Shown: piece after piece, positions 1-64,000 of the stretch | How the letters are laid out: every line of letters begins with the position of its first letter | Position numbering within the stretch: position 1 is the stretch's first letter | Source of the DNA: Muricea muricata | Taxonomy: Eukaryota; Cnidaria; Anthozoa; Malacalcyonacea; Plexauridae | Direction of reading: 5' to 3' | Length of the DNA: 64,000 bases | Assembly: GCA_963855995.1 (NCBI GenBank) | Contig: OY979728.1 | Coordinates: forward strand, 8,387,504 to 8,451,503 | Made by a program: the position numbers and the translations under genes | The notes under the pieces: generated by a model | What the model was told of the DNA's origin: nothing | Seen by the model: the letters and a program-made list of their open reading frames with translations, nothing else | Database searches by the model: none

Positions 1-2693
1 GCGCCACAGAAACCATTCCTTCAGGAATGTGGATTGGGCCGTACGAGGGAAAGAGAGTATCAGTTGAAGAGATTCAAAATATGTTAGATACACGATATGT
101 TTGGGAGGTAAGTGCATGATTTATTGTTAAGGTAATAATCTATCGCTGAAGCTAGAAAACATATACCGGTCAAAATCATCTGCATCATACCTCAGACGCT
201 CTGCATGGTTTAGATACATGATTACATACATATTATTCAATCCACTCCCTATTGAAGCTATTCAATCACGGCTTACAATTTCTATATACACGATTTCAAA
301 CATTGCACATTATATTACATGCAGTGTATTCATTTAAGAGGCAAGAAAATCGGAGTACTGCTTCAACACATCAAATGCGAGAAATGTCTTACATGATTAA
401 TGCACGCATCAAATTTTTTTTAGGTTTTTCAGTGGTGAAAGGCACAACGCGATAACTGTTTGCGCCATCCGTCACGCTTCTCATAGACCACAATTGACCC
501 TTCCCTCATAAATATAGATGTGCTTCTGTTGGGCATAGGTCACAAGGTCGCTAACAGAGGCGCCCATGAAAAGTCTCTTTCAAAACGCCGCTTAGGTACA
601 AAGATTCATATACATGCTGAAAGTAATATCGCTTTACATTGCAGATCTACAAGAATAGAGTGGTTGATCACGCCATTGATGGCATGGATCAAAATCCAGA
701 ATCACCCTCGTCTTGGATGAAATACATTCGATGTGCGAGGAGCAAAACTGAACAAAATGCAGTCGCATTTCAGTTTGGAGCTGATATCTACTTTCAAACG
801 TATAAAACAATAAATCCGGGCGAGGAAATCTTGGTTTGGTATGCTGATTACTACGAGCAATATCATGGCATTCCTGTTGGAGTGAGGAAGATCAAGAAGA
901 CTAAGGAATCCTCACAAACAGGTAAATGGGAAGCAATTTTCTTTTCAGTGTAAACGAGTAACGAAGTAAACTTTTTTACTTAAGTATTGCTTCACTTTAA
1001 AAAAATTTAAAGAGAAATCATTGGTACGCAAACTGGTGAAAATGTGCTTGGCTCAGCCAGGATATGACTCAGGGCTGCATGTTACCTCTGGTTTACTACC
1101 ACCCAAATAAGCGTTCTATGAAATTCTGTTTCACTTTCTTCACATAAATGCATTTTCTCGTTACTTTTCTTTTACTAGGTAAAATTTTCAAGCAATACTT
1201 CTACTTTCAAGTAACTGATATTGAGGCGATATTGCTTTACTTGAGTACTTTGCTGAACACTGTCTTTGCCCAGTGGCCAGTGAAACCAGGGATGGAAAAA
1301 GTTGTTGGAGCACTATAAATACAGTCTCTATAACGCTTAATTTTCGTTGGGCTTCGAGCTTAAGCTTTTTTAAACTGTTTTCTACGGGGGTTTTTTATTG
1401 TAAGCTTTTCCAACTTTTCTTGCAGTCGAATAGCTGTTGGTTCTTGTTTCATTGTTTATGAGACATATTGCAAAAAAGTAAAGTCAAATGTATATGTTAA
1501 TACGATAATTTTATCCTTAGAGAAGGCAAACTTGAAAAGCATATCAATTATACAATGCCTTTCATTAAGTTTATTGTCTCTCTTTTTTGTCCAATCTTCC
1601 TCCCGAGGGCAGAACTATGCCGAGTATTTGTCAAAGCCCTAAGTGAAGCACATGATTAAAGGCACTTTATATTTTGTGTATTTGTGATTACGCGCGCGGT
1701 GAAGTGATGTTTACTAGATGATCTGAAAACACGGAAAAGTACTGGCACTAGTTGTCAAATAGAAATCCATTTCTCGAGCCAAATTATCAAATTTCTCATT
1801 AACTATAATTTACTTCGGTTCCAAATTCCTGGTAGACCTATAATTTACTTTACTAAACACAATTACCAAGTTTCAACAAGTTTCATATAGGAAAATGAAA
1901 GATATGAATGAACAAAAACATCAAAATGGCTTTCTATTTGATAGTTAGTTCCAGGCTTTTTACTCACGGTCAGATCAGCTGGTAATTGCGAAGTAATCAG
2001 TCTCACTGTGTTGTTTCAGCCACCACGACCACAGACATCTTAGAAAAAGCAGAACGTAATATCAAACAACTAAGTTCAAACAAAATATCACTGGAAAATC
2101 CACGACTGATAAAACATCAAGCTCGTTACCAAACAGCTCATCCTTCATCGCTCAGTTTAACAGATCACGGTAGCAGCTCAAACCTCCCTCTTACCTCAAC
2201 TCAGCACGCTCTTCTCCCCAGTACCCCACCTCAACCATGTCCTAATAAACCTGAAAGTCCGCCTACTTTATCTCGAATGTCGAAAAAAAAACAAAGGGCC
2301 ATTTCCAATGTCGATGTTGAAAAACCTCAAAGCTCGCAAGACATTCAAAACCTTCTTGCTTTACAGACACTCAAAACGCGCTTCTGGAAGTGTGAACACT
2401 GTTTGTCAAAGTTCCCTCAGAAATGGGCATTGCAGGTCCATCATTGTTCATGCGTCGTGGCAAAGCCTTACTTGTGCAGTAATTGTGGGAGGGCTTACGT
2501 GAACAAAGACGACATACAAACGCATGCGTCAGAATGTGGCGGCGGCAGACAATATAAATGTGGTTACTGCAGGCGCAGTTTTCTCAACGTTACTACTTTA
2601 GGTAAGCATGTAAAAATACATTTACGGAAAGGTGCCGCTGGCGCACTAAAGAGGAAAACAATGGCACCAGCGTACCGCAGGATTGTACAGTAA
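1..2693 (+). CDS. PRDM-A: PR/SET-domain zinc-finger protein, 5' truncated by window, divergent finger array
   Basis: Partial gene. Three exons are visible: 1-107 (end of the first PR/SET half, donor gtaagt), 645-921 (second PR/SET half) and 2020-2693 (linker and zinc fingers, stop at 2691-2693). Intron phases are 0 and then 1, as in the neighbouring paralogs. PR/SET landmarks are IGPYEGKRV in exon 1, then SSWMKYIRCARS, EQNAVAFQ and EEILVWYADYYEQ. PRDM proteins are nuclear regulators that bind DNA through zinc fingers; some methylate histones. The zinc-finger exon starts with a Ser/Pro-rich linker, followed by a C2HC finger (C-x2-C-x12-H-x-C), a second finger ending H-x3-C and one C2H2 finger. 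The fourth finger present in the paralogs is missing and the protein ends in a basic tail. The PR domain has an insertion of a few residues (DQNPESP) before SSWMKY. Family membership is secure; the human orthologue cannot be named. Introns 108-644 and 922-2019 hold nothing I recognise. Confidence 0.87.
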
Positions 2694-5600
2694 AAACTCT
2701 AGACATATATAAATAACCGTATATTTTTTTTCCAGCGAGCTCTAGCTAGCTTACCTGATTGACAGGAAAGATAGCATTACATAATGTAAAACGCATAGAC
2801 GGACGTTCATGTTTTTTAGATCGATGGATACTTAAATAGTGGACTCTATTTATTATGCCAAAAATTAAGGGGGTTAAAAATGTTTTTGTAGGGGTGAAAC
2901 GTTTAGGTTGGGGACAGGGGGGTTATAACTAATATGGGGGTAAAATCCCTTCGAAAAATCCGTCTGTGGTAAAACGGCACATGCACTCGGTCACACATAT
3001 ATAGCGTCATTTGAACTCGCAAAATTCGTAAACGCGTTATTTACTCGACGTCATGTGTTCAATCAGATCGTTGTCATTTCTGCCACTTGAATGCGGAGTG
3101 TTCGGAGAGAAGTGAAATTAGCGAAGCGTTATAGCACTCAACAGTCAAGACGTACTTATCGCACATTTGCATTTTCACTGAGTGGTTCTTCAACGTTCGC
3201 ATTTCGGCATGGTCTTAAACAAAACAGATATCCTGCCAAATTCTCATGTGCTAAATATCTCAAGAAAATAACTTTCGATACTCCAATACTAGAACCTTCT
3301 CGGCAGGGGTTAAAGCTCGGTGTGCCTCCTGCCACTGAAATACCTAACCTAAGGCAAGTCTATATAGTGAGAGAGTGCTCACAGTTTATATCTTTTGTGC
3401 TTCAAGGGTTTCTCTTCCTCTCTGAAATTAATGCATAGTGAGGTAGGCAGATTCAGGTAGGCTAGGAATTTTGACTAGAGCCTCGGAAATGCAATCTCCT
3501 GCGATTGTGGTTTCGTATTTATCTGCAGTTTTACTAACTTGGCAGGATTTAGTAACCCGACAGCCCGGTAACGTCGTAGGAATGTTATCAGCGGTGAATG
3601 ACAAATCCGTTTGAGTTTTAATTGCCGTTTAGGAATTGCAGTAGTACAGTAACAGCAAATTTGTTTTGTAATAAGAGAATAACTCTTAACGGTGTAACTA
3701 ACTAGTGCATTAATTGTTGTAGAGCACTGAGTTATTGTAAAATATTTTTGTATATTTATTGTAATGTATTTAATTATTGCACTAGTTATATACAGAAACT
3801 AATTGGTCAATTAAAGCATTTAAAAGCATTAAATGTGAGGTTCCAAAAAAGCGTTCTAGCTCCCAACAACTTGAAAAACATTCTAAATATTATATACGAG
3901 TTTCTCAATCGAAAAAGAACAATACTTTCATCCTATTCACCCACAGTCACTACCAACTTCCCCACCAACTCTATCGTTTATCCTTTGTTTATCACAGTTT
4001 CAGGTATAGTGAAAGAATCTATATCTTTACTGCACTGCCTACACTAGCTCGCAGGCAAACTTTAGAGAGGTTTGAGCACGGTCAGTACTTTATATGTATT
4101 TCCCCTGCGTCGATTTCCCCAGTTCACTTTCACGGGCAGATATCGTAGAAATCAAAATTAGTACACTTGAGCGTATAAAAAACTGTTCTTAAACCTAATA
4201 TTAACTGGAATACATATGTTTCGTGAATAATTCTACATCCCCTAGTGTTCTCCCCCTGTCGAGGTTCTAACTCCGAACTCCATCTCCCCGACCAAGTACA
4301 CTAGGCTGTCGGCGTACTTAACTTTCCCATGCCTTATTGACGTAATTGTGACCAGTGGTTAACGAAAAAAAAATACTCGAGACAATACGCAGGACAAACA
4401 TCACAAGCCAAAAGACAAACAGCATATCAATTAAGCAAATACATAACGTGTGATTTCCGTTTGACCCTCCCCATTTTTAAACATCATTTGCATAGAAGAC
4501 TTTAGAGACGTTCGCTAACGCCAATGACATTCAGATCTGCCTACCCTTCAAGGTAACAACTAGTTTACTCTACAACCTTCGATTCTCACGAAAAAGACAG
4601 TGAAATCGCTAATTCACTATTGTCTCCTATCAAAATGCATTCGAGTTTCCTTAAAGATTGGCTTCCTCATCGAACTTATGGCTATACAGACAATGTCAAA
4701 GAAAAGGTATGTTTTGAAATTTACGCGCCAAAACGCGGCCTGGCGCTGTTTGTGCTATGAAGCGGCACTTGTTACCAGAGGGGCTTGATAAACCCAAATC
4801 TAATTGCATCATGTTGTTGAAATATTTTTGTAACATGTGTGTGTGTGTCCGCGGTAGATAGTGTTCAAGTCTATTTTAATATCCAAAGAACATATAATGC
4901 TAGACTTGATATAGGCCATTAATTTGGAAGCTAACTTAATGTGGTGTAATTACTTGCATATATTATGCATGATTTAAAAATATTTATACAGCATATAGCG
5001 GTCTGAACGTAAGGTTTGGAAAGATGGCTTTTCTCCATACTGAACCATCAAAACAAGTTGAGGATTTGGAGGACTTTATATTATAAACTGTTCAAACTTA
5101 ATCAGGGTGCAGAGATAATCTTGGAGCATTAGTGCACACAAAGAGATGCAGACAAAGAGTACTATATAAGCGCTTAATAAAAAAGTAATATATGCTATAT
5201 ATTTTACACGTATTTTGCATACATTAAGACAGACGGTTTTATTTTCTAAATTGATATTTCTACACATTAGAGCTGAAACTAAGGGAAACTTATTAGAGTA
5301 ATTTTTAAAGCAATCAGAAGTTATATATGTATTATTCACATATACAGCGTTGATCCAGAGGTATTAGATTGGGAGGGTTGGCAGGAAATTAATATACTAG
5401 TCACTAGCACAGATGACAAAATCCGGGTAGTGACAGCAATGACTGTCAAATTAAACTTACAGGTACAAGAGTTTCTGAGTTTTACATGTGTAGAAAATTA
5501 TAACCCAAATCGTACGTCGAGAAGATAATGTCGTGGCTATGTACAATCTGTTTATAACCATTATGCATGGTAAATGACCCAATCGCATAAATTAAGCATT

Positions 5601-8600
5601 TTCGCGCCTTCTCCAATTGTATGCCTGCATACAGCAAATTCATTAAAGTCTGGATAAAAACCTCTTTGCTGGTCATTAGGCAAAACGGGAAAATACTTAT
5701 GCCGTAATAAGTTCAATATTACAACACATATCCGCTAGCAATTATGTAAATTATGTTATAGTTAAGACAACTAACGGATATAAAGTCATGGATTGCCACG
5801 GTAAAAAAATTTAATGAGGTCTGATACATAGTATGTATAAACTTCCAGGCAGACGCTGGGACACTTGACGAAATTGCAATTAGTCGACTTCATACCTGTT
5901 ACAGCTGACTGCTCATTTCACTCCAAGGCAAAACGTGCTCGAATCATATTCTTCACTGCACTTTTAGCACTATAGAAAAGAATATTATTAAAAGCGAGTT
6001 AATTATATTTGGTGTTTCTGCTTACAATTGAAATAAATGCACAAGGATTGCTAAATAAAGCATGATATGATGAATATTTAAAATGCTGAGTACAAAGAAT
6101 TCCCGCCAATTCTGCATTGGGACATAAATCAGCGAAATGTCAGAACCGTACGTACAAAGGAAGGAAATATAATCTTTGCCGTTTAAAGCAAATATTTAAG
6201 GCAGCAATCTTATAAGAGCTATGCCTGAAAAACGTCGCGCATGCATTAAATATTTTCACGTTTTAAAGCGACGAACGTGAAAGATTGGTTTTCGGTTTAA
6301 AGAGTTGTTTGGTTCGACGTGTACACTTTATTGAGGAGTAAGAAAATGAACCACAAACAACGTTGGGAATATGTGATGTCGGGGGCAAGTTATTCTTGCA
6401 GCGTTAAGTAGATATTTGTTGACCATGTGTGGTTTCAAGTAGCGACTCATCAGCATTTTGAGAACGTGTTTTCGACCGTTAAGAACCAAATGTCGTTATG
6501 TACCTTAAGAAAAACATGTGTTCACATGTAGATAACACGCATTTTATTTCTACTATATACCTAGCTGGCTTATTTACATGTGCGATGTTGACGAGATTTC
6601 TTCTTCGGGGGGACGTGAAATAATTATACTGAATTATAATCACGATAATTAATGAACGTAACTCATCTCAACTTTCTTCCATAAGCATATATCGATTCGC
6701 TTGATCCGTTGTCAAGTCTGAAGAACAGTGAAATCGCACGCACAATTGTAGGCGAAACATTTGATGGAGGTCTGAACGGGTCTTCATTGATGTGGATGGG
6801 AAAGTTTGTCGATTAAGTAAACCCGTGTATTGAACAAGGGATAATCCTAGATTATCCTATAAGACGTGGTTAATCCTTTTTCCTTGTGGTCCCCCAGAAG
6901 AAACAGTAATTAATAATTGACAGAGTTATATCTAGTCTAGATTGCATTTAATGTGATGAATGATAATCTGACCGTAAAAAATCATAAATGTTTCAAAACA
7001 TGGATTTACTGACCGTTCTCAACTTCTTCTAAGCTATAACTGTTCTTAACATGCAATGACCGTTACTGGCTAACCATTGAAATTAATTTTATTCAACCTT
7101 TTTATGTCAACAAGTTTTCCCATTTATATCGATACGAGAACAGTGAGACCAAATGGTCTGTTTTTCTTTCACAATATGAAAGAAGAATTAATTTACTTCG
7201 TTTGGCAACGTTAAACGTCAAGTATCATAAGAATGCACGTATCGTGCAGACCATGATATTCGAAGTTTTTCCAAGCCCAGTTCGCTTTCTTTTTATCAAC
7301 GCGATAACAGGAAACTTGCACTCAAAAGCAATATAAAGATACACAAAAACTACCCGACAAAGTCTACAACCGTTTAGGCAGAAACCGTTGGCACTTTCAG
7401 ACAATATTTCAAGTGCTCGTTGCACACGCGCGGTATATCTATATACCAAAAGCAAACACGTACACCTTTACCAATGCCAAATATAGCAAAATACAGCAAT
7501 GTTTATGTTTAATAATGAACGTTTGATATACGGATGCATGTGAAAAACTGAAAATTCACACGAAGGCTAGCACGTCAACACTGCCAGGAAGTACCGTTAA
7601 CTGTGCTTGAAAAATCGCATTCAACAACAGCTCCTAAAATACATCGTGTCTCTCTGTATGCCATGTGCTAGTCCGTCTCCATTTCAGTTGAAATTTCATT
7701 CAGCAGTTTCATTTCAAGGTGGAGTTTCTGAATATACACTGACTGGAAAACGAAACTGATTTCTGTTACACAACTCGCATATATTACAGACGTAAACAGA
7801 GAGTGTACAAGTGTCCCATTAGTTTGATTTTCTAAAATACATTTCACTTGGCAGTTGGCAAAGACTCCGGCAAGCTTAGAATATGTCAGTATAATATGTA
7901 TGCATGAGTACATGTGTGGATAGTCACAAAATACCTCAAAAACGTATGACTATGTACACTCTGAGTGTATGACTGTATCTACTCTGTTTCATCGATGGGG
8001 AATCTTTAAGTGTTAGACTCTGAGTAACCTGAAAATTATTCTTGGATGAAACAGACTGTTGTGGTAAGTTAGTTTTTGGGATATTTTGCATGTGATTGTA
8101 TGTTTCGCTCTGTCTGTCATATGGCACTCTTTAGTATTTCGCAAACCAAAACTCCTTTGTATGTATGTGGGTATGTATGTACATGTCAATATTGCGATGA
8201 AAAGTTTACGTGCAGGTGTTTCCACAAAAATATATTTTAAATTTACGTGGTGTTTCCACAAAATTATTTAGCAACGTTTCCACCATTCAAACTTACAAAT
8301 AACTCATTAGCTTCAGATATTTTATGATGGATTATGGCCTTGCCGTTGAATTTGAAAGAATAGCACATGCAGCTTTGTCGTTTATGTAATTGTCATTTAT
8401 TGTATGTCTCAAGAGCTGTGAGGAGGCGGGAATATGATATCGGATATCAAAATGAAAAAAATACAACAGCTTTGAAGGAAAGATGGGCGGGCCCGATGAA
8501 GGGTTTTGGCAAAAAAAAAGACAAAAAAAAGTTGAGCAGAAATTGAATGTGAATCTCAACCTTATTGTAACATATCTTTTAGTTAGTACAAAATATTTAC

Positions 8601-9274
8601 TACTTGAGAATGTTCTCTTCTTGCAGATTTATCCGGTCAGTTTAGTCGAGACAAATTAATGAGCGTAGCTTTTGTCATACAGGATATCAATAACGAATGT
8701 AAAGAGACCACGATCAGGTGCGGTAATCAAAATATTAAGTGGCAATATCGTTTTAAACGCATGGGTGAAAAAAAGAACAACAACGTACGGTTATTAATAC
8801 GATTCACTAGTAAACAATGTTCCTCAACGTGACTTGCATGAGATAAGTAATTATATTATCATTATTATTTTTTTAGATTTCCCAAACGGGCTATTCACAT
8901 TAATTTACAAGGTTGTTAAAATAAGAAAATATACCCCTACGTTTGTATTTATTATTTATAGATCTATATGCAAGAATGTTTTACAGCATAATTATTGGGT
9001 GTTAATTGTTTCTTAAAACAGAATGGGTAAAACTACTTTAAACTTACAATCCATTATGAGTGGAATGAATTTTTTGTTCAGTTTTTGGCTCAGTTTAGGA
9101 TGGATCTCATCTATGTTAACCGGCTATGAAATGAACTCTAGACTTAGCGATCATTTTTGGTTAGGCAGACAACACGCACGGTTTAAGTTGTTTTGGCCAG
9201 TAATTCTAGGCCTGGAAAAAACTTCTGTCTACATTAGGTACAACTACACGAAAGTCTAAAAAATTAGAGTGCAC
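2694..9274. other. Intergenic A to B: no supported gene
   Basis: This is AT-rich sequence with only short, low-quality open frames. The longest plausible one runs on + from 3091 to 3438 (115 codons, starts MRSVRREVKL, no known domain). It could be an upstream exon of PRDM-B or chance. A short GT run sits near 4838-4849. I see no RNA gene, transposon terminus or recognisable exon here. The missing first exon of PRDM-B may lie in this stretch or in 9512-11188. Confidence 0.5.
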
Positions 9275-9511
9275 GGGGCCAGTTGTTCAAAGCTGGGTTA
9301 GCACTAACACTGGGTTAAAATTTACTGAACCACTGTTTAAGTTTCTACACCTCTGTTTACTTTTAAACTTCGGGACCTTAAAGTACCATCGATTTAGACA
9401 ACACTTTTGAAGAAATATTTCCAAATTTGTAAACAACCTTCAAGGGAAATTTAATTTTAATTTTACGTTAACCCAGGGTTAAGCTAACCGACGTTTGAAC
9501 AACTGCCCCCA
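9275..9511. mobile_element. MITE with GGGGCCAGTTGTTCAAA termini (copy 1)
   Basis: A short non-coding element with imperfect terminal inverted repeats. The left end reads ggggccagttgttcaaagc, with gggttagc just inside it; the right end is its approximate complement (gctaacc, then gtttgaacaactgccccc). There is no transposase frame. A second copy lies at 32413-32643 and a partial one near 15845-15970. The superfamily is not certain because no clean target duplication is visible. Confidence 0.7.
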
Positions 9512-10480
9512 GGCGTATGACAACTAGCACGTTCTATTTCGAAACGACTTTTTTGCGAATTTAGGAAGGTTCGTAATTTCTAACTATAATTAGTATGTTT
9601 TTCGCGCCCTTCAAAAGCGCAATTAATTATGATAATAAAAACCTACCTACGTCACAGTAACGCGCCATGAAATTCTCAATAGTGTTCATTCCGGAATACT
9701 TCCGCTCCTTAAAGAAACAGAACAGTAATTTCTTTATCCTTATATTTGTGCACGTATTTGTCAAAGCAAATACGCATATATGTTATACTTAAGCACGTGT
9801 TTATAAATAAATTGATTGTTCTGGCCTTCAGTTAGAGCCAGGACAAGAATGACGCAATAATTGAAAAAAATGATTTAATAGGCTATGAAAATGAAGTGTG
9901 TATTTTGTGTATATTTTACACACAAAAATAATCGCAATGACAGAGGCAACTTCAACTTGCCTGACAAGGTTGAAAAAGACCTCACTAACTAAAAATATAG
10001 TTAAAGAATAATGACTCGCTCATAAATTCCGGACCAAATCACAATTACTATTAATATTTCTCCTCTAATGTCACAGGTTCGGTCCTCAGTTAGATCTTCT
10101 TATTAATAAACGATCTATCTCAATACTCTGCCGACGTTCGTGGGTTCTGTCCAAGAAATCCAGTTTCCTCCTACAGGGAAAGTTGAAAGCCGGTTGGGTG
10201 AAGCAATCCACATAAATAGAGATATGCTGTTGTGTTGACTCTGTCCTTGTGGCGAAGCTAAATAAAATGAAATCACATTGCTGTAACACTTCACAGAAAT
10301 CGTAGATGTAGTGTGCCGTGTTAATCCATTTAATCCGTCGTTTTACCAGCCACGCAGGTATCCCGTCTTTGACATAACTTGAGGAAAGGGAACGAAATAT
10401 TGACACCTTCTATCGCGTACAAATCACCATCAGCCTTCATTTATATGCGAAACGAGCTAGACTCTATAACAAGTTATGCC
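9512..10480. other. Intergenic stretch without supported gene
   Basis: AT-rich sequence. A minus-strand open frame of 106 codons (10086-10406) shows no recognisable domain. I see nothing else. Confidence 0.4.
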
Positions 10481-11126
10481 GTTTTTGTATGATATTGTAT
10501 AAAGATTTTACGTATATATATTTAGTGAAATCCGCTACAAACCCTCGCAATGCTCCACCAAATTTTTGCCATTATTTAAAAGAATTATTACATGATGAAT
10601 TTGTTACTCACTTTACAAACCAGATACAACAAAACAAAGAAAATAGCAAGTTAAGACTATTTAGAAAAGTCAAAGTGAACTTTAATTTCGAGTATTATCT
10701 TTCAGAATTACAGAATGTAAAACATCGTCGAGATATAAAAATCCTTACAATGATCGAATTTGTAAACATTGTGAATTGGAATGAACAACATTACCTAATG
10801 TCATGTAGCAACACAATGTTTAGGACACTAAGAAATAAATTTATACATAACTTATATAAAATTAATAAATCTTCAATGCTATTCAACACACAAGACCTTT
10901 TTCACTACGTTTTGGCCATGAAAGACAACAGTATCTTAAAAATCTTGTCAAAGTATTTTTTTGATATATTAGCAGCATTTGACGTGCTAGAGTAGTATTA
11001 TAATGAACACATCCTTGTAATAACTCTATAGTTCTTTTATTGTTATGTAATGTTGTTAGTTTAATTTGTATTCTTTTGTACCTTTTTTGGTAATTTGTTG
11101 GAATTAAAAATAATAATAATAATATA
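10481..11126 (+). mobile_element. LINE 3' fragment: degenerate reverse-transcriptase C-terminal tail
   Basis: An open frame of 168 codons (10489-10995) resembles the far C-terminal part of animal non-LTR retrotransposon proteins. It has a stretch like YLSELQNVKHRRDIKIL and then a degraded version of the region normally read as E-D-E-Y-H-hydrophobic-x-x-C (here EQHYLMSC), followed by LRNKFI. The upstream reverse-transcriptase core is absent and the normal Cys-rich stretch is shortened, so it is a 5'-truncated, decayed copy. It is followed by an AT-rich 3' tail ending in an (AAT)n run near 11106-11126, typical of CR1/L2-like elements. It ends about 60 bp before a PRDM-B exon. The family call is from pattern memory, not alignment. 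Confidence 0.5.
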
Positions 11127-11188
11127 TGTAATTATATTTTTGCCAAGAGCAGTCAATTCATGATCATGATTATTTTCTTGTCTAACAG

Positions 11189-13903
11189 GACATCATCCCC
11201 CACACACCTACTCTTCTAAGCTCCCCACCTAAATTGCGACAAGGCAGAATGACCCTGACACACTATACCTTACCTCCTCCTTATGATTTCACATTTGAAG
11301 AGGTCGCCTTCAGCCTGTACGGAAAATCTGTTGTTCAACCCATCGACACAGAACGTATAAAACGAAAGAGACACATGATTTACCACAACTGCGATGGTAA
11401 ACGAAAACCTGGTTACCTTGGAAGTAGTACGTAGATTATGTGGAAACATCACTTTTTTAATTTGCTGAAGATTACGATTGGTTGACCTAGTTCTTTATAG
11501 TTTATTCACATCTGTTACACCGCAAAAAATGAACAACCCTGTTGAGGGTTCATTAAAACAGCATTGTTCAATGTTGTGCTGTCCACATTGTTGATTGCTC
11601 AATGGTGTCAACAATATTGCTCAGTATTGTTGAGCCTGAATTACCCCGCAATCAGATCTAACAATGCTGAACAATATTGTTGACAATATTGACCAATGTT
11701 GGCAGCAAACATTGCTCAAGACTGTTTTCATTACCACTGAGCAGGTTGTTTATTTTTCTGTGTACCGGAAATTATGGACGTGAAGAACGCCAGAATACGA
11801 TATGTAATAATACCCAGGAATGAACACTCCAATGTATTTCATAGATGAGAAAGCCGTCAGCAAGCAGACATGGTCTATACCTCAACTCATCCCGCGCCAA
11901 GTAAAGCAATTCTCTCGTGATGAACACTCAGACAACATGGATATATCTCCGTCTAATGCAATCATGTCGTTCCTGCCAGAAGTACAGTTGTGTATGTCCA
12001 GTTTACCCGGGGGAGATTTTGGGGTGTGTTCTCGAAGTGAGATTCCAAAGAACACTGTGATTGGTCCGTACAAAGGACGAAGGGTGAAGTTAGACGAGGT
12101 GAAAATGAGAAATGATCTCAATGGAGCACATCTTTGGGAGGTATAGTAATGGCGCGCGATTTAAGGGGTAAATGTGTCTTAATTTGAGTGGAAATCACAC
12201 ACATGTCGAAATTCAAGCCGAGAACAGTTGAAAAAATTCATCATCAACTATAGATCCTTCGGCTGGAATGAACCCTACGCCTTAATCAAACCTACGACAT
12301 TTTTACATAATTGGTTTACCCTCAAAGTTTTGAAGTGTGAAAGTTTTATCCTTTTAAAGTGTTGATGAGATACAAAGTGTTCCAGGTTGTGAAATCTCAA
12401 AAAATCATCATTACTTAATCCTCTCCTTTAGATCTCCCAAAAGGAGAAAATTGTAGTGAAAATCGTCTGTTTTAACGGGCCTTATGATTAACTGTTATTC
12501 AAGTCTTTCCATGTTTGCAATCTTGGAAGACCCTCAGAGCTGTTTCATTCATTTTCTCCTCACTAGATCTTCAAGTGTGGTAAACTGGACCATTATTTAG
12601 ATGGTTCGGACGAAAATGTTTCTTGTTGGATGAGATTCATTCGCTCAGCCAGAAACAAACAGGAGCAGAATTTATGCGCGATTCAACATGGAGAAAACAT
12701 ATTTTATCGAGCATTGATGGACATTTCAATTGGAACAGAATTGCTGGTTTGGTACGAGGACAAATATGAGGATTATTTTGGCATTCCGATTGTTCTACGT
12801 AATGGTGTTTGGTCATCGTCACATCCAGGTATGAACTGTTGAAAATCTCGTGCACTTTTGAAACCAAGCATCAACCGTATGGATGAATCATATTGCAAAC
12901 TCTTCTGTCTTGGTATCAATAGTTTACGTTTAAGGGCCTTAATCAGCTGTGCTTCATGAGTGCTGCATGGTTTCTCTTACAACAGTTACGATAAAGTTCT
13001 GAAAATGTAGCAAAATAAAAAAATAGAGCAATTTTATTCACCATTCTGAAAACTGCTGTTTCAAAATATCACTATTCACTGTGATGTCAAAATATGATAT
13101 TTGCGTACTATTCAATTTGAAATATTTCAAGAAACAATCAAGTTAATAAAATATTACAAAATAAATCAACAACTCATTTTACGTTATCTTTACACTGAGA
13201 CCAAAAAACGTTGGGCTGGAACTGTTGCATAAGCATATTTTAAGTGGCTTGTACAGATGTATGAATGCAACATATCTTAAATGATCGTTTTAATGTTTCA
13301 CCGTTAGAACCGAAAACTTCATCACATCCTACACATCAGCTCCTTCGGCGCGAGCCATTCACACCTGCTATGTTAAAGACAATGGAGAGAACGCATCTTT
13401 GGATTGACGAGAGACTGGACATGAATTCTGGCGAAGACGATGACACCGAAGAAGTCAAATTAAAACGACATGACAGCTGTGACGACACTAGCTCGTTTCC
13501 GGGCTCTCATAATTCTGACGGCGAGATACAGTGTACGACGCCTGAAGCCGACACGCCGTCCAGTTTGTGGAGATGTAGCCAGTGCCAGCAGTCCTTCAAC
13601 CAGCGGTCAGCGTTACGAATACACATTTGCCCAACACAGGCAAACAGACCATTCGACTGTGGACATTGCTCGCGCTCTTTCGCCGATGCGAACGACTTAC
13701 GAAACCATGTCGGAACACACACAAACGACCGCTTGTTCAAATGTGGATACTGCGGGCGCAGGTTTGCGGGAGCAACGACGCTGACCAATCATATTCGTAC
13801 ACATACTGGTGAAAAACCGTTCTCTTGTGAAAAGTGCGGGAGAAATTTTTCGCAGGCGTCACAGCTCAACAGGCATCACAAAATTGGTGCCGATTGTGTC
13901 TAA
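11189..13903 (+). CDS. PRDM-B: PR/SET-domain protein with four zinc fingers, first exon not located
   Basis: Four exons join in frame: 11189-11426, 11818-12140, 12567-12828 and 13308-13903 (472 codons plus stop), with phases 1, 0, 1. The first visible exon starts in phase 0, as the matching PRDM-C exon does, so a short ATG exon should lie upstream; I could not find it. It carries the motif [19 protein letters not shown] shared with C and D. The PR/SET domain spans two exons: [20 protein letters not shown], and [15 protein letters not shown] with [17 protein letters not shown]. The last exon has an acidic linker and four fingers: C2HC (RCSQC...HIC), two C2H2, then a final C2-H-C finger (CEKC...RHHKIGADC). 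Linkers are TGEKP-like between fingers 3 and 4. The acceptor of the second listed exon could instead be at 11845; 11818 was chosen because it matches the PRDM-C junction. Likely a nuclear sequence-specific regulator. Confidence 0.88.
11532..11750. mobile_element. MITE-like inverted repeat in PRDM-B intron
   Basis: Imperfect inverted repeat between two PRDM-B exons. The left end (aacaaccctgttgaggg, then attaaaacag) is mirrored by the right end (ctgttttcattaccactgag, then caggttgtt). The interior is filled with short complementary words built on caatattgttgac. It is non-coding. Confidence 0.6.
12173..12251 (+). repeat. Dispersed repeat, pair of 52412-52500
   Basis: About 80 bp in PRDM-B intron (from gtgtctt to catcaactata) match a stretch at 52412-52500 with few differences, including an unbroken shared word atgtcgaaattcaagccg. 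The distant copy lies 260 bp downstream of a tRNA-like A-box sequence, so both may be parts of one SINE family. Confidence 0.65.
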
Positions 13904-16900
13904 ACTAAGACCTCGAAATATACACCAACAAAAGGATTTATATTTAGCCAGTTTACAATAGACCTCGCTGCCATCACGGAAACGGGCAAAAATTCCCGTT
14001 TGAATTTTACCAAAATTTAAAGCTTTTTTTTTGGGGGGGGAGGGGTAATGGTAAAAGCAATTAAAAGAAGGGATTATGTTTTTAATTTATAACTTACCCA
14101 ACCGTTAAAGCTTTTATGGACTGCATAAATGCATCGAAAAGTTATAGTAGAAAATACGCCATGTTTTCGGTCATTGAAATAGAAACTGGTGTACGAAAGT
14201 GAACTTTCTTGGTTGCTGCTAGCTAAGCAAGCAAACATTCGTTCAAATCTTTGTAAATATCGTGCGTGATATAGTCCATAAAAGATTGTGAAATATTTTA
14301 TTTAAAACGAAACGATTATCAATGAAGCACATCAAAGAAAATTTGCATTTGAATAAGTTCGACACGGCGTCTTGAAAGGAAACTGTAAATTGGTGAAAAA
14401 AATATTGCCTGGCAGTGTGCCGCTGTGCTAGAAAACTTTATAGCTAAAAATATCACCATTAAACTCGTGCTCTAACTCAATTAAAACAATTAATGTAATA
14501 CACGACACATATTTTATGGTGGACTTTTGACTTCATGATACAAGATCCAACAAATAACAATCCCAGTCCCAATTATCTATAGTCTATATAGCACAACTTT
14601 TAATCGTGCAATATGGGCTTGGGGTGCAGAGTCGCACCAGTAAATGACAAATTAACGTGGTATTCAGTACTCAGTAGGGTGACAATAACACAACACTGAA
14701 TATGCTGTATATTTTCTTCACACGCAGTCATAGACGTAAATATTGATAACACAAGTGCGCTGGTCATATTGAGGGTTTGTCTAAGTGTTTACAAACGAAC
14801 AGTGTACATTTTAATGCGCTTCAGTAAACAGGGTTAATTGAACACCTCGCAATATTTAGGAAATAGAATGGTTTTTACAGTCGGAAAACACCCTTTGCAG
14901 TAATAACACTTTGATACCTGTAAGCACAAACTTTCTAAGTTCTAATGAGAGAAAGAGAGGCATTAAATAAGAGGACGTGCAGTAACGTTGTTGTACTCAA
15001 AGAGTTAATCAAATGTGTTATGTTAAAGCCATTTCAAACGCTTCACCAATTTTGAATATGTTAGATCTTTCCGCCAAACGAGTTGTTTCAACGAAATAAC
15101 CACAAATGCATATACCATCATTTCACCATCGAACATGTAGGTGATCAGTATTTTTATCAGTATCAGTATTATCTGGACCATGCATAGTAACTCCACATTT
15201 TTATTAGTTACAATGAACAGTTCAGTTGTGAATCAGTTGTCTTTTTTTCAACCTTTCGAATGCTTCACTGGTCATATTAACTATGAGTGTATTTTTAAAG
15301 ATATGGAACAGAATTTACTCTCTAGATATTAGCATGTTAAAATTTATGCCAAGTTTCGTCCAGTCACATAAATTTTTCAAGGAGATTTTCTGAATGTTTT
15401 TAAGTTGCTCGCATTTTTGTGGTTATGTTCTTTTAAATCTACATTACAATGCATGTTTCTAGGTCTTTCATGACGCAATGTAATGAATGTTGAAGAAAGA
15501 TTCGATCTGACAACTTTGTGATCATGAAGACATTTTAATTAAACCCTTTAAACTTTAACCGAACTGTAGTCTACAACTAATATAATTGGATATGTCTTTC
15601 AAATTGATTTTAGACAGGCCTTCAAACGTAACGGGTGTAAGCTAGGTATAGTAAATAAAAGTTAGCCAGCTATTCCCTCCATGGTATACAGCCTCTGGTT
15701 TCCCCTAGTATAAAGATGAGGGGGTTTTCATTGTCATCAAGAATCACTAAGAGTCACAAATTAGGAGACTTGAATCTGCCACCTTCAAAGACGAAAAGCA
15801 TCACCTCCGACGTAAACTGTCTCAGGTTCAGTCCTCTTATGTGGGTCAAAGTTTAACCCGCTATTTGAGTTAAACCACTTCTGTTAAAACTTCTGAAACT
15901 AAAACTACTATAGCTACATTGGTATACCAGTCAAGATTTATGTCCGAGCATTTCGAACAACTGGCCCCATAAACTTAGACTTTCTGGTATTTTAAAAGTT
16001 TCATTCCAGTATGCCCTTCCTGTACGTTTGCCAGCATGCATTGTGACACTGCAGTTCGCGACTGACAAAAAATCCTTATTTACCAATCTACATTCAAGTT
16101 TATTTGTTATTCTATTTCCTCCATTTGTTCATTGTTTCAATGCTTGAGGAAAACTCAAAATCCGGCGGTACAATATTTTTGCAGTCATTTCGACTAATGA
16201 GAATCTTGCGAGTTTAACGGCCGTAAATTTGTTTTCGCGCGGATGAAGGTAATCCCAACTTAACTCGTTATAACAGTTAAGTGTTATGCAAATTTCAGTA
16301 TTCACCCTTCAAATGCTTCATTGCGCTCGCTATACAAACGTCTTTATGAAATCCTAAATCCGCGTTTCCTGTGTTAAACACTTCGCTAATCTTAATTGAT
16401 AAACAAGTTGTATCATCGATAAATTTCGCACGAAACAAAATAACAAGAGTTAAGTTTTTCTAAATTGTGCAAACTTCACCAAACTTCTCAAATCATCAAA
16501 GCCATGCCAATACGGTAACATGGTACTGAGTAATTTTACTTCTGCTTCACAAGTCACCTCAGATAACCGTGACATAATATAAACTATAGTGCAAAATAAG
16601 TAAGAGAGAGAGGGGGGAGTTCAAACGAGTAGCCTACGCCTTTCCTCATAAGCATAGCATACCTAAAAATACCATCCCCAATTATGTTAAGAGCCCAGTG
16701 TGCCAGAAACTGTTGTGCCTGCGAGAGCTATTGGCAGAGAAAATTACGTTACTTCTGCCTGTTCGCTCATCCCACAACTCGCCTGCATGTGCGGGTGGAT
16801 TTTACTGAGTTTTATATGCCTCGTGCAACCTTTTATTTCGTATCAAACCTGTTCGACAAACCGGTCCAAGTGATTTTACGTTTTTCAAAATATGTTATTG

Positions 16901-17701
16901 CTAAGGGTGTATAGGAAATGCCGGTGCACTATCTTGCATTGTTCGCAAAATTTAAACAGTCTAGACGTTCCTGCAGCATGATAAACTGCACGAGCTATTT
17001 AATATTGTTTACAGTATTGAGCTAGCGGCAGCGAGATAAGAAGCATCATATGGTTTCTACAATGTTCCTGCCTGCAGTTGAGAATGTAGCTCATAAAATT
17101 GCACAAGTCATTTAGGTTTAGGAAAGAAGCACGAGTTATTTCAAAAAAGTGCAGGTAATTAAGGATTTGTACTAATTTGCATAAGCGTATAATAATAACT
17201 GATACTATGCAATCATTTCATGAAAAATATAAAAGCAATTTTTTTCAAAACATAATTCCTACGAACGAGAAATGTGCTTACTACGAAATGGTGCTTGATA
17301 ATATATTCATATCGAGATTAGCAACTGACTGTAATTCCGAATGTCCTTGTAGATTTTCATATTTTTGAACGCTCTATTGACTGCAAGAATATAACACACT
17401 TGGGATTTTTGACATTCTGTCGACAGGCGCAGTTGGAAGCAGCCAATGGGAGACGAGTATGGTGGTGTGCCGTTATTGTTCGGGTAAAATTGACAACGAG
17501 CAAAGATAGCGACCACAATAGAAGACTTAGCGGAACAAAGAAAGGAAGGAAACGGGGACTTAATTTATTCAGTTAACTTAATGTGTGCGAAAGGGTTGAA
17601 CGGTTAGTGTTATTTATTCGTGTGACACAATCATAGCGCAGTTACACAGCGCGTGTACGCCCAAGTGTGAACAAAAGTCCTTCGACTCGATTTCATAAAA
17701 A
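13904..17701. other. Intergenic B to C, probably including PRDM-C promoter and 5'UTR
   Basis: No supported gene. A G-rich run lies near 14031-14045. A fragment of the 9275-type MITE ends near 15970 (right end cgaacaactggcccca); its left end near 15845 is indistinct. The last 200-300 bp before 17702 should hold the PRDM-C 5'UTR and promoter, but I see no decisive TATA box or other element. Confidence 0.4.
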
Positions 17702-20700
17702 ATGTCCGTCGCGATGCAGTCACCTCGAAGTGTTCCACTGTTAATCCAGATTCCATCAGCTGAGGTGAGTGACTCCGTATGACACTGCTGGCGGCATAAC
17801 TTAAAGTATATATTTCATTATATCATGTATACATTATCAATGCAGATGTACTATCTGTTCAAATACTGATCTACATTTAATGCAATAGTCAACCGGTATA
17901 TGGTACTTCACTGGCTTACAAACTGCCACACGAAATTTCTCGTAAATCTTGTAAAAGATTGTGGTTGAAGTTTTGGCGCGTTAGTCGTGTCGGGCTCATA
18001 TTTTCCGTTAAGATTATATGCAAATTTGTTGCAGTTTATCCTGATTATTGCAGCAATTTTGTAAACATTTGCTAAATAAGGTGTATACGGTTGGTTTTTA
18101 CTATAAATCGTTATATTATTTGGTAACACCGTGATAGAGCGCCTTTATCGTTCGCTGTAGTTTACAGAGAAGTTGAGGGGTTTAAATTGATCACATAATA
18201 TGTATTTGGATATTTGTATGCAAATCATGGTCGTATATTTGACACGGACACGGTTCGTGCTTGCAACTCCACGGATGGACCTATTTGTCTCGTGGGTTCC
18301 TACGTTGGAATACGGACGGAAATCTGGCGCGAAATCGAGCCAGCGTTTCCAGAACAACGTTAATCAATTAATAAATCGACCAGTCTCAACCCTGTTGAGC
18401 TGTATAGATGAAATCGCGAAATACCTTGCTAGCATTTCGTAGTACACTATAAGACATTTCTACCAGTTCAGTGCATTTGCGATGGCCAATGAGAGGGAAA
18501 ACTTATGGTAGCAATGTGGAGAACCTGGATAGAGTAATAAGGACGGCCAATACTAGTCATTTGTGAATAGCTGCATAATTTGTATGCAAATTTTTGCAGT
18601 TAGTATTTTTGAGTCCATCGATCAATATTTTCATGGACTCAGCATGTCCAGTATAGGATAACGTTAAAGTTAGGCCAAGTGATATTATGCTCGAGCAGTT
18701 GACAAAGCAGAGAAAAACTGTACAACGATATCATACTTAAAAGCACATTAACCTGATTATAATGACTGATGTTATTAAACGTTCTGTAACGCTTCAAAGG
18801 ATTTGTACTTAAGCTGATATTTGCTCAAGCTTTTCCCTTAAATTTTTCCTCGCACGAGCAGGTGCGGGTTAAAAATCAACCCTACGAAATGGAATTCTTT
18901 TAAAGTGAAAAAATAATTTATGCTGATCTTTTCACGATCATTCCAGATCGATATCGCTCGACCACAATAATTCGCGGCTTTTGTCCACGTTCGTTCGAGC
19001 AGAAGAGACGCCCCGGTGTCTTCATGCAAGTCACTTGACGACAAAAGTCAGTCTATTCAAGTTTAAAAGAACAATTTGTCATCAAAAGATAACAGTGTTT
19101 AAAATCCGCATATTTTGGGCTGCTTATGGGAGGGGTTAATACGATATCTTTATTCTGTGTTAGGAACCACAAGTGATACCCACACCTCGTACTGTCTCAT
19201 TAGAACGAGCAACTAGAATGCGATTAACATCCTATTAACATCCTATATAGCTGTTAGCCTGTTCCGATATTGTGTTCCCATACTTTGTTTTCATCTACTC
19301 CACAAGGTCATCTTAGCTATTAAACAGCGTTGGTATGGTGTTCTACTTCGCTGATTTCTCGACGTTTTTTGATTACTTAAACACTTCAGACTAAGGCTAT
19401 TAAAATCCACAAGAATAGCTCGCCTCGGATGCGCATGAATACGCATGTTATTGCTGTTTTTAATTAGTTTACAAGTCGGCGCTTTACTGTTTTGTGTCTC
19501 AAGTTTTGCACCATTTACAAAAAGTTTGTTCTGTGACGCAAGTATAATTTGTCTTTCTAACCAATTGAAAACGAGCGGTTCTTTAGCGAGGCTTCCACAC
19601 GCGAGTTGCTCTAATCTCGATATTGCCAATGCTAAACGGTGATTACTAATGTTTACCAGTAAAATATGCTGCCACTAGTTCTGGACTATTTTATATACAA
19701 GATAACTTAAAGGCAAATGGCAACAAAATTTTTTATCGTCTTATTTGAAAGAGACTCCAAAACAATATATAGAAGTCTATTACAGAATTTTTATATCTGC
19801 CTTATTTGGTGAGATATTTTGATTTGAAATCTTTAGTTGTCCACCATCTTGGATATTTGTAGATATGCATGATACGTCACAACTGGGGTCACGCAATTTT
19901 TTTTCTTACGACACAATGATTAATCTTCTTCATTAACCACACAGTGTTTCGGGTTTCAGCACGGATTGAAAAGGTTTGACACATATTTTATTGGTGGTAA
20001 GTATTTCGGGGAAGCTTTGAATGCCTTATCCCTGTTGTGACGTCACCAAAACATTAGGGCCATTTATACGAGCGAAAATAAGCCGCGGCTTAAATAGGCC
20101 GCGGCTTAAATAAGTCGAGAACACAGCCTTTTATACGCCAGTTTTACTAAATTTATTAATATAGCCCAAAACACTCGTATAAATAGGACAACACATCATG
20201 TAAACAGACTTGCCTTGGTCGCGAACATCATATTAATAAACTAAACTAATAACAAGTAATATCAATAAACATCGTATAAATAGACTTGCCTTGGTCGCGA
20301 ACGAAGCGTTTTTACGAGGTTTTCCCGCCTAAAATTGGCCGCAGCAGGCCGCAGCCAGTTTAAGACGAGGCCCGAACCCTGGGCTAAAATTAGCCGAGGC
20401 TTATTTTAGTCGCAAAGAAATTGTACGTTTATACAGACGTTCTCGACTTATTTAAGCCGCGGCCTATTTAAGCCTCGGCTTATTTTCGTTCGTATAAATG
20501 GTTCTATTGTTAATGAGGTTAAAAATTCAGGTGACAGTTCGATAATTCAGGTGACAATATCTCCAAAATTAAAATAGATACAAAAATTTTGTAAAAGATT
20601 TCTATATACTATTTGTAGAGTCTCTTTCAAATGAGACAACAAAAATTTTTGTTGCCATTTCCCTTTAAAGTGCCAATGAAACGAGAATTTTTAATGAATT

Positions 20701-23661
20701 ATGTGAAGGAACTTGCTGTAATACACGTTCTGTTTGAATTTTTTTGCCCACTTTCTACGTCACAGTTTCCATATTGAATCATCAGAAAGTGGACTATAAT
20801 GTTGATTTTTTTAAGAGACGATTTAAAAAAATGGTATGATTATGTTTGTCCGTAAACTGTATATCATATTAGTATTTAAAGAATTTTGTTCATTCAGAAC
20901 AGAGATAACTGATATGTGGACAAAAAAAATCAAACTGAAATATCTCGTCCACAAAGCGGGTGATGGCTCTTAAAAAAAACACGTTTCGTTTACATTTTGA
21001 ACTTCTGTATCTGTAAAATATTATTTACTAACTCAATATCTGGCAATATTCGTGTTTGCTTTGCTCATAATAAATTTAAAATTTGAGTTTCGATTGAGAA
21101 ATAGTTCGAAAGATGCGAAATCTTGACAATGTTTACATCTGTGGGTCCCAGTTTGTTATGAGCATATCGATGCGCACAAGGGACTGTAAACTACCTTTAA
21201 TCTTTACACGTTCAAAGATAAAGTGCGCAATCAAAATACTATACTGTAGCTGAACGCATCTTACACTGTCTGCATAGTTTGAATATAAACATAATTTACG
21301 AATCACAATCGAGAAGACGTTGGGCAATGTTTATGTGCGCCTCTGTTATAAGCAGAACCGAGGAACAGAACGGACTTTACAGCATCTTTAAACTACGCCA
21401 TAGTTTCCCTTTTCACATAAAAGAAATAACAATTATGTTTCATTTATTTCTTTAGGAAAACGACTTCGAAACGCAAAGTTCAAACTCGTTCAGTCAGCTT
21501 GGTGCGAAAGCAATCAAGTCAATTTGTTCAATTTCCACTTCAATAAATTCATGTGAAAGCTACAATTTCAGCAGCGAAGACTTGAATAAATATCTTTATG
21601 GACAGAAGAAGGTGAAAGCGATTGATATAGAGAGAATATTAAGGAAGAGAAAACTGCTAGAAAGCGAAAACCTATCATATAAGCGATCCAGTAAGTACCC
21701 AATACTGTATTGCAATGCCGTATTGAGAATGCGATTTCGTTTTGTAGGATCGCCCACTCATGAAACAAAGAGATCATTATCATAAAGATGCATCAATGAG
21801 CAGTCACCATGACCTTGTTCATAACTGACATTGGCTCTTCTGTTCACTGTAGGAATACTGAGCTCGGACGACAACGATGAGTTGGACGACATTGAAATGA
21901 CTTACTCCATAATGTCTTTTCCGAACGATGTTCAGCTATGTCGCTCCAGTATTCCTGGTCACGAGCTTGGCGTTTGTTCCAAAGAATTCATGCCCGCAGG
22001 CACGTGGATTGGGCCGTATGAAGGCAAAAGGGTTCCGAAAGCAATGCTACAACGAGAAACAATCGCTCCTGGCTTCTCTTGGGAGGTAGGGTCAGTCAGG
22101 AAGAGTAAGACGAGAACGTCACTTCGACATAGGTTAAAAAACCGTTGATAGGGTGTTAGAAATGAAGAATTTCAAATGGCTTTATTCGGGTAGACACAGT
22201 TGAGTTAAGAGCTTAATAACAGGGTTTGAAAAGTTCAAAAATAGTAAAATTCAAGGACGTTACAAGAGCTTTCAAGTTTATATATCAGCCAACTCAAGGA
22301 CTAAAAAGATCAAATATTTCCCTTACAGGGACTTTAATAAATTTGAAAAAGACTTAAATCATGAACCACCGCAATTTAATTTTTATTGTCAAACAATGTG
22401 TCCAGAAACTAAGGCAAGATGATCGAATCCAAGGACTTTCAAGCACTTCTTTTTTAAACTTATTTCTGTAACTTATTTCTTCGCTCATTTTTGTTAGATT
22501 TACAAGGATGGCAAGCTTGATCACTTTCTTGATGGCTCAGACGACAACTCGTGCAGCTGGATGCGCTATATAAGATGCGCGCGCAACCGCTTTGAACAAA
22601 ACATGTACGTGGTGCAGTATGGTCCAAACATCTACTTCCGATCGTTCAAAGACATCAGTCCAGGCGAAGAGTTACTGGTGTGGTACGAAAGCCAATACGA
22701 GCAATATTTTGGTATCCCAATGTTTATCAAACTGTCCAGTTTTGGAAACAAACCAACGGCTGTTAATCAAGGTAAGCATAGTAGTTAATGACTTGGATCT
22801 TACTATCGAATAGAAATCCATTTTACTGTTTTTTAATCGCTTATATCTTTTATATTCCGGAAATTATACGTCTACCAGGAATTTGGAAAAACAGTGAATT
22901 GAATTTCTAGTCATATCTCATTTCACCTTCGTAGAGGGGGGCCCATGGGTATAAACTAAACTTTTTAACGAAGAACTTCGGTAAGTTGGTAACGCTAACG
23001 AGTTTTCTGGTAGTAAAGCAGATAACAAATTCTGTTTTTCTCATTTCTAGTGTCAGGCGTCCAACAAAGCATCACGGGAAAACACCCAGATAATGTTCGA
23101 CAAAGAAGTTCGCCCGCCTATCTGACCAAACACAATGGCCTCACACTGTCACGTGAATTGCCACCGGAAGTGAGTACAACATTTACGTCAAGTGTTCACT
23201 ACAGCGACTGGGGAAGACAAGTGTTCTCAGAAAGCAGTTCATCTCCACCCTCGACTTCACCCGCCGCCTCTCCGACTGACGTCCACTCACCGACGAACGT
23301 CGACGAAGACAAAGAGATTGGAGTCTGGAAATGTGGTCAATGTCAACAGCGTTTTACACAACGTTCTGCGCTAAGACTTCATGTATGCCCAAGTCAAGCA
23401 AACAACCCATTCCAATGTGGTCACTGCAGCCTATCATTTGCTGACCCAACCAAACTGCGGGCTCATGTGGTAACTCACAATAACGAGCGGCCGTTCAAGT
23501 GTGGTTTCTGCTCGCGCACGTTTGCCGGGGCAACGACGCTGAACAACCACGTGCGCACACACACGGGACAGAAGCCGTTCACGTGTGAAAAGTGTGGCAA
23601 GAGTTTCTCCCAGGCCTCTCAAATGAGCCGACATCAACGACTTGCTGAAGACTGCCAGTGA
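17702..23661 (+). CDS. PRDM-C: complete PR/SET-domain protein with four zinc fingers (471 aa)
   Basis: Five exons join in frame: 17702-17764, 21456-21690, 21853-22085, 22498-22771 and 23051-23661, with GT-AG borders and phases 0, 1, 0, 1. The ATG at 17702 opens a 21-codon exon (starts [10 protein letters not shown]) ending at a gtgagt donor. Residues about 66-84 carry the conserved [19 protein letters not shown]. The PR/SET domain is about residues 120-258, with [27 protein letters not shown] and [19 protein letters not shown] Ser/Pro-rich linker precedes four fingers: C2HC at 363-381, C2H2 at 391-411 and 419-439, and C2-H-C at 447-470. The TGQKP linker between fingers 3 and 4 suggests real DNA binding. 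PRDM domains lack the classical SET catalytic motif, so methyltransferase activity cannot be assumed. A polyadenylation signal AATAAA lies at 23701-23706, 40 bp past the stop. The first exon is the least certain part. Confidence 0.9.
19707..20668. mobile_element. MITE (outer element) with TTAA-flanked termini, in PRDM-C intron 1
   Basis: Terminal inverted repeats aggcaaatggcaac (left) and gttgccatttccct (right) are each flanked by TTAA. The internal arms (ttgaaagagactccaaaaca on the left, its complement on the right) are also inverted. A related copy lies at 36810-37302 in PRDM-D intron 1, which lacks the central 450 bp. No transposase is present. TTAA flanks would suit a piggyBac-type duplication, but the second copy has ATAA at its right end, so this is not settled. 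Confidence 0.75.
20056..20508. mobile_element. MITE (inner element) nested in the 19707-20668 MITE
   Basis: Long terminal inverted repeats beginning ccatttatacgagcgaaaat and continuing with aagccgcggcttaaata are mirrored at 20445-20503. The related outer element at 36810-37302 has no such insert at the matching place, which defines the insertion. TTA precedes the left end and follows the right end. GGG-type termini with a 3-bp TWA-like duplication would suit PIF/Harbinger; this is inference. Confidence 0.75.
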
Positions 23662-23700
23662 ATAACAGACATTAAACTTTACCAAATGAAATCAGCAAAA

Positions 23701-23706
23701 AATAAA
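23701..23706 (+). terminator. Polyadenylation signal of PRDM-C
   Basis: A canonical AATAAA lies 40 bp past the PRDM-C stop codon. A second AATAAA lies near 23999-24004. Confidence 0.5.
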
Positions 23707-26041
23707 CTAGACTTTTTTAATATCTTAATCAGATAATGATTTTTATTTAGCATCAATGTACATACAGCATACAGCCCACAGCACACGGATGTAAATAGTG
23801 GAAAGCAACGACAAACTGAGAAACATTGTGGTTCGAACTGAACTTTTAAAAAAAAATTGTTTCTTTAAAAAGAACTGAAATCAGCAATATAAACTTAAAA
23901 TGTAAATAGAGGATAGTAGTAGTTAATTGTAGTTATAGAATGAAGACTTTTTGTAGTCAAAAAACAAAAATTTGAGCAGTAGGTTGTGCTTTGAAACAAA
24001 TAAACAGTGGATGTAATTGTCCCAATTTTGATTTAAAATGCAATTGCAGTTGTATCACTGATCGTTACATGGCGAACCAGAGTTGTTAATTTCTTATCCC
24101 ATTACGTATGAGCAGCATCGTAGGAATTAGGTCTACACCCAAGATAAGGAGGGGGGGTGAGGGGGGCACCTCATTCCCCCCCCAAAGGTTGAAAAACAGT
24201 GTTCTTGTAGGGAAGTTTACCAATTTGCAGGGCAATATTTTTTGCATGGCCAATTTTCACCAACATTTGCTATCCTTCGAGAAAAATATCTCTCATGACA
24301 AATACAAGTTAAAAAGGGGCTAAAAGTACAAAGTAATAACTGAACGATCAGTAAAATGAAGGTAATGAACGTTCGAGGTTCCGCTGGTTAAAAAGCTTGC
24401 ATTAAGTTTCAAAACAAAAAGAGCGCTAATGGTAAAAAAAACGAAGTTTCAACGTACTCGAACTTATAGACGAAAGGCTATGTGTAAAGATGTGGTACGC
24501 AGATGGATACTGATAATTTTTTGAAGCCCATTACAAGTAGGCATAATGGTACAGGGCGAAATGTCAGAACGTGGTACAAGCATCACAAACAACACTTATT
24601 AATTTCAGTATTAATCCTCAGTATGCATGATTGTTTTACTGCAATAACATGGTGTGCTCTACTTTGTCATTCTGCTTTGTTGCAACCAGAATAAAGACAA
24701 CAGCAAATTGTATTGCATCTCATCAAAGAAATATAAAAATCTGCCATTTAGCATTATGTTTTCAGATTGTGCAACCTGTATCTACAAATACAAATCAGGT
24801 TTTAACAGAAAGACAAGGTTACGAGTTAATACAAAATTACTGTGATGATACTGCTGAATCACGAAAGGTACTCGAATCGTCTGTGTTGTCTGTGTTATAA
24901 ACATCAAGAAATTTTATTTTACATCATTACACGAAAGATTGCTTTTAAATGCTAGTAGTTGTTTTCAAACTTTAGACAAACAAAGTGGCGATTTATTGGA
25001 AATTGGTTGTGACACAGCGAGGAACCACAAGAGGTTTACATAAGTATTCCGTAATATACGAGTAACAATTAACGAAACGTTTACACATTTATCCAAATTA
25101 TCGCTTTCAAATGCTAGCAATATTAGTTATTGCAAATGTAGAAAAATAGAGAGGTAGATTTATGTTTCGGCAGTATAGACTAGGAATATTTGAAAGAAAT
25201 GAAGATGAAGGCGAGGAAAGTTTGCATGCAGATGAATCAGATGTAAACACAGAAACGGTTAGTGAATGCTATAATTGAAATTAATGAACGAAATTATATT
25301 TCCGTGTTCATTCTAGGTTGATGAAGAAGAAATTGCGGATGATCAAGAAGAGAGGTAAAACGTTGCTCGTCATGGGAGACTTGTGTAGCTGAAATGAAAG
25401 TATTAGCTGATTGTGCCAACCACTGCAAAAACACAGTTCACAGAAACGTTATCCTCAAAAATAATTTTGACTGAAGAGATTTTAATATATGTTTTTGAGT
25501 CTTTTGAGAAGATTAAAATCATGGCAATAAAATTAGAAAGCAACTGCGAGAATGCTCTTAAAGCTCTTTATTGTGAAAAATCGCAAAATGATGTTGCGCA
25601 AGGTAATAATGAACCTTGACTTCCGCTTAATCCCGCTAAACTATTGCCGTATTGGCAGATTCTCAAAAGAAAAAAAATTTTTAAAACGGTCCATACAAAC
25701 CACAGCTTAAAACGCTATACTCTAAAAACCCAAACACCACCCAAAAGAAACAACGTATGTTTTCAGCAATATGATTTAAAGAATATCCACATTTAGAGTA
25801 GAGCATAAAAGCAGATCCTGGTTTGCTTGCACTCTTTCATCAAACATCAGATGCCTGGGCAGCAAGAGTTTGTTCATGGGATAGGATGAGAAGTGTGGAG
25901 AAGAAATAAACAAGGGGAAAAATATTCAGGCGTGATTGGTTTCTGCGTGAAATATTGGATAATCATCTCAACATCGAGAAAAAAACAGTGAACTCTCACT
26001 TTGAACGTGCACAAATATGAAACATAATTAACTATTAAATT
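23707..26041. other. PRDM-C to fold-back element: no confident gene, a few exon-like pieces
   Basis: Some short frames are bounded by plausible splice sites. One runs from about 24766 to 24867 (VSTNTNQVLTERQGYELIQN region, donor after ESRK). Another at 25163-25258 is acidic (NEDEGEESLHADESD). A third at 25318-25355 (VDEEEIADDQEE) has a good acceptor. Their phases do not all join, so I do not call a gene. They may be a decayed or lineage-specific gene. G/C homopolymer runs lie near 24150-24185. Confidence 0.3.
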
Positions 26042-28328
26042 GCGTTTTTGATGTATGGTAAAAAAGTGTCGAACACAATCGGACCTAAAGCCGAACATAA
26101 TTCGACCTATCAAAGCGCCAATATAATTCGGACCCAATAAACAGCCGAACATAATTCGTATCATACAGTCGAATAGCACTTATGCGGGTTTTCCCCAAAG
26201 CTATTGTCCTCATCACCTAGTCTCACTTTCATGTAAAGAGAATGTATGCGTCAATACGAGGTTTGGTGGTGAGGACAATAACGTCAGGAAAAACCCGCAC
26301 AAGTGCTATTCTGCTGTCGAATCGTATGTTGGAATAGAGGACTGGACGCTCGCGGCCAATTGTGATCGATTTCCCGCCAATTGAACGGTCGAAACAAATA
26401 TGGCGGGTAAAATTGTCAGGGAATTAAGAAATTGCGTAAATGAAATCATCATCTCAATCGAACAAAGAAATTTTTGCAATTTTTGCAGTTGCGTCTTCAC
26501 TGGTTCAATAGAGAGTTACAGATTGACGTTCGGTTTTTAAACTTCAAACCCCAAACCGCAGTTAGAGGTTAGCGGTTTGACGTTTGACGTGAAAGTGAAA
26601 AAGCACTCCAGACTGATGTTTAGCGCAAATTGTAGATTAATATCATAGAAATAATAGATATAGAATGCGTACTCGGTCACGAATCATGTCTCCACTTTTT
26701 TTCGCAAGTGCCCTTTTAAATCCGCCATATTGAATTTGACCAGGAGTTGAACTGCAGAGTATACATACAAAGTTCATCATAAATAAATCACTTAAATAGT
26801 ATCACACTTACAGTTTAGAATATAGTGCTCTTGAAGAAACAAAATGAAATAAAGATAGTTCTTATATATCTCATATAGTCGTGTATTTAACACAAAAAAC
26901 TGTTGTAGTTTTGCGTAAACATGATTTAATTTTGAAACATTTTGCATTCCCGAAGCATGACTGAAAATTTCGCTATAAACAAAGCCAAAGGGGTCAAATA
27001 ATCGTTTTTTCATTGACTTTTGCAGCTTAATAATATATCTTTAAGTTTCTGTTTCAAAAAACAGCAGCTATGTAAACTATAGTAAACTATTATGTTGAGT
27101 GTAAAATGTAATTGTATGAGCAAATATCGATTACTTGAAATTGTCATTGCCAAATTGCATGCCTTTTAAATATATTTTCTCAAGGAACACAGACAAAAAC
27201 CAACAAAGGTAATCATTTCGTTCTTTGTAACTATCAATCATCGTTACTGTTTTCATATATACGTATTTTAAAACGCTAAAACACACCTGTTGAGATTGTT
27301 TTTCATCCTCTGACTCTGTTTTTGAGTTTTATCTTTTTCGGCTTTTGCAGCAATCTTGAAAACTTGTATTTTGTAACTCCAATTTCTTTGTATTATCTGC
27401 CCAGGACTAATCCTTTCCCGTAAAAAACTCATAAAATTCGTTTTCCTTTGTTTAAAAGTTTTTATGAACCATTTTTCCATGTTAATTCACAAATTTTTAT
27501 CGTTCTGTAAACTTTGCTTGACAAAAAAAACAATCGCACTCCTCGCAACCGCGCGAAATTCTCTGCGTAAGAGTCTGGGACTAGCTAAAATGCCCTTATA
27601 AATCCGCCATTTTGTGGAGACAAAATTTTTACTGAGAAAAGATAGGAGTACGCATTCTATATCTATTATTTCTATGATTAATATGTAAAGGCAACAATTA
27701 AAATGCTCTAAATATTACATTTTTTTGCCTCAGAAGTCAACAATACCTTAGTAACAGAGCAATAAGTATTCCTTGTTATTAATATACTAAGAAAACGTGC
27801 AATAGCTCATTATTTTTTCCATAATATCTTGAAGTAATCGGCTTACCTCTAGAAGCGTATCCAGCCGTTCAAAACGTGAAGCAAAACGACAACAAAAACG
27901 GCGGGAAATAGATCACGTGATTATTAGCGGTTTGGCGTTAGACGTTCAGGCCAAAAAACGTCAATCTGTAACTCTCTATTAACGCGATGGTTCGTTACGT
28001 CGAACAAATTCCAACGGGCGTTGCCGCAGTTAACCTGGTTCGCGAAGCATCAGCTCTATTAATCGAGAGTGGCGGAAATAATGATGTCAAGAATTTTGCC
28101 TTTAAAACTGAGTATTCATCTTACCGACAGAGTACAATAGATCTAAGCTGGCGGGAAATCGGTCACAATTGGTCGCGAGCGTCCAGTCCTCTACCGAACA
28201 TCATTCGATTCGACAACAAAATTGGACAGTATGATGCGATTTATGTTTGGCTATTTATATCAGGTCCGAATTATATACGGCGTTTTGAAAGGTCGAATTA
28301 TGTGAAAGCAACATAATTTACCACATAT
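26042..28328. mobile_element. 2.3 kb fold-back element with ~700 bp inverted arms
   Basis: The left arm (26042-26745) and right arm (about 27570-28328) are long imperfect inverted copies. The outermost words gcgtttttgat and gacctatcaaagcgcc on the left match, in reverse, those near 28270-28335. Further inside, gaggactggacgctcgcg, gttacagattgacgtt and agaatgcgtactc all recur inverted. The central ~800 bp is single-copy AT-rich sequence with only a 70-codon minus-strand frame (27268-27480) and no known domain. It is probably a non-autonomous DNA transposon. The open frame at 27987-28316 is arm sequence, not a gene. Confidence 0.75.
26172..26310. mobile_element. Small MITE inserted in the left arm of the fold-back element
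   Basis: Ends are a perfect inverted pair, aatagcactt and aagtgctatt, extended inward by gcgggtttt and its complement, then by ggacaat(a/g) words. The right arm of the host element lacks this insert, so it came later. Confidence 0.7.
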
Positions 28329-28905
28329 CAAAAACGTAAGTCAATAGATAATCATGACCCTTTTCACCATTCATACACCAATGTGCATAAACAAGAACAA
28401 AAAGATAGAACAATAACATTTGTCCACTTTCGAAACCACACTTATTTCGAACATTCACCTCTTATACTGGGTGCATGGTACTCCTTTTTGGATAGTTATT
28501 ACAGTCAACTACATTGCATCCTATCCACGAAGATCTATTTCAAATTTTGATGTATTACACCAAGATTTTACCGAGATATCGAAATTTTATATCTATCACG
28601 CATTTTTTGAGAATGCTAAAAAATTGCAAAAAGTGGCCTGTTGAGTTATTCTCTCAGTACTCTTGTGATTATCGAAAATTTCATTGATGTTAACAAAAAA
28701 AATTTAGAGCAATTTTTATGGAATTTCTAAATTTTGTTATATTGCTTTTGACTTTCCGACTTCAAGGAAAAATTCTGAACATAGATTTCTTATAGCGTAT
28801 AGTAAATACTCAATACAGCTGAGGTTGACCGTCACCCATATTTTCTTCAGAATAGTAGTGCTGTGCAAATGCCCACTTTAACAGTGAAGCCTGACAATTG
28901 GTCAT

Positions 28906-29385
28906 TGCTTTACAGCACAGACAATCAAAAGTATAGCCTGGAAACGCGAGCAAAAGCGCTAATGCTGCCGACGCGACACCCGTGATACGACCTGACACGC
29001 TTTACGTTGTAACCCTGTAACTTCACCTTAAATATATTTCTCAAATCATTATAGTAATTCATGAAGTTTGAAAATCGGGGGAAGAAATTACATAAATTAG
29101 GCCAGATTTCTCCTTGATACTCTTGCAGAATACTGGTTCGTTTGAGAAGCACGTGCAAACACTCATGAGGAGGATTTCCTGCGCTTTCCAAACACCATAA
29201 AGTTCTTTAAAAAATACTCGGCTTCACCTCGTATTTTCAACTGCTCTTGGTGTTTAAAAATCGAAGGAAGTCCTCCTACTGCTGCTCGTGTTTAAACTAT
29301 CATTTCAGGACTTTGTATTTACATATTTTAAACAAGAACAGCAATGTCTATGAAACTGTCGACTTTTAAACCTTTTCGGAGAGCA
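28906..29385. mobile_element. Half copy of the 36238-36745 MITE family, split by another insertion
   Basis: The stretch 28912-29035 (cagacaatcaaaagtatagc through ctgtaacttcaccttaaata) and the stretch 29305-29385 (ttcaggactttgtatttaca through gacttttaaacc) match consecutive pieces of the arm of the element at 36238-36745. They are separated by about 270 bp of foreign sequence. The second arm is missing. It lies just downstream of the PRDM-D stop. Confidence 0.65.
29036..29304. repeat. Dispersed repeat inserted in 28906-29385 (copy 1)
   Basis: Matches 63630-63930 in the same orientation, with gaggaagaaattacat-like, ttcgttaaaaaaatactc-like and tgtattttcaactcctct-like words in the same order. 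It has no protein coding capacity and no clear terminal inverted repeat. Type unknown. Confidence 0.6.
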
Positions 29386-29497
29386 AACTAATCTATGAAC
29401 TAAGATACCCAAATAAATTGATCAAAACCACAAATCAAACACACAAAATTCCAGTCCACACATAATTTGTATTATGTTAACAACAATTTCATACTCA

Positions 29498-32400
29498 TCA
29501 ATCATTTCCAAGCAATCCTTCACTGGAATATTTTGACTCTACCTTGCTTGATGCGTGCCCGGCACACTCCCCCGGCACACGCGTGTGTCTCGCGAGTTGA
29601 GTGCCAATCGCGAATGTCTTCCCGCAGCTTTTGCAGACAAATGGACGTTCGCCAGTATGCGTTCTAACGTGATTATTTAGCGTGGTAGCACCCGCGAACG
29701 ACCTTCCGCAAAACCCGCATTTAAATGGTCGCTCGCTTGAGTGCACTACGACGTGATTCCGAAGCTCCGAAGGTTGAGCGAAGCTTAACGAACAATGTCC
29801 GCACTGAAAAGGCTTGTACGGCTCCTTAGGACAGACGTGCATTTGAAGCTGAATTCTTTGGGTAAAAACCTTTTGACATTGTCTGCATTTAAAAGGTAGA
29901 CTAACGTCATTTAGCACAGGAGCTTTAAAACCGACCTGTTGATGTCTACCTGGAGTATGAAGATGAGGATCACTACAATTGACTGGATCCTGAAAGTCGC
30001 TTGTCTTAAATTGTTCTTGTAAATTACTTGTTTTTACAGGAGGTGGCTCACATGAAACATATTTCTCCTCCATTTCGACCCTTTTTTGAGGCTCTAAGCC
30101 ATGCACATATGTTTCTTTTTCGATTCGTTTCTTTATTTGGTCAGCTAGAACTTGTTGAACTGTCGATGGCTTGGATTCAGCCAAAGTTTGCTTGCCTGCC
30201 AAGGTAACAGGTTTAGAAGAACGAGGTAGAGCGGCATTTTCCGTTTGAAAAAAAGATGTTTTTTGTACTTCTGTGGAGAGGTACTCGGGGTAACCTTGGG
30301 ATATCGTTGTGGGTCGAGGATGCTCAGAGGTAGAGCTAGCAAGGTCAATAGCCTGTGAAGTAGAAACAGCGAAATGGATTGTTGGTCCTTTCTCAATGAA
30401 GCTGCAAGCACGTTCTACAAAAAATAAAATGATTGGAAAAAGAATGCACTACTCGCCAAAAACTATGTAAAGGTGGCTTACCTTCAATTTTTGCTTGGTC
30501 ACTTTCCTTTAAACTCAAAGGTATTTCCAAATGTTTCTGATAGCTATCGCTATACCAGACTAGCAATTCTTCACCTAAAGCAATATCACGGAAAGAACGA
30601 TAGTATATATTTTGACCACATTGATACGCCGCCATGTTTTGTTCGTTTCTATTCCTTGCGCAACGTATAAACCTCATCCAGCTGGAAGTATTTTCATCGC
30701 TGCCGTCGACAAAATGCGAAAACTCCCCGTCAATGTAAATCTGAAATGGAAGCACGAACCATCCAGTCAATTCATTAAACAGGACACACACTGATAGCAG
30801 TATAAGTAGTTTATATCATACTAAATGTATAATAATTCATTAATAATAACAATAATAATAATTCATTAATACAGTTGAACCCCTATTAAGCGGACACCAT
30901 TCGGACCTCGCCAAGGTGTCCGCTTAAGAGGGGTGTCCGCCTAAAAGGGGTCTCGCAAAATCACAACAGGGGGTAATTTTTCGTATGTTATTTATTTACC
31001 TATGTTAATAATATATAATGTATAAAAGTCTACCAAAATATCTACGTTCAGAAACTTTTGTAGTTAAAATCAGCATTCAAAAAGCCTAGGAACGTTTGCG
31101 CTCGAGTCTTTCGCGAAAGCACATAGTACAAAATAAAACATAACAAAGCTAAGAATAATCATTTATAAAGGCCATATTTCACTTCAATCGTGAACGGCGA
31201 AACGTAGCGTATTCGATATATGGAGTCCATATCATTAACTGCCCGAGTGTTCACGAAACAATGAAATGCGCTACGTTTCGTTACCTTACTGTCCGCTTAA
31301 AAGGGGTTGATTTGTTCATTGGGACCTCCAGTGAGGTGTCCGCTTCCGCTAAATAGGGGTGTCCGCCAAATAAAGGTTTCCTTACTAGTATTTAATTAAA
31401 GAAACGTTTGGGACCTGAATTTAGTGTCCGCTTAAAAGGGGTGTCCGCTTAAAAGGGGTGTCCGCTATTAGGGGTTCAACTGTAATAATAATTACTATTA
31501 TTCATTAATAATAATAATAATTCATTAATATATAATAATTCACTAATAATAATAATTATTATTCATTGCGATTCATTCGATTAAATACTTGCTATTAGTA
31601 TAGAATTGCTTAAAAATGCCCGACACTGTCCCTTTAACAGTCTGCCATTCCGGGACACTGAATGAACAAACGGCTTTGTAGTCACTCTTCAAAATATTTC
31701 TAATATGATGTGTTTCAAAACTAGACACCTTGTAACAAGTCTGTCAGCAACCTGCCCACAAGTTGTCTTAAGTTGTCAACATGTTTGGAACAAGCTGTTA
31801 ACAACTTGTAACACCATTGATGGGATAATCAGACTTGTGACAAGATTGCCCTAACAACCTGTTGCAGCAATGATATAACAATGTTGTTACAGCTTTGTGT
31901 TGTCCACCTTGCTACATTCTGATAATCCCACATGCTTGTTCAAGTGTTAACAGCTTGTTTCAAACTTTTTCCAACCACTTGGTACAATCTTGTCAACACA
32001 GACTTGTTCAGGGCAACATGATATTGCAGTCAGGAAATTACCTGAAACTGACAAGAGTTCCTACCTCCCACAAATAGTCCTGATTTTCATCGACATCATT
32101 CCGCTGGTGATTAGTTCGTCGTCCTTCGTAAGGGCCAATCCACGTTCCTGAGGGAAGATGCCGTCGCGCGCAGACTCCGTAAATATACCCTGGTATACTT
32201 GATGTACACAACTGTGCCTCATCTGGAAATGACATCATTGCATATGTTGCATGCACACTGCTGCCTTTCCCATTATCCTCTGCGTGCACAAGCTGATGCA
32301 ATGACTGCAATGGAGCATGGGTAGAACATTTTTCTTCGGTTTGACCCAAACATACGTTACAGGCTAAAAGTGAGAGGAAAATTGCATGTTGACCTCAGGA

Positions 32401-35400
32401 GTTTAATATACACCAGGAACCGATTGTTCAAATGTCGGTTAGCTTAACCCTGGATTAACGTGAAGTTTGAAGGTGGTTTCAAAGTATCTTGTTTGTAAGC
32501 TTGGAAGCTCCTGTCTAGATCAGTAGTAGTTTTGGTTTCTGAAGTTTTAAAATAAACAGAAGTGTGAAAATACAGAAACTAAAACAGTGGGTTAAACTTT
32601 ATCTCCGGGTTAACGCTAACCTAGCTTTGAACAACCGGTCCCAGAGACAGATAGCATGTTATCACTATCAGACTTTATCTGAAGAAAATTTCAGTGAAAA
32701 AGCTAAGAACAATACTGTACGTCTAAGCTAAATTGCGAGTCTCAAGCTGGTGTGCAAAAGCAGCAAAACGACGATTTCAAAACCGACAACAGTAGCAAAA
32801 GATGAACAAAGTCAGGTCAGCCCCTTTGGTAGCGCACCAATGGACCCCCCCCCCCCCCTCTCACCCTGGAAATAGCGTAACTGTGTCTTCTAGCGTAATC
32901 GTACGTAAATATGATGCTAAATAAAATACTTATTAAATTTTTACTACAAATATAATTGCAAGGTAGGTTATTACAAAGTACAAACACAAAACGTTCGTCA
33001 GATTACACTGTCATATGGATATATTACAATTAGAAAGTGACCGCAGTGGCTAAATATCTCGCTTCGTTCATGGGGGAAAGTTCTTTCCACGTGAATCGTG
33101 TAAAATCAAAACACTCGACAGTATTTAAGGAGGTCAACCCATGAGTAGCACCTCCGATGGCGAGAATGGAATTTCCAAGAACCGCTGCTACACAGCCTCT
33201 TCTGGCGTCCTTCATATCGGGTAAAACATCAGTAAACTGTGTCCTTATATTGTACATCACAACCGTTTTCAAGGGTTTATGATGTACATCAATGCCTCCG
33301 ATGATAATAATGTTATCACCCCAACGAACTGTTGCCATCTCTTGCACAGCGGCAGATACCACTGGCGCCAACTGTTTCAACCGATTCTTGGAAATATCAT
33401 AAATGAAGACATTACATAATCGACTTCTGTACGACCAGCTACTCTGAACTCTTCCAACTATTACAATACGATCATCAAACAATCGCGCGCTATGGTGAAC
33501 CATTCCATCAGGTAACCATGCCAGGAAGCGGGACGCATAAGGTGGAACAAGCTGGACCACACGAATTTCATGCGAGACTACACCGTTCTCCAAGCAGCCG
33601 CCAATACAATAAAGGCTATCTTTGTACACAACGCAACAGTGTCCTCGTAATTTGGTACGTAATGGGACGGCAAGCCGAGCCCACTGTCCTGATTTGATTC
33701 GGATATTCCGTCGCATGATTTCGTCACTCACACCAGAGCTTCTTCGCCCGCCAGACACGAGCATCTGATCATGGTATAGCGCAGATGATGCTTCACAGAC
33801 GTTTGCCTCCATCGCTTTCTCTTCTGACCATAGCCCAGTTAATAGGCTAAAACTCTCCACGGATTGTAGCGTCTTGCCGTCATTTGACCCCCCTGCAATA
33901 ACTACGCTCGACGATGCATTACTTTTCTGTGAAATGACGGCTTGATTCAGGGATACTTTGCTTGCTTGGTCGGTTTCCAGTCGGGACAACTTCGCGAGCG
34001 GCTCGGACATGGCGACGAAACGTGTCATCATTTGCTGATTGTGCTCCTGAAGCTGGTGTTCCATTGCTTCCAAACGATTTAGTTTCGTAGCGAAGGGATC
34101 AAGTCTGTTGTCCATTTGCGCAGACAAGTTTTTCTCGAAGGCACTGAGCTTGCCACTTACTTCCATAAGTGTTTCTAAGCACGTGAATGTCGTGTTTAAT
34201 AGTGGTTGCATTTCGTCTAACTTGCTGTTGACGACCGTCAAATCCCTTTTAAGTTCACCAACTTTGCGAGTTAAATGTTCACATTCATGACACTTAGCTA
34301 CTCGTCGTTCACAGACCATAGTCTCGTGATAAACTAGCTCAGTTTTGTTGACTTCCTGCAGACAGCCTTCGTTTGAGCATACTACCGGCGCAAAGCCACA
34401 ATCGTTCAAATGTCTGTCGAGATCGTCCAATTTAATGTACTGCTTGCACCCTCGGTGACAATAGTCGCAGCTAATCCTTAACTCTGATAAGTAATCGGTC
34501 AGGATACGCGGAGCATCGCTTAGTGTATTGACAGTTAGTGGATCCTTACAAACTGGACATGTTTGGAAGTTCGTAAGATGTCTAGTTATACAGCCTCGAC
34601 AAAACGAGTGTTGATTCCGATGACACATTACTGGATCCTTGAAGACATTTAAGCAAATAGAGCAATGGAATCGTCTACTAACTGCGGCTTCAAAACGTTC
34701 AACGGCATAACCAAGTTCAGAATAGTCGGCCATTTTCTTGTATATACTGAGTATAATTCAATTACAGTGAGCAAACTATTTGTTCCTGTTTAGCTGCTAT
34801 CTTGCTGATACGAGCATCCCACGTACACTTTGCCATCATTTACTACTTTGTGATATAAGTTCCTTCAAAGAACAACAGTTCAAGCCAATTCTCGTGTATT
34901 CTACACTTGAATTTTTTAAGCTACGCCAATCATGGACTACAAGCTAGACTTCGCATCTCTGAAGCAAATTAGCATACCAAACATCACATGATAAGCGTGA
35001 AGGCAGTACGAACAGAGCAAGGAATTTAAACTATGTTAAGCCACAGAATAGAAAATAAACAGAAGAGTCACTTGAGTCTGAACTTTTGAAGTTTGTGTCC
35101 CCACGTATGTCTCATTACGCATCTTCACTATCAAGTTTCTGGCCAGTCGATTGCATTTTCTGACCAATAGAAACGTTAAACTGGCTGTTCTGCCATTATT
35201 CTGGCCAGTCAATTGCATAAAAATAGAGGGACATGTTGCCCTGCTGAGTATATAATTATCGATATTTTTGGAAAATCATCATCTATTAAAATAACAAAGA
35301 CTCTCACAAGTACACTAGACAAAGACTATCAAAGACTTTGTGTATCTGTGAATACAGATTTATTGTTGTCGTGCGCGTGCCATTGAACTATAAGTAAACT

Positions 35401-38400
35401 GGAACGATAAATCGGGGGGAATTGAAGCCAATCTAAATTTCTCAGTTTTGAGTTGAAATACTTTACGTCAAAAATTTGGTAGCATATCAAATTAAAGCTA
35501 TTTAAGAAGTTGTTTTTGACTTAAAAATTGTTAGGCTTCAGGCAAAATACAAACCAAGTTAAACTTTGAAGGGAAATTTGCTGTATTTTGCAAAATTGCA
35601 GTTGTTTTTTAGGCATTTCTATTTTGTCTAAAGTTTTGATTTTTTTATATTAAATGTAACTTTTTAATTAGCTTCAATTTGATATACGGTCTGATTTTGT
35701 TTCAAAACTCAGAGAAGTTAACTTGACTTTACCCATGAACTGAACTTTTCTATATAGTTAGCGTTCCAGTTGTATCACAGTTTAATGACGCGTGCTCTTA
35801 GCTTGTAGCCAATATTGGCATGTTGTAAAACGCGGACTGGACTGGACTTGTACAACTCGGACTGGATTCAAATTTTTAAAACGTGGACTGAAAAACTTAA
35901 AACAAATTTTGCATACAGTTAATGATTTTATTAATCACTCGTCAGAGTTATCAATTGCATCATATATCATATCTCTACATTTTTACTAGTGCTATTTTAC
36001 AAACATAACAAAAAAAACTCCTATCGTCTCTGTTCGTCAGTAGACTGCAAATGTGTTTGGAGGAAGTCATAAAAAAGAACAAAAAGAACGCGCGTGACTT
36101 TTGTACGAAAAAGGTACGGTTACTCTGACAGTTGCAAAGTGTCCAAATCCAACCATCCTATCATAGTTAAAACTCCTCGTTTTGACCGTCACCTTTTGCC
36201 TATTGAATTAAACAGACGGCGTGACCGATGACTTTCAGCATAGACAATCAATAGAATGGACTGGAAACGCAAGCTAAAGTGTCAATGTTGCTGACGCGAC
36301 ATCCGTGATACGGCCTGATATGCTATACTTTGGAACCCTGTAACTTCACTTTAAATATACTTCAGGACTTTCTATTTACATATTTTAAACAAGAACGGCA
36401 ATCTCTATGGAACTATCGACTTTTAAAACTCTTTATGGATATAACAAAGCTAAAACCCAACGCTGAATGTTTGCATTCTTTTTGACTGCAGAAATGTCGC
36501 CATTGTTGTTGTTGAAAAAGGTTTACGGAAACATTAAATGGTGATTTTCCGCCTCGTTTATCTCTTTGAAAAGTTTTAAAAGCCGATAGTTCCATTCACA
36601 TCTCTGTTCTTGTTTAAAATATGTAAATACGGAGTCCTGAAATGTATTTAAAGTGAAGTTACAGGGTTCCAAAGTAAAGCGTATCACGGATGTCGCGTAA
36701 ACTTTAGCTTGCGTTTCCAGTCCATTCATTAGATTGTCTATGCTTTCAGCAAGCAATAGCTTTCGCCATCATCTAAACTCGGCGTTAGAATCCTTGTTTT
36801 AAGTTTTATGCACTGTCTCATTTGAAAGAGTCTCCAAAACAATATATGAAAGTCTATTACAGAATTTTTATACCTGCCTTACTTCATGAGATATTTTGAT
36901 TAGAAATATTAAGTTGTCTCCCATCTTGGATATTTGTGGACATGCATTGCGCGTCACAACTGGGGTCACGCAATTTTATTTTCTTGTGAAACAATGATTA
37001 ATATGCGCCCATAAGTGCACGTACGGTAAGTGCTCTGTATTTCAACACGGACTGAAAAGGTTTTAAATTAGATTGTTGGAGGGTATTTATAAGTAGTTTT
37101 GAATGGCTTATCCCTGTTAAGACGTCACCAAGACATAATGAAGGTAAAAATTAATCCAAGATGGGGGACAGTTCGTTGATTTAGGTGGGAATATCTCCCG
37201 AAGTAAAACAGACATGAAAATTTTGTAATAGCCTTCGATCTGCATCTAGCTTTTGAATCTCTTTCAAATGAGACGAATTAAATTTTTGTTGCCATTTCCC
37301 TATAACGCTTCTTTTGCGTGATTTAAGACTTTTAAGTCCTGTTTTTTATCTTTTGTATAGTCTGCCTATGGATATATCTGTCTTGACTGTCTTCGGTTTA
37401 TTTTCGTAGGTGGTCTTCGTAGACATCCGGACCTAATCGGACCTAAATATTGGTCATTCGTGATGCGTCAATTTTTCAGCCCCTCAACCGTGACACAGAT
37501 CCCCCTGTACGACCCTCCTGCACAACATTAACTGTAAAATTACTGTAATATAAAACTACAAAAAATAGTCCACATTTTTGGGATGCTGGCGGAGAAGGCT
37601 AGGTGTTGTGTTACAATGTAGTTAGATAATGAAGGATACGAGGGTAAAGTAATTAAGTCAAAGAAGTATCTCACAGTCTCTCCGCTTCATTTCTCAAATT
37701 TTTTTCAACAGTAATTTAGCCAGTGGATGAGTCAGAACGCGAATCGTCAGAACGCGAATCGTCAGAACGCGAATCGTCATCATGCGTTTCCACTCTTGAT
37801 TTCTTTGGAAACGACTCTACGACATTTTTTATTTCTTTAAGATTATCTGCAACTGTATTGTTACTTCTTTTCATTGCTTTCAATGTGCAATCCATATTTT
37901 TCTGTTGTTCTCTCATCTTCATGTCAAAATTCTTCAAAAAGGAATCAAGTTTTATCTCGACGGCAGCGAACAGATTTCGGCTATTTGTATCGAGCTGTTT
38001 CTCCATGTCGTTCACCTTGCGCTTCAATTCATCCACGTCTTTGCTCAGGCGTTCGCAGTTATGGCATCGGAGCTTCCGGTGCTCGCATTCCACAAACTCA
38101 TGATGGATCAAATCGCGTTTATTCACCTCAAGATCACAGCCTTCGTTCGAACACGTCGCAGGCACATATCCGCACAGTTCAACGTGTCTGTCTAGACCTT
38201 GCAATGTAACGATCTCGTGGCAACCTCGTTCGTAAAACTCGCAACGAATCTTTAATTCGGACAAGCACTCGGTTAAAATTCTCGGAGGTTCAGTCAATGT
38301 TTCAAGGGTCAGTTCATCTTTACAGGCAGGACATGTCCGTTGGTTTTGAAGATGCCTGGTTATACAGCCGCGGCAGAATGAATGTTGGTTTCTGCGACAC

Positions 38401-40077
38401 ATGACTGGATCCTTGTAGACATGCAGACAGTAGCTACAGTGAAACTTTCCGCTAACAGGACTCTCAAACCGCTCCTTGTCGTAACCGTGAGCGGCCATGA
38501 TGTTACTACTGTGAAACTGTCCCTACATTCGTCTCCACATTCGTCCCCATATTCATTACGAGATTAAATAAACAGATTATGACCACCTGCGGTATGCTTA
38601 CTATTTCCAATCATTCGAACAGCGTTTACCTTTAGATCCTTAGCATACCAAATATCTTAAATTTTCATCTCTGAAGCAATAATAATTACAGCTCTTGCCA
38701 CTTATACTTTGGAGGTTAAAATCAATAAAATTAACATTTCGATTCTATGTGGTTCGACCAAATCTATGTATTTATTGACTCCATGTATTTAAAAATCGAT
38801 GGATTTACTGACTACATTTCACGCTAGTAAAAACAGCATCCTTTCCTGCATGATAATAACACCGAGAAGGATAATAATTTGTGCGGTCGGCGATTATTTT
38901 TTGTAAACGTTGTTTCGATTTGCCGGTCTCGTGCTAATCGCGCATGCGCTAATTCGCGGCAGGCAAAATCCGGTACAAGTGTAGTAAACAAGTACCCCAA
39001 GGACGTATCAAATTACACATGATGACTTAGCGAAATGAAAGTCAAACAAGATTACAAAAAAAGCTACAGCCTGGTTCACATTTGTCGTCAAAATCAGGGA
39101 TTCTTTCTTCTCATGTATGTGAATGAATGTGATATTAGATTGCTTTTGCACTGGTATACGGAATTCACTCGATCACATCGGCCAGAAGAAGTCGTCCCCG
39201 ATTCCTACGGCAAGAGTGAACCACCTCAAACGGCAAAATAAGCAGCTAGCGTAGTATGCATGCTAGAGAAAATACACGATAAAGCTAAAATGCGTTCATT
39301 GCCTGCAAAGTATGATATTTCAGCTGTGGCTCTTAGATGAAATATCGCCTTCGGCATCGGCAAATAGTTCATTTCGGAGTCACAGCTGACAAATCATGCA
39401 ATTTTGCTCAACTCCGCCCAATAATTGCGTATACTACGCGAAAGGTATCGGCTCTTTTACCACCTGAAACCGTAGAGTGAAATTCTGCTCTGACCCCCGT
39501 ATACTGTGCCCTAACTTCGCGACGAAGGGCCTTCTCTCTCGAAACGTCACATTTTACTTTATCGTTCCAGGTTGCTAGTGATTTAAAGACTGCACTACTT
39601 ACACTAGCGTTAGTTTCGAACTTATTGAATACTGTAGTATACAATACGTTTTCACGCAAAAGCATATGATCTCACATTACCTGAACGATATAAACATAAC
39701 TGGACGTGTCGAGCGAAGGTCCTCCGTCGAGGTGTTAGTTAGTTAGTAGGTACTGAAAGATCCTATAATCATTTTTGCATGCTTTTTTGTTATACTGCCG
39801 ACACTCAGGCAACGTTCCAAATATACTTTTCCACAATACCTTTAGAGAGAGTAGCCGTCTCATGGTTTTTCTTTTCAAATACAACCTCGTCAGTAGTTCT
39901 TTGTTTCTGCACGTTTTGCTTATCAAGAGCACGCACAGCATTTTTGCCATATAAATAGTGTTCAAGCATCGCACGGCTGGTAGTTTTCCCCGTCGCATCC
40001 AAATTGTCCTGCTGCATATCTTCCAAATTTCCAACACGTCTTCTCACGCTCTCGCCAGATCTTGCCTCGTTAGACAT
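29498..40077 (-). CDS. PRDM-D: PR/SET-domain protein with four zinc fingers (570 aa) and a 7.5 kb first intron
   Basis: Four exons read on the minus strand: 40077-39840, 32363-32065, 30740-30482 and 30414-29498. Phases 1, 0, 1 match the paralogs. The ATG at 40077 is preceded by an in-frame stop. The first exon holds [18 protein letters not shown], the counterpart of the L-Y-G motif of B and C. The PR/SET domain has [26 protein letters not shown] and [12 protein letters not shown]. Fingers are a C2HC at residues 442-460, C2H2 at 470-490 and 498-518, and a last C2-H-C at 526-549, with a TGERP linker between 3 and 4. The first intron contains two RING-finger genes on the same strand and two MITEs. 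That the 39840 exon joins 32363 rests on motif homology and phase; a separate broken paralog is the alternative. A dibasic, Lys/Glu-rich linker precedes the fingers. Confidence 0.82.
30872..31482. mobile_element. Pogo/mariner-like MITE with TA target duplication
   Basis: 611 bp in PRDM-D intron with termini cagttgaacccctattaag and its near-perfect complement (ctattaggggttcaactg), flanked on both sides by TA. The word ggtgtccgctt recurs in both orientations near both ends. There is no transposase. The CAG terminus and TA duplication fit the Tc1/mariner/pogo group. (TAA)n tracts border it at 30829-30870 and 31483-31565. Confidence 0.8.
31725..32015. repeat. Palindrome-rich caacttgtt repeat in PRDM-D intron
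   Basis: About 290 bp dense in short complementary words (acaagttgtc, caacttgtaac, acaagcttg-like), with the word gataatc repeated near 31825 and 31920. It resembles 54955-55215 and 56026-56165. It looks like a degenerate MITE family. Confidence 0.5.
32413..32643. mobile_element. MITE of the 9275 family (copy 2)
   Basis: Left end aaccgattgttcaaatgtcg with ggttagcttaaccc inside; right end ctttgaacaaccggtccc with gctaacc inside. Same family as 9275-9511. Inside PRDM-D intron 1. A run of 14 C bases at 32845-32858 lies downstream. Confidence 0.65.
33030..34733 (-). CDS. RING finger / TRAF-type zinc finger / coiled coil / kelch protein (567 aa)
   Basis: A single uninterrupted exon starting at ATG 34733. 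Residues 24-62 form a C3HC4 RING finger (C24, C27, C37, H42, C45, C48, C59, C62), the E2-binding module of E3 ubiquitin ligases. Residues about 89-151 are Cys/His-rich, with spacing like TRAF/SIAH-type zinc fingers ([24 protein letters not shown]). Residues 152-260 are predicted coiled coil. From about 275 to the C-terminus there are kelch-like repeats with GG doublets ([39 protein letters not shown]), which would form a substrate-binding propeller. It is probably a cytosolic ubiquitin ligase; the substrate is unknown. It lies inside PRDM-D intron 1 on the same strand. The first 150 residues are very similar to the gene at 37716-38498, so the two are recent paralogs. Lack of introns suggests retrocopy origin. 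Confidence 0.9.
   Translation of the reverse strand: MADYSELGYAVERFEAAVSRRFHCSICLNVFKDPVMCHRNQHSFCRGCITRHLTNFQTCPVCKDPLTVNTLSDAPRILTDYLSELRISCDYCHRGCKQYIKLDDLDRHLNDCGFAPVVCSNEGCLQEVNKTELVYHETMVCERRVAKCHECEHLTRKVGELKRDLTVVNSKLDEMQPLLNTTFTCLETLMEVSGKLSAFEKNLSAQMDNRLDPFATKLNRLEAMEHQLQEHNQQMMTRFVAMSEPLAKLSRLETDQASKVSLNQAVISQKSNASSSVVIAGGSNDGKTLQSVESFSLLTGLWSEEKAMEANVCEASSALYHDQMLVSGGRRSSGVSDEIMRRNIRIKSGQWARLAVPLRTKLRGHCCVVYKDSLYCIGGCLENGVVSHEIRVVQLVPPYASRFLAWLPDGMVHHSARLFDDRIVIVGRVQSSWSYRSRLCNVFIYDISKNRLKQLAPVVSAAVQEMATVRWGDNIIIIGGIDVHHKPLKTVVMYNIRTQFTDVLPDMKDARRGCVAAVLGNSILAIGGATHGLTSLNTVECFDFTRFTWKELSPMNEARYLATAVTF
34734..36237. other. PRDM-D intron 1 stretch: probable promoter of the RING-kelch gene, no other gene
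   Basis: The first few hundred bases upstream of ATG 34733 (higher coordinates) should hold the RING-kelch promoter. I see no clear core element. A 21-base word (ctggccagtcgattgcatttt-like) occurs twice near 35130 and 35203. The remainder is AT-rich, without domains or transposon ends. Confidence 0.35.
36238..36745. mobile_element. MITE with ~180 bp terminal inverted repeats
   Basis: Left arm begins agcatagacaatc, then tggactggaaacgcaagcta, and runs on to aactatcgacttttaaaac. The right arm is its near complement from 36565 to 36745. Arms of about 180 bp enclose a spacer of about 130 bp, giving a large potential hairpin. There is no coding capacity; the minus-strand frame at 36523-36756 is arm sequence. 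A half copy is at 28906-29385. Confidence 0.78.
36810..37302. mobile_element. MITE, related to outer element 19707-20668, without its insert
   Basis: Shares tttgaaagagtctccaaaac at the left, ggggtcacgcaatttt and gacgtcaccaa inside, and ttgttgccatttccct at the right end. The left terminus is degraded. It lacks the nested inner element, so it serves as the empty-site reference. Confidence 0.72.
37716..38498 (-). CDS. RING finger / TRAF-type zinc-finger protein without kelch domain (260 aa)
   Basis: A single exon, ATG at 38498. RING residues are C21, C24, C34, H39, C42, C45, C56 and C59. The Cys/His-rich TRAF-like part spans about residues 84-150 ([23 protein letters not shown]), followed by a short coiled coil to about 230. 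The C-terminus is a DSRSD repeat ending at the stop. In DNA this is a 15-base unit (tcagaacgcgaatcg) present three times at 37732-37776. Compared with the 567-aa paralog 3 kb away, the whole kelch domain is missing. No kelch remnant is visible downstream. It is a probable E3 ubiquitin ligase that may act alone or interfere with the longer paralog through the coiled coil (inference). A possible AATAAA on the minus strand lies at 37397-37402. Confidence 0.87.
   Translation of the reverse strand: MAAHGYDKERFESPVSGKFHCSYCLHVYKDPVMCRRNQHSFCRGCITRHLQNQRTCPACKDELTLETLTEPPRILTECLSELKIRCEFYERGCHEIVTLQGLDRHVELCGYVPATCSNEGCDLEVNKRDLIHHEFVECEHRKLRCHNCERLSKDVDELKRKVNDMEKQLDTNSRNLFAAVEIKLDSFLKNFDMKMREQQKNMDCTLKAMKRSNNTVADNLKEIKNVVESFPKKSRVETHDDDSRSDDSRSDDSRSDSSTG
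38499..39839. other. PRDM-D intron 1, 5' part: no supported gene
   Basis: Should include the promoter of the 260-aa RING gene near 38500-38650. Two short frames (plus 39035-39241, minus 39408-39665) have no known domain. No repeat recognised. Confidence 0.35.
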
Positions 40078-40984
40078 AATAATTCATCAATGGACAATGA
40101 AGAAAAACTGCATCGTTAAAAAATCACAATGATTATTAAAGAAAAAAAAATCACAAAGATCAAACATAATCGAGACATGCAATTAACTATTTGCACGTTG
40201 AAGGTATATGATAAGCATATTTTACAAGTTTATTTATAGTTTGCTAATTTTTTTTGGTAATTTTAACTGCTACTGTGCAACTTCTAGAAAAATCGCAGTT
40301 GAAAATTCTTGATGTCATTTCGTGCATGTAAAAGCTTCGCTTGTTTCAAAGATTAAACAAGTGTGATGATTTTGAAAACGTTAATTTTAATTTTTTAATT
40401 TTAACAACTTTATTGGACTTACTTAAATGGCGAGAGTACCAACGGGACTCGAAGACCCTTGCAAGGCACTCTCCCAATAAGAATAACATTTATAATAATA
40501 TTGCCTAGTCATGGGAGAAAAACATAATACATAATTAACAATTTATCAGTGTATGTATGGGAACATATCCCATTTATATGTAATATTAATTGTCAACAAC
40601 AAAGTATTAATTGTTGCATTTTAACTAGAATGAACATTGACACAAATACTTTGCTCCATAATTGCTATTGTTCTATTTGCAATCACATGCATGCAAAATT
40701 GCTTCATTCTGATTGGCCAAAGGTTGGCCACCTTCAACGAAAGGCGGTGTACAAAATAATACAAATATACGTGGCGTCCAGAGAGCTATACTCGAACCAC
40801 AATACGACAATTTGACCTCAGATAGATCAGAACTTATCTGTGTTTATGAAACGAATTTTTTTCCAAAGATTTGTCGATTGCATTGTGAAGATTAGTTGAA
40901 ATCACAATATAACAATTTGATAGAGTTTCTGTAACTGTCTTAATTGTCGAGATATCAAGCTTATTTGATACGAAGAAGATATGA

Positions 40985-41151
40985 TAGATTCATATTAATC
41001 TGACACTGCAGAGAACAACGAAAAATTCGTTGTCTATGAGAAACTAGATTCATATTAATCTGACACTGTAGATAACAACGAAAAATTCGTTGTCTTAGAC
41101 AACGAATTTTTCGTTGTTCTCTGCAGTGTCAGATTAATATGAATCTAGTTT
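40985..41151. repeat. Three copies of the SINE core, two forming a 111-bp palindrome
   Basis: The core word agattcatattaatctgaca followed by acaacgaaaaattcgttgtc occurs at about 40985-41035 and 41044-41094 (direct), and inverted at 41098-41151. The second and third copies are head to head with 3 bases between them, giving an almost perfect hairpin from 41041 to 41151. The same core occurs at 43680-43740 and 43928-43986 next to tRNA-like sequence. Confidence 0.8.
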
Positions 41152-43660
41152 TTCATATCTCTGAGGATGGCCCTGACGTCATTCTGCACAAAAGACTTCA
41201 AAAGCTTCATTTACTTAAAAAGAAGTTAAAATACTGCACATAAATTGCCAGGCGTGGATGTTAATCATTGCATACACATGCAAGTGTAGTCTCAGTTATT
41301 TTACATTCTTTCATGTTACAAAATGAGCAATCTCGTAGACACTTATTATACAGTATGACGTCGGTATTTGTGCTATTTGCATATCCAATAATATGCAAAA
41401 GAAATAACTGGCCAAGGGCAAGGAAAAGAGTTAAATTTAACAGACATTGCAATGCAATCAACAAAATGTTAAGCAAAATTGCATTTCATAATTCATAAAC
41501 CACTTAATTGCTGTATCATTGTGACACGAGTGAAGATCACTTAACTGATTCAGACGCGTTCATTGCTTTCTGATTTCTCCTGTATAACATAATCAGACAG
41601 TACATTTACTACATTAGAATATCATGCAATTTGTGCTATCTTTTTTAAGACGCTTTGTTAATGCATGTGATTTTTTATTGAAATATTAGCATTTGAACTT
41701 GGTTTTTATTCTTTTTTATGGCGGCACACAACAGGAAGAAATGTATTTACCAAGGTACGTGTGCTTTGTGTAAATATTGATACAAAACATAATGGAAATA
41801 CTAAAATATCTCTGTTGCGTAGGTAGATTTGTTGCATGATAATCAATTTTGTGAACTTTGGTCTTTACCATCTTACGCTGTTCCGATATTGTCTTCATTT
41901 ATAGAAAGCAATGATTCGAATGCAATCGATCTATTCGATGTCATTAAATGAGCGAAGTGTTGGCAGATATGGGTTATGGTATAATGTATAACCATTATCA
42001 ATGTATATACAAATTTAGCAGGAAGGTTGATTCCACTTCAAGACATTCACCAAAACTGCAGTCGTTGACTCTGTGAAGCGATACAATTTGCACTACAGTA
42101 TATTGCTTCTAGTTTTGAAGTAGAAATATGATACATGTAGATCGAAATATTCTCACTGGCTACAGCCGATCAACTGGCACTGTTGTTTCATTTCGTGCAT
42201 GCAATAATTGTATTGTCGGTCTCTCTTCATGCGCGATTTTCTACTACAGTTATGCATGAGGATTTGCTCGCTGTTTCTTTTGCATTGAATGCAGTGGAAG
42301 GAGTATTGATGAAGGAGCCATTACTATAGCTGTCAGATCCTCTGCGTCAGAGCTAATTTACATGCAAAAGAGTTTCGAACTGATGAAGCTCTGGCAATAT
42401 ACGATGAACCGACGTACGCGGCTCTAATTATTTTGTAAATAAAGGCATGATGAGTTCAGAACTCCTATATTACCATCATCAAAATTCATGCAGTTTCATT
42501 ATTTATCGTTGTTTAAAAGACTTTTGTTATGGTCTGCAAAACGGCCACACAATTTAGCCTTAAACAAACCGAGGTTCTGAAAAACGATCACTGTAATGAG
42601 CATTCAAACAAAGCAATACTGTGTTGATTATGTGTGCATACCCACTAAAGCCGGTAACGAGTTTTAGCAAGAAAATTCTCGTACAATTAAACTGAGCATC
42701 AATAACTTGTCATTTATGATCAATGATAAACCTCGCACAATGAGGCTTAGAATTTCTTGCCTAATTTTGCATAATTGTGAGGCGGTTGAAACATGTAGTC
42801 CAATATTAGACGTAAATATATCTGTGCACGACGGATCAAACCTATCGTGGATTGTAACAAACATATCTCAGTTACCAGTTACCAGAAGAGAGCGTGGTCG
42901 CTCCGAACCTATGCTCGCTCGACTACAGCGCACGGATTGATACATTAAACAGGATAAAGTCACTCACAAATACAACATTATTATAACTGCTTGCTTTCCT
43001 ACAAGCTTTTTTAAACTATTAATATCTGCGCTTGGCTATTATACTGTATGAGCTGGCAATGCGATACTAGCGCCCAGTTTATATGATCTTATCTAAGGCT
43101 GAAATAACTGAACAACTCTATATTTGCATTGAATAACTCTTGAGGTTGGCTAGAACGCCTGTGGATGTCTAGCTCCAGATTAAGACTACACAATGATTAC
43201 AGCAGAGAAACAACGCACAATAGCTTATCGTTTTGTATAGATCTTATAAGGTTAATATGTCACTTACCATCTCGATCCAGTTTGTTTAGGTACGCCCCGT
43301 TGTTAGCCACGCACATTTCCAGTTTTTCATTTTCTCCACCCCGTATCACGTTCCTCGTCAAGCCGGTAGTGAGTTACAGTGATATCTGCACGAAGGCAGA
43401 AATTCAGCAAATGCTAAATAACTCCAACGCGATGTAGGTTTTTCTTCAATTTCATTCAAGCTGAACGTCACGTGACGTCCATAACAGAGCGCGGCGCCTT
43501 TATTTCCTGACCTGGTGTATTTAACGACCGCAATAATGTAGTTAATAGTCTTGCTGCAATAAATTTGCATAAAGAACAGTGTTTATCAATATTGGAGACA
43601 ATCCCCCGACCGTTTTTTATCCCGCAAAAATAGCGTGAGTAGTATGAGTATAGTAGTTTC

Positions 43661-43805
43661 AGAACCATCCTCAGAGATATGAAAAACTAGATTCATATTA
43701 ATCTGACATTGCAGAGAACAACGAAAAATTCGTTGTCTCGAGCGGGATTTGAACTCGCATCTTCGGGTTTCTAGACCGCCGCTCTACCAATTGAGCTATC
43801 GAGCC
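43661..43805 (-). mobile_element. tRNA-derived SINE (copy 1) with tRNA-like head
   Basis: Read on the minus strand, 43805-43735 is a 71-base tRNA-like sequence. It has a 7-bp acceptor stem with one mismatch, a D arm with A box TAGCTCAATTGG, and a T arm with B-box-like GAGTTCAAATCCC. The anticodon stem has two unpaired positions, so it is not a working tRNA gene. It runs straight into the conserved core (acaacgaatttttcgttgtt, then agattaatatgaatctagtt) and ends near 43661 with ggatggttctg. This is RNA polymerase III promoter plus body, as in SINEs. Confidence 0.78.
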
Positions 43806-44003
43806 AACTGGGATTGGTAGCGAGTCTTATCCAATTTAAGTGCACGAAATATTTTCGTAACGACTTAACGCTTGTCTTTGAGGACGCGCAGTGTTTCAAT
43901 TCTATTTCAGAACCATCCTCAGAGATATCAAAAACTAGATTCATATTAATCTGACACTGCAGAGAACAACGAAAAATTCGTTGTCTGGAGCGGGATTCGA
44001 TAG
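43806..44003 (-). mobile_element. tRNA-derived SINE (copy 2), truncated head, with 3' extension
   Basis: On the minus strand it starts inside the tRNA-like head (tcgaatcccgctc), passes through the same core (43986-43909), then continues into about 100 bp ending near 43806. That extension (cgagtcttatcc and aaatattttcgtaacgactt on the plus strand) is similar to 54008-54110. The head is interrupted by the MITE at 44014. Confidence 0.7.
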
Positions 44004-44013
44004 ATAGTGTAGT

Positions 44014-44220
44014 AAAGGGGGTGAGTAAAAAACTGATGCTCTTGCTTATTCAAATTAGCCGCATAGCGACTGTAATTTGGCAGAGCTGCAATTAATAAAT
44101 GAATGGTTCACTTATTTCGTATGCTAACGAATATATTTAAACAACTTCTGTCAAATTGTAGTCGCTATGAGGTTAATTTGAATATGAACGGACATTAGTT
44201 TTTTTACTCTCCCAGTATAC
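44014..44220. mobile_element. 207-bp MITE interrupting a SINE
   Basis: Inverted ends: ggtgagtaaaaaactgatg, then attcaaattagccgcatagc on the left; the near complement (gctatgaggttaatttgaat, then tttttactctcc) on the right. It begins where the second SINE's tRNA head breaks off. Confidence 0.7.
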
Positions 44221-45424
44221 TCTAGAATTAATATACACTACATATATCTTGCTAAAATCCTATATAAGCATTATATGATTTAACTTCCGAATGATTATTA
44301 ATCGAAATAAGCAGGTGGAGGCACATAAACAGTATCGTGTAGATAAAAAATATAGTCAAGAAAATAAATTTTATAACAAGAAACAAAAGGCACTCGTGCG
44401 AATGATAGGTCATAACTGACAGTTACCATAGAAAGCGAATACTGCATGTTTTGTCATTCTAAAATATGAAATCAAAATATCAAACAACAGCCAGATACTT
44501 CAAAAATAGATATACAAAAATTATTTTAACCTTTCGACCAGTTAAACTACTGTCATCATCAGGAAATGAGTGATAATCTTTTTAACTAGTCCCATCTTGG
44601 TACTTCACTGTATAATGAATGGCAGATACATGTAAAATAACTATCATACATTTCCTGATAAATATACTTTATTAGTAAAAATGTCGAAATAAATTTCTAA
44701 AATGTTATCTATATACCTTCGGAGTACCAATTGTTTTGCAATGTTGTGTTATACATCACGACCTAAACGATTAATTCTTTTTGATCTTTTTTTACTATTT
44801 TCGTTTAAAACAATGATTTTTACATGAAACTCGAGAGAGCACGGGTTTGCTTGAACAATAATACACGAACTGAAAAAACCCGGTGTGAATGGTTTTGTCA
44901 GACCAACGTATACGCGGCATAACTAAGCAAAATACAGTCACTTATAGACATTGAGTAAATATATCGTGCAGACAAGTTTGTGCATCACTTGGTTTGTAAT
45001 ATTGTGCAATTATTACAGCCGTGTTTCTCAATAAGGCAAATCAAGTTTTGCATACGCAAATATTTTGTTTCATATCCAGTTGCAATAAAAAAACTGATCA
45101 CGGAAGGCTTTTGATTTAGATGAAATGTTTATCAATGTAAAACAGCTTAGAACTGCAGGTGTAATTTAAGCAGGATATACTTGGTTGTATGATTGACGGA
45201 TTTATTTTTTATGTGTACACGAGTGACAATGCCTATTAATTCTGGACGAGAATTATTGATGTGTTATAAAAGCAAGCATAGTTTATTTTGAATTTACAGC
45301 AGTAGTTGGAGGAAAGGTTGTGATTTGTATGTTTCATGCCAACGTGAGACCTTGCTCGATCAATATCAATTAATGACAGGCAATGTTCACCGACGTTTAA
45401 CGAGAGGGGAGAAATTAGTAAAAT

Positions 45425-45488
45425 ACAATTCCTTGTGGATATATACGAGGGTATATGTGGGTATATAGGAGGGTATATGTGGGTATAC
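45425..45488. repeat. Short tandem repeat (gggtatatgtgggtatata units)
   Basis: About two and a half imperfect units of roughly 22 bases. Confidence 0.6.
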
Positions 45489-48400
45489 ACTTAAGAGTTA
45501 GAGACTGTTGTGAGTGTTTTGCTTACAAATTACGCAGGAGCTGAATGTGGAATGAACGAAAAATTTTCTATACTGCATGAGGCTGCATGTCTGAGTTCAC
45601 TGCTTGCACTAATTTAAATACCGTACGCCTACATCTTTGCTTAGTTTATTAACTTCGAAAAATTGCAATGCTCCACTTTGTTTCCGTTCTCGTACTTTTA
45701 GGAACTGCTTCGTGTTCAATCTGGTTAAATTTGTCTTCATTTCATCGATTTTTACAAAATTTATAGCCCTTTTAAATGAAAATGCACCTTTTCCGTGCGT
45801 TATTGTCAATACTGCACTCAAAAGACTCCGCGTTGTTGCCAGATAACAAAAAATACATGTGATTGATTTTGAACAATCACGTGCGTGGATTTTGTACAAT
45901 GAACGAAGGTCATATGTTAAATAGGTATACATTTATTTAAAAATGCTAGATGCGTAACCAGGATTAAACACAATGAATCTATAGACGTTCTCTGGTTCAT
46001 ACATTTATGTCTATACTGTATCATACTTGATCATATCATTAGTTGATATACAATGTGAATTGTTGAACACAAACGAATAAATCTCATCTGCATAAAGAAC
46101 GGTTCCGTATCTTGCCAAACGCTATAAGAAGTCATATTTCTCCAAGTAGAAAACTTGCACTTCAAGCTTGGAGTAGGTTTTTTATACATAATACTCACAC
46201 TTAATGCAAACAGATTCGTTAAACGCGTCAAGATACTTGGTCAATATTCAGTGAGAGGCAATTCAGATCGCAAGATTGACAAACGAAAAAATTATTTGAT
46301 CGGTTATAATTATATATACTGCAAAGCCAGGCAAGCGAATCGATGATGCTTCGCTCAGTAAAACATCTTCAACAAACTGACCGATACAGTTAATGCCTTG
46401 GTTAATTAAAAAAGCCGTTTTCGAGAACAAACAGTTTTTGAAATAATTAATTAGTTTTATATTACACCGAGCGGCAGTATATATATATAGTACTTAAAAC
46501 AATGTAAGCTAGACGTGTATTTTATCAAGTACATCATGTCATAGATATGGAATGATCAAAGACTTATTGTGTGTTCGCTACACAGTCTCAAAATATATTT
46601 CCTCTAATCTCCCTCATAAAAGTCTTTATCTGCAGCTTTTTGTCATGTTATAAACAGTATACAAGCCACTCATTTCGTTCGTAATATCAAATGTTTATTT
46701 AGCTATTAACAAGAATTTGTCGCAGTTGTTAACTACTCATTTATAAAACTCTTCAAAGAAATCGAGCAAAAACTGAACGCTGTATATAATATGTTGAAAC
46801 ATTGAAAGAACTTTATATATATGATCGAGAGCGAGACTTAATTCGATCGACTGAAACTAAACTCATTAACACAATTGGTTTCAAGTACTTTGTCTAAACA
46901 AAAACTTTTGTATGGATGTGTTTTTTTTCAAAACAACAACACTTCTATGAGTGCTGAATTTCACCTTTCACAAATTGAATATTATACATGCTACATTATA
47001 TTTACATGGTAGTAGCATTTATAAAATGCGTACGTAATTTTAATCTTTTAAAAGCCAAAAACCAACCTACTTTACTAGTGACGCATGCAGCTAACAAGTG
47101 GTTTGTCGGCAATTTAGACATCTAGTCAAAAATTCGGCACCTCTGCTCCCTTTCTCCGCCCTAACTATCGTTCGTTTTCAAAATGCTGTCACATATTCTA
47201 AATGATGTCACAAATTCCGAAGAATAGACTTATCAAATTCTCAACTGCTTGTCTTGATTTATTGGCATATTTTGAATTAAAAAATGATTCTATTCTTCGG
47301 AATTTGTTTCTTTTTATATTTTCTTAAATTGTCGGCTGGCCGTGGTTTTATATTCAAAATATATTTCCACTCTTGTGTTCCAATTTTTCCTCCACGAATT
47401 TTCTCTGAGGTAAAAATGCCTTATGTGTGGCTTACCTGCACAAGGGCTTGGGGTTGTCTAGCCTTGCATGCAAAAGTGATGCCACATTACGATTAAAGCC
47501 TTGCAGCCCAGGTATATAGAGATAGTGGTTTTCGCCTAAACATCCACTGTCCCGAATGCTAAAACGATGACTTTTCTGTTAAATTAATCACTGGCATGAC
47601 ACTGGGATGAATGTTACCACAGTGGACAAAGGAAGAAAATTTCGCCTCGCCGTGATGGATTTAAACTTTTGGGTTACCAGTCGATTGCCTACCCCCTAGT
47701 TTTCATTCTATGCATCGCAGGGAACGGAGACTGCCCAATGACTCGCCTCCCCTCCTCTAGATTACCTAGTCGTGTCGTAATCTATCATTGCTATATCACA
47801 TATATTAATCAGGGCTACAATAAGGCAATGACGTAGACCTGATTCCTGCAACTATTAATTAATGCCAGACACATGTATATTACACAAAGTTGTTGGGTGT
47901 GTCATCAAAAATAGTAACTCTTTCTATCTTAACCTTATCATGTGTTCTCACAAAACTTTCTTTGAAATATTGATAATGCCTTTTCTTGCAAACATTTTAA
48001 GATATTGTTCCATTGGCATGATGAAAATCTCTCGAACGACAAAGAATTTTGCAATATGATGTTTGCAAAATACGTTAGTTTAAAGAACTATGTGACCCCA
48101 AAAGGGCGATTCCTTAATCAAATGCATCGCGCGAGCAGCAAATAAAGAAACTTTAAAAGATAAATGGAATCAGATTGTATGAAAAAGCAACCTATATACG
48201 ATATTAAAAATTAATGCATTACTTTGCAAAATTAAACTATTATCTTACTCACATAGCCAGAAGACATGACTCTAACTCCAAGTGTACAAGTTTAAGCAAA
48301 GAACTTCAGTCAGGTTCCAAAACATCTACAAAGTAACATAAAATATAAAAATCACTTGTATTAATAGACTGTACATTTTGCCAAGGTGCAAGACAAAATT

Positions 48401-48877
48401 CTGATTAAAGAAGGATTACAAAAAAATCTAAGGCTTCCAACAATTTTCCAAAATGTACAGCTCTACAGCCATGGGAATTAATTAGTAGACGAAACAATAA
48501 TTTCTTCAATGTTTCCCTTTCCCCAATATTTGCATAATTTTACTCTCAATACTTCGTGTTTTGGTCAACATTGTATTTGGGGGGAGGATGAAATACTTTT
48601 AACAATAAATACTGATATTTTTATAAATGCCCCACAACACCAACAGCACATGCTTTTTATAAGGAGCCTATACATATATTGCTTCCAATGATGACTGTGG
48701 TTGGAAATGGGAGGTTCTAAAACATAAAGTGAGAATTTCTAAAAATTTCACTTCAAGAAAAAAAATGAATAAGAGGGTCATATAATATTCAACATGAATT
48801 CCGAAAAGGAAATGCAGTATATTTTTTTTTGGATTATCGATAAGAACCTCCTAATGGTAATATCCGTTGCTAATAGA

Positions 48878-49253
48878 CCATTCCCCAATTAGACAAACTT
48901 TTATTTTTAGCACAGTTGGAAAGAGCTTCCTAAATTTAGTGAAATTGTGAAGTTTGGTTATAAAATATTGTAAAATGTCGAAAATACAGTAACGTAAAGT
49001 TTGCGAATTTTGTATACTTTTGTATTACGCGGGAAAAAGCGTTTCCAAATTTCCACATAGTGGTAATTAACGCTTTTCCGTGCGGCGTAATACAAAAGTA
49101 CAAAAAAATCGTAAACTTTACAGGACTATATTTTCCACATTTTACAACATTTTATTGCAACCAAACGTGACAACTGTATGAAATTTAGGATGCTCTTTCC
49201 AGCTGTGCCGATTGATTTTCCGAATTCAAACGCTGGTCTAACAGGGGAATGGT
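48878..49253. mobile_element. MITE with accattcccc termini
   Basis: 376 bp with ends accattccccaattagac and gtctaacaggggaatggt. The inside is also inverted (gtacttttgtattacg-like words, agaaagcg-type centre), so almost the whole element can fold. Non-coding. Confidence 0.78.
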
Positions 49254-49550
49254 ACATTTTTTGATAACATGCATGCTAAGTTTTTGAAACATTGAAGGAC
49301 AAATGATACATCCGTCATCTTAAATTAGGTCTATTACTGTGCTCATAGAAAGGGCACGAACACTCAGCCTGTGCTTATGGAAAGCGCACGTAATCGTATT
49401 TTTAATTAAAATTACAAAATTAGGATATTGTTGTCATTTATATTTGTATATAAACATAAAGTTATACTTAATACTCTACTAGAGTTTTGCATGATATATA
49501 GTGGGTGAATAGCCATGCATGTGGATATGCAAACGTCAGTCGATTGTGTC

Positions 49551-49648
49551 TATTTAACTAATTCGCAGTAAGTTTCGTACAGTCTACCCTATTAGGAAGT
49601 CACAACAACGACAGATTGTACAAAACTTACTGCCGATTAGTTAAATAC
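49551..49648. repeat. 98-bp inverted repeat
   Basis: tatttaactaattcgcagta plus agtttcgtacagtct on the left is mirrored by agattgtacaaaacttactg plus ccgattagttaaata on the right. Likely a very small MITE or hairpin. Confidence 0.65.
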
Positions 49649-49674
49649 AAATGAAAATTTTTGAACACGTAATG

Positions 49675-50021
49675 GTACCATAGTTAATAGAGTAGATGGT
49701 TTGGAAACTTATTAAAATAACAATATACACATCATCTATGTTTGTCAACGTTTGTTCAAAAATATGGTTCTTCATCGTCACGTGTGTATTGTGTTTTCGC
49801 CAAATCCACCAATAGGAATTCTTGAATTACCCTATTGTTCAAGTGGCGGATGGCTAAATTTCCTAAAACGTAGCTATTGGTTAGTTAGGTGAAAATACAA
49901 TACGCACGTGACGACGAAGGACCTCATTCCTGCATAAACCAGAACAAAAACATAGATAATGACTTATATTGTAGTTCTAATGAGTTTCCAAACCATCTAG
50001 CTCTATTAACTATGATGGTAC
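49675..50021. mobile_element. 347-bp MITE with gtaccatagttaatagag termini
   Basis: Ends gtaccatagttaatagag with atggtttggaaac inside, mirrored by gtttccaaaccat and ctctattaactatgatggtac-type sequence at the right. The interior is also largely inverted around 49850. Confidence 0.78.
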
Positions 50022-50107
50022 AAATGTAATTTACTTATTGTTTCTTAAAGAATTATTGACCCTGCTCAGTGATGTCATGGATTTTTGCTTTGTTGAGAAA
50101 CATCCAA

Positions 50108-50641
50108 AGCCTGCGAGCAAACTACCATTTCTCTCCAACGGGAAAGTGTGGGAGAAGTTATCTGCAAAACTGCATACAAAATCGTGCTCCTGGTACTGAT
50201 CTCATAGTGTACACCAGATTCTGATAATTTTCAAATGCAAACTGTTAAATTATAAAAACTGGAGTACCACCGGCAAAGTTTCGTGAAATTCTGTATGACC
50301 CATGTCGTGACCAAGACATATCTAATACTCCTGTCTGACGTCTAAACATATAATTATGGGCCCAAAATGAGCTCTTTGCCTTGGGCTTTGCTGGCTATCC
50401 TAAGCGTGAACAATTCAACCCCAAAGAAAAACATATTTAGGAAAAGGGAAAACCCACAAATTAGCAATAAAATAGCCAATGATACAGAGACAAATAAATT
50501 AAATCTTTTTCGCCAATGACATCAAAGTCTTTGAATTTGGGAAAAAATCCACGTGAAATAGAACACGATTTTTTGCAGTATTGCACACTACCTGTCCCCC
50601 ACTTTCCCGTGGGAGGGGAAAGGTAGTCTACTCACAGGCTA
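50108..50641. mobile_element. 534-bp MITE with agcctgcgagcaaactacc termini
   Basis: Left end agcctgcgagcaaactacc followed by aacgggaaagtgtgggag. Right end is the near complement (cccccactttcccgtgggag, then ggtagtctactcacaggct). No coding frame inside. Confidence 0.72.
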
Positions 50642-51100
50642 TGTCTAACATGTTTTTTCCAACTTCTTAAACATTTTCTTCTCGAGTAGTATGCGCCGAA
50701 AATAAAAAATAACACAAGTTGTAAAAATGATTTTTCCTTATTTTTTAACACGACATGTTAAACGTATAGAAGCACAATATAATATACATAACTGGGGTCA
50801 TCGACCTCCTTAGGGAGATACAATATTCAACAAATAACATTGTGGGTTTATTATACCTCAAATTGCCCAATCAAAAAACCCTATTTGTACCACGTGGCAA
50901 TGTGATTTTTCGTGGTGTCGCATGCCCAGTCCCTAGTTTGCGAAAGTATGATATTATCACACCATGATATTAAATTTATCTCACACGACGTCCCGCGAGA
51001 CCTCCAAGCACCGATTAAAAGCAATGAAAAATGTTGTTTCTTGAATTTCTCATTCAAATTGCTCAAACTAGTAACGCATGTTTAAATTTTCGGTATAGTA

Positions 51101-51220
51101 TATCATTTATAGACCCTCCGCTCGAGTGATTCGGCAAAATATTAACACTTGGTAGCTTGGTGATGATATTTCCCACTTCGGGTTAATATTTCGCCGAATT
51201 ACCCTCGTCTATAAATGATA
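51101..51220. repeat. 120-bp inverted repeat (small MITE)
   Basis: tatcatttatagac, then gattcggcaaaatattaac on the left, mirrored by gttaatatttcgccgaatta and gtctataaatgata on the right. Confidence 0.7.
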
Positions 51221-52138
51221 ATTAACGTATCTACACAGAAACCCTACAGCCAAGGGTTTTAATACTTTTCAAAGATTATGTCTCGAATCAATGCATGGGA
51301 TTTTTTTGAGATTACAATGAAATTAAGCCTGTTAATAAGCGACTCCCCCATAACCGATCGTAATTTTTTCTCGTGGCTTTTACCTTTAGGCTCAATTGCC
51401 ACATATAGGACAACCTTTATGCAACAAGCTGCATATTACTGCAATAAATTGCTTTTAGATATGCACAGAAAAAGTTCGCAATGCAAGACAGTGGAATTAT
51501 CCTAACTGCACCAAGATATCAGCTATTTAAACAGGGCACAAATTATGGCGGTATTTTCACACTATTTCATTGCCACAATGTCAAACCAGACTAACTATAG
51601 TTACATGGGTGCTGAACTGGTCTTGTATGACTAATTACTGCACAAACATTGTGGTAAAAATTATCAACTAGCTATTGTTCCCAAAAATTAGTCTTGGTCT
51701 CCCATCGAGGGAAAAATGGGGAATTTACACCTAAAAATTTCCGTGTTGCCTGAAATATTTTAAAAGCATAAGTACATATAAATCAATAGTGACTAGTGAA
51801 ATCTCAATAAGAGGATTAAAATTCTTGAAGTAAAAACACATAAACAAAATCACACATATATGTTTGATGAGACATGACGCTGCCTTCCGTTTCAGCAGAA
51901 AATCGTAAGTTATTCTGGATAATCATTAACACCCGTTGTGATCAGTTCAACAGCTAATTGTCCTGAATATTTTCCTTTGAAATCGGTATAATATTCAAAT
52001 ATTGTGCTCATATTTACGTTTACTGACATAGATTTAGCTGTAAAACTGGACTCACTGCATGTATGTAAAATGATTATGGTATAGAAATACTTTGTAAACT
52101 TGTGATTTTTATGTAGCTACTTTGTGTTATAAAAATCG

Positions 52139-52500
52139 ACCTGACGTAGCTCAGTTGGTACAGCAATAAAGGCTTAAAGCATTCCATTGCCGACATGATC
52201 AGGCATATTTCTGCTTACCCGATCCGGATATAAACTCAGATTAACATTAAAAACATCACTTTGTAAATTTGAGCCAACGTTTTTGAGCCTGATAAAAAAT
52301 GATAATGTAATACAGTGACTTCCTGTACAAGCTGACCGTCTGAAATATTCATATGAGCTAGTATCTGCACAACGTCGAACCATTATGATTTTGTAGACCC
52401 CTGTCACTGTTATCGTGTCTTAACTCTGACTCGAGTGGAAATCATACATATGTCGAAATTCAAGCCGGAAACAGTTGAGAAAAACTCATCATCAACTATA
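52139..52500 (+). repeat. tRNA-like A-box fragment and the 12173-type repeat
   Basis: At 52141-52166 the sequence gacgtagctcagttggtac looks like the 5' half of a tRNA (A box TAGCTCAGTTGG). The 3' half is missing, so it is not a tRNA gene. At 52412-52500 lies the partner of the repeat in PRDM-B intron. Together they may be the head and tail of a SINE different from the 43661 family; this is inference. Confidence 0.45.
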
Positions 52501-53531
52501 GGTCGTTGACTTTGCGATGCCGGTGCAATGTTCTGACCTCTATAAGATATGGAGGTAGCTGACAAGATCAATCGGCAAACATGTCCATTGATTTAGTCTC
52601 GATATTTAGCATACTTGCATGAACTTAAACCATTTGAGAAATTTTTTAAAAAAAACTGTCTCGAAATAAATTACATCAATTTAAATACCACTAGGAAATC
52701 CTGGAGTTGAAAAATATTTTAAAAGCAACTATATTAAGTATATATAATTTTCACTTCACGTTATTTAGCAAACAACAAAAACCTCTTTATATAGGGTTTC
52801 TTCATTATTAAACTTTATATGCACAAAACGTATACAATTTCGTTTTGATTGTTGGTAATTTAAATGCGAAGAATGTAAGCACAGTTTACACAAAGCCGCC
52901 TGATTGACGCCTGGCAAGATATTAAACAATTATTGGATGAGGTTTTTGTGATATGCGGAATTATCAATGTCGAGGTAAGAGTTATCAGCCGAGCCGAAGG
53001 CGAGAATAAACATGGTAACGAAAGAATAGATTTATTTGGAAAATGAAACAGAAAATATCGAAAAAAATGTTGTTGCCATGCCAACCATTGATGTCAACGA
53101 ATACCGCATACTGTAATAATCTGCACCGTAGGCTCAACATGCAGATAACTCAGTTATCTCTGCAGATTGTGTGATAGTCGCATTTATCTGTATACAACTG
53201 ACCAAACTGACCAATCACAACGCATAAAACAACTGCAATGTATAATAAAAAATGTTAATAACGTGTATAGATAGATATCTTACTTGTCTATTTTTTACAC
53301 ATACTCATTACAGCTGGTATATTGAGGATTACGTTGCTATGAATGCAAATTATATGTATCATTGCCAAAAGAAAAATCTCAAGTGTCAACAAAGATTACA
53401 ATATTAAGTGGTCAACGATCGCTCGAGCGAAAGCCTATAACAACAGGGCAAAGCGCTGTAACCTGTGCCTTACCGAAAAACTGTGCATTATAAATGCAAA
53501 CAGTGCCAGCTTACTTAACAAAAGGAACGTA

Positions 53532-53649
<118 letters not shown>

Positions 53650-54007
53650 ATAATACGTGTTCATTTTGCATTTTCATTGGTCGCGAGCTGTGTGTTATTA
53701 AAGTACACACGCACGGATGACGTCAGCTGATGGCGTGATCTAATTTAGCTAATTTATTTCGCGGGTCTTCGCATGATTTTTGTCAACTTTATTGGAAAGG
53801 TTACCATTTACTGATGTTGATGTAAAGGCAGCTTGGCAAGCTTGGGTTTGAGTATAGTTGTTGCTGCACGGTATATTTAAAACAGACATTTAAAAATAGT
53901 GTTATATTTAGTTAAAACTTTGGTTAAAACTTTAACCCTCACTGTTTCCACCACTCTCTCCCACTGTTAATATGTGGCATTTAAGGATTTCTAACTAATA
54001 CAGCGAT

Positions 54008-54110
54008 GGAGATTGGCAGCGAGTCTGTTCATACTAGGAAATATAAGTACATGAAATATTTTTGTGACAACTTAATGTTTGTCTGAAAAACGTTTCTATT
54101 CTAATTCAAA
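54008..54110 (-). repeat. SINE 3' fragment similar to 43811-43905
   Basis: Shares agcgagtct, catgaaatattttt-like, gacaactta-like and cttgtctg-like words in order with the tail of the second SINE copy. The tRNA head and core are absent. Confidence 0.5.
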
Positions 54111-54954
54111 AGGCATGCATATCATGACTTGCTCTAGCCTAGCTACGATGTTGTGAACGCAGTGCACTACAACCATATGCATAATTTTGACTTGACATCA
54201 GAGACTTTGTCTTATACAATATGAGGACAAGTGCGAGCTTGTCGAACATTAACTTCACTTGTCAAACAGACAAGTCGATGCACGTTTATGAGAACAATGG
54301 AGAAAAACATAACGCGCGTATAAATGCGTCGTCACGAAAATTAGGTCCTATACATATGTTTGATTTAGGCAAAGTAAACACGTCAAAACGGTTATTAGTC
54401 TTCTCTTCAAATGCAAATTTTATTTACATGCGAAACGTTTTCTTGAACTGAATTAGAGATGGGAAAAAGTATTGAAATACAGTATTTGATCAGCACTTTC
54501 TTTTTTAACTAAATTGACAAAAACTATATACAGATGATTCGAATATTGTTTCAGGAATGATTTGTTGAGGAAGGATAGCTTTGTGCCAGGGTTTTTTACC
54601 TCTGTATCCACATAGATGAATCATGGGAGACCATACCATACTCTTTTTAGGCCACTATATACAGTGGTTTTCCCGCACAGTATTTGGTATATGCATGGGT
54701 GCTGCCATTTGCATGCATGTCAAAAAGGTCTGACCTAAGAAACTCACACATACAATTCTAGCCTACCCCAGCTTTAGTATTAAACTCTAGTGAACTTAAG
54801 TGTAATCGTAAGCAGGGGGGGGGGGACTATAAACCATCATTTAGTGTTTGAACTATGGCGGGGGATTAGAGTCCAGAGGGCTTCCACAAGGGATGCATGA
54901 GACGGTAGGTACCTGGCAGTCATCAAGCTGATATCAGAATGCGTTCTATCTCTT

Positions 54955-55215
54955 GCTGCGGCTTGATGGTAACCAGTCTGTTGCAAGTTGTCAACAGGTT
55001 TGATGCAAGTTGTTTCAGTTTTCAAAACTCTTTAATATTCACAAGCTTGATGCAAGCTGTCTAAACAACTTCAAACACTGTCTGCAAGTATTAAGTTGCA
55101 TCAAGTTGATTTTTACAGACTTGATTCAACTTGATGAAGCCAACAGACTTGATTCAACTTGATGACAAACTTGCATCAAGCTGGTAAAATCTACAACTTC
55201 CATCAATTAAGTCTG
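54955..55215. repeat. caagttgatgcaagttg palindrome-rich repeat
   Basis: Repeated words cttgatgcaagttg, acttgattcaacttgatg (twice in tandem near 55130-55165) and their complements. Similar sequence at 56026-56165, so the two may flank or belong to one element that surrounds 55216-56025. Confidence 0.5.
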
Positions 55216-55753
55216 TGGTGTTTCAGCCTGCGTGCATACATGGGCCATTTTTGCTCGCGATTTTTTGGATCGACAACACACTGTTGTTGCTACACCGGAG
55301 ACTAATACTTATGACGAAGAGAGCAATGGCCTCTAAATTCTGCCTGCATCGTTGATTTCATCCTCACATCTAATTGACTAGTTTGCTGTTTGCTGTGTCG
55401 TGTCTTTTCATTTGAAAAGGCCACGCGAAAGATTATTTTCTCGAAATATCAAACTTGCTGAAATTATCACGATAGTCAATGAATCGCAAAATCATACAGA
55501 CGTTGTTTCTTTAAATACCTTTTCAAAGAAGACGCCGACTTACAATTTTTTCCTCCTCCTAGCAAAATGTACAGAAGAACAATTATATATAGAAACCTTA
55601 TTTAGAAACACTTCTGATATTAGTCGGTATCCTTTATATTTCAAGTGCATGGAAAATGCGCAAGCATATTTTAGTAATTGTCGGTGTTGTGTATATCTAG
55701 CATTTCGTTGTGTTGCCGTCTATAGTATATATATACGAATATCATTAAATGAA

Positions 55754-56025
55754 GGTAAATAAATACACTCGTCAATTCTAAACTTAAATTAATGTATACC
55801 TTCAGGTATACGTTAATTTAATATGGTATGATGCAATTTGATATTTGCAACATGCATCAAGCTTGTGGATAAAAAATCTTGAAAATCAAGGTAAATAAAT
55901 ACACTCGTCAATTCTAAACTTAAATTAATGTATACCTTCAGGTATACGTTAATTTAATATGGTATGATGCAATTTGATATTTGCAACATGCATCAAGCTT
56001 GTGGATAAAAAATCTTGAAAATCAA
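55754..56025. repeat. Exact tandem duplication, 2 x 136 bp
   Basis: 55754-55889 and 55890-56025 are identical base for base on reading. Each unit holds a near-perfect hairpin (taaattaatgtatacc, loop ttca, then ggtatacgttaattta). Lack of differences means a very recent duplication or an assembly artefact. Confidence 0.9.
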
Positions 56026-59000
56026 CTTGCATCAATCTTTTTGACAACATACAAGCAGCAGACTTGTTATCATCAAGCCGGAGCATTAAGCCATGCGAAC
56101 ACATCCTGATATCAGCTTGATGCGGACTGCCAAGTGACAAGCTTGCAGCAGACTTGTGTGGTTTTGCAGCCGCAGTGAAAATTACAAACATTATTTACAA
56201 AGAGAAATTTTTAACGCAAATTAGTTCTCCCATCGTTTTACATTATATGAAACCGATTAACGCGTTAATCGAATACATGGCTTAAAAAACTCGCAATCCA
56301 GTGGATAGTGTTACCTGCTGGCTTTCGTAAACGTCATTGTCTTGATTTCTACTGGGATTTTGCCATTCTGATGGATGTGAAGGAGTGAATTGCTTAGAAA
56401 ATGTTAACACGAGAAATCACACCCTCATTATAATTCACTATAAATCCACGTTATTCACATCCGTAAGAAGATTGAAAATGACAGGAAAGTGTTGGCAAGC
56501 CTTGACACAAGACGACGCATGAGATCTAAGAAAGAATAGTTTTTTAATAAGTTTTGTCAAAAGGACAGGGTAACAACAACAGCATGTACCAATGACTGTG
56601 GGACCGTACACCTAGATATGTCGATTTTAGTGGGGGAGAAAAACCTCAAAGCGCAGTAGTCAGTGGAGATCAACTACGGCAACTCGACTAGCATGAAATA
56701 CGTCAGCGGACTCAGTCTCAGTGGTGATTCAAACGCATGTAGTCTCTTATCCGTCAATATTTGGGAAGAAAAGGATAGAAAAACGGCACTTATACGGTCC
56801 AGTGACACTTTAGATCTTTGAATTGAAATGTCATCAAATGTTGAGAAGTGTTTAAGTGGAGATTAGCATGTGTTTGTTATGTTAATAACCTTGCATGTGG
56901 TCTCTGTTCTAACCGCGCAATTTCAAACACGCTGTTGACTGGCACGATACACATTCAACCAATGAAAGCGTCGGTATCATTGCAGTTTTTTCAAATCACG
57001 ACGTCGTGGTGGATGACCCGGAACGATAACAAAAAATTTATCACGGGCGCGTGGGTGGTGGACTGAATATACAAATGCGATGCAAATCAAATTGCCCGCC
57101 AGAACGTGCGTAGCCGTTGAAGAGACACAGCAGAGCAGGCCGGTGTTGGTGAGCAGCTTAACAATCATATGGTTTTAAAAACTACTTTGTGATAAACTTG
57201 ATTGGATTGAAGGGAATATTATTGGTTAAGGAATCTTCTATATCAATTCCGCAATGATTGAGGTACGTACTGAAGTGATAAGGATGAGACTTTACAAGAT
57301 TACTATAGGACTTTGATCAATTTTAATCAGTTTTGATCACGTTTGTTGAAAATTTTGAAGAAATGTAATCGTTGGTTCATGGTTAATGATAATATTAATT
57401 AAATTTCTGCCGCGCGTTTCTACGAAGATTACATATCAAGTTACAACTTCGACTTCCCAGCGTCTACAGCATGGCACGCGAGAACGCGCGGGTTAATAGT
57501 TTGGTAAAAATCCAGGCTTTTTGTTTTCCTGTTTTGATGGTACGAAACGTCATTAGGAACCGTGTTATTTTGTTTAAGCATATTTACTGGCCAACACGGC
57601 GTCTACTGCTGCAACGAGAACGAGCCTTCCTCATCAAATCACGTGCTAGGATTGTATACATCACTGCTTGAACACATGATGAAATACTTAAACACTTTAC
57701 GCAACTCAAAGAGACTGTATCTTGTATAAAATCGTAAACAAGAACGTCGCGAATACCATGTAACTTCCTATTACGCTATAAATAATCAAACGAGCTTAAA
57801 GTAAATAATTATCGTTCGAACTCGGATATTTAACTAGACTCAGGTTGAATACGATGCCAGTATGCCTTCAATTGCTTGCTAATGTGTATTTCGGTGATGT
57901 ATGTATAGTAAATTTGCAACGTTTTCCTTTCTACATAGAGAAGTGTTTCGATTCAAGACAAACCAATTACGCAGTTGGAAATTACAAAGGATTTGCTGGA
58001 GGGTTTCTTGTATGGGAAAAGACCGATCCAGCTGGTCGATGTACAAGGCAGACGAAAAAGGAAATGGGAAGGTGGTGAAGAAGAATCCACGAGAAAGCTT
58101 CAATCTTTGTGTGAGTTTTAGTGAAGTATAGTATCATATACTTTGACAGGTCAATTTTACCATTGGCGTCATCGCAATGTCAACAGTATCTTAATTATAT
58201 TCATAACATGTTTTTACGCGATTTGTCTTACAAACGCTCTGCTCTGCTAATTTGCATCAAACAAAGAAAAACTGATATTTTCGCCCACGTTAATTCATTC
58301 GAAAGAAATTAACAAGTGGAACTTTTTCGCTTCACTGTAATGTTCGGAAACGGCCCTCTATGTTAGGAAATCCAAATAGTTTGACTCAATTTGGCGAACA
58401 GCGACGAAAAAGGATCCTCCTTAGCAAATTCGTCGCGTTGCTTGAGTGATCTTGACTTAAAAGTTCCGATTTTAATGTGTTCAAACCCAATTGGCTTACC
58501 CGTCACAGGTAGACAAGGGGGGTCATTATGAAAATAAGGCATGAGAGTGCAGCACCCAACTGCGCTTTTGAGAGGTTTTTTCGCTAAAATAAATTCAGTT
58601 GCATTGTCATTGTAGACAGATTGTAAATGTTTTTTAAAATGGTTATTCACCTGCTGTCAAAGTGCTTGTATTGGCTTCAGTCTTTCCTCTATTATTCTCG
58701 GGTATCTGATGTGTATACTGTGACCAATGTTTACAAATGCTCTAAGTAGTTGGGCGAAAATAGCGGAAATATTTATCTTAAACTTGGAAACGCTACGACG
58801 CGTCTTGAGATATGAATACAACCCAATAACTTCTACCCTCGAGGCAATTCTTCTATCTTAATCTTATCTGCAACACACATCGAAAAACATATATACACAT
58901 TTAACCAGGATCACAGTAATGTTTAATTCTTTTACACAGTACTGTTTGATGAATTTTTGGTAGAATTTTCACGCCGTTTTTGTCTATACTGATGCATGTA

Positions 59001-59775
59001 AGTGATGTACGCGGATAGACGAGCAAACTTAGTCCCATAATTCATTTAAACTTTCATTACCCGTCGAATTTATCGTATCAAAAATAGCTCCTAAAATAAG
59101 GGCAACAAGTACAAGCTGAAAATGATTCACACCGTACACTCGATAGCAACGATAACCATCGTGTTAATTGGATCTTCATGATATCTACACAGTGTCCCTG
59201 TTTCACAAGCGCGCGCAAAACCGTCTGCAAAATTGTCTCTCATTTTGACAATCCATGTCGCAGTACAAATGCAGTAGACCAAATAAGTTAGCAGTACAGT
59301 CATTTTAAAAACTACAGAAATATCGAGAACAGATTTTACTTGAATTATACAGTATTTTCGATCGAGCCCCCAATTGAGAGGACAGAATGCACTAGAAATC
59401 TGCTGATGATTATAAACAATATACATGGGCACGGCAAGTATCAACACACTGAACTTGAAAAAGATGTGTCCGAAATTATGCGACTATAAATCACTGTTTC
59501 TTTTATTTCTCTCACTCACAAAAAAAACCTATTTAAACTACAAAAGCGACATATTGCGAGGGTCAACCTGAAAGATCTGATTTTTGAAACATGAAATCAG
59601 CCGCATAAGGTTGTGGAAAATACTGAATTTTCTTTATGCGCGAGTATGCAGGTACTAAAAAGAAAACGATCCGTGATGCTTATATGTGCGGCGCCATCAA
59701 CTACAGAGAAAAGTTTCGTAGTTTTCGTACTGGTTGGAAATACTTTCTGGAATATAAGAAAAAATACTACGAATA

Positions 59776-59941
59776 ATAATGCCATCTTGTAAGCTCAAGG
59801 TACATTGAGGATTATGAGCTATTTAAATAGCACATGACACAAATTATAGTGGTGACAAGTCCACCACCAATTTAATTTGTGTCTGCTTGTTCTATTTGAA
59901 ATGCTCATAAACCTTGAGTTTACCTGCAAGATGGCATTATT
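59776..59941. mobile_element. 166-bp MITE
   Basis: Ends aataatgccatcttgtaagc with tcaaggt inside, and accttgagtttacctgcaag with atggcattatt at the right. The interior continues inverted (atgagctatttaaatag-like, gacacaaatta and its complement). Confidence 0.78.
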
Positions 59942-61796
59942 GTTCAGAGTATTTTTCATTAATGCTTCTTAAACTTGTCTGTCTGCTGGTAAAGAATTTT
60001 AATGTCTGGACCATATCAATTTTTTCAAAAAAATGCTTAAGTGGCAAACTTAAAATGCTACTCATGAAAAATATGGTTCAGTATTCTATGTGTAATTCTT
60101 ACTATAGGAAGTTTTTGCTATCCTCGTATTAGTACTATTTCCTGAAGCAGCTCATGTGAATTTCCTGCGAGCGACGTCTGCACCCTGATAAAAAAGTTTG
60201 TCTCATAACAAACAATTTAGGTTACTTATTGACCTTGCATTTACTTTATCGGTGCTTTTCCGATAAAGCAGGGGTGATATTTAAGTTTTTCGTCCCACGC
60301 AAGGGCGGTCCTAATAAGATAAACTCGCATGCCAATGCTTGTTAAAACGATAGCATCTGATTTTGTGAAGGACATGCCAGAACTTGCGTTGTTTTCGACT
60401 TATACATTCAAGTTAAGACCAATATCTATAGAAATTTATTACCTTAATGTATGTCTGGAATGACTTTGAAATGAGGTCGAACACTCACAGTTTCAAATGT
60501 TTCTCTGGTTTTAATATTTCATGTTTTGAATAGCAAGATGACTTTATGAATAACCTTCTTTTTATGTTTCCTATCGACGTTTGTGGATAACTTTGTATAG
60601 ACAATTTATATATGGATGAAAACAATGGTGAATTTCTTTAGTCATTAAAGTTTGCTGTCATCATGATCTATAGATTTTTCTTCCGTTGTGAGTTGCATGT
60701 TTTGACCTGTTAAGCTTTACTCAAAGTTTTAACGAGCTTATATTCAGCAGTGTCAAGGATAACTTCTTGACTTGGTAACTATTTTTCCAACATTTAGCAC
60801 CTCGAAATTTATCCCTGGCTAAGTGCTATTGTTATATAACTATACATGCCCATTATATAGTAAATTTTACATTCTGCATGTCTAACTGACACTTAGATAT
60901 TAAAATATTTAGAGATATCTTTGCTTATAACTACTGCAATAGTGAAATGTGCAATATAAGCGACCAAAGAAGAATCAAGAAAATGCAGTTTCATGCATAT
61001 AAAATCAGCACATTGGTGGTCTTACAGGATTACAAATATAGTATTTAGTATGATATTTTTACACTTGCATGTGAAACTGATTAGTCCCATTATTTTTTGT
61101 CACTATTCATTGCACATTTGACTATTGACGACGTATCTTCATTGAATTGGCTGTATACTAAAATAGACTTCAAGAAGTGCTTTCGCGTCACAAAGTTTTA
61201 TATCAATACAAAATTGCGTTGCAATTCATTGTTTGACATTGGGATTACGGAAATACTTGTGGCATATTGATGTAGAGGAATTAACATAATCATACAAGTG
61301 TAAAAAAAATCATATTTTGGGTAAAAAAAATGAATATAGGAGTTTGTCTGATGTAATGCCTCATTGCGTAAAAACTGTTTTTTAAAGACCGCGTGAATAT
61401 GGAATGTGACACGAATCGATGTCAAAGTCTCATGTCAAGATGAGAAAACGTCAAAGCCTTTTCTGGCATGGAACGTGATCGAGGGAAAAAATTACACATT
61501 TGCACGCATATGTCACATATCACGAGCAAGCACATTTAAGGATTTCAAACTCATTTCGTTTCAAAGCGAATAAGCAGCCAAATTTTGAACAACTACGGAT
61601 TACGAACAGATCAAAGATTATTCTAAGCTGCAACTGCTGCCATTTTTTGTTCAGGAAATATATATCTAGGGTTGGGAGTGTTGACGTTTAGGTAATGTTT
61701 GTAATACGAGCGGTCTTGTTGCATGGAATATCGTCGAGCTGAAAGACGAACGATTGCATTTATTAATACAAGTGTCAAGTTAAAATTAAAAAACTT

Positions 61797-61858
61797 CCAA
61801 CTCATGTTAACACTCCCAACTCATGTTACGTTAGCACTCCCAATTTATGTTACGTCGA
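61797..61858. repeat. Short tandem repeat (cactcccaactcatgttac units)
   Basis: Three imperfect units of about 19-24 bases. Confidence 0.6.
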
Positions 61859-62229
61859 CATTTCTTGTAAAAATCATTAATAATTCATGACGAAAACTCA
61901 AAAGAAATGGATATTTAATCAATATCCGCAAATCGAATAAAGATCTTGCGCTGATTTGCATAAACTTTGGGTTTGATTTTCTAACTGAACGTCATTTATT
62001 TCTTGAGATTATGAAAGAATATAAACGTTTTTATCCAGACATTTTATAAGTACGATAAAGCATTCGCATCCAATCTGCATCTGATATACAGCTCTCGCCA
62101 TCGGCTCGCGCTTGTAAATCAGATACAGATCTGCTATTCATTCTTTATTTATTACATAGTCAAAACTCCCTATATTCTAGGAATATATTTCCCACTAGCA
62201 ACACCCACTTAGAATAATTGCATATTACC

Positions 62230-62416
62230 TAAAGACCCTGTCACACGGTGGAATTTTTCTTGCAACTTGAAACGCAATTCTACTTTTAAGAGATGTAAAT
62301 TAGTTACAAATGTTTGGTATGTTAAAAATATATTAGAAAACTGTGATGGGAACTTGTATTTTCCAATTTCACAAGTGCAAGTTGGACGAAAAATTGCACC
62401 GTGTGACAGAGCCTTA
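62230..62416. mobile_element. 187-bp MITE just upstream of the PRDM-E exon
   Basis: Ends taaagaccctgtcacacggt and accgtgtgacagagcctta, with aatttttc/caacttg words mirrored inside. Non-coding. Confidence 0.75.
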
Positions 62417-62523
62417 AGATGGAAGGATTGACATTTACGTAACCCTTTTTTTAAAGATTGAAAGTTTATGTTACTTTATTAGTGAATGCTTCTTCCAATA
62501 TTTCTTCCTTATTTCAACCGCAG

Positions 62524-62774
62524 GGTGTGAAGAATGCTGTAAATATATTCAAGGCGAATGTACCATCCACCATTCATCACAGCCCAAGCTGACGTATGCT
62601 GTTGGCTCATTTCCGCCGGAAGTACGTCTGTGTACTTCCAGTATTCCAGAATACACGTACGGCGCATGCGCTGCCAAACCTATGCCACGCGGGACATGGA
62701 TTGGCCCGTACGAAGGAAGGCGGGTGAACCTCAACCAGATGCCAAAAGATAAAGATAACACTTTTGGTTGGGAG
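62524..62774 (+). CDS. PRDM-E: single PR/SET exon, gene continues beyond the window
   Basis: The exon follows a tttcaaccgcag acceptor and ends at a gtaaga donor after Trp-Glu, exactly as in the paralogs (enters in phase 1, leaves in phase 0). It encodes 83 complete codons: a Cys-rich start (CEECCKYIQGEC), VRLCTSSIPEYTYGACA, then [12 protein letters not shown] and GWE. This is the first half of a PR/SET domain. The second half is not present in 62775-64000, so the intron is longer than 1.2 kb or the gene is broken. The upstream L-Y-G exon was not found. The Cys-rich lead-in is shared in part with PRDM-D (CNVCLG...EEKC), which suggests E and D are the closest pair. Confidence 0.8.
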
Positions 62775-64000
62775 GTAAGAAGAACTAATACTGAATTAGT
62801 TTTTGTGCAAACATGCGTTTAACCCCTCCCCCCCCCATTTTTTAAAAGGGACAGTTTTAGGCAATTGCAAGAAATGAAGATATAGGTTCATTCACCAGCT
62901 GAAAAAAACTCATGTTTCTCAACATTGTTACTAAGAAAAATGTTCCTCAAGATCAAAAATCCCGAGATGCAACTGTTCTCTATGTAAAAAACCATGGTTC
63001 AGTTCTGATTGTACGACAGGACCTTCTGAAAAACACTTATATTAGTGATGCTGGTTAATTGTCATTGATTAGTTGATACGTGTCAAAAATGCATTTGTTG
63101 ACGATTATTAAAATTCAAAACGTACAAATATTGACGAAGCTTGATTCCAGTTGCATGAAACGTTTTGACAACAAATATTCGTTGTTCTGACCCATGTTGA
63201 TAATTAATTGTTCGCACGCAACTGCAAAGTGAAGCCTGGTTATCACTGGCTACACAAGCATATAGGCAAGAAAGCAAAGCATGATTGTTACTCTGGTGTT
63301 TTAAGACATAACAGAAATAACTTTTCTTGGAATTTAAGTGGGGCGTGTTTACCTAACCTCAAAGAGACTTCATTACTTACGCTCAATTCTAAGAGGTGAA
63401 AAAATGAAAAATTTACACTACGATTTTTTATTCAACCGTTCATTTCTAGCCCTAAATAATGTACAAAAATTGTGTGATTCAGTATATAGCAAAAATACTG
63501 ATCTTTCTTAATATGAAAAATTAACTGCGTCCACGCCTTAATTTACTCGCAATAACGTGTTGAGATTGCATGGATTCAGTTGGCCCTGCAATCTGTACGT
63601 CTATGTGCCTTGAATTTCTAAAACCGATTCTCAAACTCATTTATAATTCATGAAGCAAGTACAAAGAAAATCAATACAGTGGGGAACGTTTGGAAATCGG
63701 AGGAAGAAATTACATAAAATAAGCCAACTTTCTCTATGAATTTCTCGCAAAATACTGGTCCGTTTGACATGTACGTTTAAATACTCGTAAGGAGGAATTC
63801 CTCCGATTTCAAAACACCTCAAAGTTCGTTAAAAAAATACTCCGGCTTCTCCTTGTATTTTCAACTCCTCTCGGTGTTTGTAAAATAGAGGAAGTCTTCA
63901 GGACTACTCGTATTTGAACTATTACGTAATGACACACACACATATTTAAGAATATAAAACATTTTTCCGTGTTGATGTACAGTTATATCAACGCGAGTGG
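62775..64000. other. Probable PRDM-E intron with a dispersed repeat
   Basis: No second PR/SET exon is seen on either strand. A C-run lies at 62828-62838. From 63630 to 63930 lies the second copy of the repeat described at 29036-29304. Confidence 0.5.
63630..63930. repeat. Dispersed repeat (copy 2 of 29036-29304)
   Basis: Same word order as the copy near PRDM-D: tataattcatgaag, cggaggaagaaattacat, tactcgtaaggaggaattcc-like and ttgtattttcaactcctctc. The minus-strand frame at 63637-63822 shares residues with the frame across the first copy, but both are probably incidental. Confidence 0.6.

Follow-up and report, generated by a model that had tools for sequence, protein, structure and literature searches.

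Gene content and exon plan of the cluster

The window, by which we mean the whole 64-kb stretch of Muricea muricata DNA analysed here, contains five PR/SET genes, denoted A to E, in the order and orientation A+, B+, C+, D-, E+ (Table 1). An earlier note on this DNA had placed parts of PR/SET domains at these five sites and had described D as the one inverted gene; our exon boundaries agree with the former, and D indeed lies on the minus strand, with the others on the plus strand. With respect to the layout of the PRDM family, a PR/SET domain followed by C2H2 fingers, Pfam recognized the PR domain above cut-off in A-E and zinc fingers above cut-off in A-D, those of E being beyond the window. 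The model PRDM2_PR (PF21549, cut-off 27 bits) was run on the frames holding PR exons and scored above 27 on PR exon 2 of A, B, C and D, while of the two PR exon 1 frames scanned, that of E lay above the cut-off (28.5 bits) and that of B below it (22.9 bits). When 13 pieces (PR domains, two finger arrays and two N-terminal exons) were used as tblastn queries at a threshold of E 0.05, all matches fell on the five loci, and no further PRDM locus was found in the 64 kb.

Table 1. Exons of the five PRDM genes in the window. Bit scores are those of PF21549; HMM E-values were obtained with the respective exon left out of the model.
Feature	Position	Strand	Remarks
Gene A, PR exon 1	1..107	+	cut by window start; ends in Trp-Glu, phase 0 donor
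Gene A, PR exon 2	645..921	+	phase 1 donor; 85.1 bits
Gene A, zinc-finger exon	2020..2693	+	to stop; three fingers, fourth absent
Gene B, N-terminal exon	11189..11426	+	LYG motif; phase 1 donor; 5' limit from AG consensus only; HMM E 1.2e-5
Gene B, PR exon 1	11818..12140	+	without pre-SET knuckle
Gene B, PR exon 2	12567..12828	+	92.6 bits
Gene B, zinc-finger exon	13308..13903	+	four fingers
Gene C, N-terminal exon	21456..21690	+	LYG motif; 5' limit from AG consensus only; HMM E 2.9e-7
Gene C, PR exon 1	21853..22085	+	without pre-SET knuckle
Gene C, PR exon 2	22498..22771	+	98.1 bits
Gene C, zinc-finger exon	23051..23661	+	four fingers
Gene D, N-terminal exon	39840..40077	-	start ATG; LYG motif; 7.5 kb upstream of PR exon 1; HMM E 5.5e-4
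Gene D, PR exon 1 with pre-SET C-C-C-H knuckle	32065..32363	-	
Gene D, PR exon 2	30482..30740	-	102.1 bits
Gene D, zinc-finger exon	29498..30414	-	four fingers
Gene E, N-terminal exon	57939..58110	+	LYG motif; 5' limit from AG consensus only; HMM E 0.0099
Gene E, PR exon 1 with pre-SET knuckle	62524..62774	+	no later exon seen before window end

The genes share one exon plan. PR exon 1 ends in TGGGAG/GT in all five, such that the donor follows the same Trp-Glu in phase 0. PR exon 2 has an AG acceptor in the four genes in which it is visible, that of E being beyond the window, and a phase 1 donor in the same four; the finger exons accept phase 1 and end in a stop codon. The split after Trp-Glu and the phase 1 exit before a single zinc-finger exon, both proposed in the earlier note, were thus recovered at five of five donors and in all four visible genes, respectively. 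Introns within the PR domain of A-D span 412-1324 bases, and every intron of the spliced models is GT-AG. For the finger exon of B, the acceptor at 13308 was chosen because an earlier AG at 13257 would give an in-frame stop.

A conserved N-terminal exon, missed earlier, precedes the PR exons in all four genes whose upstream DNA lies in the window (B, C, D and E); the corresponding region of A is outside it, and the count rests on these four. In tblastn searches, a conserved open stretch upstream of the PR exon of C matched DNA upstream of both B (E 2e-4) and E (E 0.038); on the minus strand, a segment lying well upstream of D gave weak matches to the C and B stretches (E 0.031 and 0.048). Aligned, the four exons carry an LYG(K/Q) motif, which is followed by a basic run in B, C and E. 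Their donors are in phase 1 and two bases remain at each acceptor of PR exon 1, which puts the join in frame in four of four; an alternative end of the E exon at 58109 was dropped as it gave the wrong frame. Each exon, when left out of a hidden Markov model built from the other three, was the best untrained match in the window among 1616 open reading frames. The shared plan of the earlier note is real and longer than claimed; a recent origin, which the note implied with the clustering, is not supported.

Are all five genes working copies? A lacks a fourth finger, and its branch, at 2.08, is the longest; of E we see the N-terminal exon and PR exon 1, and the 1226 bases left after these show no PR exon 2, a distance to be set beside the 412-1324 bases of the same intron in A-D. 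Either gene could accordingly be decaying, leaving fewer than five functional ones. However, the visible frame of A is open and varies most at third codon positions, and the exons of E are open too, with matching splice phases; we regard decay of A or E as unlikely, if still a reading to be reckoned with.

Probable affinity of the window proteins to PRDM6

As the PRDM6 reference we used a putative human PRDM6 sequence of 595 residues. It aligned to the window proteins across the LYG motif, the knuckle, the PR domain and the fingers, scoring 295 bits with C, 270 with B, 181 + 158 with D, 144 with A and 52 with E. The reference has Cys at 263 and Arg at 549, in agreement with the published variants p.Cys263Ser and p.Arg549Gln given in an excerpt of PMC7998561.

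The PR domains were placed in an unrooted tree with PDB-derived, presumably mammalian PRDM1, 2, 9, 12, 14 and MECOM and with the human PRDM6 reference, a panel from which PRDM4, 5, 10, 11 and 16 are absent (PRDM8, 13 and 15 enter none of our comparisons). Within this panel A-E formed one clade (SH-aLRT 95.5, UFBoot 87), holding together as the single group that the earlier note had assumed and not dispersing among different ancient subfamilies, and the six PDB-derived domains were split from PRDM6 plus A-E at 88.2/68. Among the same seven domains, that of the PRDM6 reference was the best blastp match for B, C, D and E, while A scored 92.8 bits with PRDM9 and 91.7 bits with PRDM6. Against PDB chains, D was nearest to PRDM12 (101 bits), followed by PRDM1 (93 bits) and by PRDM14 and PRDM9 (91 bits each); the PRDM6 reference was likewise nearest to PRDM12 (121 bits), and there was no PRDM6 chain among its 15 PDB matches. 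An AlphaFold2 prediction for the PR domain of D, run with B, C and A, had a mean pLDDT of 38.9 and was too poor for use.

The fingers of B, C and D are 61%, 64% and 70% identical to those of the PRDM6 reference when aligned in register and 36-45% identical when shifted by one finger, in a test that covered only the fingers of these three genes and of the reference. Outside the zinc, core and linker columns, 30, 33 and 36 of 57 positions are identical in B, C and D, respectively. Between copies, finger identity amounts to 68% for B-C, 55% for B-D and 64% for C-D, which in the fingers puts D closer to human PRDM6 than to B or C. Of all copies, A has diverged most. When A-D were combined in one tree with the PRDM6 reference as root, D was set apart from A, B and C, yet so weakly (68.5/45) that we claim no order of duplication.

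The pre-SET C-C-C-H knuckle is present in D and E and absent from B and C, its position in A falling outside the visible sequence. Searched against the 1616 open reading frames, the knuckle of the PRDM6 reference ranked PR exon 1 of D first (E 0.004) and that of E second (E 1.7). With the N-terminal motif of the PRDM6 reference, the exon of C came first (E 0.0034), while those of D, E and B ranked third, fifth and eleventh at values no better than chance (E 0.98, 2.2 and 7.6); in the reverse direction, the window models reached the PRDM6 reference only at E 0.015-0.83. Judged by E-value, the link of this exon to PRDM6 itself would thus stand for C only.

As far as their sequences tell, the window proteins fit one PRDM subfamily, PRDM6. 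With human and mouse PRDM6 (PRISM) they have in common the LYG motif and the PR domain, in D and E also the knuckle, and in B, C and D four fingers, of which the first is HxC, together with the GTTN residues of finger 3; they differ from it in that five copies are clustered here, in that B and C are without a knuckle, and in that A has three fingers. Within the PR domain, the GP(Y/F) motif has Tyr in A-E and Phe in the PRDM6 reference. Four zinc fingers are also what an excerpt of PMC10077476 ascribes to Prdm6.

Our first guess from the literature had been Prdm14, since an excerpt of PMC10415408 describes four well conserved Prdm14 paralogs in Nematostella, NvPrdm14a-d, likewise PRDM genes multiplied in a cnidarian, and since, at 91 bits with D, PRDM14 is one of the closer PDB matches. 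We dropped this identity on the number of fingers, three or four in the window genes versus six in PRDM14 (excerpt of PMC4463580), and on the PR domains, which in B, C and D score 129-134 bits with the PRDM6 reference but 93-102 bits with PRDM14. Finger sequence, in a comparison that did not include the fingers of PRDM14, follows PRDM6 in B, C and D as well. By finger number and PR-domain score the Nematostella genes belong to another subfamily, and their gene numbers in PMC10415408, which are far apart in the part quoted, suggest that they may be dispersed. We consider a Prdm14-type expansion in the window very improbable.

Age and constraint of the copies

Nei-Gojobori counts were obtained for 16 region comparisons, ten of PR domains and six of fingers, of which those of the fingers of A take in a stretch of poor alignment at the end, where A has no fourth finger. 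The proportion of silent differences, pS, ranged from 0.64 to 0.98 and was at least 0.75 in 14 of the 16, the two lower values belonging to the short comparisons A-E (35 codons) and B-E (55 codons). Replacement differences, with pN of 0.18-0.47, stayed well below pS in both domains, and third codon positions differed most in every one of the 16. These counts, read at the level of codons, say that the copies are old and that amino-acid change was constrained, with which selection at single sites would be compatible. Uncollapsed haplotypes were rejected as a source of the copies because silent sites are saturated.

At the DNA-contacting positions (-1, 2, 3 and 6), finger 3 of the PRDM6 reference reads GTTN, as does that of B, C and D, and A has NTTK; in finger 2, D equals the reference (QSEN), with NDDT in A, DNDN in B and DTKA in C; in finger 1 these residues are different in all four genes. 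In finger 4, compared by eye, B and C share QSQR, D has ITQR and the reference QTQR.

Comparing the window with itself returned a single match between PRDM exons, 131-133 bases of the finger exons of B and C at 77%. It also returned a 214-base match of 81% between 29063-29272, just downstream of D, and 63684-63896, downstream of PR exon 1 of E, which is probably a dispersed repeat and not a footprint of duplication, given that stretches beside it recur at 36.2-36.7 kb.

The earlier note had seen in the cluster a possible sign of selection for diversity and, by implication, of recent origin; the saturated silent sites, the pN of 0.18-0.47 and the identical finger-3 contacts of B, C and D speak against both. 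A lineage-specific array of recent date, its DNA binding under diversifying selection as in PRDM9 or clustered zinc-finger genes, would account for the tandem layout, for the finger 1 and 2 contacts that differ between paralogs and for the link between the D and E flanks, but it is hardly credible given silent saturation, pN well below pS in both domains, a GTTN finger 3 that B, C and D hold in common with the PRDM6 reference, no more shared DNA between PRDM exons than the B/C finger segment, and a flank match that looks like a dispersed repeat. PRDM9 itself shows some likeness to the window proteins: D matches two of three chains, 6nm4 and 4ijd, from the knuckle on (query 3-174, chain 11-173) and the third, 4c1q, from position 38 on, and the GPYEG motif is shared. 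It differs in its fingers, the window arrays being short and finger 3 conserved in B-D. No KRAB/SSXRD region was seen in the exons at hand, which do not extend further upstream of A, B, C and E; the N-terminal exon of C had no Pfam match.

The Trp-Glu intron may be general among PRDM genes, and the shared phase plan is therefore not taken as evidence of recent duplication; the common phases may come from one ancestral PRDM6 gene, in which case they are uninformative on timing. We consider it probable that the window holds an old and still constrained cluster of five PRDM6-subfamily genes that arose by local duplication, with one inversion (D).

Proposed function and neighbouring elements

At the columns equivalent to Tyr 276, 341 and 357 of PRDM9, which we take to be its catalytic tyrosines, B and D carry Tyr throughout, and the second column is Phe in A and C. 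The first column, the only one visible in E, is Tyr in E and in MECOM and Phe in the PRDM6 reference. By these residues B and D are candidates for an active PR domain, and nothing more.

If the genes of this old PRDM6 cluster act as their domains suggest, each would encode a nuclear, DNA-binding chromatin regulator, in which fingers 3 and 4 of B, C and D would read a related DNA sequence, the N-terminal LYG-basic motif may serve docking or nuclear import, and methyltransferase activity would either be recruited by the PR domain or reside in it. D, together with E, would retain the ancestral layout, from which A, B and C may have diverged towards more specialised roles. According to an excerpt of PMC7998561, PRDM6 is nuclear, occurs in vascular smooth muscle, has histone methyltransferase activity and suppresses contractile proteins. 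An excerpt of PMC10077476 presents it as a putative methyltransferase by which the identity and contractility of smooth muscle are promoted, and which may bind DNA via its four fingers. For the cluster, the differentiation of stinging cells (cnidocytes) would be a plausible setting, judging from one sentence on Nematostella prdm6 in the quoted literature. It is a doubtful further step, and one that we put forward with little confidence, to picture an ancient regulatory array that has been together since early cnidarian history, in which a knuckled PRDM6 gene, D, gave rise to neighbours that lost the knuckle and acquired roles of their own in subtypes of stinging cells or neurons.

The PRDM family arose in animals (excerpt of PMC2082429), and the PRDM6 papers we found deal, in the parts quoted, mainly with vertebrate smooth muscle and heart development. 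Among the matches listed, no title or abstract opening reports a PRDM6 cluster in a cnidarian, nor do the quoted passages mention one, a scope that does not extend to the animal Prdm survey of Vervoort et al. 2016 and is no proof of absence from print. Searches for relatives in viral and genome contig collections, in which no animal genomes were found, gave 3, 57 and 79 pattern matches, none of them confirmed by tblastn. A clustered multi-copy PRDM6 set in an early-branching animal would offer a place to study the role of the family before its specialisation in muscle, and would let one ask why some copies dropped the zinc knuckle beside the PR domain. The view of PRDM protein action would stay as it is.

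Besides the PRDM exons, the window contains a number of other elements. A Pfam scan of ten frames of the window returned two RING genes and eight frames without a match. Both RING genes are single-frame, lie on the same strand as D and are enclosed in its proposed first intron of about 7.5 kb; the one at 33030-34757 (-) has Kelch repeats and a TRAF-type finger match below cut-off, that at 37716-38522 (-) is shorter and without Kelch, and they are 44-54% identical to each other. A tRNA-Ser gene with anticodon AGA is located at 43732-43806 (-), and the segment 43657-43749, which partly overlaps it, recurs as a 97% copy at 43905-43997. Simple and tandem repeats comprise a long (AT)n run at 53535-53649 and, at 55747-56025, 2.1 repeats of a 136-base unit at 99%. 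Imperfect palindromes of about 300-540 bases, found at 36237-36744, 48910-49208 and 49679-50014, are probably foldback or terminal-inverted-repeat elements.
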